Source: Candidatus Gastranaerophilales bacterium (GTDB lineage Bacteria; Cyanobacteriota; Vampirovibrionia; Gastranaerophilales; Gastranaerophilaceae). From it: a stretch of DNA of 64,000 nt. Below, one piece after another: positions 1-64,000 of the stretch (position 1 is the first letter of the stretch; every line of letters begins with the position of its first letter). The stretch is from the NCBI GenBank assembly GCA_944323995.1, contig CALUUN010000003.1, positions 1 to 64,000 on the forward strand. Direction: 5' to 3'. The translations under genes and the position numbers were made by a program. The notes beneath the pieces were generated by a model. It searched no databases, was not told the DNA's origin, and saw only the letters and a list, made by a program, of their open reading frames with translations.

Positions 1-161
1 GACTTCAACGGACACTTCGTGAACTTTTCAAGTAATTTGGTTTGATTATTTTCGGACACTTCCGGCAGGTTGAAACCTAAACACAAAGCCGCTTTACGGG
101 GTAAAATCATTTTAACCGTACAGGATTGAAATGTCTGGTTTAATACAACAAAAAAGTACAT
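1..161 (-). CDS. possible partial ORF running off the left edge
   Basis: An open frame reads leftward from an ATG at 161 (a second in-frame ATG is at 110) to the edge of the window with no stop. The visible residues include GFNLPEVSENNQTKLLEKF, which look like ordinary protein. No Shine-Dalgarno precedes either ATG and no family is recognisable. It lies just past the tRNA-Ser terminator. It could equally be noncoding sequence. Confidence 0.25.
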   Translation of the reverse strand, partial: MYFFVVLNQTFQSCTVKMILPRKAALCLGFNLPEVSENNQTKLLEKFTKCPLK

Positions 162-185
162 CGACAACTCGGCTAAAACACACTA

Positions 186-212
186 AAAAAAGAGCCTTTT
201 TAGGCTCTTTTC
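186..212 (-). terminator. Rho-independent terminator after tRNA-Ser
   Basis: A hairpin of AAAAGAGCC and its complement AGGCTCTTTT is flanked by A/T runs just past the 3' end of the tRNA. Because both sides have T/A tracts it could work in both directions. Confidence 0.75.
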
Positions 213-215
213 AAA

Positions 216-305
216 TGGAGGAGGAGGTGGGATTCGAACCCACGGAACGCGTGAACGTTCGACAGTTTTCAAGACTGCTCCAATCAACCGCTCTGGCACT
301 CCTCC
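216..305 (-). tRNA. tRNA-Ser (anticodon UGA)
   Basis: The reverse complement folds into a class II tRNA. It has acceptor GGAGGAG/CTCCTCC, a D-arm beginning CCAGAGCGG, anticodon stem-loop GCAGTCTTGAAAACTG with UGA at the anticodon, a long variable arm GAACGTTCACGCGTTC, and T-arm GTGGGTTCGAATCCCAC. A 3' CCA appears to be encoded (216-218). Position 73 then reads U, whereas bacterial tRNA-Ser normally has G. Apart from that base the call is secure. Confidence 0.95.
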
Positions 306-364
306 AAACGATTTTTCGGATATTATTTATTCTACCCGTGCAAAATTTTTTGTCAAGATGTTTT

Positions 365-1321
365 TCAAATTTTACTTTTTTTCATTGCGCGTTCTTCACG
401 AACAAGTTTGTGCGCCTGTTTAAATTTTTCGAGCATTTCGGGGTGAGCTTTCCAGAATTTTTTATAAAACCCTTTTTTAACCCGCATTTCTTCAGGTGTC
501 AACGTAAAACCGTTAACGGTTTTTTTAATTATCTGTTTAATAAACCCGCCTTGATTCCGCGCAAAGTCGGACATAGCGGCCCTCACAGCGGGAATTTTTG
601 CCCAGACGGCTCTGTCAAACTCTCTTATTTTTTCTCTGCGTTCGGGGTGAAGTTTGTCGTATTCAAACATTCTTTCGGAATGTGCTTTTTTGTATTCAGG
701 GGTTTTACAAAACTGGGCGGCGTGCTTATTTTTCGCCTTCATCAAATCCGGATGTGCCGCGTTCCAGGCGGTTGTTTTAGCCGCAATAACCGCTCTTGTT
801 TCAGGGTCAGAGGACATCAAAAGCGTTTTGTAATTCGATTTATAATTCACAAACCCTATTTTTTGCAAAATCCAGCCCAGACCTGTTCTGCCCTTAAGTC
901 CCATTTTTTTTGCAATTTCATCTTGAGATTTCAAATTCACCCAGACTTCCTGAAGCATTTTCAAAGCAAAATTATTTTCAAGATATCCGTTTTCGGTAAG
1001 CCTTTTTATATTTCCCGTATAACGTTCAAAGGCAAAATCCGCCTCACGCATTTTAGAAAACTCCGGAAAAAGTTCTTTTGCTTCCTCAAGGGTTTTGCAA
1101 TTCAAAAGCGGGGAATATATACTTTTATGGACATCTTTTAAGGTAGGCAGAGGTTTTATACCGGAAGCCGCAACCGTGCGGACTTTTTTCAAAACTCTTT
1201 CGGGCAGCAAATCCTGTCTGTTTTTCAGCACATAGTTCAGATCAAAAGGTTTGATGCCTTCAAAAGAGGTTTTTTTCGGGTAATTGTTATAGGGATTGTA
1301 TCCGATTTTTGCGACTAACAT
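365..1321 (-). CDS. hypothetical protein with repeated His-Pro segments
   Basis: This is a 318-residue protein of no recognised family. It is basic and helical. In the C-terminal half short segments recur around His-Pro or Ala-His (AAHPDLMKAK, KAHSERM, KLHPERREK, KAHPEMLEK), suggesting a degenerate repeat. The N-terminus has a short aromatic/Gly tag, TSFEG, at about residues 18-22. A similar VSFAA tag occurs near the start of the protein at 38602. A 336-residue ORF covers the same DNA on the + strand. The minus frame is preferred because the plus frame also runs through the antisense of tRNA-Ser and reads as Phe/Cys-rich noise. Confidence 0.7.
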   Translation of the reverse strand: MLVAKIGYNPYNNYPKKTSFEGIKPFDLNYVLKNRQDLLPERVLKKVRTVAASGIKPLPTLKDVHKSIYSPLLNCKTLEEAKELFPEFSKMREADFAFERYTGNIKRLTENGYLENNFALKMLQEVWVNLKSQDEIAKKMGLKGRTGLGWILQKIGFVNYKSNYKTLLMSSDPETRAVIAAKTTAWNAAHPDLMKAKNKHAAQFCKTPEYKKAHSERMFEYDKLHPERREKIREFDRAVWAKIPAVRAAMSDFARNQGGFIKQIIKKTVNGFTLTPEEMRVKKGFYKKFWKAHPEMLEKFKQAHKLVREERAMKKSKI

Positions 1322-1480
1322 ACACAGAGCCTAAAACTCATAAAAAAACAATTTTGCCAAAAAATACCATTACCACTTAACATTTATTAATTTTTACGTC
1401 TGAAAGTCAATCTGCATGTTGTAATATTTTTTGTTTTCATGCTAATATCTAAACAGACACTAAAAAGGAGAATTTTGAAA

Positions 1481-1780
1481 ATGAAAACTTATGAATTGCT
1501 GGCTATATTCAAACCGAATTTAGACGCGGAAGAAACAGACAAAATGATTTCAAAAATCAATGACACCGTAGCGGAATTTGGCGGTAAAGTTGAATCTACG
1601 GACAAAATCGGCAGAAAAAAATTAGCTTATGATATTCAAAACTTCAGAGACGGTTTCTTTACATCAATCGTTATGGAACTTCCTGCTGACAAAGTTGCGG
1701 AATTCAAAAGACAATTGCGTTTAAACGACAATATTTTAAGAACAATGTTTTTGGAAGTTTCTAAAAAAGCAAGCGTATAG
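1481..1780 (+). CDS. rpsF: 30S ribosomal protein S6
   Basis: This is a 99-residue S6 protein. It binds the central domain of 16S rRNA as a heterodimer with S18. The sequence begins MKTYELLAIFKP and includes the S6-typical IGRKKLAYDIQNFRDG region and C-terminal LRLNDNILRTM. An in-frame ATG exists upstream at 1439, but the AAGGAG at 1465-1470 sits ten bases before the ATG at 1481, and the protein there matches the family N-terminus. First gene of the rpsF-ssb-rpsR operon, nine bases before ssb. Confidence 0.95.
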   Translation: MKTYELLAIFKPNLDAEETDKMISKINDTVAEFGGKVESTDKIGRKKLAYDIQNFRDGFFTSIVMELPADKVAEFKRQLRLNDNILRTMFLEVSKKASV

Positions 1781-1789
1781 AGGTTAAAG

Positions 1790-2185
1790 ATGTCAATAGC
1801 AAAAGCAGTTGTAACGGGAACAGTATACAGAGCGCCGGAAAAACGTTTTACACAAAACAACGTTGCGGTATCTGCATTTGTTCTTGATATGGGCGACAGA
1901 GAAGAGATGCTCGTACGGGTAATCTCAAAACGTCAGATTCTTGATGAAATTGTGGACACGCTTAATAAAGGCGACAGAGTTCTTGTTGAAGGCAGACTTC
2001 AAACCGCAGTGGTCAAAATGGATGACGGCTCGGAAAAAAGAATTTACGAAATAGACGCAACCACAATCGAAAAAATGGGCGAAACATCTTCAAGTTCTGC
2101 AAAATTCGGAACCGAAGAGATTGTCAAATTTGAATCGGACGATTTGTCAAACGAATTAATCGGCGAGGACGAAATCCCGTTTTAA
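1790..2185 (+). CDS. ssb: single-stranded DNA-binding protein
   Basis: This 131-residue SSB coats single-stranded DNA in replication, recombination and repair. An OB fold occupies roughly residues 1-105 (VVTGTVYRAPEKRFTQN, then KGDRVLVEGRLQT). A short Ser-rich linker leads to the acidic tip GEDEIPF, which in the family recruits partner proteins. Its place between rpsF and rpsR is the classical bacterial arrangement. It is shorter than the E. coli protein because the linker is brief. Confidence 0.94.
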   Translation: MSIAKAVVTGTVYRAPEKRFTQNNVAVSAFVLDMGDREEMLVRVISKRQILDEIVDTLNKGDRVLVEGRLQTAVVKMDDGSEKRIYEIDATTIEKMGETSSSSAKFGTEEIVKFESDDLSNELIGEDEIPF

Positions 2186-2258
2186 AAGCGTCGGATTCCG
2201 GACTTCAAATAACATGGTCGAGCGTCATTGACGCAAAATAGAAAGGTAAATTAAAAAA

Positions 2259-2492
2259 ATGGCAAAACAAGATATCTCAAAAGACAAAAAACGCAAAAAC
2301 TGCAGTCTTTGTGCGGATAAAGTAACAGAAATCGACTTCAAAGACGCAGCGAAATTAAAAAGATACCTGACAGAAGCAGGCAAAATCATTCCGCGCCGCA
2401 TCACAGGCAACTGTGCAGAGCACCAGAGAATGATTGCAAAAGCCATCAAACGTGCGAGAGAAGCCTCTGTTATTCCGTATGTTTTTGATTAG
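2259..2492 (+). CDS. rpsR: 30S ribosomal protein S18
   Basis: This 77-residue S18 is the S6 partner on the 30S platform. Recognisable stretches are [17 protein letters not shown], the [17 protein letters not shown] core, and [16 protein letters not shown] at the C-terminus. The CxxC near the N-terminus is the variant found in zinc-type S18 proteins. Third gene of the operon, followed by a strong terminator. Confidence 0.96.
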
Positions 2493-2508
2493 TTTTTAAC
2501 AAAAATAT

Positions 2509-2541
2509 CGCAAAAAGAGTCCTTAAAAGGGCTCTTTTTTT
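2509..2541 (+). terminator. terminator of the rpsF-ssb-rpsR operon
   Basis: A hairpin of AAGAGTCCTT and AAGGGCTCTT (one G:U pair) is followed by a run of seven T. It lies 20 bases after the rpsR stop. The convergent XRE gene ends two bases later, so it may serve both. Confidence 0.8.
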
Positions 2542-2542
2542 G

Positions 2543-2827
2543 TTAGTCATCAATCAGCTTAAAATCTTCGGGCAGGCGGCTTTCGACCTCAAGAATAAAA
2601 CTGCTGAACTTCATATCAAGTGCGTTTGCGATTTTCCAGAGCGTAGAAATTTGCGGATCACGTTTGCCTTTTTCGGTTTGGATTAACGAACTTGTGGAAA
2701 GGTCATATTCGTATGCAAGCAAAAGAATGCCTTTATTTTTAACAGCTCTTTTCTCTTTTATCACTTCACCGATAACTTTATTGAGTAATTCTTTTTTTAA
2801 TGTTGCTTTTCGTTTTTTGCCTTGCAT
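2543..2827 (-). CDS. XRE-family regulator divergent from pilin copy 1
   Basis: This 94-residue Cro/CI-type helix-turn-helix DNA-binding protein has its HTH in residues 28-75: LLLAYEYDLSTSSLIQTEKG, then DPQISTLWKIANALD. No effector domain is present. A -10 hexamer TATATT (2834-2839) ends exactly six bases before the ATG and there is no Shine-Dalgarno, so translation is probably leaderless. The gene is transcribed away from the DGR-type pilin at 2949. The 121-bp gap contains an inverted repeat TATATCC-aata-GGATATA, a plausible operator. The same layout recurs at the other two pilins. Confidence 0.85.
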   Translation of the reverse strand: MQGKKRKATLKKELLNKVIGEVIKEKRAVKNKGILLLAYEYDLSTSSLIQTEKGKRDPQISTLWKIANALDMKFSSFILEVESRLPEDFKLIDD

Positions 2828-2948
2828 AAATTTAATATAACGACTTATTGCTTATTAGCTATATCCAATAGGATATAAAAGCAGGCAAAAATATTGATAT
2901 AGTAATAGTTGTACAATATAAAATCATTTAACAATAGAGGAACTGAAA

Positions 2949-3989
2949 ATGAAAAAAAATAACGGTTTTACACTTGCGGAGGTATTAATCACTCTTGCAA
3001 TAATCGGCATAGTCGCAGCACTGACAATCCCGACACTTGTGCAAAATTATCAAGAGCGTGCATGGAACACTGCATCACAGGTATTCCAGAGAAAACTCGG
3101 CGAAGCATTAAGAGTAATGAATGTTCAGGGAACCTTAGCAGGTTATACAACAACGGAAGCATTTGTTGATGAACTTTCTAAACATATTAAGATAACAAGA
3201 ATATGTGATAACGATGATATCACAACATGCTTTGCGGATACCGTAACCTGGGGTGATGAAGAAGTTGACATGTCTAAAGTTAAAAAAGCTAAAAACTTCG
3301 GACAAAATGATTGGGATACAAACACAGTAGCAGTACAGTTTGCTAATGGTGTAAACGGAATAATAGCATACAATCCAAATTGCAGACAGAACCAATTCAG
3401 TAATGATGTAATAACGGTAGGCGAAAACGGCATAGGAACAACCTGTCTTGCAATACTATATGATGTAGACGGATTTAAGAATCCTAATACCAAAGATAAA
3501 GATTTAAAGAATCTAAACGTAACAAGTTTAGGCGGCAGTAACTGTGCAATAGAACTAAGTGACGGCACATGTTTCACCGCACCGTTTTATCCGACAGCAG
3601 TAACAAAAGCAGAATGCGAGCAATTAGTAGCAGAGGGTTATCCGATAAAAGAGTGTTATTACGAAAGTGACTACTGGGCAGGCGCAGTAAAAGCATGCCA
3701 TGATATGGGTTCAAGTTTACCGAGTCAGGAACAGTTAGACCAATTAGCAAGAGATTTGTACCCGGGCACAGAAATAACAACCGGAGTAAGCTACGGCACA
3801 AGAGATAACGACCTTGCATTCGAGATGGGCTTTCTAAGCTCTGCATCGACCTCAGCGTTTTGGCTGTGGTCGAGTGAGGAGACCAACAAGTACAACGCGT
3901 ACGGCCGCAGCTTCAGCTCCACGAACACGGGCCGGTACGGCTACGGCCACTACGGCAGCGACGGTCAGGCGGTGTGCTTAGCGGAATAG
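2949..3989 (+). CDS. pilin-like protein with DGR-type variable lectin domain (copy 1)
   Basis: The 346-residue protein starts with a class III (prepilin) signal, MKKNNG^FTLAEVLITL, then a hydrophobic helix AIIGIVAALTIPTL, as in type IV pilins and type II secretion pseudopilins. The middle (about 25-220) is nearly identical to copies at 33318 and 54228. The C-terminal part (about 235-346) has AVKACHDMGSSLPSQEQLDQLA and FWLWSSEE followed by a terminal AVCLAE. This resembles the C-type-lectin/FGE fold used by DGR target proteins. Codons from 3882 to 3968 are GC-rich with third base C and vary between copies. An AGAGGA ribosome site precedes the ATG. Surface display and ligand binding are inferred. 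Confidence 0.85.
   Translation: MKKNNGFTLAEVLITLAIIGIVAALTIPTLVQNYQERAWNTASQVFQRKLGEALRVMNVQGTLAGYTTTEAFVDELSKHIKITRICDNDDITTCFADTVTWGDEEVDMSKVKKAKNFGQNDWDTNTVAVQFANGVNGIIAYNPNCRQNQFSNDVITVGENGIGTTCLAILYDVDGFKNPNTKDKDLKNLNVTSLGGSNCAIELSDGTCFTAPFYPTAVTKAECEQLVAEGYPIKECYYESDYWAGAVKACHDMGSSLPSQEQLDQLARDLYPGTEITTGVSYGTRDNDLAFEMGFLSSASTSAFWLWSSEETNKYNAYGRSFSSTNTGRYGYGHYGSDGQAVCLAE
3882..3968 (+). other. DGR-type variable region 1
   Basis: These are 29 codons at the extreme 3' end of pilin copy 1, after GAGTGAGGAG and before GCGGTGTGCTTAGCGGAA. Aligned with the other two copies, differences fall at codon positions 1 and 2 while the third base stays C (G at two sites). Invariant codons (AAG, CGC, TTC, TCC, ACG, GGC) are interspersed. 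The pattern fits a template rich in AAC codons mutagenised at adenines. Confidence 0.85.
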
Positions 3990-4599
3990 AACGGTTGTTG
4001 TCAAGGCGCAGCATGCTGCGCCTCGCACTAAACGGCAACGCTCACACCAACAACGAAAACTCAATGTTTACGTTGTTGGTGTTCGTCTGTCGCTGCGCTC
4101 CTGCCTCTGCTCGGCTTGCTTAGGTGATTAAATTTGTATATTTTTCTAATATAGTTAATGGGCGGTATTTGTGACATTCCACAAGTGCCGCTTTTTAACA
4201 ATAGAACAGCCTCTCCCCTTGTGGAAGAGGCAAGTTCGCCGTAAAATTTGTCATGCTGAACTTGTTTCAGCATCTTGCAACAGTTATGGAATTGTAGGTC
4301 GGATTTACTGACCCGACAACGCCTCACCGGAGTTTTAACCTATGGAAACCCGCTATATCAGGGTTAAAGCCCCTCACCCCGGCCCCTCAAGGTGGGAGGG
4401 GATTTTAGGCATGTCATTGCAACAACTATGCGATTACTACGTCGCTTTGCGCTTATCGGATAATGACAAAACTGTGTTGCCGTGCCTCAGGTACCGTTAT
4501 GACATATTATCGTGCGGAGCAAATCAAAGACACGACGTAACGTCTTAACGTCTTTAAATTTGCTCTGCTCCTATTGACTCTTGTGTTATAATATAAGTA
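3990..4599. repeat. intergenic repeat cluster after pilin copy 1
   Basis: No convincing gene lies here. In order there are: a perfect 20-bp palindrome (4004-4023, AGGCGCAGCATGCTGCGCCT); an inverted repeat with 12-bp arms ACACCAACAACG (4044-4055 and 4071-4082); a terminator-like hairpin (4160-4196); a ~180-bp dispersed repeat (4242-4420) with hairpins TGCTGAA/TTCAGCA and GTCGG/CCGAC; and a GCGATTACTACG/TAATGACA repeat (4430-4505). Parts of the same set follow pilin copy 2 (34415-34755) and recur at 50222-50690. Short ORFs here are by-products of the repeats. Confidence 0.8.
4160..4196 (+). terminator. terminator after pilin copy 1
   Basis: Arms GCGGTATTTGTG and CACAAGTGCCGC (two G:U pairs) are followed by TTTTT. 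The same hairpin with compensating changes occurs after pilin copy 2 at 34415. Confidence 0.65.
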
Positions 4600-6258
4600 A
4601 TGAACGACAAACTTAAAGAAAGTTTAAAACTTCTTCCGTCATTACCCGGATGTTATATTTATTACAACAAGGATAATGAGATAATTTATGTCGGAAAAGC
4701 AAAAATCCTGAAACGCCGCGTAAAAAGCTATTTCAACAAAAAACACGACAGCGTAAAGGTTCAGGTGCTCGTTTCGCAAATCGACCGGCTTGAATATATC
4801 ATAACAAATACCGAGGTCGAAGCCCTTATCTTAGAAAGTCATCTGATAAAAAAACACAAACCCCGCTACAATATTCTTTTAAAAGACGACAAAAAATATC
4901 CCTATTTCTTAATCACGGATGAAGATTTTCCCCGCATATCAATCGTCCGCAAAAAAAATCTTAACCCCGAAAAAGGCCGCTATTACGGCCCCTATACAGA
5001 CATTCGCGCAATGCATTCAACACTTGACTTTTTGAAAAAAATATTCCCCCTGAAACAGTGCAAAACCCCTAAATTCAAAGACCGCCCCTGCCTTTATTAC
5101 CAGATAGGACGCTGTCTTGCGCCATGCCAGAACAAAGTCACAAGCGAAGAATACAAAGCGGTTGTTCATCAGGCTGAACTCTTCCTGTCAGGCAAACAGT
5201 CCGAATTGATGAAACAGTTAATGGAACAAATTCAAAAATACTCAAACAGCCTTCAGTTTGAAAAAGCCGCCAGACTCCGCGACAGCTACCTCGATTTGAA
5301 AAAAACTCTCGAAAAACAAAAAGTAGTCTACGAAAATACAAAACTTAACGAAGATATAATCTCGCTTGCCGCAGACGACGGAATTTTCGCAATTGTAATC
5401 CTTATGGTTCGCGAAGGCAGATTGATTGATAAAAAAGATTTTGTCTATGATGTTGAAGAAGAAGACCGCACGGAATTTTTCGCAACATTTTTCAAAGAAT
5501 ACTACTCAACCCTTACCCTCGGCTACCCTGACAAAATAGTTTCCAACGAACTTGAAGCCGTGGGCGACAAGGCGCTCTATGAAGAATGGCTGGAAATCCT
5601 TGCACGCAAAAAAATTAAAATCAGTTACGGAAAAACCGCTCAAGGCAAAGAACTCCAAATGCTTGCCGACAAAAACGCCGGTGTGGTTTTGCAAAACGCC
5701 AAAATAACCAAAATGGCCAAAATCCGTGATGATTTTAACGAAATCGGAGCCTATCTCGCCGAAAAATTAAATCTCAAAAACTTCCCCCACCGTATGGAAT
5801 GTTACGATATTTCGCATATTCAAGGCACAAACACGGTCGCCTCAATGGTAACTTTTATCAACGGTGTCAAGAAAAAATCCGAATACAGAAAATTTAAAAT
5901 CAATTCCACCGAAGGCAAACCCGATGACTTTTTATCAATGAAAGAAGTTCTGACCAGAAGGCTTACACATCTGGGAGAAGAAAAATGGGAAAAACCCGAC
6001 CTGATTATCATTGACGGCGGCAAAGGCCAGCTGTCAAGCGTTATGCAAATTATAAAAGAACTCGGCATAACCGGAATTGATGTTGTCAGTCTGGCCAAGC
6101 GCAACGAAGAAGTTTTCCTCCCCGGCAAATCAAAACCCGTAATCCTGCCGAGAAATTCAGGCGCCCTGTTCCTGTTTCAACGTATAAGAGATGAAGCCCA
6201 CAGGTTCGCAATTACATATCACAGAAAACTCCGCGCAAAATCAATGAAAAATCAGTAA
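4600..6258 (+). CDS. uvrC: UvrABC excinuclease subunit C, lacking the C-terminal HhH domain
   Basis: UvrC makes both incisions in nucleotide excision repair. The GIY-YIG domain is at residues 10-95 (GCYIYYNKDNEIIYVGKA), the Cys-rich segment at about 160-175, UvrB-interacting UVR motif at about 205-235, and the RNase H-like nuclease at about 380-540 (CYDISHIQGTN, IIIDGGKGQL). The protein stops at RDEAHRFAITYHRKLRAKSMKNQ without the paired helix-hairpin-helix motifs that normally follow (552 residues against about 600). TATAAT at 4587-4592, preceded by TGN, ends seven bases before the ATG with no Shine-Dalgarno, suggesting a leaderless mRNA. Confidence 0.95.
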   Translation: MNDKLKESLKLLPSLPGCYIYYNKDNEIIYVGKAKILKRRVKSYFNKKHDSVKVQVLVSQIDRLEYIITNTEVEALILESHLIKKHKPRYNILLKDDKKYPYFLITDEDFPRISIVRKKNLNPEKGRYYGPYTDIRAMHSTLDFLKKIFPLKQCKTPKFKDRPCLYYQIGRCLAPCQNKVTSEEYKAVVHQAELFLSGKQSELMKQLMEQIQKYSNSLQFEKAARLRDSYLDLKKTLEKQKVVYENTKLNEDIISLAADDGIFAIVILMVREGRLIDKKDFVYDVEEEDRTEFFATFFKEYYSTLTLGYPDKIVSNELEAVGDKALYEEWLEILARKKIKISYGKTAQGKELQMLADKNAGVVLQNAKITKMAKIRDDFNEIGAYLAEKLNLKNFPHRMECYDISHIQGTNTVASMVTFINGVKKKSEYRKFKINSTEGKPDDFLSMKEVLTRRLTHLGEEKWEKPDLIIIDGGKGQLSSVMQIIKELGITGIDVVSLAKRNEEVFLPGKSKPVILPRNSGALFLFQRIRDEAHRFAITYHRKLRAKSMKNQ

Positions 6259-6272
6259 ATTATTATCCGTAA

Positions 6273-6611
6273 TTATTCGGCCGCCTGAGCTTTACCGATT
6301 TGTCTTTCGGCACGTCTATAGGCCTCTCTTAGTTCATCCCTGTGCGACCCTCTCTCCATCCAGCGGTAAACATATCGTTCATCAGGGCCCAGTCCGCCGC
6401 TTAGCTTTTCTCCCGTCATAAGGCTGAATGAGGCTTCTGACATGCCAATAGTAATTATTATCTGCGGGATTTTTGTGGTACGCGGATCGGATACGGTTAT
6501 TTTCAAATTATTATAACGATAGTTCTTCATATCGTTAGCGTTGTGTGCGTCCCGATTTTCCGTGATAAACTCTTTTAAAGAATTTGATAATTCGTTTAAT
6601 GTTCTTCCCAT
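6273..6611 (-). CDS. hypothetical protein at the end of the MotAB-like operon
   Basis: This 112-residue soluble protein is not recognised. It has an Asn/Asp-rich N-terminal helix, a central segment that looks like beta strands (NLKITVSDPRTTKIPQIIITIG) and a charged C-terminal helix ERGSHRDELREAYRRAERQ. It starts eight bases after the UPF0210 gene and on the same strand, so it is probably the last gene of a four-gene operon. No function can be assigned. Confidence 0.65.
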   Translation of the reverse strand: MGRTLNELSNSLKEFITENRDAHNANDMKNYRYNNLKITVSDPRTTKIPQIIITIGMSEASFSLMTGEKLSGGLGPDERYVYRWMERGSHRDELREAYRRAERQIGKAQAAE

Positions 6612-6619
6612 AATTTTCC

Positions 6620-7981
6620 CTAATTATTCAAGCTGTGTACGGGAGCGGGGATTCTTCCGCCGCGGCAGACAAATTTTTCCGACGAGAGAGTATTGACCGG
6701 CATAACCGGTGCCTCGCCCAGAAGTCCTCCGTAAACAACTTTATCACCGACTTTTTTTCCGGCTACCGGTATAATCCTTACGGCAGTCGTTTTTTTATTA
6801 ATCATGCCTATTGCCATTTCATCCGCAATAATCCCTGCAATTGTCGATACAGGCGTATCTCCGGGAATTGCTATCATATCAAGCCCGACCGAACATACAC
6901 ATGTCATGGCTTCCAGTTTATCAAATGTCAAATAACCTTTTGCAGCGGCTTCAATCATGCCTGCATCTTCCGACACAGGTATAAATGCACCCGACAATCC
7001 GCCTACATGCGAACTTGCCATTATTCCGCCTTTTTTAACCGCATCGTTAAGCATTGCAAGAGCAGCCGTTGTTCCGTGCGCACCGGCATGTTCAAGCCCC
7101 ATTGCCTGAAAAATTCCCGCAACACTGTCACCTTCGGCAGGTGTCGGAGCAAGCGACAAGTCTATTACGCCGAAAGGAACTTCAAGTCTTTGAGCAAGTT
7201 TCCGGCCGATAAGTTCGCCCGTTGAGGTGATTTTGTATGCTATTTGTTTAATTTTGTTGGCAAGTTCACTCATGTCCGAATTTTCCGGCATGGCTTCAAT
7301 CGCGGCTCTGACAACTCCGGGGCCGGAAACTCCGACATTCAAAGCGCATTCGGGTTCACCCATTCCGCAATATGCACCTGCCATAAACGGGTTATCGCTT
7401 GCGGAATTACAAAAACAAACAAGTTTTGCCGCGCCTATCCCGTCTTTGTCTTTTGTAAGCTCGGCCGCCTTTTTAACCGTTTCCGCCATTTTTAAAACAG
7501 CATCCATATTTATGCCCGCCTTTGACGAGGCAAGGTTTATTGAAGAACAAAGTCTTTCGGTAACCGAAAGCGCCTCCGGTATTGCCTCAATCAAAAGTCT
7601 GTCGCCTTTTGTAAAACCCTTTTCCACAAGTGCGGAAAATCCCCCGACAAAATTCACACCGACCTGCTGTGCCGCTCTGTCAAGAGTTTTGGCTATCTTT
7701 ACGTAATCGGGATTTTTGCAGGATTCACCGACAAACGAAACCGGCGTAACCGCAATTCTTTTATTGATAATCGGAATTGAATATTCGTTTTCAAGGTCGT
7801 TTGCATATTCAACAAGATTTTTTGCGTATTTTACGATTTTGTTATAAATTTTTTCGCAGACAACGTCAATATCTTCCGCCGCACAATCCCGCAGGCTTAT
7901 CGCAAGCGTAACCGTTCTGATATCAAGGTTATGCAGCTTTATCATATTGATTGTTTCAAGTATAAGATTTTTGTTTATCAT
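6620..7981 (-). CDS. PFL/UPF0210 (DUF711) family protein
   Basis: This 453-residue protein matches the UPF0210/DUF711 family, whose fold is related to glycyl-radical enzymes but whose reaction is unknown. Typical stretches are [14 protein letters not shown] near the N-terminus, [16 protein letters not shown], and [20 protein letters not shown] in the centre. In many bacteria this gene sits beside an ACT-domain protein (UPF0237). Here such a protein is encoded 6 kb away at 14088. It begins three bases after the MotB-like gene and is cotranscribed with it. Confidence 0.88.
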
Positions 7982-7984
7982 ATC

Positions 7985-8671
7985 CTAAAATCCCAGAGCC
8001 TGCATAATATCCCAGCGTTTAACCGTAAGTTTCAGCTCAACGCGGCGGCTTTTTGCAAAATCTTCTTTTCCGTTTGCGTCAAGAATAGGTTCGTTGAAAC
8101 TCTTACCCTCAACCACAACTTTGTTTCGCAATTGCTCGCTGTAATTTTTGTTGTAATTCGTTTTGAACATGTATTCCGCAACCGAATTTGCACGTTTTAA
8201 ACTTAATTCCATATTCTTTGTAAACTGTTCTTCTCTGGTTTTTAACCCCGAGAACGACTGCGAGTCCGTGTGTCCCTGAACAACTATGTTATTAATACCT
8301 TCAAGAAGTTCTTCTTTTGAAAATATGGTATCAACATAAATCGGAATAAGTTTATCCAGATACTGTTTGCCTTTCGGAGAAAGCGTCCAGCTGTTCAGTT
8401 CAAAAAGTTCAAGATCCGAAATTTTTATATCGCCTGTCATTTTATCAACTTCGGCTTTGATATTTTCTTTTTCCAGTTTTTCAATCAACTCTTCGGAAGC
8501 CTTTATCTGCTCTTGTTTTTGCTGTACGGAATTCTGTGAAAAACCTGTCATGGCAAGAACGAACAAGGTCATGAAGATAATCGCCAAACCTAACAAAAGG
8601 TCGGCCATCGTCGTCCAGAATATGTTATCGCTGCCTTCCGGCGCTTTTGCTTTTTTCCCGAGAATTGCCAT
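7985..8671 (-). CDS. MotB/OmpA-like protein of an ion-driven motor pair
   Basis: The 228-residue protein has a short cytoplasmic N-terminus, one membrane helix at about 22-43 (MADLLLGLAIIFMTLFVLAM) with Asp24 in the position of the MotB proton-binding aspartate, a coiled-coil linker (50-80), and an OmpA-like peptidoglycan-binding domain at about 95-220 (VVQGHTDSQSF, LSLKRANSVAEYM, SRRVELKL). With the MotA-like protein immediately upstream it probably forms a proton-powered stator complex. There are no flagellar genes nearby, and none of the effector genes of the Zorya defence system. Confidence 0.85.
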   Translation of the reverse strand: MAILGKKAKAPEGSDNIFWTTMADLLLGLAIIFMTLFVLAMTGFSQNSVQQKQEQIKASEELIEKLEKENIKAEVDKMTGDIKISDLELFELNSWTLSPKGKQYLDKLIPIYVDTIFSKEELLEGINNIVVQGHTDSQSFSGLKTREEQFTKNMELSLKRANSVAEYMFKTNYNKNYSEQLRNKVVVEGKSFNEPILDANGKEDFAKSRRVELKLTVKRWDIMQALGF

Positions 8672-8681
8672 TTGTCACCCT

Positions 8682-9590
8682 TTAAAATAAATCATCAACC
8701 GCATCGGCTCCGCCGCTTGCTTTTGCATTTTCTTTCAATTGTTTGTTCATCTGGTTTATACCGAAAATAAGGTTTTCCAGATACGGAACAAGGTTGCTTG
8801 CAATACCTGTGTTCAAAGCTGTTTTGAAATGGTTAGGCATTGCAACAATAAGATTTGATACTGAATTGTTTTGAATTTTTGTTTCTCTCAAAAGTTCAAA
8901 CAGGAATTTTTCCGAAGATATATTATCAAACAAATGCGCAATTGTGTCTTGAACCTGTCCTAACGGTTTTGCGCACATCTGTCCGTAGAGAATTTTTTCA
9001 ATAATAAGGAATATAAGTGAAGAACCTACCGCGATAACTGATACAAGAGCCGCAATCTGCATGCTGCTCATCAAGCCCGCAACTGATGCGATTGTTCTTT
9101 CCTGAGTTGAAAAGTCGATTTTACCGAACGCTATTGCGATGTTTAAGAATGTAAACAAAGGCCCGAAACCTGTAAGGATTGTCGGTATTGTTTGTAACAA
9201 TTTGTAATTGAATTTTGTAGTCAATAAAGATTCTTCATTAAAGAAATACAGCGGGTCAACCGTTGTCTGGATGTTTTGAACGGTGGAAGATACTTCCTGA
9301 TAAGTTAAATCATCGTCTTCGCTTTTGAGCGCAACCGATTCCGAAAAGATGAGTGTATTTTTAAACTCAAGCCAAGCACTTGAAACATAAGGGTTTGCGC
9401 ACATCCACTCATCAATCTCTTTGAATCTGAAATTCAAATCGCTCTTTTTAAAATTAACCAGAAAAGCCTGAAAAATCTTAAGGTTTTTATTTACGTATCT
9501 GTATTTTGTTATACAGAAAATTGTTGACGAAATGAATGTCATTATAACGATTAGAATAGGGGGATCGGTAAAAATATGTGTTAAATTCAT
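8682..9590 (-). CDS. MotA/TolQ/ExbB-type channel protein
   Basis: This 302-residue inner-membrane protein has one TM near residues 10-27, then a conserved pair at about 130-150 and 165-200 (TILTGFGPLFTFLNIAIAF, then AGLMSSMQIAALVSVIAVG). That is the arrangement of MotA/TolQ and of ZorA. It lacks the long coiled-coil tail of ZorA. It is the first gene of the operon with the MotB-like, UPF0210 and 112-residue proteins, with gaps of 10, 3 and 8 bases. An AGGAG site precedes the start. Confidence 0.83.
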   Translation of the reverse strand: MNLTHIFTDPPILIVIMTFISSTIFCITKYRYVNKNLKIFQAFLVNFKKSDLNFRFKEIDEWMCANPYVSSAWLEFKNTLIFSESVALKSEDDDLTYQEVSSTVQNIQTTVDPLYFFNEESLLTTKFNYKLLQTIPTILTGFGPLFTFLNIAIAFGKIDFSTQERTIASVAGLMSSMQIAALVSVIAVGSSLIFLIIEKILYGQMCAKPLGQVQDTIAHLFDNISSEKFLFELLRETKIQNNSVSNLIVAMPNHFKTALNTGIASNLVPYLENLIFGINQMNKQLKENAKASGGADAVDDLF

Positions 9591-9740
9591 AAAATATTTT
9601 CTCCTTTATCAGGATTATAGCACATGAACTTTGATGTGGCAAATAAAAAATTAGCATATATTACTATGACGGCTTATACCTTTCGGGGATTATTTCAAGA
9701 GCAAATGCATTTACAATTCAAATATAACAGGAGAAGTATT

Positions 9741-10040
9741 ATGCTAACGGAAAACAGTTGCGGTAAATATAACCGTCTGGAAATGAAAAATGTTGATAAA
9801 AATATTATCGGCTGGCTGGAAGATATTATAGAAGAAAACAACAGCCGGATAGAACGAAAAGAATGGAAAAGTAAATATAACAGCTATGTTGTGTACGATT
9901 ATGAACCGTTTTGCACGGATGGATTTGAAATAAATATTGTTATCACATCATACGATGCAGCTTATTTAAATTTTATTAAGTATTTATATGACGAAAAAAT
10001 AAACACGATAGAATATTTAAACAGCTGCATAAATGTGTAA
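9741..10040 (+). CDS. hypothetical protein
   Basis: This 99-residue acidic protein is of unknown family. The open frame extends upstream to an ATG at 9624, but AGGAG at 9729-9733 lies seven bases before the ATG at 9741, which is the better start (MLTENSCGKYNRLEMKN). It contains WLEDIIEENNSRIERKEW and ends in a Tyr/Asn-rich segment. It stands alone between two minus-strand genes. Confidence 0.55.
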   Translation: MLTENSCGKYNRLEMKNVDKNIIGWLEDIIEENNSRIERKEWKSKYNSYVVYDYEPFCTDGFEINIVITSYDAAYLNFIKYLYDEKINTIEYLNSCINV

Positions 10041-10059
10041 AAAAGAGGGGTAAAGCCCC

Positions 10060-10335
10060 TCATTCCTGATTAAGTTTTGAAAAACAATCTTTGCAATAAA
10101 CTTCTTTACCCTCAATCGGCCTGAACGGAACCTGAGTTTGAGCTCCGCATTTTGAACAGACCGCATCATACATTTTTCTGTTTTTTCTGTTGAGCTGTCT
10201 GCGTTTTTTTCTGCATTCGGGACATCTTTTGGGTTTGTTAACGAGACCTTTTTCTGCATAGAATTCTTGTTCGCCCGCTGTGAAAATAAACTCTACGCCG
10301 CAATCTTCACAGACTAATTTTTCATCTTCGTACAT
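10060..10335 (-). CDS. zinc-ribbon protein with CxxC-x17-CxxC domain
   Basis: A 91-residue protein with four CxxC knuckles. The first half (CEDCGVEFIFTAGEQEFY, CPECRKKRR) matches the small zinc-ribbon domain often annotated as zf-trcl. The second half (CSKC, seventeen residues, CKDC) matches the CxxC-x17-CxxC domain. Both are probably zinc-binding; partners are unknown. The frame is open to 10389, but AGGAG lies just before the ATG at 10335, giving the start MYEDEKLVC. Confidence 0.82.
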   Translation of the reverse strand: MYEDEKLVCEDCGVEFIFTAGEQEFYAEKGLVNKPKRCPECRKKRRQLNRKNRKMYDAVCSKCGAQTQVPFRPIEGKEVYCKDCFSKLNQE

Positions 10336-10502
10336 GGTTTTTCTCCTGATTTGGTAAGGGAATCTAAATTCCTTCAATTGATTATACACTATGTTTGAGA
10401 ATTATGCAATAGGGTTTGAATATTTTCCGGTACGTTTTGCCGTACTTTTTGGCGGTCAAATTAAGTTTTTTCATGTTATAATTTCAAAAGGGAGAGAACT
10501 TT

Positions 10503-11870
10503 ATGTCAATAATTATAATGATACTGTTATTAAGCGTACTGATACTTGTTCACGAAGCCGGACATTTTTTGGCAGCAAAAGCCTTCAAAATGAAGGTTGC
10601 AAAATTCGGATTCGGACTTCCGATAGGGCCGACTTTGTGGGAAAAACAGGTCGGAGATGTAAAAGTTCTGGTTCATGCGTTTTTACTCGGCGGATATGTT
10701 GCTTTTCCGGACGATGACAAAGAGCTTGATTTACCGAAAGATTCTCCCGACAGATTTTTAAACCGTCCGATTTATCAAAGATTAATTGTTGTATCGGCAG
10801 GCGTTACGGCAAACGTAATCTGCGCTTTTGTTTTTGTTCTTTTAACCGCATTTTTGTGGGGGCATATGCCGTCCGGAAAATATAACGTTTACGTAAACCA
10901 AATTGTTGCGGAAAAAGACCAATCAGTCTGGGCATCAGGTCTTGAAGCCGGCGATAAAATCGTTAAAATTAACGGTTCGGATATAGATTCGGCGTACGGT
11001 TTATTAACTTTTGCACAGCTGAGCAAAAAAAATGACGGCAAAGTTGATGAAATATTTGCCGCAGAAAATTACAGAAACCTTAAAAAACTCAATCCGGCAT
11101 ATAAACAAGACGAAGTTATTCCTGCAGAAGTTATCGTACGGCTTCCCGAACAAAAACCTGAACAGGCAATAAAACTTTCTGCAAATATGTTGAAAGGATT
11201 TCAAAAATATCAGGACAAACAGATTTCTCTGACAGACGCCCAAAAGCAGCTCAGAGATAAAGTCGCCGGAAAATCTTATATTGTATCCGACGGAACTTAC
11301 ACTCTCAATAATATAGCCTTTGCGCTTTCTGACAGTGTAAGACCGCTTTATATAACCGTTTCCAGAAACGGAAAAAATGTCGAACTCAAACCGATTTATC
11401 CGAATGAACAGGGTCAAATCGGCATACAGCTTAATGCGCAGGAAATATTAATCCCGACAAAAGGCATAAAATCAGCAGTTGTTACAAGCGGAAAATATCT
11501 CTATGATCAGACTTATATGCTTTTATACGGACTTTATCAAATAGTTTCGGGCAAAATTCCTCTGAAAGATTTGCACGGAATTATCGCGATTACAAAAGTC
11601 GGCGGTGACATAATCGACAACAACGGATTTTTCTCGGGATTACTTTTGATTGCAATAATCTCACTTGACCTTGCAATAGTCAACTTTCTTCCCATACCGG
11701 CGCTTGACGGCGGACATGTACTGTTTTTAATTCTGGAAAAACTCCGCGGCAAACCGCTTGAAGAAGAAGTTATAGACAAAATCGGAACAGCCGGATTTTT
11801 ATTCTTAATCCTGCTTATGGTTTTTGTAATCTTTAACGACATATTCGCGCTTATAACAAAACAGCTTTAA
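10503..11870 (+). CDS. rseP: site-2 intramembrane metalloprotease RseP
   Basis: This 455-residue M50 protease cuts membrane-embedded substrates such as anti-sigma factors and signal-peptide remnants. The zinc motif HEAGH is at residues 17-21 in the first TM segment. A PDZ-like region lies at about 115-150, a long periplasmic insertion follows, and the second active-site motif NFLPIPALDGGH is near residue 395. A GGGAGAG site precedes the ATG. The gene overlaps the end of the convergent yihY-like gene by four bases. Confidence 0.93.
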   Translation: MSIIIMILLLSVLILVHEAGHFLAAKAFKMKVAKFGFGLPIGPTLWEKQVGDVKVLVHAFLLGGYVAFPDDDKELDLPKDSPDRFLNRPIYQRLIVVSAGVTANVICAFVFVLLTAFLWGHMPSGKYNVYVNQIVAEKDQSVWASGLEAGDKIVKINGSDIDSAYGLLTFAQLSKKNDGKVDEIFAAENYRNLKKLNPAYKQDEVIPAEVIVRLPEQKPEQAIKLSANMLKGFQKYQDKQISLTDAQKQLRDKVAGKSYIVSDGTYTLNNIAFALSDSVRPLYITVSRNGKNVELKPIYPNEQGQIGIQLNAQEILIPTKGIKSAVVTSGKYLYDQTYMLLYGLYQIVSGKIPLKDLHGIIAITKVGGDIIDNNGFFSGLLLIAIISLDLAIVNFLPIPALDGGHVLFLILEKLRGKPLEEEVIDKIGTAGFLFLILLMVFVIFNDIFALITKQL

Positions 11871-12757
11871 GGTTTTTTCAGCTTTGCAAAATCTTCTTTG
11901 ATTTCGGTCGCCTTGCGTTCAAGTTTGTTGTAAACCTGCGAATTAATTTCGCCGCCGATTAAAAGCAAAATTGAGGTGTAATAAAGCCATACCATCAAAA
12001 CAATAAACGCTCCGATAATTCCGTACACAAGGTTGTATGTCCCAAGATTGTTAACATAAACTGAAAATCCCCACGAACCCACAAGCCAGAATGTGCAGAA
12101 AAACAAACTTCCCGGCAGAGCACTCGCACGCTTGAACGCCTCGTTTCCGCGCAAATCAGGCAGAATATAATAACTTAAAAACGCCATCAAATATAATGCA
12201 AGAAACGCAACCGGCCAGCGTAAAGTCAAAAGTATAACCGCGGCCTTGCCTGACATGTGAAAATGTTCTATCGCAAAATAAATAAACACTTTGCCGAATA
12301 CAATTAAGTTTATACTCAAAAATAACACAAGTGTGTTTACAATTACCATTATAAAAGACAAAATCCTTGTATAAACAAACGATCTTCTTTCTTCAACTTT
12401 ATAAGCTCTGTTAAGTCCCTTCAATACAACAGCCACACTGTTTGTCGAAAGAACAAGGGTGACAATAATCCCGACAACCGCCATTATATCGCCTTTTTGG
12501 AATATCATTACCTCGGATAAAACACTCAAAATCAAATTCATGGCCTGTTCGGGCATAATATTTGAAAGCGCCAGTAAAATCGGATCCATATAAGATTTGT
12601 TTCCCATCCAGCCGAACACCGCCATCAAAAACAGCATAAACGGAAAAATGCCGATAACCATCATAAATCCCATTTCTGCAGCCATTCCGTAGAAATCATT
12701 TTTAATAACCGATATTACTAACCTTTTTACAGCTCTTATAAATCCGTTATTTTTCAC
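11867..12757 (-). CDS. YihY/BrkB-family membrane protein
   Basis: The 296-residue integral membrane protein has about six TM segments and the family motifs KNDFYGMAAEMGFMMVIGIFP at the N-terminus and the conserved VYGIIGAFIVLMVWLYYTS near the C-terminus. The biochemical role of the family is not settled. Its ATG overlaps the nrnA stop by four bases, so it is translationally coupled to that gene. Confidence 0.88.
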   Translation of the reverse strand: MKNNGFIRAVKRLVISVIKNDFYGMAAEMGFMMVIGIFPFMLFLMAVFGWMGNKSYMDPILLALSNIMPEQAMNLILSVLSEVMIFQKGDIMAVVGIIVTLVLSTNSVAVVLKGLNRAYKVEERRSFVYTRILSFIMVIVNTLVLFLSINLIVFGKVFIYFAIEHFHMSGKAAVILLTLRWPVAFLALYLMAFLSYYILPDLRGNEAFKRASALPGSLFFCTFWLVGSWGFSVYVNNLGTYNLVYGIIGAFIVLMVWLYYTSILLLIGGEINSQVYNKLERKATEIKEDFAKLKKP

Positions 12758-13719
12758 AGTTCATGCTTCCTAATTTCAGCGAGAATTTTCTTGACTGATT
12801 CTTCCACGTTGGATTTCATGGTGCATCCCGCGGCGAATTTGTGTCCGCCGCCGCCGAAAATTCCGCAGATTTCCGCCACATCAATTGATTTGCTTCTCAT
12901 AGAAATTTTGCATCCGCCGTTTTTCATTTCTTTTGCAACAAATGCAACGCAGGTTGAAGTTATTGCACGGAGCCTTTCGGTCAAACCTTCCGCAAATTCT
13001 TCATCCGTGTTAAATTTTTCCATGTCTTTTTTATAAACCGTTGTATAAACAATTTTGTCATCATCAAGAAAAACAGCCTTGTCAACGCAATAAGCCTGAC
13101 ACAGAGCCATTCCTTTTGTATAAGTTTCATAGCAGTGCTGAAACATCTCCTGCGGATTTATACCGCTTTTCAGCATTTCAGCGGCAAATTCCATGGCTCT
13201 GGGAGTTGTGTTGCTGAACCTGAAAGAACCCGTATCGGTCAAAATTCCGACATACAAACATACTGCCGTATCACGGTTAATTTCCCAGTTTAAATCTTTT
13301 GCGATTGCATAAATTACTTCGCTGGTTGAACTTGCATCACCTTCAACAAAATTCAATTCCGCATAAGAATTGTTTGTTTTGTGGTGGTCAATATTAACCG
13401 TATGTTTTGCTTTTTCAAAAAGAATTTTTCCGTCGCAAATTCTGTCTATTGCGGCGATATCAACGTTTATAACCAGATCGTATTCACGGGATTTGTCAAT
13501 TTCTTCGATATGTTTTGCAAGTTTGACGTTGGGAATAAACGTATATTTATCCGGAAGTTTTGACACGATAAGCATGTCAGACTTCTTTTTAAAATTTGTT
13601 TTAATAAGTTCATACATTCCGCACATAGACCCCAGAGTGTCACCGTCCGGATTCACGTGAGAAGTAATTAATATGTTTTTAGAAGATTTTATGATATCAT
13701 TTAAGTGAAGCACTTCCAT
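12754..13719 (-). CDS. nrnA: DHH-family phosphoesterase (NrnA-like)
   Basis: This 321-residue DHH/DHHA1 enzyme is the type that degrades nano-RNA and pAp. Metal motifs are visible at ITSHVNPDGDTLGS, NVDIAA and IDHHKTN. The C-terminal DHHA1 domain has GGGGHKFAAGC. A -10 element TAAAAT preceded by TGC (13726-13731) ends six bases before the ATG with no Shine-Dalgarno, so the mRNA is probably leaderless. Operon with the yihY-like gene. Confidence 0.9.
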   Translation of the reverse strand: MEVLHLNDIIKSSKNILITSHVNPDGDTLGSMCGMYELIKTNFKKKSDMLIVSKLPDKYTFIPNVKLAKHIEEIDKSREYDLVINVDIAAIDRICDGKILFEKAKHTVNIDHHKTNNSYAELNFVEGDASSTSEVIYAIAKDLNWEINRDTAVCLYVGILTDTGSFRFSNTTPRAMEFAAEMLKSGINPQEMFQHCYETYTKGMALCQAYCVDKAVFLDDDKIVYTTVYKKDMEKFNTDEEFAEGLTERLRAITSTCVAFVAKEMKNGGCKISMRSKSIDVAEICGIFGGGGHKFAAGCTMKSNVEESVKKILAEIRKHEL

Positions 13720-13758
13720 TTCTTAATTTTAGCATAAAAACCTTAAGAGTACAAAAAC

Positions 13759-14091
13759 GTGAAGAAAGTTTTATATACCGACTTTGTTTCAACCGAGGAA
13801 ATCATCGCGGATATGCTCGGCAACAAGGAAATCAAAAGGGCAATCACCCGCAGCAACCTTTACAAATTCTGGGAAAAAGCCGCGGGTAAAAAATTTGCCG
13901 AAAAATCAAAACCTTATTCAATGCTCGGCGGAGGCGTTATGGTAATCGCCTGCGAAAACGCTATCGTTGCGCAGGAATTAATGCTGAAAAAAACACAAAT
14001 CCTGACAAAACTTGAACCCTATCTCAAATCTTTGAAAATGAAAGTTAAGGATTTAAGATTTGACCCTAAAAAATGGCGTATTGAAGATTAA
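13759..14091 (+). CDS. DUF721 protein (DciA-like)
   Basis: The 110-residue basic protein resembles the DUF721/DciA family, which in many bacteria helps load the replicative helicase. The family core appears as NLYKFWEKAAGKKFAEKSKP followed by VMVIACENAIVAQELMLKK. The start is a GTG at 13759; no better upstream start exists. The stop overlaps the convergent ACT gene by four bases. Confidence 0.75.
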   Translation: MKKVLYTDFVSTEEIIADMLGNKEIKRAITRSNLYKFWEKAAGKKFAEKSKPYSMLGGGVMVIACENAIVAQELMLKKTQILTKLEPYLKSLKMKVKDLRFDPKKWRIED

Positions 14092-14366
14092 ACATTATGC
14101 ATCTTGTCAAAAATATCTTTTTTCTGCACCCAGACTTCCATACCGAGTTCTTCACAAGTTTTGGTAAGATTTTCTTTAATTTCTTTGAAAGAAAACTTTG
14201 ATTTGGATATATTTCCGAGCATAAACATAACAAAATGCCCCTGCATAATTGTCTGTTTTATATCTTCTATATTAACTCCGGATTCAGCGAGAGCCGCTGC
14301 AACTTTTGCAACGATTCCCACTTTATCCACACCTGATACAGTTATGATTATCTGTTGATCTGACAT
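14088..14366 (-). CDS. ACT-domain protein (UPF0237)
   Basis: This 92-residue stand-alone ACT domain begins IITVSGVDKVGIVAKVAAALAESG with NIEDIKQTIMQGHFVMFML following, as in UPF0237. In many genomes the gene is adjacent to UPF0210, which here lies at 6620. ACT domains bind small ligands, usually amino acids; the ligand here is unknown. It starts three bases after the alanine symporter gene on the same strand, so a link to amino-acid sensing is plausible but inferred. Confidence 0.88.
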   Translation of the reverse strand: MSDQQIIITVSGVDKVGIVAKVAAALAESGVNIEDIKQTIMQGHFVMFMLGNISKSKFSFKEIKENLTKTCEELGMEVWVQKKDIFDKMHNV

Positions 14367-14369
14367 AAA

Positions 14370-15911
14370 TTAACCTTCCGCGGTTACTTCGGCTTTTTTA
14401 AACCAGCCTCCGTTAACAAGTTTGCCTACATTATGTCGTTTGCAGTATTCATTAAAATCGCGTTTAATTTCAGGCGACATAATATAAAGAGCAATAATAT
14501 TAGGCACGCACATTGCAATCATCATTGCATCGGTAATATAAATAACAGAACCTACGTTCATTGCTGAACCGATAACAATAAATATACAATAAATTAAATT
14601 GAATGTAAGATTACGTTTTTTGCCTTCGCCAAGCAGGAAGTTCCACGCTTTTAACCCGTAATATGACCACGAAATTAACGTTGACAGAGCGAACATAATT
14701 ACAACCAGTGACAAAATGTACGGGAAGAAAGAAATCACGGACTGGAATGCCGTTGAAGCAAGTTCAATACCGGAAATTCCCTGTGCACCCATAACAAATG
14801 TTCCGGAGAATAATATTGCAAAAGATGTCAAAAGGCATAAAATACCGGTTAAGAAAGTTTCAATAAGAGCAACAAACCCTTGTGATACGGGTTCATTAGT
14901 TTTAACGGTAGCATAAGCAATTGCAGCTGCGCCCGTACCTGCTTCGTTACACTGAACCGAACGTCTTAAACCGATAATTATTGTACCGAACACACCGCCT
15001 GCAACAGCCTGCGGGTGAAATGCTTCTTTAACAATAACAAGAAGTCCGTGCGGAATTGCCGCATAATTCGCCAGAATTACTATGAGTGATGCGCCGATAT
15101 ATAAAAAGCACATTGTCGGTACAAGAATTGTCGTAATTTTAGAAATACTCTTAATCCCGCCGACAACACTCATCCATACAAGAACAGCAATAACAACCCC
15201 GAAAATCCATGTATATCCGTGCATAATACTGTTTGCGCCGCCTGTAATATGAACAAGCTGGTGAGCTGATTGGTTAATCTGAATCATGTTGCCGCCTGAT
15301 ATTGCACCGCCGATACAAAGCAGAGCAAATATTGCAGACAGGGGCTGACCGAGCCAGCGTAATTTTTTACGCGTAAGACCGTGTGCAATATAGTGCATAG
15401 GCCCGCCGGAAACCGTTCCGTCAAGGTTGAATCTTCTGTACTTAACCGCCAGAGTAGCTTCCACAAATTTTATCGACATACCCAAAAGTGCACCGACAAA
15501 AATCCAAAATGCAGCACCGGGGCCGCCTATAGAAATTGAAATCGCAACGCCCGCAACACTTCCGATACCTATTGTTCCCGATAAAGCTGTTGCCAGAGCC
15601 TGAAATGATGAAACTTCACCGTTTGAATCAGAGCTTTTATCGGCAGGTTTTGCAACCGTTTCAACCGCATGTTTCAACCCCCACAGAGATACTCCCTTAA
15701 AATATATTGTAAAGAAAAATCCCGCAAACAATATCCAGAAAATTATTATCGGCACCTGCGACGCTCCGATTGTTATCGGGAAAAACACAACATCAGCTAT
15801 TCTGTCACATACCGGTGCAACATATTTGTCCATCATTGCATCAACATTCATGGCATGCGCATACTGAATGTTAAATAAAAGTGTAAAAAGTACAAGTAAA
15901 ATTTTCTTCAT
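14370..15911 (-). CDS. sodium:alanine/glycine symporter (AGCS family)
   Basis: The 513-residue protein imports alanine or glycine with sodium. It has a cleavable-looking N-terminus and about eleven TM segments. The AGCS signature SGTIGIGSVAGVAISISIGG is near residues 115-135, followed by GAAFWIFVGALLGMSIKF and GGPMHYI. The upstream leader (15912-15985) has GAAAGGA before the ATG. Probable operon with the ACT protein. Confidence 0.92.
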   Translation of the reverse strand: MKKILLVLFTLLFNIQYAHAMNVDAMMDKYVAPVCDRIADVVFFPITIGASQVPIIIFWILFAGFFFTIYFKGVSLWGLKHAVETVAKPADKSSDSNGEVSSFQALATALSGTIGIGSVAGVAISISIGGPGAAFWIFVGALLGMSIKFVEATLAVKYRRFNLDGTVSGGPMHYIAHGLTRKKLRWLGQPLSAIFALLCIGGAISGGNMIQINQSAHQLVHITGGANSIMHGYTWIFGVVIAVLVWMSVVGGIKSISKITTILVPTMCFLYIGASLIVILANYAAIPHGLLVIVKEAFHPQAVAGGVFGTIIIGLRRSVQCNEAGTGAAAIAYATVKTNEPVSQGFVALIETFLTGILCLLTSFAILFSGTFVMGAQGISGIELASTAFQSVISFFPYILSLVVIMFALSTLISWSYYGLKAWNFLLGEGKKRNLTFNLIYCIFIVIGSAMNVGSVIYITDAMMIAMCVPNIIALYIMSPEIKRDFNEYCKRHNVGKLVNGGWFKKAEVTAEG

Positions 15912-16083
15912 AAATGTTTCCTTTCGGGGTTATAATACATTTCGGCCAATCTGAACCAACCTGTTACTATCATAGCAGAAACATTTTTATTACAGAATTT
16001 TTTTCATAAAATGTTAATATAACTTTAAAAAAATATATACATTACCGGTTGCAATTGAGGAAAAAATGATATAAAATCTTTTT

Positions 16084-16434
16084 ATGATAAAAACGATTAC
16101 AAAAATTTTCACGGTATTTATTCTTCTTTGCACAACCGCATTTGCATACGAAGAAGCCAAACAGGTAAGAGCGAGCCATATTCTGGTAAAAACCAGAGCC
16201 GAAGCTATTCAGATTAAAAAAGACATTGATAACGGCGGTGACTTTGCATATTATGCAAAAACCTATTCTCTTTGTCCTTCCGGCCAAAACGGCGGAGATT
16301 TAGGGTATTTTTCACGCGGACAAATGGTTCAGCCGTTTGAAGATACCGCATTTGAACTTCCTGCCGGCGAAGTTTCCGATCCTGTCGGAACTGAATTCGG
16401 CTGGCATTTGATTAAGGTTACGGACAGAAAATAA
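16084..16434 (+). CDS. exported parvulin-type peptidyl-prolyl isomerase
   Basis: This 116-residue single-domain PpiC/rotamase has a signal peptide (MIKTITKIFTVFILLCTTAFA^YEE). The parvulin fold spans 27-115: ASHILVKTRAEA, GGDFAYYAKTYSLCPSG, GGDLGYFSRGQMVQPFE and GWHLIKVTDRK. It should assist protein folding in the periplasm. TAAAAT at 16072-16077 ends six bases before the ATG with no Shine-Dalgarno. The stop overlaps the ATG of ogt by one base. Confidence 0.9.
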   Translation: MIKTITKIFTVFILLCTTAFAYEEAKQVRASHILVKTRAEAIQIKKDIDNGGDFAYYAKTYSLCPSGQNGGDLGYFSRGQMVQPFEDTAFELPAGEVSDPVGTEFGWHLIKVTDRK

Positions 16435-16892
16435 TGTATTATTTCGGATATCAAACTCCTATCGGCAAAATTTTTATTTCGGCCGACAATGATTATATCT
16501 GTGGAATTTCTCTAAGCAGGCCGGATTGTGAAGAAAAAGAAACTCCGTTGATAAAAAAGGCTTTTTCCCAGCTTTCGCAATATTTTGACGGCAAGCGAAA
16601 ATCGTTTGACCTGCCTTTAAAATTCAACGGAACAGAGTTTCAAAAAAAGATTTGGAATGAACTTTTAAAAATTCCTTACGGCAAAACAACGACCTACAAA
16701 AAAATCGCAAAAGCCGCCGGTAACGAAAAAGCATGCCGCGCAGCCGGTATGGCAAACAATAAAAACAAAATTATGATTGTTGTTCCCTGCCACAGAGTTA
16801 TCGGCTCAAACGGCGGCCTGACGGGTTATGCGTTCGGAATTAATGTTAAAAAACAGCTCCTTGACCTTGAAGCCCGAAATACCTTAAATTGA
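16434..16892 (+). CDS. ogt: methylated-DNA-[protein]-cysteine S-methyltransferase
   Basis: This suicide repair enzyme of 152 residues removes O6-methyl from guanine. The acceptor cysteine is C119 in VVPCHRVIGSNG. The wing/HTH region PYGKTTTYKKIAKAAG precedes it, and GYAFGINVKKQLL follows. The start is coupled to the parvulin gene through a TAATG overlap. Confidence 0.93.
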   Translation: MYYFGYQTPIGKIFISADNDYICGISLSRPDCEEKETPLIKKAFSQLSQYFDGKRKSFDLPLKFNGTEFQKKIWNELLKIPYGKTTTYKKIAKAAGNEKACRAAGMANNKNKIMIVVPCHRVIGSNGGLTGYAFGINVKKQLLDLEARNTLN

Positions 16893-16931
16893 CTTTATGC
16901 TTGAAATATGTTAGTATCTAAAATATACTAA
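16889..16931 (+). promoter_or_regulatory. promoter and operator of the HxlR gene
   Basis: TTGACT (16889-16894), a 17-base spacer and TAGTAT (16912-16917) make a sigma-70-type promoter. A perfect inverted repeat TTAGTAT-n7-ATACTAA (16911-16931) overlaps the -10, so autorepression by the gene product is likely. Confidence 0.65.
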
Positions 16932-16941
16932 TGAGGTAAAT

Positions 16942-17286
16942 ATGGAATTAAAAGAACTGCCAAAATGTCCGGTGGAAACAACTTTAAAACTTTTAAGCAG
17001 CAAATGGAAAGTTTTGATAATCCGTGATTTATTAACAGGCACAAAACGTTTCGGAGAATTAAAAAAAGCGCTCAAAACGATTACGCAAAAGGTTCTGACA
17101 ACCAATTTAAGGGACATGGAAGACTCTGGGCTTGTTGCAAGAAAAGTATATTCTCAAATTCCGCCGAAAGTTGAATACACTTTGACAGATATAGGTTACA
17201 GCCTTGCGGGAATTTTAGACAGCATGGCCGACTGGGGCAGCGGTTACAGAGAATATTTAAAAATCCTTGAAAAACAGAAAAAATAA
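16942..17286 (+). CDS. HxlR-family transcriptional regulator
   Basis: This 114-residue winged-helix regulator has the family hallmarks: C9 in PKCPVETTLKLLSSKWK, LLTGTKRFGELKKAL, ITQKVLTTNLRDMEDSGLV and YTLTDIGYSL. The N-terminal cysteine is often a redox sensor in this family. It stands alone. The converging gene is a DHA2-type exporter. Its own promoter carries a palindrome. Confidence 0.9.
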   Translation: MELKELPKCPVETTLKLLSSKWKVLIIRDLLTGTKRFGELKKALKTITQKVLTTNLRDMEDSGLVARKVYSQIPPKVEYTLTDIGYSLAGILDSMADWGSGYREYLKILEKQKK

Positions 17287-17289
17287 TTT

Positions 17290-18861
17290 TTATTTATTGT
17301 TCTTATCATAAAGCGATTTATTTGACTTAATAAACAATAAAAGCGGAATAATTATAAAGCACATCAGACCGAAAATTCTGAAAGAATCAATAAACGCCCA
17401 AAGAGTTGATTGCTGAATTAACTGTTTATAAAGGGTTGTCTGCGCCATATAATTGGCCATTGTAGCTTCGGTATACTGTGACAAAGCCGCAGCGGTATTT
17501 TGAATTCTGAGCAGATACTGTGTATTAAGTTCGGACAAATTTCCGACCATCATATACTGGTGCATTTGCGCAAAACGTGAAAGCATGGTTGCAACAAGCG
17601 AGGTTCCGATTGCGCCGCCGATTGTTTTTAACAAATTTTGAATACCTGATGCATTTGTCATCTGGTCGTTTCTTAATGTATCAACCGAGAGGTTTATAAT
17701 CGGAATCATTGCAAGCCCCATACCCATACCCATTAAAAAGTTCGGTATCATGATATTTATATTTGCAATCTGCAAGTTCAAAAATCCTAACGCAAGACCG
17801 CCGGTTCCGATTAAACTCAAACCGATTACAACAAGCAGCCTGTTGCTGATTTTGTTTGTTATGTTAGCCACAATAACCATGGAAAGCAAACTTCCAAGAC
17901 CTCTTGGCATCATTGAGTACCCGCTTAAAAATGCGGTATAACCCATCATACTCTGTAAAAATTGCGGTAAAATCGCAATTGATGCGTACAATACAGCCTG
18001 TATTATGACCTGCATTGCGGTTCCGGCAAGAAAATTCATATCCTTAAAAACACTCAAATCAATCAAAGTATCTTTTCTTTTAATCTGGGAAATAAAAAAT
18101 AAAATACCCGCGGTGCACGAAACTCCAAACATCCAGCAAACCCATGTTGCATTAAACCAGTCCGCATTGTTTCCTTTATCAAGAACTATCTGCAAACAGG
18201 TAATCCACACAACAAGCAGGAAAAATCCGAGTGCGTCGATTTTAACACCTTTTTGACGTTTTGCATAAGGAGGATCTGTGATAAGTTTTTTACACATAAT
18301 AGCCGCAATACATCCGAACGGAACATTAATAAAATAAATCCACGGCCATGTCCAGTTATCCGTAATCCAGCCGCCCAGAACCGGCCCGACAATCGGAGCG
18401 ATAATTATACCCATGCCGAAAACAGCCATTGCTTTTCCGCGTTCTCTTTTGGGAAAACTTTCAAGCATAATTGCCTGCGATATCGGAACAATTCCGCCTC
18501 CGCCAAAGCCCTGCAAAATTCTTGCCAGAACCATTGCCAGCAATGAATTTGCAAGTCCGCACAGCAATGATGCTATTGTAAAAAGTAATATACTTATTAT
18601 AAAAAAGTTTTTGCGTCCGAAAAGTTTGCTGAACCAGTCAACCGCAGGAATTACAATACCGCTTGCAATCAAATAGCTTGTCAAAATCCAGATTGATTCA
18701 TCACGCGTAACCGAAAAACTTCCGGCCATATGCGGCAAAGCAACGTTTGCTATTGTTCCGTCAAGTACAAATATAAATACCGCAAGCAAAACGGCTGACG
18801 CCGAAAGCCACGGGTTTTCAGGATAATATTCTTTTTCTTCAGCTACTGGTTGATCAGGCAT
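17290..18861 (-). CDS. DHA2-type MFS multidrug exporter (EmrB-like, second copy)
   Basis: The 523-residue MFS transporter has about fourteen TM helices. DHA2 motifs include LDGTIANVALPHMAGSF in TM1 and ARILQGFGGGGIVPISQAI in TM4, with GWITDNWTWPWIYFINVPFG in between. It is a paralogue of the next gene and overlaps its 3' end by 19 bases, so the two are translationally coupled. Together with the EmrA-like adaptor and the divergent TolC-like channel they probably form a tripartite pump. Having two inner-membrane partners for one adaptor suggests either a heteromeric pump or two drug ranges. Confidence 0.9.
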   Translation of the reverse strand: MPDQPVAEEKEYYPENPWLSASAVLLAVFIFVLDGTIANVALPHMAGSFSVTRDESIWILTSYLIASGIVIPAVDWFSKLFGRKNFFIISILLFTIASLLCGLANSLLAMVLARILQGFGGGGIVPISQAIMLESFPKRERGKAMAVFGMGIIIAPIVGPVLGGWITDNWTWPWIYFINVPFGCIAAIMCKKLITDPPYAKRQKGVKIDALGFFLLVVWITCLQIVLDKGNNADWFNATWVCWMFGVSCTAGILFFISQIKRKDTLIDLSVFKDMNFLAGTAMQVIIQAVLYASIAILPQFLQSMMGYTAFLSGYSMMPRGLGSLLSMVIVANITNKISNRLLVVIGLSLIGTGGLALGFLNLQIANINIMIPNFLMGMGMGLAMIPIINLSVDTLRNDQMTNASGIQNLLKTIGGAIGTSLVATMLSRFAQMHQYMMVGNLSELNTQYLLRIQNTAAALSQYTEATMANYMAQTTLYKQLIQQSTLWAFIDSFRIFGLMCFIIIPLLLFIKSNKSLYDKNNK

Positions 18862-20432
18862 TCTTCCCCTTTTGGCTGTAATTTTCTCTCACTCTTTAAT
18901 AAAAACATAAACGGAATTAAAATAAAACATGCTATTGCAAAAACTTTAAAAGTTGTCATATATGCACAAAGGGTAGATTGCTGAATAAGCTGGTTATAGA
19001 GCATTTTCCCGGCCATATAGGTTGCATTCATGCTGTCACCTGCAAGATGAATAAACGAACTTGCATAGGAACTCAGTCTTTCGCCAAAATTCACATTTGC
19101 ATCACTCAAAAATTTCACAAGTCCGTTGTGGTGTACTTGAGAAAATCTTGAAATCATAGTCGCAACAAGAGAAGTTCCGATTGCACCGCCGATTGTCTTT
19201 AACAAATTTTGAAGCCCTGACGCATTTGTCATCTGCTCATTTTTCAAAGTAATACATGAAAGCGTTGTAATCGGCATCATTGTAAACACAAGCCCGAATC
19301 CGAAAATAATATTCGGAATAACAATATTCATCATACTTATTTCCAGATTAAGACTGCTGAGCATCCAGCCGCCGACACCAAGACAAAACAGGCCAGCAAT
19401 TCCGTAGGTTTTGTAACTGAATTTTCCGCCGAGCATACCGAAAATTAATAACGCGGTCAATGCTCCGACCCCTCGCGGCATAACGGCAACACCGCTTGTA
19501 AACGCGTCATATCCGAGCATGTTTTGAAGCAGCTGCGGCAATATCGCAAGTGATGCCAGCAAAACCGCATTTAACAGTATTAACATGGCAGTTCCGCAAA
19601 GATAATTCATATCCTTCAATACATCAAGTTTTACCAGCGGCTTTTTGCCTTTAATTTGCGAAATAAAGAACAATACCGCACCGAGTAATGCAACCGCGCT
19701 GAACCAGCATACCCACGGCGCATTAAACCAGTCCGCATCATTACCTTTATCAAATACTATCTGCAAAGGAATCAGCCAGACGCAAAGCCATAAAAATCCG
19801 AATTTATCAAGATGAATATTCTTCTGCCTTCTTGCATAAGGCGGATCTTCAAGGTATTTTTTGGCTAAAGCTATACAAACAAATCCGAAAGGCACGTTAA
19901 TAAAGAAAATATACGGCCAAGACCAGTTTTCGGTAATCCAGCCGCCCATCACAGGCCCGAGAATAGGTGCAACGACAACAACAAGTCCAAATACCGACAT
20001 TGCTTTGTTTCTGGCTTCACCCGTAAAACTTTCCATCGTAATTGCCTGCGCCATAGGCATCAAACATCCGCCCCCGATTCCCTGCAGAGCACGGGCAATT
20101 ACTATCATGCCGATTGAATTGGATATCCCGCACAAAAATGATGCGATGGTAAATATAAATACACCCAGCATGAAGAAATTTTTTCTTCCGAAAAATTTGC
20201 AAAAGAAATCAACCATCGGAATTACAATGCTGCTTGCCATCAAATAACTTGTCAAAACCCATATAGATTCCTGATTGCTGACCGAATAACTTCCGGCGAT
20301 ATGCGGCAGGGCAACGTTTGCCACTGTTTCATCCAGTGCATACATAAACGTTGCCAGAATTACCGGCATAATTATGAACCACGGGCTTCTTGAGGGTTTC
20401 CATTCTGTTTCCTGAGTAACTGTTTCGGACAT
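18843..20432 (-). CDS. emrB: DHA2-type MFS multidrug exporter (EmrB-like, first copy)
   Basis: This 529-residue paralogue of the downstream exporter has the same order of motifs: LDETVANVALPHIAGSY, ARALQGIGGGCLMPMAQAI, and GWITENWSWPYIFFINVPFG. It lies downstream of the EmrA-like adaptor but is separated from it by a perfect 24-bp palindrome that looks like an intra-operon terminator, so its expression may be tuned below that of the adaptor. The start has GGGGAGAA upstream. Confidence 0.9.
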   Translation of the reverse strand: MSETVTQETEWKPSRSPWFIIMPVILATFMYALDETVANVALPHIAGSYSVSNQESIWVLTSYLMASSIVIPMVDFFCKFFGRKNFFMLGVFIFTIASFLCGISNSIGMIVIARALQGIGGGCLMPMAQAITMESFTGEARNKAMSVFGLVVVVAPILGPVMGGWITENWSWPYIFFINVPFGFVCIALAKKYLEDPPYARRQKNIHLDKFGFLWLCVWLIPLQIVFDKGNDADWFNAPWVCWFSAVALLGAVLFFISQIKGKKPLVKLDVLKDMNYLCGTAMLILLNAVLLASLAILPQLLQNMLGYDAFTSGVAVMPRGVGALTALLIFGMLGGKFSYKTYGIAGLFCLGVGGWMLSSLNLEISMMNIVIPNIIFGFGLVFTMMPITTLSCITLKNEQMTNASGLQNLLKTIGGAIGTSLVATMISRFSQVHHNGLVKFLSDANVNFGERLSSYASSFIHLAGDSMNATYMAGKMLYNQLIQQSTLCAYMTTFKVFAIACFILIPFMFLLKSERKLQPKGEECLINQ

Positions 20433-20444
20433 TTTCTCCCCTTT

Positions 20445-20468
20445 AAAAACCGGCTATAGCCGGTTTTT
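20445..20468 (-). terminator. intra-operon palindrome between emrA-like and emrB-like genes
   Basis: A perfect 24-bp palindrome (AAAAACCGGCTA and its complement) ends in five T on either strand. It lies between the adaptor stop and the exporter start and should form a partial terminator or an mRNA-stabilising hairpin. Confidence 0.65.
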
Positions 20469-20474
20469 AACTTC

Positions 20475-21470
20475 TTATCTGATTCGTACTTTAGGAACAA
20501 CCGACATGCCGGGAACTACGTTATACTGCTCGGGGTCGATTTCTTCCGTAAATATAATTTTTACCGGAACCCTTTGAACAATTTTAACGAACGATCCTAC
20601 AGCGTTTTCAGGCGGGAATAAACTTGATTTTGCGCCCGAACTTCTTTGAATACTGTCTACTTTGCCCTTAAATACTTTATTCGGATAGGTATCTACCTTG
20701 ATATCAACAGGCTGACCCGGTTTCATATGACGCAACTGGTTTTCCTTAAAGTTTGCAACAACCCAGATATCGTCCGGAACTATTGTAAACAAAGGTGATC
20801 CGACTTGAACATACATACCTTTTTCAACCCTTCTTGATGCTACTGTTCCGGATTGCGGAGCGTAAATATTTGTGTATGAAAGGTTAACTTCAGCCTGATC
20901 TTTTTGTGCTTTTAATACTTTCAAATCAGCGTCGGCGACTTTGCTGTCATTATCGGAAAACAAAGACTGTTCCGCTGTTGTTAATTGGGCCTGAGCCGAA
21001 TCGTATTTTGCCTGAGCGGCGTCAAGCGTTTGTTTTGAAACAGCGCCGGCTTCATAGAGATTTTTGTATCTTTCAAGATCTTTTGCGGCAACTTCTATAT
21101 TTGTGTTGGCGGCTTTAAAGTTTGCTTTTGCATTCTGCTGGTTTAATAAAGCTCTTTCATATTGTGCAGCCATCTGGTCAACTTTGATTTTGTAATCGGT
21201 GTCGTCAATTCTTGCAACCAGATCACCTTCATTAACTCTCTGGTTATCTTTGATTAAAACTTCTACAATCTGGCCGCTTACCTTGGGCGCAACCGACACG
21301 GTTGTTGTTTCCACATAAGCATCATCCGTTGACTGGTATTTTATCGTGTCTATAATAAAATATGCGATTAATGCCGCAACTACAACGCCAAGTGCTATGA
21401 ATACCGATTTTTTAATATGTTTTTTTTCGTGTGTTTGAACTTCTTCCGTTTGATTTTCTCTTTCTTCCAT
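20475..21470 (-). CDS. emrA: HlyD/EmrA-type membrane-fusion adaptor
   Basis: This 331-residue periplasmic adaptor links the inner-membrane exporter with an outer-membrane channel. It has a TM anchor at about 22-41, the biotinyl-lipoyl half-motif STDDAYVETTTVSVAPKVSGQI, alpha-hairpin coiled coil (about 85-185) and beta-barrel region LSYTNIYAPQSGTVASRRV. It is preceded by the MarR gene (10-base gap) and followed by two exporters. Confidence 0.92.
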   Translation of the reverse strand: MEERENQTEEVQTHEKKHIKKSVFIALGVVVAALIAYFIIDTIKYQSTDDAYVETTTVSVAPKVSGQIVEVLIKDNQRVNEGDLVARIDDTDYKIKVDQMAAQYERALLNQQNAKANFKAANTNIEVAAKDLERYKNLYEAGAVSKQTLDAAQAKYDSAQAQLTTAEQSLFSDNDSKVADADLKVLKAQKDQAEVNLSYTNIYAPQSGTVASRRVEKGMYVQVGSPLFTIVPDDIWVVANFKENQLRHMKPGQPVDIKVDTYPNKVFKGKVDSIQRSSGAKSSLFPPENAVGSFVKIVQRVPVKIIFTEEIDPEQYNVVPGMSVVPKVRIR

Positions 21471-21480
21471 TGTATACCTC

Positions 21481-21945
21481 TTATATTTTTAGTTCTATCA
21501 TTTCTTCCAATTTTTCTCTGAGTTTTTTTAATGACAAATACAGGCCATCCAATTCGTCTTCTGATACAACTCGTTTGGTTTCCGCAACATAGCTTTCAAC
21601 CTTTTTGTTAATACTTATTAATATTTTATAGCCTTTTTCGGTTATTGCCATTTTTCTCACAAGCCGGTTATTTTTTGTATCAACAAACCGTGTTATCAAA
21701 CCTTTTTCTTCAAGGGAATTTAAAATTCTGCCGGTATTTGCCCTGTCTTTTATAATAAGTTTTGCAAGATCTCTCTGACAAATTCCCTGATGACATGATA
21801 CTATATCCAGTGCAACATATTCATCCAGCATCAAATCTATTTTTAATTTTTCCATAAGCTGTATACCGAGAATACGCATTACTCTGGCTGTTTTTTCCAG
21901 CTCGTAATTCAGTGTATCGGTGTAATGTTTAAGTTTTTTGTACAT
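21481..21945 (-). CDS. MarR-family regulator of the efflux operon
   Basis: The 154-residue winged-helix protein shows MarR features: GICQRDLAKLIIKDRANTGRILNSLEEKGLI as recognition helix region (read as two segments) and NRLVRKMAITEKG as the wing. It is the first gene of the marR-emrA-emrB-emrB2 operon and is divergent from the TolC-like gene. The shared control region has two ATGTTGCA direct repeats and a TTGTAA element, plausible MarR sites. Confidence 0.9.
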   Translation of the reverse strand: MYKKLKHYTDTLNYELEKTARVMRILGIQLMEKLKIDLMLDEYVALDIVSCHQGICQRDLAKLIIKDRANTGRILNSLEEKGLITRFVDTKNNRLVRKMAITEKGYKILISINKKVESYVAETKRVVSEDELDGLYLSLKKLREKLEEMIELKI

Positions 21946-21969
21946 TCAACTTCCTTTTCAAATCTTAAC

Positions 21970-22020
21970 ATTATGTTGCAAAAAAAATATGTTGCATTTA
22001 CAACAATATTATGCTAACAT
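21970..22020 (+). promoter_or_regulatory. tolC-like promoter with repeated putative MarR sites
   Basis: TTGCAT (21992-21997), 17 bases and TAACAT (22015-22020, preceded by TGC) form the promoter. ATGTTGCA occurs twice (about 21973-21980 and 21989-21996), the second overlapping the -35. Binding by the divergent MarR protein is inferred. Confidence 0.55.
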
Positions 22021-22066
22021 ATCAATATAAAAAATGCAAGCACTAATTTTGAAAGAGGAAGAGAAA

Positions 22067-23464
22067 TTGAAAAAGGCAATAGCAATAACACTTATAGCGG
22101 GATTTATGACGATGAACATCGCCCCTGTTCTTGCAGTGGAGGAAGCACAAAAATCGACCGCAGCCCCGAAACAGTTCAAAAGCATGGTTAAGAAAAACAA
22201 AAAAACAAATGACGAATATAAATATGCTTATGTAAACATGGACTGGTGGAAAAATTTTAACGACGAAAATCTGAACAATTACATAATAAAAGCAATACAA
22301 AACAATTACGATTTAAAAATGGCAACCCTTGCGGTTGAAGAATACTATCAACAGACAAGGGCACAGTTTGCAAACGAACTGCCAACAGTAAGCGCAGGGT
22401 TTGCACCGAATTTAATCAAAATGCCGGGAGCAACAAATACAACCGGCGCATTTGCGGTTCCTGCATTTGCGCAGTATGAGATTGACCTGTTTTTGAAAAA
22501 CAGAGATAAAACAAAATCTGTCAAAAAACTCTGGGAAGGTTCACAGCTTGACGAACGCAGCGCATATATTGCGGTGGCATCGGCTGTCGGAACAACTTAT
22601 TTGAATATAGTAATGCTGGATAAGATTATTAATCTTCAGGATGAAATCGTAAAAGACAGAAAAGAGATTTATGATTTAATGGTTTTAAGCCATGGTGAAG
22701 GTCTTGCATCAACCGCTGACACAGTAAGAGCGAATAAGGCTTATGTAAGCGGGACATCAGATTTGATAGAACTTCACAAGCAGCGTGAACAAATGCTTCA
22801 CCAGCTTTGCGTTCTTATAGGCGAAAGCCCTGAAAATGCGTCTTCACTTGCAAGAACATCTCTTGATGATCTTGATTTTACCGGAGTTATCCCTTCTCAA
22901 ATCGCATCCGAGGTAATTGTTCAACGACCGGATTATATGAAAGCGGAAAAAATGGTTGAAAAAGCCGGAATTGATGTACGCGTGGCAAAAAAAGAATTTT
23001 TACCATCAATAAGTCTAACGGGTCTTGCACTGTTTAACGCGCATGATCTGGGCAGTATTTTTACAACAAAAGGCATGCTGGCGCTGTTAGGCGGTTCAAT
23101 AATGTATCCGTTTTTCACGGGCGGTTCAAGATTTGCCAATTTAAGGTTGAGAAAAGCTGAATACGAACGGATTTTGCAAAATTATTACAAAACCAATTTA
23201 ACCGCAATACAGGAAGTTAACGACTCGCTTGTAAGCATAAAAATGGACAGAGAAAAAATGACCGAAACCGAAAAACAGGCAAAACTTGAAAAAGCCGACT
23301 ACGGTTATAATGAACATAAATACAACCAAGGAACGATTTCCAAACTGGATTTGATACAATACAGAGAAAATCTTTTGTCAATAGATAAACTTGTAGCTCA
23401 AAATAAAGTCGATTGTCTTGTTGACTATATAGGACTTTATAAAGCTGTAGGAAGTAAGCTCTAA
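22067..23464 (+). CDS. TolC/NodT-type outer-membrane efflux channel
   Basis: The channel belongs to the outer membrane efflux protein family; it would complete the EmrAB pump. A TTG at 22067, preceded by GAGGAAGAG, gives a signal peptide (KKAIAITLIAGFMTMNIAPVLA). This is preferred over the ATG at 22034, which has no ribosome site. The remaining 440 or so residues show the duplicated OEP architecture: WWKNFNDENLNNYIIKAIQNN, ANELPTVSAGFAPN, and in the second half RPDYMKAEKMVEKAGIDVRVAKKEFLPSISL. No lipobox cysteine is seen. Confidence 0.88.
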   Translation: MKKAIAITLIAGFMTMNIAPVLAVEEAQKSTAAPKQFKSMVKKNKKTNDEYKYAYVNMDWWKNFNDENLNNYIIKAIQNNYDLKMATLAVEEYYQQTRAQFANELPTVSAGFAPNLIKMPGATNTTGAFAVPAFAQYEIDLFLKNRDKTKSVKKLWEGSQLDERSAYIAVASAVGTTYLNIVMLDKIINLQDEIVKDRKEIYDLMVLSHGEGLASTADTVRANKAYVSGTSDLIELHKQREQMLHQLCVLIGESPENASSLARTSLDDLDFTGVIPSQIASEVIVQRPDYMKAEKMVEKAGIDVRVAKKEFLPSISLTGLALFNAHDLGSIFTTKGMLALLGGSIMYPFFTGGSRFANLRLRKAEYERILQNYYKTNLTAIQEVNDSLVSIKMDREKMTETEKQAKLEKADYGYNEHKYNQGTISKLDLIQYRENLLSIDKLVAQNKVDCLVDYIGLYKAVGSKL

Positions 23465-23507
23465 AAATCTATCTAAATCATCACCTCTTTACTTTAAAAA
23501 AGTGAAG

Positions 23508-23536
23508 CCAGCCGGTATTTTTACCGGCTTTTTATT
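23508..23536 (+). terminator. terminator of the TolC-like gene
   Basis: AGCCGGTA and TACCGGCT form an eight-pair stem with a T-rich loop, followed by TTTTTATTTTT. Confidence 0.8.
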
Positions 23537-23537
23537 T

Positions 23538-23837
23538 TTAAGCGAGAAGTCTTTGCAGAACTCTTATCTTAAGAAATTCGTCGGAATTTTTAAAGAAGAT
23601 TTTGTTAATACTTCCCAATTCAAGCCTTCTCAAAGGTTCACTGCAAAAAAGAACATTTTGATTGCAAAATGTATTCAAAATAATATAATTTTTCAAAGAA
23701 AAATCATATTGAATGCTTAAAAAGACCTCATAATCCAAATCTAACAGGAAATTGCATCCCGAATTGGTTCCGATAGAGATGACGCTTTTGTTCAAATAGA
23801 ACTTTTCATTGTTTTTTGAAGAAATCATTATATCCAT
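23538..23837 (-). CDS. hypothetical small protein, possible degenerate FHA fold
   Basis: This 99-residue protein is predicted to be mostly beta. The opening NEKFYLNKSVISIGTNSGCNFLLD resembles the start of a forkhead-associated (FHA) domain, where the usual Gly-Arg is replaced by Gly-Thr. The later SxxH motif is not evident, so phosphopeptide binding is doubtful. No ribosome site is seen. It may be a decayed gene. Confidence 0.45.
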   Translation of the reverse strand: MDIMISSKNNEKFYLNKSVISIGTNSGCNFLLDLDYEVFLSIQYDFSLKNYIILNTFCNQNVLFCSEPLRRLELGSINKIFFKNSDEFLKIRVLQRLLA

Positions 23838-24010
23838 AATTCAAATTATAAATATAAGAATAAACTTCAAACATTCACCGGTCGGGGAAGTTTTACCCGC
23901 TATAACGGATAATTTTTATAACCCGTTTTTACATTTCGTTACATTGTTTTTATTATTAATATTCAGAATAAATTATTGAAAAATAATAATTTTTCAATTA
24001 ACATATAATT

Positions 24011-24409
24011 ATGAAAGAGAAAGCTGTAGATTTTTATGTAAACCAAGGATATTCGTGCTCTGAAAGTATTGTCAGAGCCGCAATAGAGGAAGGGCTTTGT
24101 TCAAAAGAGCTTTTGGCCTGTGCAACTTCATTTTCGGGAGGTATGTCATCGGGCTGTTTGTGCGGGGTTATAGCCGGATCGCAAATTGTTCTCGGGTACA
24201 ACTTCGGACGCGGAAACGTTAACGGAAACGAAGTTTTGGCACGTCAAAAAGCAGCAGAATTTATTGAAGAATTTAAAAAAAGAAACAAATTTACCTGCTG
24301 CAGAATTTTATCAAAAGATGTTCCGCCCCAAAACAAAAAAGCTCACTGCTCCAAGTTTGTTGCCGACGGTGCTGAAATCCTTGAATCTATGATTAAGGTA
24401 AAAGTATAA
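24011..24409 (+). CDS. C_GCAxxG_C_C family protein
   Basis: This 132-residue Cys-rich protein fits the C_GCAxxG_C_C family, thought to be redox-active or metal-binding. Visible parts are the N-terminal YSCSESIVRAA, then SFSGGMSSGCLCGVIAGSQIVLG in the middle and CCRIL near the C-terminus. The stop overlaps the next gene's ATG by one base, so the two are coupled. Confidence 0.82.
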   Translation: MKEKAVDFYVNQGYSCSESIVRAAIEEGLCSKELLACATSFSGGMSSGCLCGVIAGSQIVLGYNFGRGNVNGNEVLARQKAAEFIEEFKKRNKFTCCRILSKDVPPQNKKAHCSKFVADGAEILESMIKVKV

Positions 24410-25245
24410 TGCTGAAAAAACCCGATAAATTATATTTTTTGACAGCCGGAATGCCGACCGCAACCGGAAAAGGAAGTTATCCGGAGGCCTTTGATGCCTT
24501 AAGAAATCTGGACCTTGACGGCATGGAGTTTGAATTTGTCCACGGAATAAAAATCAGCCAAAAGTCAAGATCTTTTGCAAAAGAAAACGGCAAAGATCTT
24601 TTGTTAACCGCTCACGGGCCGTTTTATATAAATCTTAATTCAAAAGACGAATCAACAACCGAAGCCAGTGTGCAAAGAATTATAGACACAGCAAGAGTCG
24701 GTTCCGAAATCGGCGCCTACAGTATTACCTACCACGCCGCATATTATATGGGAAAAGACAAAGAAACTGTTTATCAGCAGGTTAAAACAAAAACAAAAGA
24801 AATCCTTGACGTTCTTGAACAAGAAAAAATCAATCTCTGGATTCGTCCGGAAACTACCGGTAAAGCCACGCAGTGGGGAGATTTTGAAGAAATAATAAGG
24901 CTTTCAAAAGAATTTGAACAGGTTTTGCCCTGTATTGATTTTTCTCATATCCATGCAAGAACTATCGGTGAATATAACACTTATGACGAATTTGCGCATA
25001 TTTTAGACAGAATAGGAACCGAGCTTGGAACTTTTGCGCTTGAAAACTTTCATGCCCATATTGCAGGTATTGAATATGGCGATAAAGGTGAACGCCAGCA
25101 CGTTATTTTAAAAGATTCCGATCTGAATTATAAAGAACTTTTGAAAGCCCTAAAAGATTTCGGCGTCAAAGGCGCTGTTGTCTGCGAAAGCCCGAACATT
25201 GAAATTGATGCGCAAATCTTAAAAGAATATTATTATTCTCTATAA
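24409..25245 (+). CDS. endonuclease IV-like TIM-barrel protein
   Basis: The 278-residue protein has the fold of AP endonuclease IV/xylose-isomerase-type TIM barrels. Candidate metal-binding residues occur in the expected order: LLLTAHGPFYINL, ITYHAAYYMG, RPETTGKATQWGD, CIDFSHIHAR, and ENFHAHIAGIEYG with CESPNIEID at the end. It probably incises abasic sites, although it is divergent from Nfo. It overlaps the convergent aroC by 13 bases. Confidence 0.78.
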   Translation: MLKKPDKLYFLTAGMPTATGKGSYPEAFDALRNLDLDGMEFEFVHGIKISQKSRSFAKENGKDLLLTAHGPFYINLNSKDESTTEASVQRIIDTARVGSEIGAYSITYHAAYYMGKDKETVYQQVKTKTKEILDVLEQEKINLWIRPETTGKATQWGDFEEIIRLSKEFEQVLPCIDFSHIHARTIGEYNTYDEFAHILDRIGTELGTFALENFHAHIAGIEYGDKGERQHVILKDSDLNYKELLKALKDFGVKGAVVCESPNIEIDAQILKEYYYSL

Positions 25246-26243
25246 TGCCGTTTCAATTCTTCAATACTGTCGCCGCCGTATTTTTGCAGAATTTCATCTG
25301 CAAGAACACACGCAATTCTTGCCTCTGCAACCACGCAGCAAGATTCAACCGCACATGTATCAGAACGTTCAAAATGAGCTTCACATTCTTCAAGCGTTAA
25401 CTTGTCGACTGTTCTCAATGGTTTTACCATGGTTGGAATAGGTTTCATTACGGCTTTAACAATCAAATCTTCGCCGTTTGTCATTCCGCCTTCAAGCCCG
25501 CCTGCGTTATTTGTTTTGCGAATAATCTTTCCGTCTTGCAAAAACATTTGATCATGATACTCAAAACCTGTTTTTCCGAGCGGATTTTCACCGATTTCGA
25601 CAGCTTTTATCCCTCCGATGCTCATAACGGCTTTTGCGATTTTTCCGTCAAGAGCCCTGTCCCATTGAACATAACTGCCAAGACCGATTGGAAGATTTTT
25701 AAAAATAACTTCAAATTTTCCGCCGAGCGAATTGCCGTCACGTTTTGCTCTGTCGATTTCCTGTTCAAAATTCTCAACCGCATTCCCGATTTGCAGAATT
25801 TTTGAACAGCAGGTTATATCAAGTTCTTTTAAAATAAGTTTTGCAAAAGCGCCGACAGCTGTTTCTATTGCGGTTTTGCGTGCGCTTGAACGCTCAAGCA
25901 CATCTCTCAAATCCGAAAGGTTATATTTTTCGCTTCCCGCAAAATCCGCATGTCCGGGGCGATATTTTGTAAAAGGCGGCTTTTCGGAAAAATCTTTGTT
26001 ATAAATAACAACACAAACCGGAGCACCGGTTGTTTTTCCGTTATGTACGCCCGCCGTAATCTCGCAGGTGTCAGCTTCCAGCTGCTGTCTTGAACTTCTG
26101 CCGTAACCTTTTTGACGACGTGACAATTCCGTATTTATAAAATCAATGTCTACCGCAAGATTTGACGGAATTCCGTCTATTATTGCGGTTAAACATTTTC
26201 CGTGGCTTTCGCCGGCTGTTAAAAATCTGAATTTTTCTGACAT
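25233..26243 (-). CDS. aroC: chorismate synthase
   Basis: The 336-residue FMN-dependent enzyme makes chorismate from EPSP, the last step of the shikimate pathway. Signatures are GESHGKCLTAIIDGIPS at the start, the RRQKGYGRSSRQ segment, RPGHADFAG, RSSARKTAIETAVGA, and GLEGGMTNGEDLIVKAVMKP. aroB and aroK are at 36992-38553. The family is usually about 360 residues; this one is slightly short but complete. Confidence 0.95.
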   Translation of the reverse strand: MSEKFRFLTAGESHGKCLTAIIDGIPSNLAVDIDFINTELSRRQKGYGRSSRQQLEADTCEITAGVHNGKTTGAPVCVVIYNKDFSEKPPFTKYRPGHADFAGSEKYNLSDLRDVLERSSARKTAIETAVGAFAKLILKELDITCCSKILQIGNAVENFEQEIDRAKRDGNSLGGKFEVIFKNLPIGLGSYVQWDRALDGKIAKAVMSIGGIKAVEIGENPLGKTGFEYHDQMFLQDGKIIRKTNNAGGLEGGMTNGEDLIVKAVMKPIPTMVKPLRTVDKLTLEECEAHFERSDTCAVESCCVVAEARIACVLADEILQKYGGDSIEELKRHYRE

Positions 26244-26259
26244 ATATTTTTTTCCGGAA

Positions 26260-26727
26260 TTATTTTGCGTATCTTAAAAATATTTGTTCTTTTGTCTGCA
26301 TTAATTCTTCAACAACTTTCCATTGTCCGTTCGGCTGCTTTTGGACAATCTGATATGTTTTAAGCCAGTAAGTTTCACCGGTCGGTTGTCTTTCGGCGCT
26401 TACTTTATAGCCGTTTGCAACTTTGGTTACGGTTATATTTCTGTAAGCGTTTTTATATTTTCTCAATCTGGCGGTTGCCTGACCGAGTTTAAGCTGTTTC
26501 ATATAAGTTGCGGTATTTGTGCTTACGTTAACAAGTGTTCCGTCGGGTTTTACAACCTGTCTGATGATTTTTGCATCAGGTGAATAAAAATCCGGAATTG
26601 TTGTACTATAGGTGTTTGCCGCATTCACATATTTGTTAAAAAATGCTTTTGCATCGGCTGCATCATCCGCAAACGCCTGTATTGCGCCAAATAAAAATAC
26701 TGCGAGTAATATTAAAACTTTTTTCAT
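26260..26727 (-). CDS. exported NTF2-like hypothetical protein
   Basis: This 155-residue protein has a clear signal peptide (MKKVLILLAVFLFGAIQAFA^DDA). The mature part resembles an NTF2/SnoaL-type cone fold: a helix AKAFFNKYVNAANTY, then strands ending in WLKTYQIVQKQPNGQWKVVEEL. No catalytic residues are evident. AGGAG precedes the start. It stands between aroC and recJ and has no clear link to either. Confidence 0.65.
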   Translation of the reverse strand: MKKVLILLAVFLFGAIQAFADDAADAKAFFNKYVNAANTYSTTIPDFYSPDAKIIRQVVKPDGTLVNVSTNTATYMKQLKLGQATARLRKYKNAYRNITVTKVANGYKVSAERQPTGETYWLKTYQIVQKQPNGQWKVVEELMQTKEQIFLRYAK

Positions 26728-26798
26728 CTTTTTTCTCCTGCAAAATTAAAACGAATTTTTATAATTATTTGTTCATTAGTATAGCATTATATAAATAT

Positions 26799-29150
26799 TT
26801 ATACAAGTTCCAGAGCGGTTAGGTCGTTTTCAAGAAGATTTTTCTGGAAGTTTTCGCATTCTTCAAGAAGGTTTTTGACCTCCTGAAATTTTGTACTGTG
26901 CAGCACAGGCGATAAATCTTTTATTTCATTTAATTCTATTTTATAAAAATGATTATTCCGCTCAAGCACCTTTATAAATCCGATTTCTTCAAACAAATCC
27001 AAAAGTGTCAGGACAAGTTCGACTGATTTGCCCAGAGCGCTTGCACACCTTAAAAAATCAACCTTGCCTTCGCTATTGTTAAAAGCAAACCTGAGCATTT
27101 TTATAAATGTTGTCAAAAATTCTTTTTCATCAAAGTATTTAACTTTATAATTCATAAAATGAATTGCCGAGGGGCCGGCTTCTTCAATAATCGCGTCAAA
27201 AGTTTCTTTGTCTGCCGGATAATCAAAAAACATCAGGGCATCGCATTTGGAAACATTTTCTCTTGTAAAGGTTTTGTTTATAAGGTTTGAAAACGGTGCC
27301 AGCAAATCTTTTACGGCTTTGCTTTCGGCAAAAATCATAATATTTTGTTTTGAATTTTTTACATAATCATTGACAAGCGGCAAAATATTTGTTTTTTTTC
27401 TGTGATCATAAATTTTCAATCCAAAAGGCTCTGCCGCCTCCTCTTTCAAATGTTCGGAATGAATATCATCAACTATGAGCTGCACGCTTGTATTTCCGTT
27501 GTATTCATTAATCTGCGGATGAAAAGCCACATCTATCATATCACCTGCAACAAGCGGCAAATCTCCCTGCTGCCAGCGAATACAGTTAAATTCATAACTT
27601 CCTGTTTGAACAGTAAGCCTTAAGTGGTCTTTATTTTCGCCCATCAGTTTTTTTTCTTTAATCTTTAAATCTTTTATTGCAAAAACAGGTGCGGGATTTG
27701 ACGCTCCGAAGGGTTCCAGTTTAGAAATCTCCTGAACAAGTTCAATGTTTATATCTTCGGGATAAACCTGCAAATCAACATCTAAAAAGGGTTTTAACTC
27801 TTTTCCGTTAAGCATTTCTTTTACTGTATTATTCAGGGCTGATTTGACCTGTTCAAAAGAAGCCTTTTCCGCGGAAAATGAAAGCCCCGCCGCAAGTTTA
27901 TGACCGCCAAATCCGTCCAGAAGTTCCGAATTTGCGCTGATAATATCATAAAGCGAAAGTCCTTCCACTCCGCGTGCAGAGCATCTGAACTGTTTGGTTT
28001 CTTCGGAATATGTCATTAAGAAAGTCGGCTTATAATATTTTTCAACAATTTTTGAGGCCACAATACCGATAATTCCGATGTGCCAGTCCGGTTTATAAAG
28101 AACAACCGCAGGATTTCTGTTTCCTTCTTTTTTAAGCATTTCTTCGGCTTCCAAAAATATGTTCTGGCAGAGTTCCTGTCTTACTTTATTGAAGTTATTC
28201 AAAGAAATAACCGCCATTTCGATTTCTTGTTTGTTATCGGAAATAAGAACTTTAAGCGCATCTTCTACCGTATCAAGACGGCCTGAGGCATTTATTCTCG
28301 GAGCAACTCCGAATGCGATATTTTCGGATGTAATACCTTTTTCAAGATTGTATCCTGCAGATTCAAGCAGTCTTTTAAGCCCGTAGTGTTTGCCTTCTGA
28401 AATCAATTGCAGACCTTTTGTCACAAGGTATCTGTTTTCGCCGACTAAAGGAACTATATCCGAAACGGTTCCGACAGCGACAAACGGCAGGATTTCATAA
28501 ACGAATTCCGGTTTATTATAATGCCTTAAAAGAGCCTGTGCTGTTTTAAACGCGACACCGACACCTGCAAGAGATGTAAGGCTTTCTATTTCTTTTGCGG
28601 AAAGTTTTTCATCCAGCGCATCCGGTGCTTTCGGGTTGATTATTGCAAAGGCGTCAGGCAAAGTTTCCGGCGCTTCGTGGTGATCGGTTATTATAACATC
28701 TATTTTAAAACTGTTTATAAAATTAACGGCTTCAACGTCGCTTATGCCGCAGTCGACCGAGATTATGACTTTCGGTTTTACGGTAGTCATTAATTTTACA
28801 AGCGCTTTTGTATCAAAGCCGTGGCCTTCTTTTTCTCTGTCCGGAATAAAGAAATTTACATCCGCACCAAGATATTTGAAAGTTTTATATAAAAGAGAGG
28901 TTGAAGTTACACCGTCAGCGTCAAAATCACCGTAGATAACAATTTTTTCCTGACTGTCAATCGCTTTTGAAAGTCTTTCAACCGCTTTTTCCATGTCTGT
29001 AAAAACATTTGGATCGGAAAGTTTTACCCCGAGCGGATTAATAAATTCAGCTATTTCCTGTTCGGAATTAATACCGCGTGCGGCTAAAAGTCGTTTTATC
29101 AGCGACTTTTCATTACTTTGGTTCTCCTTAATCCTCCACTCTTTAAGCAT
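26799..29150 (-). CDS. recJ: single-stranded-DNA exonuclease RecJ
   Basis: This 783-residue 5'-3' ssDNA exonuclease acts in recombination and mismatch repair. Motifs: IYGDFDADGVTSTS, ISVDCGIS, IITDHHEAPE, and the DHHA1 region CSARGVEGLSLYDI with GGHKLAAGLSF. An OB-like domain and an extra C-terminal region of about 220 residues follow, as in cyanobacterial-type long RecJ proteins. TTGCCA, 18 bases and TAAAAT (29157-29162, preceded by TGC) end six bases before the ATG, so a leaderless mRNA is likely. Confidence 0.93.
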   Translation of the reverse strand: MLKEWRIKENQSNEKSLIKRLLAARGINSEQEIAEFINPLGVKLSDPNVFTDMEKAVERLSKAIDSQEKIVIYGDFDADGVTSTSLLYKTFKYLGADVNFFIPDREKEGHGFDTKALVKLMTTVKPKVIISVDCGISDVEAVNFINSFKIDVIITDHHEAPETLPDAFAIINPKAPDALDEKLSAKEIESLTSLAGVGVAFKTAQALLRHYNKPEFVYEILPFVAVGTVSDIVPLVGENRYLVTKGLQLISEGKHYGLKRLLESAGYNLEKGITSENIAFGVAPRINASGRLDTVEDALKVLISDNKQEIEMAVISLNNFNKVRQELCQNIFLEAEEMLKKEGNRNPAVVLYKPDWHIGIIGIVASKIVEKYYKPTFLMTYSEETKQFRCSARGVEGLSLYDIISANSELLDGFGGHKLAAGLSFSAEKASFEQVKSALNNTVKEMLNGKELKPFLDVDLQVYPEDINIELVQEISKLEPFGASNPAPVFAIKDLKIKEKKLMGENKDHLRLTVQTGSYEFNCIRWQQGDLPLVAGDMIDVAFHPQINEYNGNTSVQLIVDDIHSEHLKEEAAEPFGLKIYDHRKKTNILPLVNDYVKNSKQNIMIFAESKAVKDLLAPFSNLINKTFTRENVSKCDALMFFDYPADKETFDAIIEEAGPSAIHFMNYKVKYFDEKEFLTTFIKMLRFAFNNSEGKVDFLRCASALGKSVELVLTLLDLFEEIGFIKVLERNNHFYKIELNEIKDLSPVLHSTKFQEVKNLLEECENFQKNLLENDLTALELV

Positions 29151-29204
29151 ACTCTTATTTTAGCATAAAGAAATGCTCTGTGGCAATTATATTTTTTATT
29201 AACC

Positions 29205-29232
29205 TTGACAAATCGAAAAACGGAGTTATAAT
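29205..29232 (+). promoter_or_regulatory. antitoxin RNA promoter, locus 1
   Basis: TTGACA, a 16-base spacer and TATAAT. Locus 2 has the same element with the same spacer at 44042. Both are followed by GAATATA. Confidence 0.75.
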
Positions 29233-29238
29233 GAATAT

Positions 29239-29347
29239 ATAGGGGCAAGCCCCAACCAAATGTGCTTGATTGAGGCTTGACTTAGTACCCTATAAAATGA
29301 TTAACAAAAACTTTAAAAGTGCTATCAGTGCTTTGATGGCACTTTTT
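29239..29347 (+). ncRNA. putative antisense antitoxin RNA, locus 1
   Basis: A transcript of about 108 nt is expected from the promoter at 29205 to a 13-pair terminator hairpin (AAAAGTGCTATCA with TGATGGCACTTTT, 29315-29346) followed by T residues. It is complementary to nearly all of the toxin ORF (29290-29364). The 5' part folds by TATAGGG/CCCTATA and CAAGCC/GGCTTG. The locus 2 RNA has the same layout with compensating stem changes. Confidence 0.7.
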
Positions 29348-29364
29348 ATCTGTTCTGTTTTCAT
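29290..29364 (-). CDS. 24-residue hydrophobic peptide toxin, locus 1
   Basis: A 75-base ORF encodes a 24-residue amphipathic/hydrophobic helix: MKTEQIKSAIKALIALLKFL and four more hydrophobic residues. AAAGGGGGT lies just upstream, an exceptionally strong ribosome site. A paralogue of identical length lies at 44124-44198, sharing the K-S-A-x-x-A-L-x-A-L-x-K core. The overlap by an antisense RNA points to a type I toxin-antitoxin pair of the TxpA/Fst kind. The peptide probably acts on the inner membrane; this is inferred. Confidence 0.75.
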   Translation of the reverse strand: MKTEQIKSAIKALIALLKFLLIIL

Positions 29365-29438
29365 TTTCCCACCCCCTTTCCGCCAATTTCTTAGTTAAAT
29401 GCGTGTGCGGGCGGGGTGTGTGGTACTACCCTATTTTT

Positions 29439-29467
29439 ATTTTATAATACAAAATAGTTCCTGTCAA
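29439..29467 (-). promoter_or_regulatory. toxin promoter, locus 1
   Basis: Read on the minus strand: TTGACA, 17 bases, TAAAAT. The -35 lies inside the metG terminator hairpin. The spacer and -10 match those of locus 2. The mRNA leader (about 65 nt) shares GGGTA, an ACGCA element and AGAAATTGGC with locus 2. Confidence 0.75.
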
Positions 29468-29486
29468 CAAAAAACAGGAACTATTA
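29455..29486 (-). terminator. metG terminator overlapping the toxin promoter
   Basis: AGTTCCTGT and ACAGGAACT form a nine-pair stem. On the minus strand it is followed by an AT-rich tract. The loop and second arm supply the TTGACA of the toxin promoter. Confidence 0.65.
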
Positions 29487-29503
29487 TGAAAAACTTTCAA
29501 GAT

Positions 29504-31060
29504 TTATTTTTTCTTGGATTTGTCTGCAAGTTCGCTGTCTATCCGCAAAAAGACCGGTTTAATATCTTCTTTGGAGATTAATTTGCCGGTTTTGATATTA
29601 TCGCAGGTCAAATCGTCGAGTTTTATATTAAGATCAAACGATAATTGTTTTGCCATTTCGCGGGCAATATTCGGACAGTAAGGATAAATAAGCGCGGTTA
29701 CAATGCACATAATTTCAAGAACTGTCGTGAGAACCGTTCCGCATTCCGTCCATTTTTCTTCTTTTGCCAGAGTCCAGGGGGCATTATCGGTAACAAATTT
29801 ATTTGTTATATCAACAAGCCCGATAATTTCCTGTGCGGCTTCCGAGATTTCGAAGTGATTGAAGTGGTTTTCCACAATTTTAATTGTTCCGAGGGCTTTT
29901 TTAAACAGGTCTGATTGAACTTTAAATTCTGGTTTAATTTCGCCGTCAAAGTATTTCACAAGCATTGAAAGCGTTCTGTTTAAAAGGTTGCCCATGCTGT
30001 TTGCAAGGTGTGCGTTAACTTTTTCTTTAAAGTCTTCATCAGAATAGTTTCCGTCGCGTCCGCAGGGGGCAGAGGTTGCCATATAGTACCTGAAGGCATC
30101 GGGGTATTCAAGTTCAAAATTTTCCAGAACCGCGGTCGGAGAAATTACGTTGCCCAGAGATTTTGACATTTTGGATTCATCTATTGTAATCCAGCCGTGC
30201 GCAAAAATATGTTTTGGCAAGGGCAGGTCAAGCGCAAGCAAAAACGCCGGCCAATAGATACTGTGAAACTTCAAAATATCTTTTCCGATTACATGAACAT
30301 CAACCGGCCAGAGTTTTTTGTACAAATCCGACGGATTTTCTGTATCGTAGCCGATTGCGGTAATATAATTTGAAAGAGCGTCAATCCAAACATAAATAAC
30401 CTGATCCGGATCATTAAGCACATCAATACCCCACTGAACATTGGTTTTTGCGCGGGAAACCGAGATGTCCTGAATATCTTCCAGCTGGTTTAAAACCTCG
30501 TTTGCTCTGAAAGAAGGAACTATAAAGTCGGGATTTTCTTTTATATGTTTAATTATGGCGTCTTTATATTTTGAGAGTTTGAAGAAATAATTTTCTTCTT
30601 TAACAAGTTCCGGTTTTTTCAGGTGGTCGGGACAGAGTCCGTCTTCGGTTAAATCTTTTTCGTTCAAAAAGCATTCGCAGCCGGAGCAATAGAGTCCCTG
30701 ATAGGAATGTTTGTAGATATCGCCTTTTTCAACAAGTTTTTGAAAGATTTTTTGAACTGTTTTTTCGTGATATTCATCAGTTGTTCTTATAAATTTTGTA
30801 TAATCGACGTTGAGCGCTTTCCAGGCGTCCTGAAATTTTTTTGCGTTAATATCGCAGAGTTCTTTCGGTGTAATCCCTTGTTCTTTAGCTGTTTTTTGGA
30901 TTTTAATTCCGTGTTCGTCAGTACCTGTCAAAAAGAAAACTTCTGTTCTTTGTGAATAATGTCTTGCGATAATATCGGTTAAAATCTTTTCATAAGCATG
31001 TCCGATGTGCGGAGCGCCGTTTACGTAGTCAATTGCTGTTGTTAAATAATATTTATCCAT
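29504..31060 (-). CDS. metG: methionyl-tRNA synthetase
   Basis: This 518-residue class I synthetase charges tRNA-Met. The HIGH-type motif is NGAPHIGHAYE (residues 14-24), a zinc-knuckle segment YCSGCECFLNEKDL lies at about 125-140, and the KMSKS loop is DESKMSKSLGNV near residue 298. The C-terminal anticodon domain is present; the optional tRNA-binding EMAP domain is absent. GAGGGAAA precedes the ATG. Confidence 0.95.
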   Translation of the reverse strand: MDKYYLTTAIDYVNGAPHIGHAYEKILTDIIARHYSQRTEVFFLTGTDEHGIKIQKTAKEQGITPKELCDINAKKFQDAWKALNVDYTKFIRTTDEYHEKTVQKIFQKLVEKGDIYKHSYQGLYCSGCECFLNEKDLTEDGLCPDHLKKPELVKEENYFFKLSKYKDAIIKHIKENPDFIVPSFRANEVLNQLEDIQDISVSRAKTNVQWGIDVLNDPDQVIYVWIDALSNYITAIGYDTENPSDLYKKLWPVDVHVIGKDILKFHSIYWPAFLLALDLPLPKHIFAHGWITIDESKMSKSLGNVISPTAVLENFELEYPDAFRYYMATSAPCGRDGNYSDEDFKEKVNAHLANSMGNLLNRTLSMLVKYFDGEIKPEFKVQSDLFKKALGTIKIVENHFNHFEISEAAQEIIGLVDITNKFVTDNAPWTLAKEEKWTECGTVLTTVLEIMCIVTALIYPYCPNIAREMAKQLSFDLNIKLDDLTCDNIKTGKLISKEDIKPVFLRIDSELADKSKKK

Positions 31061-31169
31061 TTATATTTCCCTCTTTCGGGTAAATTATATCACAAAAAAG
31101 TTACAAAAACGTTTGGATTAGGCAATTTTTAAAAATAGAAACACTTTATATAGATGTAAAGGAGTAGGT

Positions 31170-31562
31170 ATGTCCTGGATTAATGATTTAGACGCATTGG
31201 CATCGGCAGGTGTAATAAATTTTGACGCACCTGCGTATATCAAAGGCACCCAGCCGAGATATTACGGGAATCCGGCATTTGAAACAATCCCGCCGGAACT
31301 TCCTCAAGCAAAAACACAGCCTGTAAAAGATGAATTTAAAAAGAGCGAAAATCCCGTTCAAAACCCGAAATGGAAAAAGGTTCTTTTCGGATTACTTTTG
31401 ACGGCCGGCACTATTTTTGCGGCATCTAAACTTAAGCCGGTAAAAAATCTTTTGAAAAAAGTTGATATGACAAAATTAAAAGAACTTCCGAAAAATATTT
31501 GGCAGGGGGTTCAAAACAGCTGGAGCCGTCTGGTTAACTTTATCAAACCGAAGAAACCTTAA
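31170..31562 (+). CDS. hypothetical single-pass membrane protein
   Basis: This 130-residue protein of unknown family has a Pro-rich N-terminal half, one hydrophobic segment at about 78-96 (VLFGLLLTAGTIFAASKL) and a Lys-rich tail ending IKPKKP. AAAGGAG lies before the ATG at good spacing. It overlaps the convergent der gene by four bases. Probably lineage-specific. Confidence 0.6.
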   Translation: MSWINDLDALASAGVINFDAPAYIKGTQPRYYGNPAFETIPPELPQAKTQPVKDEFKKSENPVQNPKWKKVLFGLLLTAGTIFAASKLKPVKNLLKKVDMTKLKELPKNIWQGVQNSWSRLVNFIKPKKP

Positions 31563-32884
31563 GATTTTTTGCGTTCTCTGACCGAAATCCTGACGGGTGT
31601 GCCGAAAAAACCGAACGCTTCCCGCAATTTGTTTTCAAGATAGCGTTTGTAATGGTCTTTTAAAAGTTCAGCGTCGTTTGCAAAAATTATAAACGTCGGT
31701 GGCTGAACATTAATCTGGGTTGTATAAAGAATTTTAAGTCTTTTATTTTTAACGCTCTGGGGCGGATTAAGGGTATAGGCTTCGTTTATTATTTTGTTCA
31801 AAAGCCCTGTGGAAACGCGTTTTGTGCACTGTTCGTAAACTTCAACCGATTTTTCAAAAATCTTATTTAATCTTTGTTTTGTAACGGCGCTTATATAAAT
31901 TTTGGGTGCAAAATCCAAAAAAGGAATATCGTTTGCAAGTTTTTTATCAAATTGATTAATGGTGTTTGATTTTTTATCTTCAATCAAATCCCATTTGTTA
32001 ATGGCGACGATAAGCCCCTTGCCGGCTTCCGTAATAATTGACGAGATTTTTTTATCCTGATCGGAAATCCCTTCTGTTGCATCAATCACAAGTACGGCAA
32101 TATCGCAATCGCGTATAGAGCGGATTGCTCTGTCAACAGCGAATTTTTCAACACCCCAGTCGACTTTTGATTTTTTGCGTATTCCTGCGGTATCAACTAT
32201 TACAAAATCTTTTTCGTTGTATTTTATTTTTGAATCAATACTGTCGCGGGTTGTGCCTGATATATCGGAAACTATTACTCTGTTCTCGTTTAAAAGCGCG
32301 TTTACTATAGAGGATTTGCCGGCATTGGGACGGCCGACTATTGCAATTTTTATTGCTTTTTCATCTTCCGGATTTTCATCCGTTTCAAAATCTTCCGTAA
32401 TAAGGTCGAGCAGATCGCCGACACCTCCCGAACCGTGCAGGGCGGAAATACCGAGCGGTTCACCGAGCGCTAGTGCGTAAAAGTCGTTTGTCATATATTG
32501 AGAAGCAGGGTTATCAAGTTTGTTTACAGCAAGAAAAACGGGTTTGCCGCTTCTGCGCAGAATATTTGCGATATCGTAATCTATCGGGTTAACCCCTTCT
32601 TTTCCGTCTGTAAGAAAAATTATTTTGTCAGCCTCTTCGCAGGCTATTTTTGCCTGATCAAAAACAGAAAGCATAATTTCATCTTCATCGCCGGGGATAA
32701 TTCCGCCGGTATCAATGCAGGTGAAAACTTTGTTCTGCCATTCAACATCAAAATAAATTCTGTCGCGCGTAACCCCGGGCAAATCGTCCACAATGGAATT
32801 TCTTGCACCTGCAAGACGATTTACAAAAGTTGATTTGCCGACATTTGGACGGCCTACTATCGCAACAACGGGTTTTCTTTTCAT
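31559..32884 (-). CDS. der: ribosome-assembly GTPase Der (EngA)
   Basis: This 441-residue protein has two consecutive GTPase domains (P-loops GRPNVGKST at about 11 and GRPNAGKSS at about 183, with DTGG and DTAG switch motifs) and a C-terminal KH-like domain with TPVRISVRERKKS. It matures the 50S subunit. TATAAT preceded by TGA (32891-32896) ends six bases before the ATG with no Shine-Dalgarno, indicating a leaderless mRNA. Confidence 0.95.
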   Translation of the reverse strand: MKRKPVVAIVGRPNVGKSTFVNRLAGARNSIVDDLPGVTRDRIYFDVEWQNKVFTCIDTGGIIPGDEDEIMLSVFDQAKIACEEADKIIFLTDGKEGVNPIDYDIANILRRSGKPVFLAVNKLDNPASQYMTNDFYALALGEPLGISALHGSGGVGDLLDLITEDFETDENPEDEKAIKIAIVGRPNAGKSSIVNALLNENRVIVSDISGTTRDSIDSKIKYNEKDFVIVDTAGIRKKSKVDWGVEKFAVDRAIRSIRDCDIAVLVIDATEGISDQDKKISSIITEAGKGLIVAINKWDLIEDKKSNTINQFDKKLANDIPFLDFAPKIYISAVTKQRLNKIFEKSVEVYEQCTKRVSTGLLNKIINEAYTLNPPQSVKNKRLKILYTTQINVQPPTFIIFANDAELLKDHYKRYLENKLREAFGFFGTPVRISVRERKKS

Positions 32885-32915
32885 AGGGTAATTATATCAC
32901 GGAAAAAATTTTTTG

Positions 32916-33149
32916 CTATATTTCCAAATCTCTAAAAACCAGCAGCTCATAAGGTTCGTAATTGAATGCTTTTGCGAGTTTTTCAACAACATCAAGAGTT
33001 GTGGAGGATAAATTTCTTTCGATATTTGTCAGAGTTGTTCTTCCAATCCCTGCTTCTTCAGCAAGTTTTTCCTGAGACCAGTTTCTTTTTATGCGTTCAA
33101 ACTTAATTCTTATCCCGAATTTCTTAGATAATGTTGATATTTCATTCAT
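32916..33149 (-). CDS. XRE-family regulator divergent from pilin copy 2
   Basis: This 77-residue single HTH domain reads FGIRIKFERIKRNWSQEKLA, then EEAGIGRTTLTNIERN with STTLDVVEKLAKAFNYEPYELL. No sensor domain. TATATT (33156-33161) ends six bases before the ATG. The gene faces away from the pilin at 33318. The 168-bp gap has repeated CATAATGTC elements (about 33147 and 33225), candidate operators. Confidence 0.88.
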   Translation of the reverse strand: MNEISTLSKKFGIRIKFERIKRNWSQEKLAEEAGIGRTTLTNIERNLSSTTLDVVEKLAKAFNYEPYELLVFRDLEI

Positions 33150-33317
33150 AATGTCAATATATTAACATCTTGACAACATACGGACAATACGATATTATAA
33201 TCACAAGGTCAATTTAATAATCATAATGTCGGTATTATATACAATTAACAAATTTGACATTTTTGTAATGTAACTTATAATTGGATATAGATGATTTATA
33301 AATCATAGGAGAAGAAA

Positions 33318-34379
33318 ATGGGTATAAAAGATTTTATTGCAAATGAAACAAAACAAAAAACAACAGCCTTCACGCTCGCAGAAGTGCTGATAACATTAGC
33401 AATTATAGGTATAGTCGCAGCACTGACTATACCGACATTAATTCAGAATTATCAAACAAAAGCATGGAACACTGCATCTCAAGTATTCCAGAGAAAACTC
33501 GGTGAAGCATTAAGGGTAATGAATGTTCAAGGAACTTTGGCAGGTTATACAACAACAGAAGCGTTTGTTGATGAACTTTCTAAACATATTAAGGTAACAA
33601 GAATATGTGATAATGATGATATCACAACATGCTTTTCTGATACCGTAACCTGGGGTGATGAAGAAGTTGACATGTCTAAAGTTAAAAAAGCTAAAAACTT
33701 CGGACAAAATGATTGGGATACAAATACGGTAGCAGTACAGTTTGCAAACGGTGTGAATGGAATAATAGCATACAATCCCGATTGCAAACAAAACCAATTC
33801 AGTAATGATGTAATCACAGTAGGCGAAACCGGAATAGGCACAAACTGTCTTGCAATACTGTATGATGTAGACGGATTCAAGAACCCTAATACCCAGCAAA
33901 AAGATTTACGAGGTTTAAATGTAATAAGTTTAGGAAGAAACTGTGCAATAGAACTAAGTGACGGCACATGTTTTACAGCACCGTTCTATCCAACACCATT
34001 AACGCTTGAAGAATGCGAAGCACAAAAAGGAGAACTAGGAATAAGTGAATGTTGCTACGATGGTGATCGTTGGGCAGGTGCAGTAAAAGCATGTCATGAT
34101 ATGGGATCAAGTTTACCTAGTCAGGAACAGTTAGACCAATTAGCGAGAGACTTGTATCCTGGCACAGAAATAACAACCGGAGAAAGCAACGGACAAAGAG
34201 CTAACGACCTTGCAGTATCAATGGGATTTATCTCCTCTCCCGATTCTACGTTTTGGCTGTGGTCGAGTGAGGAGTACGTCAAGGACTTCGCGTACCTCCG
34301 CGCCTTCTACTCCACGTACACGTACTGGAGCTACACCGGCCGCGGCAACGGCTCTCCGGCGGTGTGCTTAGCGGAATAG
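33318..34379 (+). CDS. pilin-like protein with DGR-type variable lectin domain (copy 2)
   Basis: The 353-residue paralogue of the pilin at 2949 has a longer leader before the prepilin site (GIKDFIANETKQKTTA, then FTLAEVLITLAIIGIVAAL). Here the residue before FTLAE is Ala rather than Gly, which may affect processing by prepilin peptidase. Residues 30-240 are almost identical to copy 1. The C-terminal domain reads AVKACHDMGSSLPSQEQLDQLA and FWLWSSEEYVKDFAYLRAF and ends AVCLAE. The variable region is 34275-34358. AGGAG precedes the ATG. Confidence 0.85.
   Translation: MGIKDFIANETKQKTTAFTLAEVLITLAIIGIVAALTIPTLIQNYQTKAWNTASQVFQRKLGEALRVMNVQGTLAGYTTTEAFVDELSKHIKVTRICDNDDITTCFSDTVTWGDEEVDMSKVKKAKNFGQNDWDTNTVAVQFANGVNGIIAYNPDCKQNQFSNDVITVGETGIGTNCLAILYDVDGFKNPNTQQKDLRGLNVISLGRNCAIELSDGTCFTAPFYPTPLTLEECEAQKGELGISECCYDGDRWAGAVKACHDMGSSLPSQEQLDQLARDLYPGTEITTGESNGQRANDLAVSMGFISSPDSTFWLWSSEEYVKDFAYLRAFYSTYTYWSYTGRGNGSPAVCLAE
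34275..34358 (+). other. DGR-type variable region 2
   Basis: These 28 codons align with regions 1 and 3; one codon is missing near the 3' end (TCT CCG in place of GAC GGT CAG). Up to that point differences lie at codon positions 1 and 2 only. Flanks GAGTGAGGAG and GCGGTGTGCTTAGCGGAA equal those of copy 1. Confidence 0.85.
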
Positions 34380-34756
34380 CATGTGTGCCGCAAGGCTGGG
34401 AAGATATATTTAATAAGCGGTATTTGTGGCATTTCACAAGTACCGCTTTTTAACAATAGAATAGCCTCTCCCCTTGTGGGAGAGGAAGAATTTCAACACG
34501 AGGTACGAGTGTTAGAAATTCAGGTGAGGGGTAGCAACAGACCCCCCACCCTTACCCTCCCCCTCAAGGGGGGAGGGAACCGCGTTGGTGATGCGACAAA
34601 CGCGACGACTATGCGATTACTACGCAGACTACGTCTGCTCGTAATGACATATTTTTTGAGCGGAGCGAAAGAAATGAACTTATCGTCCTAACGACTTATC
34701 GACTTTAAAATGTGAGCGTGGAGCAAATCAAAGACACGTCTTAACGTCTTGCTTTC
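34380..34756. repeat. intergenic repeat cluster after pilin copy 2
   Basis: No gene is supported here. It contains a terminator-like hairpin with 14-bp arms (34415-34448) followed by TTTTT, a block with CCTCTCCCCTTGTGG also found at 4210, a C/G-rich hairpin CCCTCCCCCTCAAGG (about 34554), a GCGATTACTACG/CGTAATGACA repeat, and a GGAGCAAATCAAAGACACG segment also found after pilin copy 1 (about 4515). The shared order suggests the pilin and its downstream repeats were copied together. Confidence 0.75.
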
Positions 34757-35878
34757 TTACCGAATCTGTACCGGCATTATCAGGCAGACAAAGTCTTCTT
34801 CTTCATTCGGTCTTAAAACCGTTGCTGAAAGCGCCGTGTTCAAACCGATTTTGACTTCTTCACCGTCTATATTCTTTAGCGCCTCAAGCATGTATTTATA
34901 GTTAAATGCGATTAACAACGGTTCTGACGTGTATTGAATATCAATTTTTTCTTCTGATTTACCGGAATCCGGTGTGTCTGCGTTCAGGGTCAATTCGTTA
35001 TCCGCAAAGTTTAATTTTACAATACTTGTTTTGTCGTCAACCATAATTGACACACGCTCAAGAGCCGAAATAAATTGTGAAACATTTACAAGCGCCTCTT
35101 TCGGGCTTTCGGCCGGTATTAAAAGATTGTATTTCGGGAACTGGCCTTCCAGAAGTCTTGAAATCGTCATTGTTTTTTCGGATTTTATTATTAATTTTGT
35201 TTTTTCGGTATAGATTTTGATTGAATCTTCATCAATGTATGCGCTCATTTTTATAAACTCATTCAGCGCTTTGGCAGGGATTATGAGCTGTTTGTTTTTG
35301 TTGTCTTTGTTGTCAACGTGTTCTCTCACACGCGCAAGTCTGTTTCCGTCAGTGGAAGCTATTTCCAAAATCTGGCCGGAAATATCGCAGACTATCCCTG
35401 ATAAAAGGTTGCTTGTTTCATAAGACGCTGCGGCAAATCCCGCCTGTCGAACCGCTTTTGCAAACGGTTTTAATTCGATTTCTATGCTTTCGTCTTCGTT
35501 TAATTCTATGTTGTATACTTCTGACGGAAATTCGTTTGCTGAAATCCCGATTATATCAAATTTTGAATTCTGGCAGGTTATGTTTACTATTGTTTCGCCT
35601 TCGGCCATTTCAAAAGTTATGAGTTTGCTGCCGAGTTTGGAAACTATTTCGTTTAAGGTTTTGGAAGGAAGTGTTATTTTGCCTTCTTCTTCAACCTGTG
35701 CATCTACAAGCGCAGTTACTGTCAAATCAAGATCTGTCGCAACAAGTCTTATTGTGCTTTTGTCGACAGTTTCTATTAATATGTTCAAAAACACCGGCTG
35801 AAGCGCTTTCATGCTGGTTGCACGTTCAACTATTTTTATCCCGTCAAATAAATCCTCTTTTTTTACAACAAACTTCAT
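34757..35878 (-). CDS. dnaN: DNA polymerase III beta sliding clamp
   Basis: This 373-residue processivity clamp has three similar domains: MKFVVKKEDLFDGIKIVERA at the start, the middle TDGNRLARVREH segment, and the C-terminal DFVCLIMPVQIR, matching the conserved LPMR-type end. AAAAGGAG precedes the ATG. It is transcribed away from the putative oriC next to it. Confidence 0.95.
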   Translation of the reverse strand: MKFVVKKEDLFDGIKIVERATSMKALQPVFLNILIETVDKSTIRLVATDLDLTVTALVDAQVEEEGKITLPSKTLNEIVSKLGSKLITFEMAEGETIVNITCQNSKFDIIGISANEFPSEVYNIELNEDESIEIELKPFAKAVRQAGFAAASYETSNLLSGIVCDISGQILEIASTDGNRLARVREHVDNKDNKNKQLIIPAKALNEFIKMSAYIDEDSIKIYTEKTKLIIKSEKTMTISRLLEGQFPKYNLLIPAESPKEALVNVSQFISALERVSIMVDDKTSIVKLNFADNELTLNADTPDSGKSEEKIDIQYTSEPLLIAFNYKYMLEALKNIDGEEVKIGLNTALSATVLRPNEEEDFVCLIMPVQIR

Positions 35879-36301
35879 CTTATTTAACTCCTTTTTATAT
35901 TTCCCTTATTTGAATTTTATAATAAAATAGTATTCAAAACAAACAAAAAATAATAAAAATTAACAATATTTTTTAATCCGTTTTTTGTTCAAAACTTTTT
36001 ATATTAATTATTATATAAATAAATAATATAAATAATTAATCATAATAATAAGCCCAAAAAATTTGTAGAAAAAGGTTCGAAAGCCCTGCGCTGCGCGGAG
36101 ATTTACGGTAGAAAAAATTGTAGAAAATTTGTTATAAAAAATATTAAAATTGTAGAAAACACAAAAAAACAAAAAACAATGTAGAAAACACATGACTTTT
36201 CTACCGTTTTCAACAACGTTTTCTACAGCAATCCTCCGCCTGAATGATTTTTTTAAGTTTTTTACTAAAATGACCGTTATTATTATAAAAAGGAGGTATT
36301 T
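35879..36301. other. putative chromosomal replication origin (oriC)
   Basis: This 423-bp noncoding gap beside dnaN has a very AT-rich stretch (about 35990-36050, almost only A and T) followed by seven copies of TGTAGAAAA or its complement TTTTCTACA: 36064, 36107 (GG variant), 36119, 36151 and 36180 in one orientation, 36197 (ACC variant) and 36219 in the other. The box differs by one base from the cyanobacterial DnaA box TTTTCCACA. A GC hairpin CTGCGCTGCGCGGAG sits between boxes 1 and 2. The role is inferred from layout. Confidence 0.72.
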
Positions 36302-36667
36302 ATGTTTAATTCGGTAAATAATCCCTTCAATCAGAAAATAGAATCCTCAACATCTTCCGACAGCAACAAACACCAAAAACCAAGAGAACAAAAAAAAGAA
36401 GAAAAAAAATATCTTGAACAGGAAGAACAGGACGAAGTTAAAATCGGCGGACTTCCGCTTTTGACGGAAGATGAGATTCTTATGATGACCAAATCCTACA
36501 TAAATAACCTCAAATCAGAACATCAGGATAACCAAAAAATTATTAATAAATTGGATAAGTTTCTCGAAAACTTTGACGTGAAAAAATTCATGAAAAAAAA
36601 TCCCTGCATGACAAGTCCTGATTTCTATATGGTTATGTACAACGAAACAGAAGGCCTTGTGAAATGA
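36302..36667 (+). CDS. hypothetical protein next to the putative origin
   Basis: This 121-residue hydrophilic protein has a low-complexity, charged N-terminus (EQKKEEKKYLEQEEQ, about 30-45) and a helical C-terminal half (DEILMMTKSYINNLKSEHQ, then NKLDKFLENFDVKKFMKKN). No family is recognised. AAAGGAGGT lies just upstream. It overlaps the next gene by four bases. The location beside oriC raises but does not prove a replication link. Confidence 0.65.
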   Translation: MFNSVNNPFNQKIESSTSSDSNKHQKPREQKKEEKKYLEQEEQDEVKIGGLPLLTEDEILMMTKSYINNLKSEHQDNQKIINKLDKFLENFDVKKFMKKNPCMTSPDFYMVMYNETEGLVK

Positions 36668-37005
36668 TAAAATTTATAGCACCCGTAGCACTTTTAACCG
36701 TATCAAATATTTTTATGACATTTGCATGGTACGGTCATTTGAGATTCAGAAATACAGCTCTTGTTACGGTTATTCTCATAAGCTGGGGAATTGCGTTTTT
36801 TGAATACTGTTTTCAGGTTCCGGCAAACAGAATCGGTTATGATGTCTATAACGCAGCACAATTAAAAACTATTCAGGAAGTTATTACTCTCATTGTTTTC
36901 AGCGGATTTTCCGTTTTGTATCTTAAAGAACAATTCAAATGGAACTACCTTGTCGGGTTCTTGTTTATTATTCTTGCCGTATTTTTTATTTTTAAGAAAT
37001 GGTAA
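36664..37005 (+). CDS. DMT-superfamily small membrane protein (DUF486)
   Basis: The 113-residue protein has four TM segments and the DUF486 pattern: FMTFAWYGHLRF, VILISWGIAFFEYCFQVPANRIGY and QLKTIQEVITLIVFSGFSVLYL. It is probably a small transporter of the DMT superfamily; the substrate is unknown. Its start overlaps the upstream gene by four bases, its end overlaps the convergent aroB by fourteen. Confidence 0.85.
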   Translation: MIKFIAPVALLTVSNIFMTFAWYGHLRFRNTALVTVILISWGIAFFEYCFQVPANRIGYDVYNAAQLKTIQEVITLIVFSGFSVLYLKEQFKWNYLVGFLFIILAVFFIFKKW

Positions 37006-38053
37006 GCATTTCGTTAAACTCAAACTCTTTTACCGCAGAATAATCAACCGGAAGAATAAATCTTATAAAATCCGACGACGCTTTTTTGTCAGTTTTCATA
37101 ACCGGTATAACTTTTTTCAAATCATACGGCGGAATTTGCCTGAAGTTGAATTTTTTCATCACATCCTGCATGTAAAAAAGATAGTTTTTGTCAATCAAAT
37201 CATTTTTTAACGCAAGGTCAAAAGCAAAATAAATTCCGGCTGTCACACATTCGCCGTGAGTGTATTTTTTGTAGTTTGTAAGTTTTTCTATTGCATGGCC
37301 GTATGTGTGTCCGAAATTCAATATCCGCCTTAAGCCGTTTTCTTTTTCGTCTTTTTGCACTACGGAAATTTTTAACATAATACAAATTTTAATTAATTCT
37401 TTCAATGTTTTGGAATCGTATTCCAGAATTTGTTCATATTTTTCGTCCAGAAAATTTATAAAATTAAATTCCTTTTCACACAAACAGCTTTTTTCAATAA
37501 AAGCATATTTTACAACTTCACCAAGACCTGTTTTAAATTCTCTTAAATCAAGAGTTTTCAAAAAATTTGTATTAATAAAAACAGCTTTCGGCTGGTGAAA
37601 AGTTCCGATAAGATTTTTTCCGCAAGAGGTATTTACAGCGGTTTTTCCGCCGACAGAACTGTCAACGCAGGCAAGCAGTGTGGTCGGAACCTGAATATAG
37701 TCAATTCCGCGCATATATGTTGATGCCGCAAACCCCGCAATGTCGCCCGTAACCCCTCCGCCGACCGCTATTATTGCATCGTCGCGGGTCAGTTTTTTCT
37801 TAAGACAAAAGTCGATTATTTTTTTGTAGTTTTTAAAATTCTTTTGATTTTCTCCGTCTTTTAATACAAATTTGTCCTCTTTTTCAAAATTCAAAACATC
37901 CCCGTAAAGTTTGTCAACTTTTTGAGAAATTACAACAACAAACTTTTTCCCGCGGACTGATTTTTGTATTTCCTGTTTTAATTCATTTATCGGAGTGCTT
38001 TCAATAAATATCGGGTAAGTTTTTTCCCGCTCGTTTATTTTAACTTCTATCAT
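36992..38053 (-). CDS. aroB: 3-dehydroquinate synthase
   Basis: This NAD- and metal-dependent enzyme of 353 residues makes 3-dehydroquinate from DAHP. Motifs: IIAVGGGVTGDIAGFAAST, YIQVPTTLLACVDSSVGGKT, KNLIGTFHQP, and the metal ligands in RILNFGHTYGHAIE. The start overlaps the aroK stop by four bases, so the pair is an operon. Confidence 0.95.
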   Translation of the reverse strand: MIEVKINEREKTYPIFIESTPINELKQEIQKSVRGKKFVVVISQKVDKLYGDVLNFEKEDKFVLKDGENQKNFKNYKKIIDFCLKKKLTRDDAIIAVGGGVTGDIAGFAASTYMRGIDYIQVPTTLLACVDSSVGGKTAVNTSCGKNLIGTFHQPKAVFINTNFLKTLDLREFKTGLGEVVKYAFIEKSCLCEKEFNFINFLDEKYEQILEYDSKTLKELIKICIMLKISVVQKDEKENGLRRILNFGHTYGHAIEKLTNYKKYTHGECVTAGIYFAFDLALKNDLIDKNYLFYMQDVMKKFNFRQIPPYDLKKVIPVMKTDKKASSDFIRFILPVDYSAVKEFEFNEMLTIS

Positions 38054-38553
38054 TTAACAAACCTCATTAATTTTTCACAAACTTCATCAGGTGTTTTTCC
38101 GCAGGTATCAACCGTATGGTGAGCTTTTTCGTAATTGTTTACACGTTTTTTTAAAATAAAACCAATGGTTTCAACTGAAAAATTTTTATGTAAAAGCGGC
38201 CTGTGAATGGCTGTTTTTATTCTTTCAAAAAGACATTCAGGAGTCGCTTTCAGATAGATTACGGTACCGTTTTTCTTTAAAATTTTTCTTGTTTCTTCAT
38301 CTTCAAAAGCTCCGCCGCCCAAAGACAGAACAAGATTTTTTCCGTTTATAAATTCAAGGATTTTATTTTTTTCTATTTTTCTGAAATACTGTTCCCCGTG
38401 TTCGTTGAAAATATTCGGGATAGACATATTTTCGGACTTTTCGATTTCCTGATCCGTATCAACAAAATCATATCCGGCTTTTTTGGCCAGAAGTTTCCCG
38501 ACGGTTGTTTTTCCGCACCCCATCATCCCGATTAATACGATTAATGTTTTCAT
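38050..38553 (-). CDS. aroK: shikimate kinase
   Basis: The 167-residue kinase phosphorylates shikimate at the 3-OH. P-loop GMMGCGKTTVGKLLA, DTDQEIEK, FRKIEKNKI and LSLGGGAF are all present. The frame is open to 38649, but the protein from the ATG at 38553 matches the family. TATTAT preceded by TGC (38560-38565) ends six bases before that ATG with no Shine-Dalgarno, so it is probably leaderless. Confidence 0.93.
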   Translation of the reverse strand: MKTLIVLIGMMGCGKTTVGKLLAKKAGYDFVDTDQEIEKSENMSIPNIFNEHGEQYFRKIEKNKILEFINGKNLVLSLGGGAFEDEETRKILKKNGTVIYLKATPECLFERIKTAIHRPLLHKNFSVETIGFILKKRVNNYEKAHHTVDTCGKTPDEVCEKLMRFVK

Positions 38554-38601
38554 AAACCAATAATAGCATAAAATTTTGTTTATGTTATATTTGAAAATAC
38601 T

Positions 38602-38883
38602 ATGAGAATAAACAAATTGACATATACCCCAGTTTCTTTTGCAGCGCAAAAGAAAAAGCAGCAGAATTACTATTCTCCGGTACGTGCGGCTGCAACAACA
38701 ACGGCAATCTGGTTCGGATTCGGCGTTGTATCAACCGCTATGACAAATAAACTCTCCAAAATATTGAATTCCGATAAAAAGTCTGCATGGTTTTTGAATA
38801 TAGGATTTGCCCTGACATTCGGAATAATAGACGGTATAAAAACTTACAAAAGAAACAGGCGGCTGAATAACAACCGCCCGTAA
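38602..38883 (+). CDS. hypothetical small membrane protein
   Basis: The 93-residue protein has two hydrophobic segments (about 31-49 and 66-81) and a basic tail YKRNRRLNNNRP. The N-terminus carries YTPVSFAAQ, similar to the TSFEG tag of the 365-1321 protein. The 5' end is divergent from and overlaps the extended aroK frame, not the assigned aroK gene. No family recognised. Confidence 0.55.
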   Translation: MRINKLTYTPVSFAAQKKKQQNYYSPVRAAATTTAIWFGFGVVSTAMTNKLSKILNSDKKSAWFLNIGFALTFGIIDGIKTYKRNRRLNNNRP

Positions 38884-38900
38884 GGAATTATAAATCAAAA

Positions 38901-40103
38901 TTATTTGTCATCCAATGCTGCAACGCCCGGAAGAACTTTTCCTTCAATAAATTCAAGAGAAGCTCCGCCGCCTGTTGAAACGTGGGTGAAATCTTCCGCT
39001 TTGCAGAATTTTTTAGCCGCAGAAACAGAATCTCCGCCGCCGATTACAGATATGGCACCGTCTTTGGTTGCGCTTACAATGGCTTTTAAAACAGCTTTTG
39101 TACCTTCCGCAAATGCAGGATTTTCAAAAGCTCCGACAGGGCCGTTCATTAATATGGTTTTTGAAGATTTGATAACTTTTGCAAAAGCCTTTTCTGAATC
39201 AGGGCCTGCGTCAACACCTTCAAATCCGTCAGGAATGTTTTTAATATCAACGAATTTGTTAATACCTTTGCCTGAAAAATCGTCAGTTACAAGAACATCT
39301 GTTGCCATAACAAGGTTTACGCCTTTGTCTGCAGCTTTCTTTTCAATAGCCTTTGCAACTTCAAGCTGATCGTCTTCGCAAATTGATTTGCCGATATTGC
39401 CGCCGTTTGCTTTTACAAATGTATAAGCCATACCGCCGCCGATAATCAGGTTGTCAACTTTGTCAATCAGGTTTTCCAGAACACCGATTTTAGAAGAAAC
39501 TTTTGCTCCGCCTACAACAGCCGTGAACGGTCTTTGAGGATTATCAAGAGCCTGTGAAAGACATCTCAATTCTTTTTCCATCAAAAGACCCGAAACTGCC
39601 GGTTTTAAAACTTTTGCAAGTTTTGCGGTTGATGTGTGATTTCTGTGAGCTGCACCGAAAGCGTCGTTTACATAAAAATCACCGAGTTTTGCAAGTTCAT
39701 TTGCAAAAGTCATATCATCGTCTTTTGCTTCTTCTTCTTTATAGAAACGAATGTTTTCCAACAAAGCAACCTGACCGTCTTTTAAGTTTTCAAGTTCTTT
39801 TTCGGCGCCTTTGCCGACAGGAGTTGAAACAAACAGAACGTCTTCTTTAAGAACTCCGGACAAATATTTTGCAACAGGCTCAAGTGAAAACTCTTCGTTC
39901 CATTCACCTTTCGGTCTGCCCAAATGTGCCATAAGAATAATTTTGGCACCTTTGTCTTTTAAATAATTTACGGTGGGCAAAATTGCCTGAATTCTTGTGT
40001 CATCCGTTACGTTTTTGTCTTCATCCAAAGGAACGTTAATATCAACTCTTACAAGAGCTCTTTTTCCTTTGATGTCGCCTAAATCTTTGATTGATTTTTT
40101 CAT
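38901..40103 (-). CDS. pgk: phosphoglycerate kinase
   Basis: This 400-residue glycolytic enzyme makes ATP from 1,3-bisphosphoglycerate. Signatures: KRALVRVDINVPLDEDKNVTD, HLGRPKGEWNEEFSLEPVA, NDAFGAAHRNHTS, VVGGAKVSSKIGVLENL, and VIGGGDSVSAAKKF with STGGGASLEFIEGK at the end. GAAGGAGAA precedes the ATG. Monocistronic as far as can be seen. Confidence 0.97.
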   Translation of the reverse strand: MKKSIKDLGDIKGKRALVRVDINVPLDEDKNVTDDTRIQAILPTVNYLKDKGAKIILMAHLGRPKGEWNEEFSLEPVAKYLSGVLKEDVLFVSTPVGKGAEKELENLKDGQVALLENIRFYKEEEAKDDDMTFANELAKLGDFYVNDAFGAAHRNHTSTAKLAKVLKPAVSGLLMEKELRCLSQALDNPQRPFTAVVGGAKVSSKIGVLENLIDKVDNLIIGGGMAYTFVKANGGNIGKSICEDDQLEVAKAIEKKAADKGVNLVMATDVLVTDDFSGKGINKFVDIKNIPDGFEGVDAGPDSEKAFAKVIKSSKTILMNGPVGAFENPAFAEGTKAVLKAIVSATKDGAISVIGGGDSVSAAKKFCKAEDFTHVSTGGGASLEFIEGKVLPGVAALDDK

Positions 40104-40239
40104 ATAAAATTCTCCTTCTCTTGTATTCCTATTTTACATAAAACATAAAATTTTAGCAAAAAACAATTCTGCCCGACTGTCGAATTTTAAAAAAACTAAA
40201 ATAGTCGGATAACATGTATAAGAAGAAAGGATTTATATT

Positions 40240-40701
40240 ATGAAAAAACATTTATGGTTCATAGCAGTATGTTTAATGGCGTTTGTTGCAGGGTATTCAA
40301 TAAACAGCAAGGCAATTTCGGATACCGGATACAGGGTTGCGGTTGTGGATGTTCAGTCGCTTATTTCCAAATCCTCGGAAGTAAATGCATTAAAAGCGGA
40401 TCAGCAGAAAAAACTCGATGCAATGAAAACAACCGTTGACAAAGCAAGAGAAGAAATTTCAAAAGAAACCGACCCCGTAAAAATTGCGGCCCTTGAGGAA
40501 AAATACAGAAACGAAATTAACAACCAGAAAAACGCACTTGATGCCGAATATAATACAAAATTACATCAGATAGACAACAACATCAAATCAATTGTAATAG
40601 AAAAAGCAAAAAGCATGCAGTATAACCTTGTCCTGCCGAAGAATATAGTTTTGTACGGCGGAGATGATATAACGGCCGAAGTTGCAAAATCAGTTAAATA
40701 A
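40240..40701 (+). CDS. OmpH/Skp-family periplasmic chaperone
   Basis: The 153-residue exported protein has a signal-like N-terminus (HLWFIAVCLMAFVAGYSINS), the OmpH opening YRVAVVDVQSLISKSSEVNAL, a long coiled coil (about 55-120) and the ending MQYNLVLPKNIVLYGGDDIT. Skp-type proteins hold outer-membrane proteins in the periplasm. AGAAGAAAGG precedes the ATG, and a strong terminator follows. Confidence 0.88.
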   Translation: MKKHLWFIAVCLMAFVAGYSINSKAISDTGYRVAVVDVQSLISKSSEVNALKADQQKKLDAMKTTVDKAREEISKETDPVKIAALEEKYRNEINNQKNALDAEYNTKLHQIDNNIKSIVIEKAKSMQYNLVLPKNIVLYGGDDITAEVAKSVK

Positions 40702-40702
40702 T

Positions 40703-40739
40703 AAAAAATCCGGCCGGAAACTTTTCCGGCCAAAAAATT
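40703..40739 (+). terminator. bidirectional terminator between ompH-like gene and 40748 gene
   Basis: GGCCGGAAA and TTTCCGGCC form a GC-rich stem with A/T tracts on both sides, placed between two convergent genes. Confidence 0.85.
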
Positions 40740-40747
40740 ATAAAAAG

Positions 40748-41371
40748 TTATCTTTTAACGTAAATTTTCAACATACCATCTTTGTCACCGTAGTGAGAGA
40801 ATGTTATTTTGCCTGTTTTTTTAACCGTAATCAAACCTGTTACGTAAGGGTTTTTAATACTCTCATCAGGTTTGTAAGAGTATTTGTAAAAATTCAAATC
40901 GGTATCATTGTATAAAAGGAATGTCTTTTCTTTAAACCATCCTTTTTTAACTTTGATTTTACCGTTTTTGAACTGAGAAATCCTGATTATTTCCACATCC
41001 GGAAATATCTTTTGAACTTCTTCCTGCGAGAGTGATTTTTCAATAAATTTGTCATCTTCAAAGACAATTTCATTGTACTTCAAATCGGCATTGTTAACCG
41101 CGATTAATCTTCCGTCAAAAATAAATTCAAAGTTTGAAGTTAAAGGCAGTGCAACTTTTCCGTCAGAAAAATAATACTCCGAATAACCGCCGGATCCCGG
41201 TGACATTTTTTTTGTCAAAACAATTCGATCGTCAGACATTCCGCCAGTAGACCATGTTTTTGTCTGTGTAAAATAAACAGCCTGAGTGTTATCTTTTACA
41301 CTGTCAAAATCAATGGCAAACGCTGCTTGAACACCTAAAAACAATACAGCAAGCAGTAATAGTTTTTTCAC
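40748..41371 (-). CDS. exported hypothetical protein
   Basis: The 207-residue secreted protein starts at a GTG at about 41371, preceded by AAAGGAG, and has a signal peptide KKLLLLAVLFLGVQAAFA^IDF. An upstream TTG (41410) has no ribosome site. The mature part is beta-rich with repeating YYFSDGKVALPL/FIFDGRLIAVN segments and ends in a basic strand. No family recognised. Periplasmic location is likely. Confidence 0.65.
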   Translation of the reverse strand: MKKLLLLAVLFLGVQAAFAIDFDSVKDNTQAVYFTQTKTWSTGGMSDDRIVLTKKMSPGSGGYSEYYFSDGKVALPLTSNFEFIFDGRLIAVNNADLKYNEIVFEDDKFIEKSLSQEEVQKIFPDVEIIRISQFKNGKIKVKKGWFKEKTFLLYNDTDLNFYKYSYKPDESIKNPYVTGLITVKKTGKITFSHYGDKDGMLKIYVKR

Positions 41372-41418
41372 TGTTAAACTCCTTTCTTTTTTTAGATTAT
41401 AACACAACAAAATAAAAA

Positions 41419-41445
41419 ACGGCCGTAAAACGGCCGAATTTTCCT
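41419..41445 (-). terminator. terminator of the EF-hand protein gene
   Basis: CGGCCGT and ACGGCCG form a seven-pair stem with a three-base loop; on the minus strand TTTTTTATTTT follows. Confidence 0.8.
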
Positions 41446-41485
41446 TTTTCTGTATAAACCGAAAGGATACAAGGAGGGTTTATAC

Positions 41486-42043
41486 TTATTTATTGTAATT
41501 TTTATATCTGTAGCTTAGCATGCTGTAGGAATCTACATCGGAAGATGAATCATCCGCATAGAATGTAGACATATTTGTTGCGCGCTTATGGTTAAATTCG
41601 TCTATTTTTTCCTGACGTGAAGCATCAAGACTGAAGGCTGAAATTTCCGCGCTGGTAATTTTTCCGTCATGGTTTGTATCCATTTCGTCAAAATGTTCAA
41701 GGATATTGTTTATTGTATCCTGTGAAAGTCCTGAAGCTCCTGATGCTGCAAGTTGTGTCAATTGCGCTCTTGTAAGCCCCTGAGAGGACAGTGTGCTTGT
41801 ATAGTCAGAAATTTCATTTGAACCTATAACACCGTCACCGTCTTTGTCTATTGAGTTAAAATTAGTTTGAAGGTATGATGCAAAACTCTGATTAAGATTC
41901 AAATAATTTTTTGAATCAGTTCTTGCGTTAGAAATGCTTTCAAGCGTAACCCCGTCCGGATTAAGCTGTGCAAGATATGAATAAGTGTTTGTTAAACCTG
42001 CATAAATGCCTGTCAGTAAAGAATTTCCGGAATAATTTGACAT
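41486..42043 (-). CDS. EF-hand calcium-binding protein
   Basis: The 185-residue protein has two canonical EF-hand loops: DKDGDGVIGSNE (about 80-91) and DTNHDGKITSAE (about 126-137), with Asp at 1, 3 and 5 and Glu at 12. The remainder is Ser/Asn/Tyr-rich. No signal peptide is evident. The long intervening helix with LTRAQLTQLAASG resembles calmodulin-like pairs. The role is unknown; calcium binding is well supported by the residues. Confidence 0.82.
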   Translation of the reverse strand: MSNYSGNSLLTGIYAGLTNTYSYLAQLNPDGVTLESISNARTDSKNYLNLNQSFASYLQTNFNSIDKDGDGVIGSNEISDYTSTLSSQGLTRAQLTQLAASGASGLSQDTINNILEHFDEMDTNHDGKITSAEISAFSLDASRQEKIDEFNHKRATNMSTFYADDSSSDVDSYSMLSYRYKNYNK

Positions 42044-42222
42044 AATTTATCCTCTGTTTTTATACTACCTCACATATATATTAATAATTTTTTTGTAAAA
42101 ATCAACCCTTTAAAAAGATGAGATTTAAAAAAATAATTTTGCCGCGCAATTAGTGTTCTGTTTCATAAACATTTGATTTATGTTATTATAAAAATAATTT
42201 CCGCAGACAAAAGGAGATATTT

Positions 42223-43560
42223 ATGTTAGAAAATTTTATAACGGCACACGGAATGGTTATTTCGGGCGCGATTTTGCTTATAGCATATATTTTTATTGCA
42301 ACGGAAAAGATTCAAAAATCGGTAATAGCTCTTGCGGGAGCCGGTTTGACTTTATTGCTGGGGCTTTTGCCTTTTCACGGGCACTTTGACAGTTCAGCCG
42401 GAATTTATGTAAAATCGGTTTTTGAATATATTTCGTTTGATGTTATATTTTTGCTTATAGGTATGATGATTGTAGTTAATATTGCCGGAAAAAGCGGTGT
42501 TTTCAACTGGATGGCGCTGCAGCTTTTAAAAGCTACAAAAGGTCATCCGAAAATGGTTTTATTTACGCTTGCGGCATTCACGGCTTTTGCTTCGGCATTT
42601 TTGGATAACGTTACGACAGTTGTTCTTATGATGCCGGTTACATTTGTTATTGCAAAAGAGTTTGAAGCAGATCCGGTACCGTTTTTGATAACCGAAGTTC
42701 TCGCCTCAAATATAGGCGGAACCGCAACATTAATCGGTGACCCGCCGAATATTATAATCGGCGCAAAAGCCGGCTTGAGCTTTATGGATTTTGTTTGCGA
42801 GCTGACGGATATAGTAACTTTGATATTTCTGGTATGCACCGGTATCTTGATTTTTATGTTCAGAAAAACTCTCAAAGCAACACCCGAAAAAATGGCGCAC
42901 ATAGCAAATCTTGACAATTCAAAAACAATAACGGATAAACCCTTAATGATACGCTCAATGATTACGCTGTTTTTGGTTATCGCGGGTTTTGTAACGCATG
43001 ATGCAACGGGTATTCCGGCTTATGCATTTGCTCTTGCCGGCGCTGCGTTTTTGCTTTTGTTTGCAAAACCGAAAGAAATTTATGAAGAAGTCGAGTGGCT
43101 TACAATATTTTTCTTTGTGGGATTATTTATAATTATTGGCGGATTTGAGGCAAACGGCGGGATAAGTTTTCTTGCGGATAAACTTATTGAACTTACCCAA
43201 GGCAGTTTGACGGCAGCGACAATGTTTATTCTTTGGGGTTCGGGAATTTTATCCGGAATTGTGGATAATATTCCTTATACGGCAACAATGGCGCCTTTAA
43301 TTGCGGAAGTTCAGCATACTATTCCTTTTGCCGGAGCGGCTCACATGCATCACCCGCTTTGGTGGGCATTGTCACTCGGAGCTTGCCTTGGCGGAAACCT
43401 TACCATAATCGGTGCCGCCGCTAACGTTATTGTCAGCGAAACTGCCGCATCAAAAAATTACCCGATTACCTTTATGCGGTTTATGAAATACGGGGCACTC
43501 GTTACATTTATTTCGTTGACGTTAAGCTCTCTGTACCTCTATTTCAGATATTTGCATTAG
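42223..43560 (+). CDS. NhaD/ArsB-type ion antiporter
   Basis: This 445-residue membrane protein of about eleven TM segments belongs to the ion-transporter superfamily that includes NhaD and ArsB. Key stretches are FDVIFLLIGMMIVVNIAGKSG, DNVTTVVLMMPVTFVIAKE, GGTATLIGDPPNIIIG and the second repeat DNIPYTATMAPLI with GGNLTIIGAAANVI. The inverted-repeat DNxTT/DNxPY motifs fit NhaD-like sodium/proton exchange. AAAGGAG precedes the ATG. Confidence 0.85.
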   Translation: MLENFITAHGMVISGAILLIAYIFIATEKIQKSVIALAGAGLTLLLGLLPFHGHFDSSAGIYVKSVFEYISFDVIFLLIGMMIVVNIAGKSGVFNWMALQLLKATKGHPKMVLFTLAAFTAFASAFLDNVTTVVLMMPVTFVIAKEFEADPVPFLITEVLASNIGGTATLIGDPPNIIIGAKAGLSFMDFVCELTDIVTLIFLVCTGILIFMFRKTLKATPEKMAHIANLDNSKTITDKPLMIRSMITLFLVIAGFVTHDATGIPAYAFALAGAAFLLLFAKPKEIYEEVEWLTIFFFVGLFIIIGGFEANGGISFLADKLIELTQGSLTAATMFILWGSGILSGIVDNIPYTATMAPLIAEVQHTIPFAGAAHMHHPLWWALSLGACLGGNLTIIGAAANVIVSETAASKNYPITFMRFMKYGALVTFISLTLSSLYLYFRYLH

Positions 43561-43829
43561 CTTTTGAATTTTCGCAAAAAACAGCGAAAAACATAGACCA
43601 AATTGTGACAGATATCAAAAAATGCCGATACCAGAGGTTCTGAGGTATTATATTTTGCAATATCGGAAAGGTTTGTTGGTTTTAAAAATAAGTTAAAAAT
43701 CTTTGCGGTCGTTTTTTTGATTAAATGCATATAGCTTAATAATTTATCCATATATATTGTGTTTATCTTTATATATAGACATTTATACATAAATAGAAAT
43801 ATATTGCAAGTAAAATTATAATATTTGTT

Positions 43830-44045
43830 ATGAATGTCAGAAACGAAATAATGGGATTGATACATAAACACGGCAAAACTTTGACTGAAATTTGCAAACA
43901 GATAAGCAAAAAAACAAATAACGGGAAATTTACTCAAAAAAGCATATCTGCAAAATTTTCGCAAAAAACAGTCCGGTTTGATGAAATTCAGCTTATATTA
44001 AAAGAACTCGGATACCGGATAGAATTTGTGAAAGATACACCTTGA
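43830..44045 (+). CDS. small HTH-like protein, family A
   Basis: The 71-residue protein reads GKTLTEICKQISKKTNNGKFTQKSISAKF (two segments) then TVRFDEIQLILKELGYRIEFVK. It is homologous to the minus-strand gene at 59108 (FKEAELIAEILGYKLEFIK) and probably a small HTH DNA-binding protein. TATAAT at 43817-43822 is seven bases before the ATG, with no ribosome site. Its stop codon is part of the antitoxin promoter -35 of toxin locus 2. Confidence 0.7.
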   Translation: MNVRNEIMGLIHKHGKTLTEICKQISKKTNNGKFTQKSISAKFSQKTVRFDEIQLILKELGYRIEFVKDTP

Positions 44046-44069
44046 CTTTTGCCCGAAAAGAGTTATAAT
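44042..44069 (+). promoter_or_regulatory. antitoxin RNA promoter, locus 2
   Basis: TTGACT, a 16-base spacer and TATAAT, matching the promoter at 29205 in spacer length and in the following GAATATA. Confidence 0.75.
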
Positions 44070-44075
44070 GAATAT

Positions 44076-44181
44076 ACAGGGAAACGGCTTCAAGAAAGCC
44101 GTCTTGAAACCGTTCTTCACTCCCTATAACCAAATTAGAATAATTTTAAAAAGTGCTGTTAGTGCTATAGCAGCGCTTTTT
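44076..44181 (+). ncRNA. putative antisense antitoxin RNA, locus 2
   Basis: A transcript of about 105 nt is expected, ending at AAAAGTGCTGTTA paired with its complement (two G:U pairs) and five T (44149-44181). Its 5' part folds as AGGGA/TCCCT enclosing AACGG-TTTCAAG paired with CTTGAA-CCGTT. It covers nearly all of the toxin ORF on the opposite strand. The layout equals locus 1 although the stem sequences differ. Confidence 0.7.
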
Positions 44182-44198
44182 ATTATGTTTTTGGTCAC
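44124..44198 (-). CDS. 24-residue hydrophobic peptide toxin, locus 2
   Basis: This 75-base ORF starts with GTG, has the near-perfect ribosome site AAAGGAGGTGAT six bases upstream, and encodes a 24-residue peptide with core KSAAIALTALFKIILIW. Length and core match the peptide at 29290, although the nucleotide identity is modest, so selection acts on the peptide. Same strand relation to its antisense RNA. Confidence 0.75.
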   Translation of the reverse strand: MTKNIIKSAAIALTALFKIILIWL

Positions 44199-44272
44199 AA
44201 TATCACCTCCTTTACAGCCAATTTCTTCACTAATTGCGTGTGCCGTGGAGGTTTGGAGCTTACCCTTTTCAT

Positions 44273-44301
44273 ATTTTAGCAAATGCATTCGGGTTTGTCA
44301 A
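44273..44301 (-). promoter_or_regulatory. toxin promoter, locus 2
   Basis: On the minus strand: TTGACA, 17 bases, TAAAAT, identical hexamers and spacing to locus 1. The leader of about 68 nt carries GGGTA, CACACGCA and AGAAATTGGC in common with locus 1. Confidence 0.75.
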
Positions 44302-44367
44302 TAAACAGAGGAATTATTATTAATAATCCGCCCCAAAATATTTTTTAATTTTTTGACACACTACTGA

Positions 44368-44396
44368 TTGACATTTTGGCAATAAATTAATATAAT
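44368..44396 (+). promoter_or_regulatory. consensus promoter of leaderless hisS
   Basis: TTGACA (44368-44373), 17 bases, TATAAT (44391-44396), then six bases to the hisS ATG. Transcription should start on or next to the A of ATG. Confidence 0.75.
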
Positions 44397-44402
44397 TCAC
44401 TT

Positions 44403-45638
44403 ATGGCAAAAATAATCAATGTAGTAAAAGGCACACACGACATTTTACCTCAAGAAGTTGAACAGTGGCATATACTGGAAAAAAACGCGCTGGAAATTTT
44501 CAGCCGCTACGGTTATAAAGAAATAAGAACACCTATCTTTGAGGTAACAGAGCTTTTTGCGCGCGGGGTTGGTGATACAACCGATATTGTAAACAAAGAG
44601 ATGTATACTTTTGAAAAAAGCGAAAGATCTTTGACTTTGCGGCCCGAAAACACGGCAGGCGTTGTGCGTTCATACATTGAAAACGGCATGTCAAGGCTCT
44701 CACCGCCGGTAAAATTATGGTACAAAGGCCCGATGTTCAGGTATGAACGTCCGCAAAAAGGCAGACAGCGTCAATTTCATCAGGTCGGGGTTGAAATGTT
44801 CGGAGTAAAAGAACCAGCTGCGGATGCGGAAGTTATTTTGATGGCGGTTGATTATCTTAAATCACTGGGGCTTGACGATCTGGAGGTTGAAATAAATTCT
44901 CTGGGTTGTCCGAAATGCCGCGAGGAATTCAAAAACAACCTTAAAGCGGTTTTAAAACCCGAGTTTGATAATCTTTGCGAAGACTGTCAAAAAAGGTATG
45001 AAAAAAACCCCTTAAGACTTCTTGATTGCAAAGTTGAAAGCTGCAAGGCCATATTTGAAAAACCCGAAATCCAAAAAGTTATACAATCGGATTTTATATG
45101 TGAAGAATGCGCGGATCACTTTGCAAAGCTGAAATCTTACCTTGATACAATGCAAGTAAAATATACCGTAAATAAACTTCTTGTGCGCGGGTTGGATTAT
45201 TATAACAGAACTGTTTTTGAGATTAAATCGAATAATCTGGGTTCGCAAAACGCAGTTTGCGGCGGCGGCAGATACGACAGTCTTGTAAAAAATCTCGGCG
45301 GAGAAGATACTCCGGCTGTCGGCTGGGCAATGGGAATGGAAAGATTAAACGCTCTTCTTCCCGTACCGGAGCTAAAAAAACTTAACGGATATATTGTTTC
45401 AAATTCTCCGGTTGAAGCGCTTGAACTTGCTCAAAAGTTGAGAAAAGAAGGTTACAGAATAGAATTTGATCTCAGCAATAAAAAATTTACAAAACAGCTT
45501 GAAAAGGCCTCAAAAGTTGCGGACTATGCTCTGATTTTAGGAGAAGATGAAATCAAAGCGGGCAAGGTTTCCGTAAAAAATCTGGCAACATCCGAACAAA
45601 AGACCGTTTCAATTGAAGAATTAAGGAGTATATTATGA
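44403..45638 (+). CDS. hisS: histidyl-tRNA synthetase
   Basis: This 411-residue class II synthetase has motif 2 in LTLRPENTAGVVRSYIEN and FRYERPQKGRQRQFHQ, histidine motif LVRGLDYYNRTVFE, motif 3 AVCGGGRYDSLV and VGWAMGMERL. The anticodon domain occupies the last 95 residues. A consensus promoter ends six bases before the ATG and no Shine-Dalgarno exists. The end overlaps the next ORF by four bases. Confidence 0.96.
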   Translation: MAKIINVVKGTHDILPQEVEQWHILEKNALEIFSRYGYKEIRTPIFEVTELFARGVGDTTDIVNKEMYTFEKSERSLTLRPENTAGVVRSYIENGMSRLSPPVKLWYKGPMFRYERPQKGRQRQFHQVGVEMFGVKEPAADAEVILMAVDYLKSLGLDDLEVEINSLGCPKCREEFKNNLKAVLKPEFDNLCEDCQKRYEKNPLRLLDCKVESCKAIFEKPEIQKVIQSDFICEECADHFAKLKSYLDTMQVKYTVNKLLVRGLDYYNRTVFEIKSNNLGSQNAVCGGGRYDSLVKNLGGEDTPAVGWAMGMERLNALLPVPELKKLNGYIVSNSPVEALELAQKLRKEGYRIEFDLSNKKFTKQLEKASKVADYALILGEDEIKAGKVSVKNLATSEQKTVSIEELRSIL

Positions 45639-45970
45639 CAAGTCCGGTACATGACGTTATTAAAGCCGTGACATCGGCTTTCAGAAAAAAATTTGACGAC
45701 TTCAAGGGAGTATATCTTTTCGGACAGTTTTTGGACGGCAAAAACCATCAGGGAGAAGATATTGAACTTGTGGCGATTTTTGATGTCGAGGACAAATCAA
45801 AACGCGGAGAAATCTGGCCGATTATCGGCAAAATTGAAACCGAAATGGATGTTTGTATAGATCTTTATCCTTACACAATGGATGATTTTAAAAAGGATGA
45901 AGAACTTTATAGTGAAGTAATGGAAGAGGGTATATTTTTTGATGCCCTCGGTATAATGCAAGATAAATAA
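45635..45970 (+). CDS. nucleotidyltransferase-fold protein, degenerate active site
   Basis: The 111-residue protein resembles minimal nucleotidyltransferases, with a helix then GVYLFGQFLDGKNHQGEDIELVAIF. The canonical GSxxxGxxxxxSDIDL motif is changed: Ser of GS is Gln, and SDIDL is EDIEL, so catalysis is uncertain. A following VCIDLYPYTMDDF could supply the third acidic residue. It is translationally coupled to hisS. No partner HEPN gene is nearby. Confidence 0.6.
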   Translation: MTSPVHDVIKAVTSAFRKKFDDFKGVYLFGQFLDGKNHQGEDIELVAIFDVEDKSKRGEIWPIIGKIETEMDVCIDLYPYTMDDFKKDEELYSEVMEEGIFFDALGIMQDK

Positions 45971-45982
45971 AGGGAAAAAACA

Positions 45983-46168
45983 ATGGAAAAAATCACAATC
46001 CGTTCTGACAGAGACACAGATTACAAATTTCAGTACAAAGGCGAAGACGTTGTACTGGGCGCAGGAAAAATTTTGAGTATTGCTGACGGTTTAAACCACG
46101 TTGTTTTGCCGACCTGCGCTATGAAAATTATGAACAACCTTATCGTAATTAAAGACGACGTAAAATAA
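45983..46168 (+). CDS. hypothetical small protein
   Basis: A 61-residue protein of unknown family, predicted as short beta strands (KITIRSDRDTDYKFQYKGED, VVLGAGKILSI), thirteen bases after the nucleotidyltransferase-like gene. AAAGGGAAAAAAC precedes the ATG. Probably the third gene of the hisS operon. Confidence 0.6.
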   Translation: MEKITIRSDRDTDYKFQYKGEDVVLGAGKILSIADGLNHVVLPTCAMKIMNNLIVIKDDVK

Positions 46169-46192
46169 AAAATATTCCGCCGGATTTTGTTT

Positions 46193-46993
46193 TTAGTGTA
46201 TATTATAGCGGGCATTTTTGTTCAAGATTTTGTCTTTAAGTCTTTTCAAACCTGCGCCGTAGAAGTATTTGAGCTGCTCGGGGAAATTATCCTCAATATC
46301 CAGAAGATACATATCATGGACAATAAACTCTTTGAGCAGAAAAACGACATCCGGATTTTTTGTCCAGATAACTTTGTCTTCAACTTTACCGAAGACACCT
46401 TCCTGATTGTCAGCAATAATAAATACCATGCGTCCGCCGAGAGAATGTTCAATTTCGCGGCCGTTTTTGTGTTTAAACACCGTACCGAAAGGACACTGAA
46501 CATTGTCATAGCCTACAATTTTTATGTCAAGGCCTCTGTTATAAGCGTCAAACAAATGCTGTTCAATATATTTAAAATCCTGAAGCCAGATTTCTATATA
46601 AATATCTGTTTTTGCGGACTTAATCACTTCAATAAGTTTTTCTCTGATTGCAAAAGAGCCTGATATGGCATGAACCGGTTCATTGTAATCATCTTTGACG
46701 TCGGGGAGTTTTTTTTCCAAAAAATCGAGATTAGCTTCAATTTTCCGCCGGAATCTTTTAGTGAGTTCTTTAGGTTTAACCGGAGTAAAAGTTTGCGGTT
46801 TTTCGCCCGAGGAGGTTACAATGCGTGCGGCTTCAAGAGATTTCAAAGTGTCATAGGCTCTTGATTGCGGAATATCGGCGAGCTTTGCAACTTCGTATCC
46901 GGTTGCGGGATATTTTTTCAAAAGGGCAACGTAAACCTTTGCCTCATAACCGTTTAAACCGATTTCTTTCAAACTTTCTATCACATCTTGCAT
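46193..46993 (-). CDS. TrmB-family transcriptional regulator
   Basis: The 266-residue protein has the TrmB winged helix (IGLNGYEAKVYVALLKKYPATGYEVAKLADIPQSRAYDTLKSLE, about 10-55, read in segments) and a C-terminal effector domain of about 150 residues of the PLD-like/sugar-binding type. TATAAT preceded by TGC (47000-47005) lies six bases before the ATG with no ribosome site. Targets are unknown. TrmB proteins commonly control sugar uptake. Confidence 0.88.
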   Translation of the reverse strand: MQDVIESLKEIGLNGYEAKVYVALLKKYPATGYEVAKLADIPQSRAYDTLKSLEAARIVTSSGEKPQTFTPVKPKELTKRFRRKIEANLDFLEKKLPDVKDDYNEPVHAISGSFAIREKLIEVIKSAKTDIYIEIWLQDFKYIEQHLFDAYNRGLDIKIVGYDNVQCPFGTVFKHKNGREIEHSLGGRMVFIIADNQEGVFGKVEDKVIWTKNPDVVFLLKEFIVHDMYLLDIEDNFPEQLKYFYGAGLKRLKDKILNKNARYNIH

Positions 46994-47022
46994 AGAATAA
47001 TTATAGCATATTTTTTGAAATT

Positions 47023-47048
47023 AAAAAAGCGGTTTTAAACCGCTTTTT
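47023..47048 (-). terminator. terminator of gloA
   Basis: AAAAAAGCGGTTT and AAACCGCTTTTT form a long stem with T tracts between gloA and trmB. Confidence 0.8.
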
Positions 47049-47430
47049 ACCAGATTACTTTTTCTATCAATTCAATTTCGTAGCCGTCCGGATCTTTAAT
47101 GAATGCAATTTTGGTTCCTTTACCGTTCAAATCAAACGGTTCGTAAAGGTATTCATAACCGAGATTATGAAGTTTTTTTGTAAATTCGTCAAGTGATTTT
47201 ACCGAAAAAGCAAAGTGTCCGAAACCGGTTCCCAATTCGTAACCGTTTTCGGGAGTTTGGTCATTATAGGTTAATTCAAGCTGGGTTGTGCCTTCTTCGT
47301 CATTCAAAAAATACAATTCGCAATCCTCAAGGCGTTTTTTCTTATCAAGTTTCATATTTAAAAGTTCGGTGTAAAACTTAAGAGTTGCGTCAATATCTTT
47401 AACTCTGATCATTGTGTGTAAAAGTTTCAT
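47047..47430 (-). CDS. gloA: lactoylglutathione lyase (glyoxalase I family)
   Basis: The 127-residue single-chain glyoxalase domain has the metal ligands expected of GloA: MKLLHTMIRVKDIDATLKFY (His5), QLELTYN (Glu), GHFAFSVKSLD (His) and GYEIELIEK (Glu). It would convert the methylglyoxal-thiol adduct. GGAGAA precedes the start. Eleven bases downstream of the porin gene on the same strand. Confidence 0.9.
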   Translation of the reverse strand: MKLLHTMIRVKDIDATLKFYTELLNMKLDKKKRLEDCELYFLNDEEGTTQLELTYNDQTPENGYELGTGFGHFAFSVKSLDEFTKKLHNLGYEYLYEPFDLNGKGTKIAFIKDPDGYEIELIEKVIW

Positions 47431-47441
47431 GTTTGTTCTCC

Positions 47442-48710
47442 TTACAGTAATATTTGTGTACCTAAGATTAATCTGTGGCTGTCCTCAAGGGTTTGGTTAT
47501 CACAATAGACATAGTTTAGCAAAATTCTCATTCCCTGACCGATTACAAAATAATTTATACCTGCAGAATATTCTCTGCGCAGGTCGCCCGACATATCTTT
47601 ATTCGGGTCGAACTGATCATATCTTGCAACAAGCTGTAATTTCGGGGTTAATTTATATCCTATTGTTGTATAAAACCCTTCCGCTCTGTCAGTGGTCAAA
47701 ACTCTTGCGTTGTAGCCGTCAGCGGTTGAATATTCCGCATTAATCATAAAATCTTTATAATTGTAACCGATATAGGCGCCTGCCACGGTGTAATTATTAT
47801 GTCTTTTGCCGGCATTTAAACCTCCGCCGACAACGAGTTTTCCGTATTTTCCGTCAGTCATGCCGAGAGGTTTAAAGTTTACCCAGCCGGTGAATTCGGC
47901 ACCCGGAAAAAATTCCTTAAAAAATCTGTCTGAACTGTTTGCAGCAAGGCTGTAGTCAACGAGTGAATAGTTTCCGATTACTCTTAAACCGAAAGCGCGG
48001 GTGTTTGCAAATGTTCTTGCGATTTGGGATCTTAAAACAAAGGGGACATAAGTTGTGCTCATACCGCCTTCGACACCGACCTGATTTCTTGAATTACCTA
48101 CCATAATCTGGTGGTGCGGGATAGCGTGGTTTACCAGATAAGCATCACTTATAAGATTTTGAAAAAATGATACTTCGTTTGTCGGAGTCAATTTAAACTG
48201 AAGTTTAAAGTCGGTTTTGTATTCGGGGTTAAACTGACCCATCATACCGACGTCAATAGATGTAATATCATATTCGGTAGAATAATCGGTATCAAAATTA
48301 AACGACATATTTCCGCGGTATTTTCCGTAAAACTGGATTCTGTCAATCGGGCCTTTTTCTATATCCCAGGTAAGGATATCTTTTAAAAGATAATTGCTGT
48401 AATCGGTACGGGTAACCTGTGCTTTCAGCGCTTTATTAATTTTGTGTGCAAGCGAGCCTTCTTCTCTGAAAATCGGATCTCCCAGATGTTCAAACATAAA
48501 AAAGTTTTCTTCACTTGTATCAATCAGCAAATCTTTATCGTCAATAACACCGTCATTATTCAAATCTCTCAAAGGCAGTTCGGTATTTTCCGGAAGGAGA
48601 ATTTCCGGCTCGATAATATTTTTTTCAACAGATAAATCTGCAGCTGCAAACGCAGTCTGTGAGGTAAATATCAGCAATAAAAATAAACCAACTTTAAAAA
48701 GGGTGTTCAT
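47442..48710 (-). CDS. outer-membrane porin-like beta-barrel protein
   Basis: The 422-residue protein has a signal peptide (FKVGLFLLLIFTSQTAFA^AAD) and, from about residue 115, alternating amphipathic strands ending in LILGTQILL, the aromatic/hydrophobic C-terminus of barrels. It resembles phosphate-selective porin O/P. Between the two lies a calcium-type loop DLNNDGVIDDKDLLI (about 49-63), as in dockerin/EF-hand units. The tail end reads into gloA with an eleven-base gap. Confidence 0.8.
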   Translation of the reverse strand: MNTLFKVGLFLLLIFTSQTAFAAADLSVEKNIIEPEILLPENTELPLRDLNNDGVIDDKDLLIDTSEENFFMFEHLGDPIFREEGSLAHKINKALKAQVTRTDYSNYLLKDILTWDIEKGPIDRIQFYGKYRGNMSFNFDTDYSTEYDITSIDVGMMGQFNPEYKTDFKLQFKLTPTNEVSFFQNLISDAYLVNHAIPHHQIMVGNSRNQVGVEGGMSTTYVPFVLRSQIARTFANTRAFGLRVIGNYSLVDYSLAANSSDRFFKEFFPGAEFTGWVNFKPLGMTDGKYGKLVVGGGLNAGKRHNNYTVAGAYIGYNYKDFMINAEYSTADGYNARVLTTDRAEGFYTTIGYKLTPKLQLVARYDQFDPNKDMSGDLRREYSAGINYFVIGQGMRILLNYVYCDNQTLEDSHRLILGTQILL

Positions 48711-48772
48711 AAATATTAATTATATCACAAAAATGTTGCAATTCATAATATTTTTATAGTATAAATATTGTT

Positions 48773-50197
48773 ATGACATCTGTAACAAAAAATGATAAAT
48801 ATACAAAAACCCGTGCCCCGATTGTAGAAGCATTAAAAAAGGCTTATGAAAATCCGACCTATCAGTTTCATATACCCGGACATACAAAAGGTTCGGGCGC
48901 GCTGCCTGAATTTAAACAGCTTATCGGAAGGAAGGCGCTTGCGGTTGATACAACCGACGAATTTGATAACCTCGGAACACTTCACCCTGCAACGGGCCCG
49001 ATAAAAGAAGCACAGGAACTTGCGGCAAAAGCCTTCGGTGCCAAAAAAACTTTCTTTCTGCTGAACGGTTCAACAGCCGGAAACCTTGCGCTTGCAATGG
49101 GATTAACCAAAAAAGGCCAAAAGATTTTGACAAACCGAAACTGTCACCGTTCAATTTTGACAGGCATGATAATTTCGGGAGCGGAACCCTTATGGCTTGT
49201 TCCGGAAAGGTTTGAGGACTGGGGAATCTGGGGTAATGTCAGCCCGGAACGTGTTGAAGAAATGCTGAAAATGCACGGTGATATTTCAATGGTGTGGATT
49301 ACAAACCCGACCTATGAAGGTGTTGTATCAGATATCAAATCAATTTCGGCGATATGCAAACGTTATAATGTTCCGTTAATAGTGGATGAAGCGCACGCTT
49401 GCCTTTGGAATTTTAACGACCATCTTCCGACATCTGCCCTGAAACTCGGCGCGGATGCGGTTGTGCATTCACTTCACAAAACAGGCGGCAGCATGAGCCA
49501 GAGTTCAATGCTTCATATTGCCGAAAATTCAATGATAGATGTTGATGCGGTTGAAAAAGCCTTAAAACTTCTCCACACAACAAGTCCTTCGTTAATGCTT
49601 CTTGCAAGCCTTGATGCAGCACGGGCAAACCTTGAAAGTCCAAGGGGCAGAAAACAGCTTCAACGCGCTATTTCCAACGCCAAATACTTAAGAAGCGAAA
49701 TTGACAAACTTGAACACATACATCAGTTAAAACCTGATTTCGGATACAAAACAGATGTAACAAAGGTGTTTATAAAAGCGGACGGCCTGTCGGGCAAACG
49801 TCTTGAATCCATTTTGGAAATAGATTTTAATATAGAAGTCGAAAGTGCGTCAGACGCGGGGCTTTTACTTTTGTCAAACATCGGCAACAAACGTTCTGAC
49901 ATGCAGTATCTTGTTGAATGTCTTAAAAAGATAGATACCGCGAACTATTCGGATATCTGCTATCTTGAAAACAAAAAACACATGCCGATGCTTACCCCGA
50001 TAATCAAAATGAGCCTGAGGGACGCATATTATTCTCCAAAAGAAACAATTCCCAAATCGCAGGCAATCGGCAGAATTTCTGCGGAAGTGATTGCGGAATG
50101 TCCTCCGGGGATTGCGGTATTGCTTCCGGGAGAATTGATTACCGAAGACCACCTGCCGTATCTTACCGATTACGAGTTTATTGAGGTTATTAAATAA
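48773..50197 (+). CDS. Orn/Lys/Arg-type PLP decarboxylase
   Basis: This 474-residue fold-type I decarboxylase matches the short bacterial Orn/Lys/Arg decarboxylases. It has the start FHIPGHTKGSGALPEF, DTTDEFDNLGTLHPATGPI, IVDEAHAC (Asp205) and the PLP lysine K236 in VHSLHKTGGSMSQSS. The C-terminal ECPPGIAVLLPGELI is typical. Arginine or lysine is the likely substrate; with speE at 55674 arginine is favoured. TATAAA lies seven bases before the ATG. Confidence 0.88.
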   Translation: MTSVTKNDKYTKTRAPIVEALKKAYENPTYQFHIPGHTKGSGALPEFKQLIGRKALAVDTTDEFDNLGTLHPATGPIKEAQELAAKAFGAKKTFFLLNGSTAGNLALAMGLTKKGQKILTNRNCHRSILTGMIISGAEPLWLVPERFEDWGIWGNVSPERVEEMLKMHGDISMVWITNPTYEGVVSDIKSISAICKRYNVPLIVDEAHACLWNFNDHLPTSALKLGADAVVHSLHKTGGSMSQSSMLHIAENSMIDVDAVEKALKLLHTTSPSLMLLASLDAARANLESPRGRKQLQRAISNAKYLRSEIDKLEHIHQLKPDFGYKTDVTKVFIKADGLSGKRLESILEIDFNIEVESASDAGLLLLSNIGNKRSDMQYLVECLKKIDTANYSDICYLENKKHMPMLTPIIKMSLRDAYYSPKETIPKSQAIGRISAEVIAECPPGIAVLLPGELITEDHLPYLTDYEFIEVIK

Positions 50198-50734
50198 GTT
50201 TTTTAAAGTTGTTAAGACACTAAAATTTGTCATGCTGAACTTGTTTCAGCATCTTGCAGCCGTTATAGAATTGTAGGTCGGATTTACTAATCCGACAACC
50301 CTTACAGGAATTTTTAACCTGTGGAAACCCGCGATATCATAGTTAAAGCCCCCCACCCCAGCCCTCCCCCTCAAGGGTGGGAGGGAGTTTCAGGCATATC
50401 ATTATTTGTCCTGCTGAACTTGTTTCAGCATCTTGCAACAGTTATGGAATTGTAGGTCGGATTTACTAATTCGACAACCCTTCACCGGAGTTTTAAACCT
50501 ATGAAAACCCGCGATATCATAGTTAAAGCCCCCCACCCCAGCCCTCCCCCTCAAGGGTGGAGTGGATTTGAGGCATGTCATTGCTGCAATAATGCGATTA
50601 CTACGTCGAATGCTACGCATTCTCCTCGTAATGACAGACCAAAACTTAATGTGTTGCCGTGCCTCAGGCACCCTCGTAATCACAGACCAAAATTTTATAC
50701 CGCAAGAATATCTTTATATTATTGTTCAATCATT
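50198..50734. repeat. tandem pair of dispersed intergenic repeats
   Basis: No gene is supported. Two copies of the ~180-bp repeat seen at 4242 stand head to tail (50222-50403 and about 50404-50580; spacing about 179). Each has TGCTGAAcTTGtTTCAGCA, a GTCGGATT/AATCCGAC hairpin, and a C-rich block CCCCACCCCAGCCC followed by CCCTCAAGGGTGGG. A GCGATTACTACG/CGTAATGACA unit follows (50593-50637) and a partial copy after it. The cluster lies between convergent genes. Confidence 0.85.
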
Positions 50735-52111
50735 CTATTTGAATTTACGCATCATAGACATTGCTTTTGTCATGGCGTGTTTGCCCATTTTGCCCCCAAA
50801 GCCGCCAAACATTTTTTTCATATCATTCATGCCTTTCATCATCATCCGCATTTGTTCAAACTGTTTGATGTAAAGGTTAATGTTATGCATATCAATGCCG
50901 CAGCCATTAGAAATCCGTTTTTTCCGGCTGGTGTTTAAAAGTGCCGGATTAGCGCGTTCTTCCGGTGTCATGCTTTGAATAAAAACTTCTATTTTTTTGA
51001 ATTGTTTTTCGCCTTCGTGCGAAAGTTTTTCGCGGTCGTCCTTTGATATTTTCATGCCCGGAATCATTCCGAGAATCTGATCCATTGAACCCATCATTTT
51101 CATTTGTTTTTGCATTTTTAAAAAGTCATCAAAGGTAAATTCGGCTTTTGCCATTTTAGCTTCAAGCTCACGTGCCGATTTTTCGTCAAAAACTTCCTGC
51201 GCACGCTCAACCAGCGACACAATATCACCCATGCCGAGTATTCTTGTTGCCATACGTTCCGGATAAAAATCCTCAAGAGCGTTCAATTTTTCACCGGTAC
51301 CGGTAAGTTTTACGGGTTTTCCGGTGCAGTAAACAACACTGAGCGCAGAACCACCGCGGCTGTCACCGTCAAGTTTTGTCAAAACAAGTCCGGTCAAACC
51401 TATTTGCGCATCAAAGTTTTCCGCAACGTTCACTGCTTCCTGACCTGTCATTGCATCAATTACAAGAAGTTTTTCCTGCGGCGCAAACATCCTGTCAATT
51501 ATCAACAGTTCAGCCATCATGTCAGTATCTATCTGAAGCCGGCCCGCCGTATCAAGAATCAAAACATTGTACCCGTTTTCTTTTGCATAGTTAAGTGCGC
51601 TCTGCACAATGTTTTTAACATCTTTTGAACCGTCAAGCGTAAAAACTTCAACACCGATTTCAGCTCCGAGAGTCTTTAACTGTGAAATTGCAGCGGGTCT
51701 GTATACATCACATGCGACAAGAAGCGGGTTTTTGCCTTCTTTTTTAAGTTTTACGGCAAGTTTTGCGGAAGATGTTGTTTTACCCGAACCCTGCAAACCG
51801 AGCATCATAATCAATGACGGGTGTCCGCTTAAATCCAGAGGTTTTTGCTCTTTGCCGAGCAGGTTAATCAATTCGTCATGAACTATTTTAACAAGCTGCT
51901 GTGAAGGGTCTACGCCTTCCAGAACTTTTTCGCCTTCAGCTTTGTCTTTTATTGCGGAAATAAACGCCTTAACAACACGTAAATTAACGTCCGCTTCCAA
52001 AAGCGCGCGTCTGATTTCACGCAATGCCTCCTGCATGTTATCCTGTGTAAGTTCGGCTCCGCGGGTTTTGCTTATTATACTTTGTAATCTGTCGCTTAAA
52101 CTGTCAAACAT
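50735..52111 (-). CDS. ffh: signal recognition particle protein Ffh (SRP54)
   Basis: The 458-residue protein has the N domain, GTPase G domain (GLQGSGKTTSSAKLAVKLKK P-loop about 107-, DTAGRLQID, TKLDGDSRGG) and the Met-rich M domain (KMQKQMKMMGSMDQILGMIPGM to the MMRKFK end). It targets nascent membrane proteins to FtsY. TAGAAT precedes the ATG by nine bases. No SRP RNA gene was seen nearby. Confidence 0.96.
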   Translation of the reverse strand: MFDSLSDRLQSIISKTRGAELTQDNMQEALREIRRALLEADVNLRVVKAFISAIKDKAEGEKVLEGVDPSQQLVKIVHDELINLLGKEQKPLDLSGHPSLIMMLGLQGSGKTTSSAKLAVKLKKEGKNPLLVACDVYRPAAISQLKTLGAEIGVEVFTLDGSKDVKNIVQSALNYAKENGYNVLILDTAGRLQIDTDMMAELLIIDRMFAPQEKLLVIDAMTGQEAVNVAENFDAQIGLTGLVLTKLDGDSRGGSALSVVYCTGKPVKLTGTGEKLNALEDFYPERMATRILGMGDIVSLVERAQEVFDEKSARELEAKMAKAEFTFDDFLKMQKQMKMMGSMDQILGMIPGMKISKDDREKLSHEGEKQFKKIEVFIQSMTPEERANPALLNTSRKKRISNGCGIDMHNINLYIKQFEQMRMMMKGMNDMKKMFGGFGGKMGKHAMTKAMSMMRKFK

Positions 52112-52135
52112 CTTATTAAAATTCTATCATAAAAA

Positions 52136-52603
52136 TTAAATATCTGCGGTGCAGTTAGGACATTTTGTTGCACGGATATCTATTGTGCTGAAACATTTCG
52201 GACACGATTTTGTGGTGGCAGTTTCTTCTTTCTTGGTTTCGGCACGGAGTTTGTTAATAGCTTTTACAAGTAAAAATACCGCAAACGCAACTATTACAAA
52301 ACTTATCAACGTGTTTATGAAAAGTCCGTAATTTATTGTTACCGCACCCGCTTTCTGTGCTGCTTCCAAGGAAGGATATGATATGATTTTTCCGTGGTAA
52401 TCCGGCAGTGTTAAATAAAGATTTGAAAAATCCACCCTGCCCATAATCCAACCCAAAGGCGGCATGATAATATCTTTGACAAGTGAATCTATTATCTTGC
52501 CAAAAGCAGCTCCGATTACAATACCGACAGCCATGTCAATGACATTGCCCTTCATCGCAAATGTCTTAAACTCGCCTAAATTCTTTTTTAATCTCTCTAT
52601 CAT
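52136..52603 (-). CDS. mscL: large-conductance mechanosensitive channel with zinc-ribbon tail
   Basis: The 155-residue MscL releases solutes on hypo-osmotic shock. TM1 region [26 protein letters not shown] and TM2 region [31 protein letters not shown] (read in segments) are intact. The tail has [18 protein letters not shown], two CxxC pairs, a zinc-ribbon extension found in some MscL proteins. AAAGGAGAA precedes the ATG. Confidence 0.93.
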
Positions 52604-52636
52604 TTTTTTCTCCTTTTTTTATTATATGCACAAACA

Positions 52637-52670
52637 ATAAAAAAAAGCTATGTACTGAGGTGCATAGCTG
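52637..52670 (-). terminator. hairpin upstream of mscL
   Basis: AGCTATG and CATAGCT with a ten-base interior, followed on the minus strand by TTTTTTTTATTG. It lies upstream of mscL, so it would end a transcript entering from the right or act in the mscL leader. No gene is seen that would need it on the minus strand. Confidence 0.5.
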
Positions 52671-52839
52671 TTGATTAGGGATATGTGTATCTTAGTCTCT
52701 AAGGAGTATGGTTTTATATTAGCAAAGGATTCCAAAATAAAAATCATTCGTTTTATTGATGTTTTATAAATTTTGATGAAAAATTTTTAGACTTATTATA
52801 AACATCACTTTATGATATAATAATTAAAGAGGCAGGAAT

Positions 52840-53586
52840 ATGTATAAGAATTGTTTTGAACAAAACGATGAGCTGAAAAAACAGATAGATGGATTTCGTC
52901 CGCTTCCGCAGGATATTTTGACCCAGCTTAAAGAATATTATAAAATAGGCCTTACGTATTCATCAAATGCTATTGAAGGCAACACGCTGGATTTGGCGGA
53001 AACCAAGGTAGTTATTGAAGACGGCCTGACAATAAGCGGAAAACCTTTGAAATACCACCTTGAAGCTCTCGGACATGCAAATGCCTTTGATGAACTTATT
53101 AATCTGGCAAAACAAGATTTTTTTACCGAAAACGACATTAAAAACCTGCACCACCTGTTTTACTCAAAGATAAATGAACAAAACGCCGGCAAATATCGGA
53201 ATACACAGGTCATAATAACGGGTTCGGATGTTGAATTTCCGGCTCCTGCTGAACTTGACGGCAAAATGCGTGAATTTGTATCAAAACTCCCGCAACTGAA
53301 AAAAACTTTGCATCCTGTTGAATATGCTGCGACGGTTCATGCAATTTTTGTTAATATTCATCCGTTTATAGACGGAAACGGCAGAGTCGCAAGACTTTTA
53401 ATGAATCTTGCTCTTTTGCAGTCAGGATATAATATAGTGATAATTCCGCCGGCTGTAAGAAGTGACTACATAAGAGCTTTGCAGGAAACTAACAGGCAGA
53501 ATTTTGAACCGTTCGTAAATTTTATTTCGGAAATGACGCTGGAATCTCAAAAAGAATACTTGAAAATTATAAAACGGTTTGCATAA
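52840..53586 (+). CDS. Fic-domain protein with inhibitory helix
   Basis: The 248-residue protein has the catalytic Fic loop HPFIDGNGRVARL (His174) expected to transfer AMP from ATP to a target hydroxyl. The N-terminal inhibitory motif SSNAIEGN (Glu46) marks it as a self-inhibited class II Fic protein. No antitoxin partner precedes it. GAGGCAGGA is upstream of the ATG. Targets are unknown. Confidence 0.9.
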   Translation: MYKNCFEQNDELKKQIDGFRPLPQDILTQLKEYYKIGLTYSSNAIEGNTLDLAETKVVIEDGLTISGKPLKYHLEALGHANAFDELINLAKQDFFTENDIKNLHHLFYSKINEQNAGKYRNTQVIITGSDVEFPAPAELDGKMREFVSKLPQLKKTLHPVEYAATVHAIFVNIHPFIDGNGRVARLLMNLALLQSGYNIVIIPPAVRSDYIRALQETNRQNFEPFVNFISEMTLESQKEYLKIIKRFA

Positions 53587-53638
53587 AGAATTTCAACTGC
53601 TTGAACAAATAAATTTCGGTGCTACAATAAAGTCACAC

Positions 53639-53710
53639 AGCGGTATCGTCTAGTGGTCAGGACGGGAGATTCTCATTCTCCAAACAGGGGTTCAATTCCC
53701 CTTACCGCCG
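53639..53710 (+). tRNA. tRNA-Glu (anticodon UUC)
   Basis: Cloverleaf: acceptor nGCGGTA/TACCGCC, D-arm GTCTAGTGGTCAGGAC, anticodon arm GGAGATTCTCATTCTCC with UUC, T-arm AGGGGTTCAATTCCCCT, discriminator G. No encoded CCA. Position 1 is A opposite C72, a mismatch where G:C is usual; all other pairs hold. Confidence 0.93.
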
Positions 53711-53768
53711 GTTTTAAACAGCCGGACAGGTGATGTAAAAATTTGAAGAAATCTAATAAAATATTTTT

Positions 53769-54158
53769 ATGAAAGATTCCTTCTGGTATTATTCGTTGAA
53801 CAAATCGCCCCTGACCCCGCCTGCGTGGGTTTTTCCTGTTATATGGACAGTAATCTACGTATTGATTGCGTTATCGTTCTTTTTTTATGTAAGGGATGGA
53901 TTTTCGCGTGACAAAATTCCGGCGGTTATAATCTTTTTTATCCAGCTTCTGTTGAATTTTTGCTGGTCGCCGGTTTATTTCGGGCTGCATAATGTTGAAC
54001 TTGCGTTTTGGATTATAATTTTATTGATAATTTTTGTATTGATAAATATTATTCTCTTTTATAAAAAATCAAGAGCCGCCGCGTATTTGATGATACCGTA
54101 TTTTTTGTGGATAATTTTTGCGGCGTATTTGAATTTTGAAATTGTTATGCTGAATTAG
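53769..54158 (+). CDS. tspO: TspO/MBR-family membrane protein
   Basis: The 129-residue protein has five TM segments and TspO signatures: WYYSLNKSPLTPPAWVFPVIWTVIY, then LLLNFCWSPVYFGLHNVELAF, and YFLWIIFAAYLNFEIVMLN at the end. TspO proteins bind porphyrins or similar ligands in stress responses. It stands alone, after tRNA-Glu. Confidence 0.93.
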   Translation: MKDSFWYYSLNKSPLTPPAWVFPVIWTVIYVLIALSFFFYVRDGFSRDKIPAVIIFFIQLLLNFCWSPVYFGLHNVELAFWIIILLIIFVLINIILFYKKSRAAAYLMIPYFLWIIFAAYLNFEIVMLN

Positions 54159-54227
54159 GCGGCGCATCAGCCGGCGCGTTCTGCAGCTGCAAAACCGCCC
54201 ACTCTTCCCGGCCTTGCGGCATTCATG

Positions 54228-55316
54228 CTATTCCGCCAAGCACACCGCCTGACCGGTGCTGTTGGTGCGGCCGTTGGTGCTCCGGCTCGTGCGCGTGGAG
54301 CCGAAGTAGCGGGTGAACGAGCTGGTCTTGATGTCCTCCTCACTGGACCAAACCCAAAACTCCGAGCTGGGAGAAGTGATGAACTTCCATTCCATTGCAA
54401 GATCGTTATCTCTGCTGCCACCTGTACTGTTTTCGTATAATGTCGAACTGATTGTTGCTCCGGGATACAAGTCTCTCGCTAATTGGTCTAACTGTTCATG
54501 ACTCGGTAATGATGATCCCATATCATGGCATGCTTTTACTGCACCTGCCCAGTAGTCATCTGTATAGATTGATGGCAAGCAATATTGAATATTGTGCTCA
54601 CTCATAAATGCTAAGTCATCAGGGTCACTTGTTGTTCCGTTTGTATCACAACCGTTCCAGACATGTGCTGTTGGATAGAATGGTGCTGTAAAGCATGTGC
54701 CGTCTGATAGTTCTATTGCACAATTAAGGGAGCCAGCTAGTTTGTTAACATTCAAATTATTAATATCTTTATCAGCTGCATTCGGATTCTTAAATCCGTC
54801 TACGTCATACAGCATTGCAAGACAATCAGTACTTATACCGGTTTCGCCTACTGTTATTACATCATTACTGAACTGGTTTTGCCTGCAATCCGGATTGTAT
54901 GCTATTACGCCGTTTACACCGTTTGCAAACTGTACCGCTACCGTATTTGTATCCCAATCATCTTTACCGAAGTTTTTGGATGTCTTGATTTTAGACATCT
55001 CTACTTCTTCTCCGTCCCATGTAACTTTATCCGCAAAGCATGTTGTAATATCATCGTTTTCACATATTCTTGTTATCTTAATATGTTTAGAAAGTTCATC
55101 AACAAACGCTTCCGTTGTTGTATAGCCTGCTAAGGTTCCTTGAACATTCATAACCCTTAATGCTTCACCGAGTTTTCTCTGAAATACCTGTGATGCAGTG
55201 TTCCATGCTCTTTCTTGGTAATTTTGCACAAGTGTCGGGATAGTCAATGCCGCAACTATTCCGATAATCGCAAGAGTTATCAGCACTTCCGCTAAGGTAA
55301 AACCAATCTTTTTCAT
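54228..55316 (-). CDS. pilin-like protein with DGR-type variable lectin domain (copy 3)
   Basis: The 362-residue paralogue of the pilins at 2949 and 33318 has the prepilin start MKKIG^FTLAEVLITL and the same conserved middle. A longer insertion at about 222-255 (HVWNGCDTNGTTSDPDD) precedes DYWAGAVKACHDMGSSLPSHEQLDQLA. It ends with FWVWSSEEDIKTSSFTRYF and AVCLAE. Variable region 54249-54335. AAGGAGAAAG precedes the ATG. The 20 bases after its stop (GCCGCAAGGC, GGGAAGA) resemble those after copy 2. Confidence 0.85.
   Translation of the reverse strand: MKKIGFTLAEVLITLAIIGIVAALTIPTLVQNYQERAWNTASQVFQRKLGEALRVMNVQGTLAGYTTTEAFVDELSKHIKITRICENDDITTCFADKVTWDGEEVEMSKIKTSKNFGKDDWDTNTVAVQFANGVNGVIAYNPDCRQNQFSNDVITVGETGISTDCLAMLYDVDGFKNPNAADKDINNLNVNKLAGSLNCAIELSDGTCFTAPFYPTAHVWNGCDTNGTTSDPDDLAFMSEHNIQYCLPSIYTDDYWAGAVKACHDMGSSLPSHEQLDQLARDLYPGATISSTLYENSTGGSRDNDLAMEWKFITSPSSEFWVWSSEEDIKTSSFTRYFGSTRTSRSTNGRTNSTGQAVCLAE
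54249..54335 (-). other. DGR-type variable region 3
   Basis: These 29 codons align without gaps to region 1. Twenty codons vary among the three copies, nearly all differing at positions 1 and 2 with the third base fixed. The upstream flank AGTGAGGAG and downstream GGTCAGGCGGTGTGCTTGG match copy 1 except for one synonymous base. Confidence 0.85.
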
Positions 55317-55459
55317 CTGCTTTCTCCTTACTTATAAATCTATTTTCTTATACTATACATCAATAACATATTCAGGTCAATTTCATATTATTCATATATA
55401 TATGCATACAATTATATATCTATACACATATTTGTCAATAGGTCGTTATAATTGAAATT

Positions 55460-55672
55460 ATGCAGAAGAAAGAGGTTTACAAACAAATCGGCAGGAACAT
55501 TGCGCGCATAAGGAAAGAAAAGGGGCTTACGCAGGAAAATTTTGCGGAGCTGATGGATAAATCGTGGAGTTATGTGGCAAAATTGGAAACCGGTGCACAA
55601 AATTTTTCAGTAGGAAAACTAATCGACATTGCGGAATACCTCAATGTCGATTACAAAACATTTTTAAATTAA
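55460..55672 (+). CDS. XRE-family regulator divergent from pilin copy 3
   Basis: The 70-residue single HTH domain reads IGRNIARIRKEKGLTQENFA, then ELMDKSWSYVAKLETG and FSVGKLIDIAEYLNVDYKTFL. TATAAT (55447-55452) is seven bases before the ATG, no ribosome site. It is divergent from the pilin at 54228 across a 143-bp AT-rich gap with TTGTCAATAGGTCG nine bases from the -10, similar in position to TTGTCA at the copy 2 regulator. Confidence 0.88.
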   Translation: MQKKEVYKQIGRNIARIRKEKGLTQENFAELMDKSWSYVAKLETGAQNFSVGKLIDIAEYLNVDYKTFLN

Positions 55673-55673
55673 G

Positions 55674-56525
55674 CTATAACAACTCTTTCAAATAATTCGG
55701 CAGGCTGAAACGCGCCAGATGATAATCTTTGTTATAGATTTTGCAGGTTTTTGTAATATCTTTGCAGCGTCTTTCATCAATATAAGAAAGCGGCTTAACA
55801 CTTTCGGAACAAAATGCCCATGCCCAGTATCCGCCGGGGTATGTCGGAATGTTTGATGTGTAAGTCGAACATACCGGAAATACTTTTTTCAGCAAATCAT
55901 ACATCTTTTTGATTTCTTCTTTATTAACAAACGGAGATTCCGACTGTGCGGCCATTATTCCGCCTTCTTTCAAAGAATTTTTTACATTGGTGTAAAATTC
56001 TTCGGTAAAAAGCCCCTCGCCCGGCCCCATAGGATCCGTTGAGTCAATCAAAACAATATCGAATTCATTTTTTTTGTCTTTAATATATTCTATTGCGTCC
56101 TGCACAAGAATTTCGACTTTAGGATCGTCAAGCCCGCAGGAAATTGTCGGAAGGAATTTTTTGCACGCATCTATTACCATACCGTCAATTTCACACAAAA
56201 CAACTCTTTCTACTGTATCGTGTTTCAAAACTTCACGAACCGTTCCGCCGTCACCGCCGCCGATTACCAGAACGGATTTGGGGTTTTTATGGTTCATCAT
56301 GGGGATATGCGCTATCATTTCGTGATAGTGGTATTCATCGCCTTCGGTTGTCATCATCAAATCGTCAAGTGTCAAAACTCTGCCCAGAGAGCTTTCTGTT
56401 TCAAATACTTCGACCTTCTGAAATTCGGATTGTTCGGAAAAAAGAACTTTTCCGGCTTTAATCGCTATACCGAATCCTGACGGTGTAATTTCATGGTAAT
56501 ATCCGTTTTCTATTCCGTTTTTCAT
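55674..56525 (-). CDS. speE: spermidine synthase (polyamine aminopropyltransferase)
   Basis: The 283-residue enzyme transfers an aminopropyl group to putrescine. Motifs: GRVLTLDDLMMTTEGDEYHYHEMI, VLVIGGGDGGTVREVLKH, VVLCEIDGMVIDACKKF, DIVLIDSTDPMGPG and AQSESPF. It overlaps the HIT gene by one base. The decarboxylase at 48773 may feed the same pathway. Confidence 0.95.
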   Translation of the reverse strand: MKNGIENGYYHEITPSGFGIAIKAGKVLFSEQSEFQKVEVFETESSLGRVLTLDDLMMTTEGDEYHYHEMIAHIPMMNHKNPKSVLVIGGGDGGTVREVLKHDTVERVVLCEIDGMVIDACKKFLPTISCGLDDPKVEILVQDAIEYIKDKKNEFDIVLIDSTDPMGPGEGLFTEEFYTNVKNSLKEGGIMAAQSESPFVNKEEIKKMYDLLKKVFPVCSTYTSNIPTYPGGYWAWAFCSESVKPLSYIDERRCKDITKTCKIYNKDYHLARFSLPNYLKELL

Positions 56526-56839
56526 TATTTTTTTTCTCCCATAACGTGTATATGCAGGTGGAAAACTTCCTGCCCCGCTTCTTTTCCTGTATTAATCAAA
56601 GTTTTATAAGATTTCAGACCGGCTTTTGCAGCAGCCTGTTTTACCGTCATCATCAATTCACCGAGAAGATTTTTGTCCTCAACTTCATTCAATGATGCAG
56701 CATGAACCCTCGGCACTACAAGCATGTGTACGGGCGCCTTCGGGTTTATATCGTTAAACACAACCGCATACTCGTTTTCAAGCACAAATTCCGTGCCGAA
56801 ATCTCCGTTTATTATTTTACAAAAAATACAATCTTCCAT
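56525..56839 (-). CDS. HIT-family nucleotide hydrolase
   Basis: The 104-residue protein has the histidine triad HLHIHVMG, CIFCKIINGD at the start and NDINPKAPVHMLVVPR. It is probably a purine-nucleoside phosphoramidase (HinT type). The frame is open to 56887, but GAGGAAAAAG precedes the ATG at 56839. Coupled to speE. Confidence 0.92.
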   Translation of the reverse strand: MEDCIFCKIINGDFGTEFVLENEYAVVFNDINPKAPVHMLVVPRVHAASLNEVEDKNLLGELMMTVKQAAAKAGLKSYKTLINTGKEAGQEVFHLHIHVMGEKK

Positions 56840-56967
56840 AACTTTTTCCTCTCTGATTAATTTTATTACAGATATTTTAAAAATCAAAATATTTTAAAAA
56901 AATGTTAACCGACTTGCCAATATATTTTGTATAAGCTAAAATAAAATTATCAGGCCGGGAGGATTTA

Positions 56968-58167
56968 GTGCCTAAATTAGCAGAACAATACGACAGACGG
57001 CAATTTTACGCCGAAGTATATAAGACCTATCCCCGTATAAGCGAAGTACGACCCTTGAGAACATACGGGAAACCCGAGCATGCTCAAAAATCAAACGTAA
57101 GACCTCTGCAGGTAAACAAAAAAAAGGTTAAACGCAACAACATCCTGCACAAAATTATTTCGACGGCTTTTTTCACTATGATTGCATGCTGCGTTCTTCC
57201 GCTGGGATTTAACAGGGTTACAATGTCGTTTTTGCACGGTTCTCAATACCCTGAAATCAAAACGGATTATCATCAGTTAAGATTTCCGACAACAGATTAT
57301 CTTTCAAATGATTTGATTTTTAATCAAAGATATCTGACCGGTGCTGAAGTTAAACATCCGCAAATGCAAAAGATTTCCGAAACATACAGAATGGGAGATC
57401 TGGAAAACAGCCTGAAAAATCTCATGGCGCAGTACTCGTCAATCCATCCGTCAGTATATGTCTGGCAGTATGATACAGAAAAATTCGCAGATATTAACGC
57501 GTCGGAAACTTTTTCCGCGGCAAGTATTATAAAAATTCCGGTTTTGATTAATCTTTTCAAATCAATAGAAGCAGGTCAGGTTTCGCTTGAAGATAAAATG
57601 ACCCTCACGGATTACTACAGAGCCGAAGGCTCCGGAAGTTTACAGTTTAAGGCCGAAAATTCAGAATGGTCGCTCGACAGCCTTGCAAGAATTATGGTAA
57701 CCGAGTCCGACAACTCCGCAACAAATATGATTATGTCAAAACTCGGCTCAATGACAAACGTTAACAGCGCCGTAAGACAGTGGGGATTGAAAGACACATA
57801 CGTTCAGACCTGGCTTCCCGATATGAACGGAAATAATCGCACAACAGCCCGCGATATGGGTACAATGCTTTATAATATTGACAACAACCCCGATTTTCTG
57901 GATATTTCTTCCCGTGAAAAAATCTTTGACTATATGGGCCATGTTCACAACAACCGGTTAATTCAGGCAGGCCTCGGGCCGGGTGCATTATTTATGCACA
58001 AAACAGGCGACATAGGCAAAATGCTCGGCGATGCCGGTATTGTCTTTGCGCCTAACGGTAAAAAATACATCGTTGTAATCCTTGCAAACCGTCCGCATAA
58101 TTCGGTTCTGGGTAAAGATTTTATTGTTAAGGCTTCCGAAATTATCTACAACTACATGGTGAAATAA
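56968..58167 (+). CDS. class-A-beta-lactamase-like serine hydrolase
   Basis: The 399-residue protein has a basic cytoplasmic start, a TM anchor at about 59-82 and a periplasmic serine hydrolase domain from about 145. Catalytic motifs are S186-I-I-K189, S247-D248-N249 and K345-T346-G347. No ExxLN motif with the class A general base (Glu166) is seen; the corresponding region reads LPDMNGNNRTT. It may thus be a peptidoglycan hydrolase rather than a true beta-lactamase. Start GTG with GGGAGGA. The end overlaps the next ATG by one base. Confidence 0.85.
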   Translation: MPKLAEQYDRRQFYAEVYKTYPRISEVRPLRTYGKPEHAQKSNVRPLQVNKKKVKRNNILHKIISTAFFTMIACCVLPLGFNRVTMSFLHGSQYPEIKTDYHQLRFPTTDYLSNDLIFNQRYLTGAEVKHPQMQKISETYRMGDLENSLKNLMAQYSSIHPSVYVWQYDTEKFADINASETFSAASIIKIPVLINLFKSIEAGQVSLEDKMTLTDYYRAEGSGSLQFKAENSEWSLDSLARIMVTESDNSATNMIMSKLGSMTNVNSAVRQWGLKDTYVQTWLPDMNGNNRTTARDMGTMLYNIDNNPDFLDISSREKIFDYMGHVHNNRLIQAGLGPGALFMHKTGDIGKMLGDAGIVFAPNGKKYIVVILANRPHNSVLGKDFIVKASEIIYNYMVK

Positions 58168-59102
58168 TGCTGAAAGATCTTCTGGAAGCAAAAAAGTGTT
58201 TCAAACTCGTCTGCGGTGCAGGAAATGAAGATGCGGCAGAAGTTGAAAAACTTGTCATGCTCTATGCAAAAGCCGGCTGTAAATTTTTTGACCTGTCCGC
58301 AAATGCTGAAATTATTGATGCGGCAAAACGCGCTCTGGAATCTGCCGGCGTTGATGATGCTTATCTTTGCGTAAGCGTCGGTATTAAAGGCGATCCGCAT
58401 GTTAACAAAGCCGTAATTGATTATGATAAATGTATTTCGTGTTATTCGTGCGATGCTGTCTGTCCGCAAAACGCAATTAAATACGCTAAAGTTAAAAAAT
58501 TCCGCTGCATAGGCTGCGGAAAATGCGCCAAAATCTGCCCCAAAGGCGCTATCTCCTATATTTCGGAAGAAAAAAATCTCGAAGAAATCCTCCCCCCGCT
58601 TATTCAAAAGGGAATTGACTGCATTGAACTCCACGCTATGGGCTTGGATGACAGGGAAATAGAATTGAAATGGAACTATATTAATGAAAATTTTGACGGG
58701 ATTTTGAGCATTTGTACAAGCCGCGGCAAACTCAGCGATGAAAAACTCGTCCAAAGGATTAAAAACCTCACCGCAAACCGCAAACCCTATACAACAATTG
58801 TTCAGGCCGACGGCTTTCCCATGAGCGGCGGAAAAGACGATTTTAAAACAACATTGCAAACGGTCGCAACCGCGGAAATCGTACAAAATGAAAATCTGCC
58901 CGTCTATCTTATGCTCTCGGGCGGAACAAATACAAAAACCGCCCATCTTGCAAAAATGTGCTCAATTGATTACCACGGTATTGCCGCAGGCTCTTTTGCC
59001 CGCAAAATTGTCCGCCCGTACATCAGCCGCGATGATTTTCCCTTAAATGAATTCATTTTTAATAAAGCCCTCAATATCGCAAAAAAACTCGTTGAGTCTT
59101 AA
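58167..59102 (+). CDS. LdpA-like iron-sulfur protein
   Basis: The 311-residue protein has a small TIM-barrel-like N-terminal segment, two 4Fe-4S motifs (CISCYSCDAVCPQNA and CIGCGKCAKICPKGA, about 90-130) and a C-terminal domain with VQADGFPMSGG and VYLMLSGGTNTKTAHLAK. This order matches cyanobacterial LdpA (light-dependent period), which adjusts the circadian clock by sensing redox state. No photosynthesis or kai genes are visible. Coupled to the serine hydrolase. Confidence 0.75.
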   Translation: MLKDLLEAKKCFKLVCGAGNEDAAEVEKLVMLYAKAGCKFFDLSANAEIIDAAKRALESAGVDDAYLCVSVGIKGDPHVNKAVIDYDKCISCYSCDAVCPQNAIKYAKVKKFRCIGCGKCAKICPKGAISYISEEKNLEEILPPLIQKGIDCIELHAMGLDDREIELKWNYINENFDGILSICTSRGKLSDEKLVQRIKNLTANRKPYTTIVQADGFPMSGGKDDFKTTLQTVATAEIVQNENLPVYLMLSGGTNTKTAHLAKMCSIDYHGIAAGSFARKIVRPYISRDDFPLNEFIFNKALNIAKKLVES

Positions 59103-59107
59103 TCAGG

Positions 59108-59314
59108 CTATTTTTTTATAAATTCAAGTTTGTAACCCAAAATCTCCGCTATTAATTCCGCTTCTTTAAATGTTAATGTTTCCCGCCTGATTTTACCCGC
59201 AAGTCCGTCAGGAGTATATTTCTTACCGCTTTTTTCAGTCATAAGTACGGCTAAATCCTTTATATACATATCATTTAAGGTTATAAATGATTTTAGTTTG
59301 CTTTTTGTACTCAT
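59108..59314 (-). CDS. small HTH-like protein, family B
   Basis: The 68-residue protein reads DMYIKDLAVLMTEKSGKKYTPD, then GLAGKIRRETLTFKEAELIAEILGYKLEFIKK in two segments. It is homologous to the protein at 43830. TATAAT (59321-59326) lies six bases before the ATG, no Shine-Dalgarno. Divergent from a promoter that carries a 21-bp-arm palindrome, its probable operator. Confidence 0.7.
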   Translation of the reverse strand: MSTKSKLKSFITLNDMYIKDLAVLMTEKSGKKYTPDGLAGKIRRETLTFKEAELIAEILGYKLEFIKK

Positions 59315-59332
59315 ATTTTTATTATATTTGTC

Positions 59333-59361
59333 TTGACTTAATGTGTCATTAGCTATATAAT
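59333..59361 (+). promoter_or_regulatory. consensus promoter upstream of the startless ORF
   Basis: TTGACT, a 17-base spacer and TATAAT. The transcript would begin within the large palindrome that follows. Confidence 0.65.
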
Positions 59362-59403
59362 ATACTTAAAATATTAAGTTTTAACTTAATATTTTAAGTA
59401 TAT
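59360..59403. repeat. large perfect palindrome (21-bp arms)
   Basis: Arms 59360-59380 and 59383-59403 are perfect complements separated by TT. They contain only one G and one C pair motif (ACTTAA and its complement, twice each). It overlaps the end of the promoter at 59333. It could be an operator array or an mRNA 5' hairpin. Confidence 0.85.
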
Positions 59404-59433
59404 ATTGTAACATTATTAATTAAAGGAGCCCAC

Positions 59434-59628
59434 AAGAAAGAAAAACTGACCGATATATTCAACGAACTATGTCAGGTTGAATATTTGTATCAAACAATGC
59501 TGGAAGCACTGGAATATTGTGTCGGCAACGAAATTCACTGCGGCCATTTAAACGAATTGAACGATATTATAAGTGTAAAATTCAGAAAAGCGGTTAATGA
59601 TCTGGATTATTATATAATAGGTATGTGA
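59434..59628 (+). pseudogene. 64-codon ORF with AAG in place of the start codon
   Basis: Behind the promoter and palindrome, AAAGGAG (59422-59428) is followed at ideal distance by AAG AAA GAA AAA CTG, where ATG would be expected. The frame then runs 64 codons to TGA: LTDIFNELCQVEYLYQTMLE, YCVGNEIHCGHLNELNDI. The composition is that of a real protein. It is either recently inactivated by a single-base change or uses a non-standard start. Confidence 0.55.
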
Positions 59629-59652
59629 ACTTATTTATGATAGAATAACCCT

Positions 59653-60462
59653 ATGACAAAGATTTTGGATTGTACAATACGCGACGGCGGCCATCTTTGC
59701 GGCTGGAATTTTGAAAAATCAGCGGTTGATGAAACTTATCGTGCGGCTTGCAAAACAGGTATTGATTATTTTGAAATCGGCTACAGAATGCATAAAAAAT
59801 TTCAGGGCCCTTATTCAAGATGTCCTGAAAATATTCTGCCGGAAGGGATTTGCAAACTTGTTGTGATGGTGAATGTTTCGGATTTTGATATAAATGATTT
59901 TAAAAAAGGTGAACCTTTTCTGGTGCGGGCGGCCTGTCATCATGACGAAATCCGGCAGGGGATTGAGGTTTGTGAACAGCTTAAAGAAAAAGGGTTCAAC
60001 GTATTTTTGCACTTGATGAATACCGATATGATTAAAGATTTTTCTCCGCTTGAAAAATGGGATAATAAAGAGATTCTTGAATCTGTTTATTTTGCGGACA
60101 GTTTCGGCTCATTTACACCCGATAAGGTTGAATTTTATTATAAAAAACTCCAAAATGCAGGGTTTGAGAAAATAAGTTTTCACGGACATAACAATCTTCA
60201 GCTCGCATTTGCAAACAGCCTGAAAGCAATTGAACTGGGGGCATACAGCGTTGACGGAACGGTTTACGGAATGGGCAGAGGCGCCGGAAATCTTCCGGTT
60301 GAACTTTTAATCGGACATCTGAAAACTTATGACACTGTTTATTATTACGAATTGATTGAGAAATATTTTATTGACCTGCATAAAAAATACAATTGGGGCT
60401 ACAACCTCAACACTCTGACCGCCGGATTAAAAAACCTTCACCCCTCAAGCACTTTTGCATAA
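59653..60462 (+). CDS. DRE-TIM (HMGL-like) aldolase
   Basis: The 269-residue protein opens with LDCTIRDGGHLCGWNF, matching the DRE-TIM metallolyase active site (R-D-G), and has the metal ligands in SFHGHNNLQLAFANSLKAIELGA (HxHN) followed by VDGTVYGMGRGAGN. This fits 4-hydroxy-2-oxovalerate aldolase-like proteins, often linked to sugar or lipid side pathways. TAGAAT preceded by TGA (59641-59646) ends six bases before the ATG. The 3' end overlaps the convergent receiver gene by 25 bases. Confidence 0.82.
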   Translation: MTKILDCTIRDGGHLCGWNFEKSAVDETYRAACKTGIDYFEIGYRMHKKFQGPYSRCPENILPEGICKLVVMVNVSDFDINDFKKGEPFLVRAACHHDEIRQGIEVCEQLKEKGFNVFLHLMNTDMIKDFSPLEKWDNKEILESVYFADSFGSFTPDKVEFYYKKLQNAGFEKISFHGHNNLQLAFANSLKAIELGAYSVDGTVYGMGRGAGNLPVELLIGHLKTYDTVYYYELIEKYFIDLHKKYNWGYNLNTLTAGLKNLHPSSTFA

Positions 60463-60824
60463 GGAACGGTTGTTTCGCAAAGCCGTTTCGGAATAAAATC
60501 AACACCGTATTTTTCTGCTATTTTCTCAATTCTCGGGGAGGCGGAAATTATTACTGTTTTTGTGTTTTTGTATTCAGGATAAAATTGAATTTGTTTAATA
60601 AGCCATTCACCCGCATTAAGAGGGAGAAAATCAGGCTCCATCTGCATGTCGGTAAAAATTATGTCAAAGGGTTTATCAATATTGGAAGACAGTGCGGCAT
60701 CACCTTGTTTTGCGGAATACGCGCTTTGTATTTCGACATTTTCTTCACCGAGAATGTATTTGATATTAAAAATATGATGTTTTACCCAGCTCGGGGAATC
60801 ATCAACAACCAGTATCTTTTTCAT
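60438..60824 (-). CDS. stand-alone receiver-domain protein
   Basis: The 128-residue response-regulator domain has acidic pair KILVVDDSPSW, phosphoacceptor in DIIFTDMQ, Ser in VIISASP and Lys in FIPKRL. No output domain. TATAAT preceded by TGT (60831-60836) lies six bases before the ATG. The frame is open slightly upstream but the family start fits 60824. Confidence 0.88.
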   Translation of the reverse strand: MKKILVVDDSPSWVKHHIFNIKYILGEENVEIQSAYSAKQGDAALSSNIDKPFDIIFTDMQMEPDFLPLNAGEWLIKQIQFYPEYKNTKTVIISASPRIEKIAEKYGVDFIPKRLCETTVPYAKVLEG

Positions 60825-60841
60825 AAGCCGATTATAACACA

Positions 60842-60866
60842 AAAAGGGCGGAAAACCCGCCCTTTA
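60842..60866 (-). terminator. terminator of the Hsp20-like gene
   Basis: AAAGGGCGG and CCGCCCTTT form a nine-pair stem with a short A-rich loop between the Hsp20-like and receiver genes. Confidence 0.8.
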
Positions 60867-61394
60867 TTCTTCTATAGGAATTGTTATGATATACATATCG
60901 CCTTTGCGTTCTTTGGTAAGTTTGCTCAAATCAACGTCATCGCCGAACATATAGCTCTGAGTAAATTCAACAAGCGATTTTCTGCCGCCGATTCCGTGCA
61001 TGCCGGCAGCTCTTACGGTTAAGATATTACCGTTTGTTCTGACATCAACATTTTTTTCGCTGTCGTTAAGCGGTACAAGGTCAACAAGAACTTTGTATTC
61101 GTCATCGGATTGTTCAAGTCTGATAACGTGATTTGCTCTCTCCTGAAGTCTTTCGGTGCCGCGGAAGGCTTTTTTGAACGCTTTTTCCATTTCTCTGTCG
61201 CGCTTTTCGATTGCTCTGTCCATTCTTTTCATCTGGTTAACAGGGTTCAGCATTGCTTTAAAATACCAGTCGGTTACAACATAAAATGCAAGAAATGCCC
61301 CGATAAGCGCTAACAGACCGTACAATAAATGTTTCAAAATCGGATGACGTTCAAACGCACAGTGATGTTCATGATAGTTGTTGTTTTCGTCCAT
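60864..61394 (-). CDS. membrane-anchored Hsp20-like protein
   Basis: The 176-residue protein has a TM helix at about 22-42, a charged coiled coil (45-80: NQMKRMDRAIEKRDREMEKA), and a C-terminal beta domain (about 88-176) with VLVDLVPLNDSEKNVDVRTN and YIITIPIEE, like an alpha-crystallin domain. AAAGGAGAAT precedes the ATG at 61394. A membrane-anchored small heat-shock protein would be unusual. Confidence 0.65.
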   Translation of the reverse strand: MDENNNYHEHHCAFERHPILKHLLYGLLALIGAFLAFYVVTDWYFKAMLNPVNQMKRMDRAIEKRDREMEKAFKKAFRGTERLQERANHVIRLEQSDDEYKVLVDLVPLNDSEKNVDVRTNGNILTVRAAGMHGIGGRKSLVEFTQSYMFGDDVDLSKLTKERKGDMYIITIPIEE

Positions 61395-61528
61395 GGGATT
61401 CTCCTTTCGTTTGTACAGAGATATCATATTCAAATCTGCATGTTTTGTCCATAACCGACGCTGCCTAATCCGGTTGCGGAATATTAAAAAATATGCTAGA
61501 ATGATAAATATAGAAAAAGGAATGCACT

Positions 61529-61717
61529 ATGGCAAAAATTTTAGTAACCATGCCTGACGATTTTTTGCAAAAAGTTGACGGGCTTGCTTTAACCGAACAA
61601 AGATCGCGCAGCGAATTAATAAGAGAGGCTTTGAGAACATATATGCGCAGGGTGAGCGCTTCGCAGATTAAGCAGGCGCCTAAAAATGCGGAAATTCTTG
61701 AACAGCTTATCGGTTAA
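61529..61717 (+). CDS. ribbon-helix-helix (CopG-type) regulator
   Basis: The 62-residue protein has AKILVTMPDDFLQKVD as the N-terminal strand and RSRSELIREALRTYMRR as the helix pair, the classical RHH fold. AAAAGGAATG precedes the ATG. No toxin gene follows; the next gene converges. It overlaps that gene by eleven bases. Confidence 0.85.
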   Translation: MAKILVTMPDDFLQKVDGLALTEQRSRSELIREALRTYMRRVSASQIKQAPKNAEILEQLIG

Positions 61718-62990
61718 ATTCTTTCACAAAAGTTTCAACCCATCTTACAAGATGAGTAAGTTCATAGGGTTTAGGAAGATACAAATCAGCCCCGCAGTTG
61801 AGGACTGTTTCTTTATCGTGGAAAATTGAAGTTACAATGAGTTTTGTATCCGCAAAATTTTCGTCAGATTTAAGCGAACGGCAGGTTTCAAGGCCTTTCT
61901 GCGTGTCGATATCTCCGGCATCAAGTATAATCACGGCCGGAATGTTTGTTTTGTAATCTTCCACAACTTCATATCCCTGAAGTTCAAGTATTGTTTTTAA
62001 AAGCAGGTTCATTGCCTCATCCGGCTCAATTATTGTAACCTTGTTGTTATAAATCTTTTTTGCAACCGAATCTGATGCGGGAATTTTCAAGCGTTCAATA
62101 AGATAATTTGATTTGCCGGAAATATGCGCCGTATTGCGGATTTGAATTAAAGTGTTTACAAGGGTTTCCGCACTTTTGAAATCGTTGGATTCTCCCGTAA
62201 CAATTCCGATTGTTGTATGAACAAGTTCACACCGGCAGCCTGCGTATTCATCCCCCTGCATAATCACATACCCCCGCTGCAAATCTTTCGGTGAATAAAA
62301 TTTCGGCGAAACCGATTCAAATGCAAACGTCAAAAAGTTTGCAACTTTTTCAGCTTTGTACAAATCGGTTATTATAAGAAATTCGTTATCCGAAACCGCC
62401 CCGAAATAATCATTTCCGCATAATGCCGACTGAATTATGGCGCAATAAGTTTGAACAAGTTTGTCCGAAGCAAGCTCTGTATAGGCCTCTTTATAGTTAT
62501 CAAAATTATCAATCGTAACGAGCATGGCCGCCCACGGATTTTGATATTTTATAACCCTTTTCAAGGCTCTGTAAGAATAATTTTTATTGGGGAGTTTCAT
62601 TTTTAAATCAAAATTAGACTCAAATTCTCGCCGCAAATGAGCCTTAATCCTCATAACAAATTCATCCGAATTCACGGGTTCGCTGATAAAATCATCGGCA
62701 CCGCTTTCCAAAACTTTTAACCTGTCCTCAACTTCGGCGGATTTGGAAATTGCAACAATAATCGGGCGCATGTTGTATGTGAGTCCGCGTATTTTTTTGC
62801 AATAATTTGAAAGATCACTGTCCATACTGTCGGAAATTATTATCAAATCAGGTTCGGTATCTTGAATAATTTTCATTGCCGAAATAAGATTTTTTGACAC
62901 AATGACCGAATTACTTGAGGAAACAAGCAGTTTTTTATATTTTGTTGAAAGCTCGCGCCTTTTATCTATCAATAAAGTTACTGACTGCAT
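61707..62990 (-). CDS. REC-GGDEF-like-REC response regulator
   Basis: The 427-residue protein has an N-terminal receiver (1-115; phospho-Asp in LIIISDSMDSD), a central GGDEF-fold domain whose signature is degenerate (YFGAVSDNEFLIITD, about 195-210), and a C-terminal second receiver (315-427; VTIIEPDEAM, VIILDAGDID, LPKPYEL). Diguanylate cyclase activity is unlikely. The ATG lies within the kinase gene 13 bases upstream of its stop, so the two are coupled. Confidence 0.88.
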   Translation of the reverse strand: MQSVTLLIDKRRELSTKYKKLLVSSSNSVIVSKNLISAMKIIQDTEPDLIIISDSMDSDLSNYCKKIRGLTYNMRPIIVAISKSAEVEDRLKVLESGADDFISEPVNSDEFVMRIKAHLRREFESNFDLKMKLPNKNYSYRALKRVIKYQNPWAAMLVTIDNFDNYKEAYTELASDKLVQTYCAIIQSALCGNDYFGAVSDNEFLIITDLYKAEKVANFLTFAFESVSPKFYSPKDLQRGYVIMQGDEYAGCRCELVHTTIGIVTGESNDFKSAETLVNTLIQIRNTAHISGKSNYLIERLKIPASDSVAKKIYNNKVTIIEPDEAMNLLLKTILELQGYEVVEDYKTNIPAVIILDAGDIDTQKGLETCRSLKSDENFADTKLIVTSIFHDKETVLNCGADLYLPKPYELTHLVRWVETFVKEFNR

Positions 62991-63691
62991 TTTTCCCTCG
63001 CCTGTTCTTCAACACTTTTTACCGGCATTAAAACTTCAAAGGTTGTTTCGCCGCCGCCCGAAATTACGGATATTCTGCCGCCCATTTTTTCAACAAGATT
63101 TTTTGTAATATAAAGCCCGAGGCCGCTTCCCTGAACCTTGCGGGTCAAAGGATTGTCTATTCTTGAAAATTTTGTGAAAATTTTGTTGTAATTTTCCGGC
63201 AGAATTCCCACACCTCTGTCTGTTACTTTTATTGATACAAAATCTCCGAAAGGTTCTGTGCTTACCGTAATCGTTGTGTTTTCGTTTGAATATTTTGCGG
63301 CATTTTCTATCAGATTGGTCATTATCTGTTGAAATTTATCTTTATCTACAATTATATTCGGAGTGTTTTCGTTGAAATTAAATTCAAATTCATGCGACGG
63401 GTATGCGGTTTTAATTATTGAAATAACGGGATCAATAAGGTATTTTAAATTTGCTTCCTTATAGACGAGAATATCTTTTTCGGATTGCAGTTTTGTAACC
63501 GAGAGCATATTTTCAACAAGTCCTATAAGCCTGTTAGACTGATCTTCAATAATTTTCAGGAACTTTTTTTTGCTTTCATCATCAAGTTTGTCCCACGAAT
63601 TGAGCATGGTTTGTGCAAACCCTCTGATTGACGTGAGAGGAGTTCTCAATTCATGGCTTACGGTTGATATAAAATCCTCATAGTTATCCAT
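62978..63691 (-). CDS. soluble sensor histidine kinase without input domain
   Basis: The 237-residue kinase has only HisKA (DFISTVSHELRTPLTSIRGF, His about 14) and HATPase domains (N box NLIENAAKYSNENT, G1 VTDRGVGI, G2 GSGLGLYITKNLVEKMGG). No membrane or sensor segment. The frame is open to 63727, but TATAAT preceded by TGT (63698-63703) ends six bases before the ATG at 63691. It forms an operon with the double-receiver protein. Confidence 0.9.
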   Translation of the reverse strand: MDNYEDFISTVSHELRTPLTSIRGFAQTMLNSWDKLDDESKKKFLKIIEDQSNRLIGLVENMLSVTKLQSEKDILVYKEANLKYLIDPVISIIKTAYPSHEFEFNFNENTPNIIVDKDKFQQIMTNLIENAAKYSNENTTITVSTEPFGDFVSIKVTDRGVGILPENYNKIFTKFSRIDNPLTRKVQGSGLGLYITKNLVEKMGGRISVISGGGETTFEVLMPVKSVEEQAREKCSQ

Positions 63692-63753
63692 ATTTTGATT
63701 ATAACAAATTTTGCCGGATTTATTCAAAAATTAACAATATTTTTATAATATTT

Positions 63754-64000
63754 TTAAACCGTATCGTCCACGGTTAATTGAACTTTGCCGGCTTCCGGAT
63801 TCATAACTTCAATAACTATTTTGTTCGTACCCTGAACAACGCAGTCTTTGCCGCTCATAATAAGCAATCCTTCCTGCCCGAGTCTGAACGCAACCGGTTC
63901 CGCTTCCGATACACAGTCACCGGCAAGCTCTTTTCCGCCCGTAATAAATTTTACATCTTTCGGCTCAAATACAACATCATTAATTTTTACAAAATTAAAT
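63754..64000 (-). CDS. partial hypothetical protein, 5' end outside the window
   Basis: Reading leftward from the right edge, an uninterrupted frame of 82 codons ends in TAA at 63754-63756. Visible stretches include VKINDVVFEPKDVKFITGGKE, AFRLGQEGLLIMSGKD and NKIVIEVMNPEAGKVQLTV, which look like beta-sheet repeats. No family is recognised. The HK gene lies 50 bases downstream. Confidence 0.6.
   Translation of the reverse strand, partial: FNFVKINDVVFEPKDVKFITGGKELAGDCVSEAEPVAFRLGQEGLLIMSGKDCVVQGTNKIVIEVMNPEAGKVQLTVDDTV

Follow-up and report, generated by a model that had tools for sequence, protein, structure and literature searches.

Type IV pilin-like genes dispersed through a Gastranaerophilales genome as probable remote targets of two diversity-generating retroelements

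The three type IV pilin-like genes encoded in the window, that is, the 64-kb stretch analysed here (contig 3, bases 1-64000; GC 0.386), carry variable regions that are almost certainly in-trans targets of a diversity-generating retroelement (DGR) located on another contig, which would rewrite them by mutagenic retrohoming. They belong to a set of at least 33 variable regions served by two retroelements, a scale that an earlier reading made from the sequence alone had underestimated in reporting three regions and one retroelement. The host is a Candidatus Gastranaerophilales bacterium, and the nearest named matches of its reverse transcriptases (RTs) likewise come from Candidatus Gastranaerophilales genomes. 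Its genome spans 1.75 Mb in 35 contigs, with a completeness estimate of 99.9%. As many contig breaks in this draft assembly lie inside pilin genes, the target count is a minimum, and the joining of some genes may be incorrect.

The pilin open reading frames and their variable regions lie where the sequence-only reading had placed them. The first gene (2949..3989, forward strand) encodes 346 aa, with an N_methyl match (PF07963, E 3e-08) and a TIGR02532 prepilin domain, the second (33318..34379, forward strand) encodes 353 aa (N_methyl E 3.4e-05) and the third (54228..55316, reverse strand) 362 aa (N_methyl E 2.6e-05), both of the latter matches being above the cut-off. A tRNA-Glu (CTC) gene is found about 500 bases from the third pilin gene, at 53638-53711. 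Variable regions 1 (3882..3968, forward strand) and 3 (54249..54335, reverse strand) consist of 29 codons each, whereas region 2 (34275..34358, forward strand) has 28, i.e. the template length minus one codon; the lengths given previously are thus to be corrected in that the second region is one codon shorter. Differences among the three regions affect 21 codons, close to the 20 or so first estimated. Over the first 26 codons the variable columns comprise 17 first positions, 16 second positions and not a single third position, exactly as had been claimed, while pairwise differences in the upstream parts of the same genes number 34/28/87, 48/37/118 and 54/45/119 at positions 1/2/3. Similarly, the variable regions have a GC3 of 0.96-0.97 and the upstream parts one of 0.27-0.35, which agrees with the view that the third base is nearly always C in a genome otherwise preferring A/T.

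No DGR part could be recognised within the 64-kb window, and the sequence-only reading had concluded that the retroelement must lie elsewhere. Two complete DGR cores are indeed present outside the window, and their anatomy could be observed directly. The core on contig 19 (locus L033) contains, in order, a pilin gene (2675-3967), an Avd gene (4298-4669), the template TR1 (approximately 4876-5000) and an RT gene (5195-6391), TR1 therefore being placed between Avd and RT. The second set, on contig 8 (L034), is made up of an RT gene (6504-7619) and, on the other strand, an Avd gene (7596-7976) adjoined by the template TR2 (approximately 8050-8190). That is, the genome search for a DGR RT and an AAC-bearing template, set beforehand as a refutation test, found both, together with an Avd, on contig 19. 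The template has AAC at the variable codons and AAG, CGC, TTC, TCC and ACG at the conserved ones, five of the six codons that had been picked out as conserved from the window alone. Both RTs match Pfam RVT_1 (E 2.1e-18 and 3.4e-15) and contain the DGR motif IGNLTSQ and an intact YVDD. Both Avd proteins score above the Pfam cut-off for PF22296 (bAvd); their matches to NF033474 (DivGenRetAVD), with E 1e-19 for the contig 19 protein and 5e-13 for the other, fall below the curated cut-off of 80 bits. All four proteins are encoded by open reading frames. In a tree, the two RTs fall into different groups of Gastranaerophilales-type RTs, and the possibility that the contig 8 set is a recent copy of the contig 19 set was therefore rejected. 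No close phage origin was found, the RT relatives on viral contigs being no more than about 50% identical over long matches. A third, weak Avd-like four-helix-bundle gene occurs in G000 (C12:13826-14104), on a contig without an RT match.

When aligned to TR1, region 1 is changed at 20 of 39 adenines and 3 of 48 other bases, region 2 at 22 of 37 and 2 of 47, and region 3 at 18 of 39 and 3 of 48 (Fisher p = 4e-6, 2e-8 and 2e-5, respectively), so that the proposal of adenine-directed mutagenesis of AAC template codons holds for each of them. On the strength of these alignments, we would assign all three genes with very high confidence to the TR1 retroelement as remote targets. The window regions also share constant flanks with TR1. 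In the first gene, the 5′ flank GTGGTCGAGTGAGGAG (3866..3881, forward strand) and the 3′ flank GCGGTGTGCTTAG (3969..3981, forward strand) are common to TR1, with identity ending at TTAG, just after which template and variable region diverge; GCGGTGTGCTTAG may well be the homing site (IMH). The flanks described earlier need one correction: the third region has CAGTGAGGAG, not GAGTGAGGAG, on its 5′ side. Directly past the stop codon of the first gene, an inverted-repeat scan of the 3′ flanks of variable regions revealed a perfect palindrome, AGGCGCAGCATGCTGCGCCT (4003..4022, forward strand), a candidate for either a hairpin aiding homing or a terminator. Inverted repeats, which could be terminators, follow 10 of 10 TR2 regions and some TR1 regions. 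Among them, GCCTCTCCCCTTGTGGGAGAGGC lies 3′ of several TR2 targets (e.g. L024, L025 and L028), others having different stems in a similar place, and could act as a terminator or a homing hairpin or simply represent a dispersed repeat.

The whole genome was searched with the 5′ flank pattern GTGGTCNNGTNAGGA, allowing one mismatch, which returned 35 sites against one for the reversed control pattern. The 35 sites correspond to the two templates and 33 mutually distinct variable regions, distributed over 15 contigs, and every one of the 33 sits at the 3′ end of a pilin-family gene. Since the genome is a draft, this number stands for at least 33 targets; the 15-base flank lies outside the core, so that selection by flank was not biased towards adenine changes in the core. 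Template alignment allots 23 regions to TR1 (two of them weakly) and 10 to TR2 (one weakly), and this descent of the regions from the templates is a direct observation. A third template was considered for the group with the TTGGTCCAGTGAGGA flank and rejected as unnecessary, because the cores of this group fit TR1. About 20 further pilin paralogues in the genome have tails of low GC3 without any trace of a template.

Adenine specificity extends across both sets. Changes affect 44% of A, 5% of C, 10% of G and 6% of T in the TR1 regions (about 7% of non-adenines overall), and 49% of A against approximately 3% of each other base in the TR2 regions. Masking adenines, an analysis done without the three weak regions, left a residual mismatch of 5.9% for TR1 and 2.1% for TR2, compared with 17-26% when another base was masked. 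Five regions (L012, L025, L026, L029 and L075) each show 16-21 adenine changes and no other change, as expected if they had been recently overwritten. In TR1 AAC codons the first adenine has most often become T, making TAC, and hence Tyr, the commonest replacement, whereas Gly and Tyr lead in the TR2 regions; the leading outcomes for AAC were Tyr, Ser and Asp, with Tyr at the top, when the BPP-1 enzyme was used in E. coli (PMC12875486). Selection also shapes the replacement counts. Lone adenines in both cores (CAC, CAG, GAC, GAG) show changes in 0-11% of cases, whereas adenines in AAC do so in roughly 50-80%, indicating either that selection protects these codons or that the enzyme is context dependent. 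Indels occur in some variable regions, and a TAG in one.

The proportion of non-adenine changes in the TR1 regions, about 7%, is higher than the 2.58% averaged over TR-VR pairs (PMC6642488), and part of the excess falls on two positions where the template may itself have changed. Within the TR1 core (L033, approximately 4899-4905), the T that opens the first variable codon is matched by another base in 52% of the regions, and a nearby G in 35%. The template of G003, a species of the same genus, reads AAC AAT at the matching sites. This suggests that TR1 has probably lost adenines at these two sites, which the older variable regions would still show.

The N-termini of the window pilins carry the prepilin N-methylation motif, PF07963 being above the Pfam cut-off in all three, and a TIGR02532 prepilin match as well as PDB matches to the N-termini of geopilin and PilA were obtained. 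From its sequence, this part is predicted to be a type IV prepilin N-terminus with a class III leader and a hydrophobic N-terminal helix. For the C-terminal part of the three window pilins, no named domain was obtained from Pfam. A model of this domain built from six sequences was of moderate quality (mean pLDDT 61), with the C-terminal domains of Bdellovibrio Bd2740 (8oks) and Legionella Lcl (8q4e) as best PDB matches (probability 0.90-0.99, sequence identity 12-15%), and related cassette pilins match Lcl_C weakly. The earlier description of the domain as lectin-like agrees with these best matches, but with E values of only 0.04-0.1 a Lcl/C-type-lectin-like fold is reasonable, not proven.

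Among 16 sampled genomes of the genus, the host's included, pilin homologues occur in all 16 and a DGR RT in five, DGR genes being absent from the other 11. G003 possesses its own Avd, RT and a different template, which its eight regions follow (A altered in 47% of cases, as opposed to 7% for C, 14% for G and 7% for T). Variable regions of G000 match their own template at 5-7 of seven distinguishing positions and the other template at 0-2, so that the following of the own template is likewise seen directly. G006 has nine equally long regions with a common constant scaffold, different from the others, and with variation mainly at columns where the known templates have adenine (0.38-0.41 vs 0.06-0.08). 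Its template was not found beside its RT, which has one stop, outside the aligned core; upstream of the RT (L181, C65:1-579) there is an ORF that looks GIY-YIG-like by eye, without Avd or template, which means that the cassette has been rearranged. In other relatives (L090, L094 and L095) a single pilin gene adjoins Avd and RT, which suggests that a one-target cassette may have come first and dispersed targets later. Several pilins of G011, G013 and G002 (L211-L222 and L228-L230) keep high-GC3 tails resembling variable regions; neither a DGR RT nor an Avd was found in these three genomes, which suggests recent loss of the retroelement. In G015 (C22:20597-21711), the coding sequence of a DGR RT of the second type is divided between two frames, as would be expected from decay.

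Retrohoming in trans offers the best explanation of the adenine specificity, of the two DGR cores and of the way in which regions follow their own template. An error-prone RT, together with Avd, would copy TR1 RNA and misincorporate bases opposite template adenines, and the cDNA would then replace the matching 3′ end of a pilin gene. As the variable codons of the template are nearly all AAC, the outcomes would be NNC codons, allowing 15 amino acids and no stops within a constant scaffold. One template, TR1, could serve 23 pilin genes in this way, while the second DGR, of a separate RT lineage and with its own TR2, would serve 10 more genes of the same family. Without any retroelement, ordinary gene conversion between pilin paralogues together with diversifying selection, of the kind by which silent cassettes generate antigenic variation, might draw on the large paralogue family, in which members devoid of a template-derived region are possible donors. 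We regard it as extremely improbable and rejected it, as we did ordinary selection, on the codon-position and adenine statistics: third positions are unchanged over 26 codons against 87-119 third-position differences upstream, the changes follow the adenines of two templates located beside RT and Avd, and the variable regions, being all different, are not shuffled copies of a few donors.

Whether retrohoming in trans still operates is a separate matter. That the retroelements, though active in the past, no longer function, the variable regions being relics kept by selection, would fit the drift at non-adenines in some regions (18/74 in L039 and 16/74 in L021), the absence of DGR genes from most sampled genomes of the genus, with variable-region-like tails retained in G011, G013 and G002, and the split RT of G015. 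It is unlikely here, given that the reading frames of all four RT and Avd genes are open and their motifs intact, and that several regions depart from the template at 16-21 positions, all of them adenines. Retrohoming probably still takes place, and the pilins would be assembled and may bind a variety of ligands. A diversified lectin-like domain on a type IV pilin-like stalk would likely yield a repertoire of pilus-borne binding surfaces. It is somewhat more probable than not that two independent DGR lineages split one dispersed pilin family, in which at least 33 genes are continually re-randomised while undiversified paralogues persist, to form a population-level library of pilus-binding variants. 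Alternatively, the diversified pilins could serve mainly to escape pilus-binding phages or host immunity, for which a large repertoire and the surface position predicted from the prepilin motif would be suitable; this appears rather doubtful, because the variable codons lie in a Lcl/C-type-lectin-like scaffold, the fold in which DGRs usually create binding diversity.

A DGR typically has a single target gene or a handful of them. The present case is remarkable for its scale, in that one family of type IV pilins is shared between two DGR lineages. In a genome of 1.75 Mb, two DGRs are dedicated to surface pilins of a single family, their template-target pairing is directly readable, and so small a genome would thereby gain a vast set of surface-binding proteins. 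The system joins DGRs and type IV pilins in a gut lineage that is related to cyanobacteria and has received little study. It also offers a natural experiment in the sharing of one template among many targets and in template evolution, and suggests why pilin genes have expanded in this genus. Our literature searches returned no report of DGRs in Melainabacteria or Gastranaerophilales, and none joining DGRs with type IV pilins there. The 33 targets exceed the largest adenine-directed counts in the mainly open-access papers compared here (18 and 15), and no record is claimed.

Like the BPP-1-type DGR of a Bordetella phage, the present cassettes combine an (I/V/L)GxxxSQ RT motif, an Avd just before the template, an AAC-rich template and adenine-specific changes at the 3′ end of the target; unlike it, they reside in a cellular host, target pilins rather than a tail protein, and have templates serving 23 or 10 scattered genes. 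Dispersed remote paralogous targets and up to two DGRs per genome are also known from cyanobacteria such as Trichodesmium erythraeum and Nostoc (PMC7517822, PMC8867640). Trichodesmium has two DGRs with adenine-directed variation and 18 TR/VR loci, against 33 here (PMC8867640), and 121 diversified genes were counted in 21 cyanobacterial genomes combined (PMC7517822); many of these cyanobacterial targets have kinase or sensor domains and are predicted to be cytosolic, whereas all targets here are type IV pilin-like. In one survey, 91 TR-VR pairs are reported for a Pseudomonas genome, with few adenine changes (PMC6642488). Thiohalocapsa PB-PSB1 similarly combines several RT lineages in one genome with diversification in trans, but in nine loci with 15 targets in conflict systems rather than in two cassettes directed at a single pilin family (PMC10907252). 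Bacteroides DGRs, likewise in a gut bacterium, reportedly also target a pilus protein, diversifying the tip pilins of type V pili (cited in PMC12632263); those pili are lipoprotein-derived, whereas the present targets are N-methylated, type IV pilin-like and number dozens in trans. Finally, the C-terminal domains of Legionella Lcl and Bdellovibrio Bd2740, the solved folds closest to the predicted domain, would have their counterpart here fused to a pilin stalk.

What the first reader, a model, noticed from the sequence alone, without database searches (positions are those of the whole stretch)
35879..36301. Putative oriC with seven TTTTCTACA boxes beside dnaN
A gene-free 423 bp next to dnaN carries an almost pure A/T unwinding tract and seven 9-mers in two opposed groups (five forward, two reverse). 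The 9-mer differs by a single C-to-T from the cyanobacterial DnaA box. The order AT tract, boxes, neighbouring dnaN is typical of bacterial origins. A one-base shift of the box suggests a matching change in DnaA domain IV.
Basis: partly seen in the sequence, partly recalled or inferred. Interest (0 to 1): 0.65.

Follow-up and report, generated by a model that had tools for sequence, protein, structure and literature searches.

The report
Replication origin with altered DnaA boxes
This is the chromosome's replication start site in a non-photosynthetic gut relative of cyanobacteria, and throughout that class one letter of the otherwise near-universal start signal has changed, together with the one DNA-reading residue of the starter protein DnaA that is otherwise always aspartate.

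Summary
The 423-bp gap beside dnaN holds five exact TTTTCTACA plus two TTTTCTACC: 7 of the 8 such sites on the 181-kb contig. It is oriC: 12 nt past the innermost box lies a DnaA-trio array beside an A/T tract (a BUS module), the layout is conserved across the genus, and third-codon GC skew flips within about 1-1.5 kb of this locus in a congener and a family member, and in the same 10-kb bin in a third genome. The window's own contig is rearranged and its skew inconclusive. Residue 433 is Asp in 30/30 DnaAs outside the class and 0/107 inside it, the only domain-IV column without overlap. Boxes switch in step: position 6 is C outside (121 sites, 3 expected) and T or A inside (520 against 59; C 12 against 10). 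GC content does not explain this. The organism is a Gastranaerophilales bacterium; its class includes Vampirovibrio and Obscuribacterales. It is an ordinary kind of object, a cyanobacterial-type oriC, carrying a class-wide recoding of the DnaA-box contact that I found undescribed. That K433 reads position 6 is inferred, not shown.

The parts
35879..36301 (.). oriC intergenic region between dnaN and a divergent ORF
   Evidence: skew pivot at the orthologous site in G013, G106, G046
34757..35878 (-). dnaN, beta clamp, read away from oriC
   Evidence: Pfam PF00712/PF02767/PF02768
35986..35994 (-). DnaA box TTTTGAACA on the far side of the A/T tract
   Evidence: sequence; conserved in most of the genus; GA is the second commonest 5-6 pair in K433 genomes
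36005..36052 (.). A/T tract (96% A/T), presumed duplex-unwinding element
36043..36051 (-). DnaA-trios TTA TTA TTA (3'-AAT-5' on the bound strand), followed by TGA TTA
   Evidence: BUS definition in PMC8287927
36064..36072 (-). DnaA box TTTTCTACA, innermost, 12 nt from the trios (BUS anchor)
36107..36115 (-). DnaA box variant TTTTCTACC
36119..36127 (-). DnaA box TTTTCTACA
36151..36159 (-). DnaA box TTTTCTACA
36180..36188 (-). DnaA box TTTTCTACA
36197..36205 (+). DnaA box variant TTTTCTACC, opposed group
36207..36215 (+). DnaA box-like TTTTCAACA (position 6 = A)
36219..36227 (+). DnaA box TTTTCTACA, opposed group

Best explanation
The region is the chromosomal origin oriC of a Gastranaerophilales bacterium. 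DnaA, encoded elsewhere (contig C5, between a SpoU-type methylase ORF and a downstream ORF that looks like ruvA), binds the two opposed groups of 9-mers through domain IV. From the innermost box (36064-36072) it is loaded across a 12-nt spacer onto DnaA-trios and opens the adjacent A/T tract; the clamp gene dnaN lies alongside. In this class the DnaA/box code was rewritten, apparently once near the base: Asp433, at the N-end of the recognition helix, was replaced, mostly by Lys, and box position 6 went from C to T (or A), so TTTTCCACA became TTTTCTACA / TTTTGAACA / TTTTATACA. Shown by computation: oriC anatomy, skew pivot in relatives, residue change, box change, and their exact coincidence by clade. 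Inferred: that DnaA binds these boxes, and that Lys433 accepts T or A at position 6 (donor to O4 or N7) and disfavours C.
For: Box cluster beyond chance. Box-12 nt-trio module conserved in the genus and throughout the class, and in outgroups with TTTTCCACA/TTATCCACA at the same place. Third-position GC skew pivots at the orthologous site in G013 (minimum 144,540; oriC about 143.83-144.2 kb), G106 (312,676; 313.67-314.1 kb) and, at 10-kb resolution, G046. Residue 433: D in 30/30 outside, 0/107 inside the class; only domain-IV column with zero overlap. Position 6: C 121 (3.1 expected) in D433 genomes; T 375 (25), A 145 (34), C 12 (10) in K433 groups. Contrast survives GC content: class genomes of 44-54% local GC carry T or A, outgroups of 23-29% carry C. 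Model of domain IV keeps the DnaA fold, Lys at the N-end of the recognition helix, matching 3PVP and 1J1V.
Against: GC skew of the window's own contig does not turn at 36 kb. The D433-to-nonD change is essentially one event on the tree, so the covariation is one strong contrast, not many; deep support is weak. Published contact of D433 is base 7, the neighbour of the changed base (PMC8235120). No binding or coverage data. In f1 the trios start 3'-AAT rather than the preferred 3'-GAT.
Confidence: 0.85

Rival explanations
1. It is oriC, but the C-to-T shift is only drift towards A/T in AT-rich genomes, with no change in DnaA specificity.
For: The window's genome is AT-rich and TTTTCTACA is one A/T step from TTTTCCACA.
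Against: Class genomes with 44-54% local GC (f8, f9) still have T or A at position 6, while D433 outgroups with 23-29% GC keep C in 23 of 23 TTDTC-N-ACA sites. C5 and C8 of the box are kept; only position 6 moves.
Confidence: 0.07
2. It is oriC with a real specificity change, but another residue of domain IV (or several) reads base 6, and loss of Asp433 is a bystander.
For: Published contact of D433 is base 7; the window's family also has a one-residue deletion before 433 and changes at 423; f12 with T433 has a further altered box.
Against: 433 is the only domain-IV column that separates the groups without overlap; next best overlaps 15%. Position 423 and the deletion vary within the class while T6 does not.
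Confidence: 0.2
3. The 9-mers are operators of a transcription factor for the divergent promoters of dnaN and ORF 36302, and replication starts elsewhere.
For: The region is a divergent promoter region, and the skew minimum of the own contig is at 87 kb.
Against: Skew pivots at this site in three relatives. Boxes and trios keep the BUS geometry. Where dnaN has moved away (G016, G022) the cluster survives without it. It is the only paired cluster in the genome.
Confidence: 0.03

Closest known systems
Cyanobacterial oriC beside dnaN with TTTTCCACA boxes (Synechococcus, Anabaena, Cyanothece; PMC4674748)
   Same: Place beside dnaN, dnaA not necessarily adjacent, clustered 9-mers plus A/T stretch; same first five and last three box letters.
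   Different: Position 6 of the box is T (or A) instead of C, and DnaA has Lys instead of Asp at 433.
Basal unwinding system (BUS) of bacterial origins (B. subtilis and others; PMC8287927, PMC10721633)
   Same: Box, 12-nt spacer, at least three trios with central A; residues equivalent to B. subtilis E183, N187, R202, E228 kept in DnaA.
   Different: Single anchor box at the spacer; trios in this family start with 3'-AAT rather than 3'-GAT; DnaA has a 4-6-residue insertion in the initiator-specific motif of most family members.
Lineage-specific DnaA boxes: Thermotoga maritima (ACCTACCAC) and Epsilonproteobacteria (T at position 5)
   Same: Precedents for a clade with its own box and altered domain-IV contacts. 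T. maritima DnaA also lacks the Gly-Gly and has Ser at 433.
   Different: Different positions and residues; here a one-position change with one fully discriminating residue, traced over a whole class.

Membership tests
Bacterial oriC | Cluster of DnaA boxes in an intergenic region | tested here: met
   7 TTTTCTAC[AC] in 423 bp, P about 8e-23
Bacterial oriC | A/T-rich unwinding element with adjacent DnaA-trios (BUS) | tested here: met
   box-12 nt-TTATTATTA, conserved
Bacterial oriC | GC-skew switch at the locus, window's own genome | tested here: inconclusive
   cumulative minimum at 87 kb on a block-shuffled contig
Bacterial oriC | GC-skew switch at the orthologous locus in relatives | tested here: met
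   G013, G106, and G046 at 10-kb resolution
Bacterial oriC | Replication starts here (coverage peak, bubble, ARS activity) | not testable with these tools
   no reads or experiments
Bacterial oriC | Binding of DnaA to these boxes | not testable with these tools
   needs EMSA or footprinting
Canonical DnaA box TTWTNCACA | C at position 6 | tested here: not met
   T or A at position 6 here and in the class
DnaA protein family | DnaA AAA+ and helix-turn-helix domains | tested here: met
   PF00308, PF08299, PF11638 above cut-off; fold matches 3PVP and 1J1V
DnaA protein family | Asp433 of the RDHTT motif | tested here: not met
   Lys here, never Asp in the class
Cyanobacterial-type oriC | Located next to dnaN | tested here: met

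The most novel reading that the evidence does not exclude
At the base of a whole bacterial class the DnaA/DnaA-box code was rewritten by a coupled swap (Asp433 to Lys; box C6 to T/A), giving an initiator-origin pair orthogonal to that of other bacteria, including the cyanobacterial sister lineages.
Probability: 0.7. Interest if true: 0.72.

Novelty: new variant of a known kind. Interest (0 to 1): 0.6.

Why it matters
Asp433 has been described as highly conserved among all bacterial classes, and origin predictors assume TTWTNCACA; both fail for a whole class, which includes gut and groundwater bacteria and the algal predator Vampirovibrio. The coupled change gives a concrete, testable specificity code for the essential initiator (which residue reads which base), a route to orthogonal laboratory origins, and the right box for finding oriC and measuring growth rates by coverage in these mostly uncultured bacteria.

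Tried and rejected
Raw GC skew of the window and contig C3: weak, no clean turn at 36 kb; third-position skew of C3 also unclear, plausibly because of block shuffling against G013. An EM motif search with a simple background fell into poly-T in AT-rich sets; replaced by counting TTDTNNACA with positions 5-6 free. AT drift rejected by GC contrast. Apparent K433 DnaAs titled Chloroflexi, Actinobacteria and Proteobacteria (L341, L348, L326) fall among the f8/f13 DnaAs, the group that includes Obscuribacterales, so no independent origin of the change outside the class was found. Four family members without boxes at dnaN (G016, G017, G018, G022): in two, a cluster sits about 5 kb away; in two none was found. 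Literature searches gave no oriC or DnaA-box paper on Melainabacteria or Gastranaerophilales; the Fujikawa structure paper is not held.

Full report
OBSERVATION. The 423-bp gap 35879-36301 lies between dnaN (34757-35878, -) and a divergent ORF (36302-36667, +). It carries five exact TTTTCTACA and two TTTTCTACC, five of the seven on the minus and two on the plus strand, plus TTTTCAACA at 36207 and TTTTGAACA at 35986. Seven of the eight TTTTCTAC[AC] of the 180,859-bp contig are here (Poisson P about 8e-23). The 9-mer is otherwise rare in the genome (26 against 91 for the reversed control), and all four paired matches in the 1.75-Mb genome are here.

WHO. The window is G000:C3:1-64000 of a 1.75-Mb, 99.9%-complete draft. 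G041:C3 (304,270 bp) matches CALUSR010000003.1, Ca. Gastranaerophilales. G046:C3 (932,007 bp) matches CAJFVJ010000003.1, Ca. Adamsella avium. Both are in the window's order. G092:C23 (615,297 bp) matches Vampirovibrio chlorellavorus NCIMB 11383 LAPX01000004.1, and G074:C6 (47,400 bp) matches an Obscuribacterales MAG; both are in the same class.

IT IS oriC. In a 22-genome alignment of the region (window genus plus six family members) the most conserved columns are the boxes and one module: TTTTCTACA, 12 nt, TTATTATTACTATTAT. That is the published BUS: box, spacer peaking at 10-13 bp, DnaA-trios with a central A on the bound strand (PMC8287927). The same geometry (mostly 12-15 nt) is seen through much of the class, often with textbook CTACTACTACTA trios; in outgroups the box at that place is TTTTCCACA or TTATCCACA, mostly at 13 nt. 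Third-codon-position GC skew goes from negative to positive at the orthologous site: G013 (same genus) cumulative minimum 144,540 with oriC at about 143.83-144.2 kb; G106 (same family) minimum 312,676 with oriC at 313.67-314.1 kb; G046 (same order) sign change at the 10-kb bin holding oriC, cumulative minimum about 5 kb away. On the window's own contig skew is inconclusive (minimum 87 kb). That contig is cut into many blocks, mostly 2-16 kb, relative to G013, while the block from dnaN through oriC to 38.5 kb is intact. Where dnaN has moved (G016, G022) the box cluster survives about 5 kb away.

THE DnaA CHANGE. DnaA is single-copy on contig C5, not adjacent. Its recognition-helix motif is FN-KKHTTM against FGGRDHTTV in B. 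subtilis and E. coli. Over 138 DnaAs (one uninformative), residue 433 is D in 30/30 outside the class and in 0/107 inside it: mostly K; R in G016, G031 and f15; T in f12; G in f11; Q and N singly. It is the only domain-IV column with no overlap between the two groups. A motif scan of about 85,000 species genomes found [GND]RKHT[TS][IVA]LY in 47 loci; 44 have titles that name this class, cyanobacteria in the broad sense or no taxon, and three odd-titled MAGs fall inside the class on the tree. On the tree the D label needs two changes, with one origin not ruled out; support at the deepest branch is weak and two long-branched f9 rows stray. [quoted passage not shown] PMC5043019 lists 399, 423, 432-435 and 438-439 as base-contacting.

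THE BOX CHANGE. De novo 8-mers upstream of dnaN gave TTTTCTAC-type words in most K433 families and TTTTCCAC/TTATCCAC in D433 families. With positions 5-6 left free (TTDTNNACA), position 6 is C in 121 sites (3.1 expected) in 33 genomes outside the class; in 84 genomes of K433 groups it is T 375 (25 expected), A 145 (34), C 12 (10), G 20 (9). The commonest 5-6 pairs are CT, then GA and AT. GC content does not explain this.

MECHANISM. Shown: anatomy, skew pivot in relatives, co-occurrence of residue and base change. Inferred: an Asp at the helix N-end accepts hydrogen bonds from amino groups on the C6-A7 step; a Lys there donates and so tolerates O4 or N7 acceptors (T6, A6) and disfavours C6. 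AlphaFold places this Lys at the N-end of the recognition helix, and the model matches 3PVP and 1J1V. The weak points are that the published D433 contact is base 7, not 6, and that the switch happened essentially once.

KNOWN OR NEW. Place and plan are those of cyanobacterial origins (PMC4674748). Thermotoga and Epsilonproteobacteria are precedents for lineage-specific boxes. A class-wide loss of Asp433 with a C6-to-T/A box was not found in the searched library. DoriC itself could not be queried, so an uncommented database prediction may exist.

Noticed in passing
L001:388-1776 (own DnaA) and family f1 DnaAs: The initiator-specific motif that grips DnaA-trios has an insertion (4-6 residues in most f1 members, QHGGE here), and f1 trios start TTATTATTA (3'-AAT) instead of CTACTACTA (3'-GAT). 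f6 has an insertion with CTA trios, so the link is not strict.
   Followed up: partly
family f11 (L219-L223): DnaA has Gly433, Asn434 and Asn or Lys at 399, that is, the main base contacts are lost, and no DnaA boxes lie upstream of dnaN. How these genomes mark their origin is open.
   Followed up: no
family f12 (L185, L190-L192, L232, L234, L238, L240): DnaA has Thr433; next to good DnaA-trios the box-like word looks like TTWCTTACA, changed at positions 4 and 5 too. Based on few sites.
   Followed up: partly
window contig C3 against G013:C1: Congeneric genomes are shuffled in many small blocks around the origin, often inverted; the dnaN-oriC-38.5 kb block is kept.
   Followed up: partly
L373 (G016), L374 (G022): In two family members oriC boxes lie about 5 kb upstream of dnaN rather than beside it; G016 has Arg433 and still uses TTTTCTACA.
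   Followed up: partly
36077-36101: A G+C-rich stretch (GAAAGCCCTGCGCTGCGCGGAGA) sits between the innermost box and the next; relatives have no such stretch there.
   Followed up: no
36302-36667: The divergent neighbour of oriC is a 121-aa protein without a Pfam match, kept beside oriC in the congener G013.
   Followed up: no
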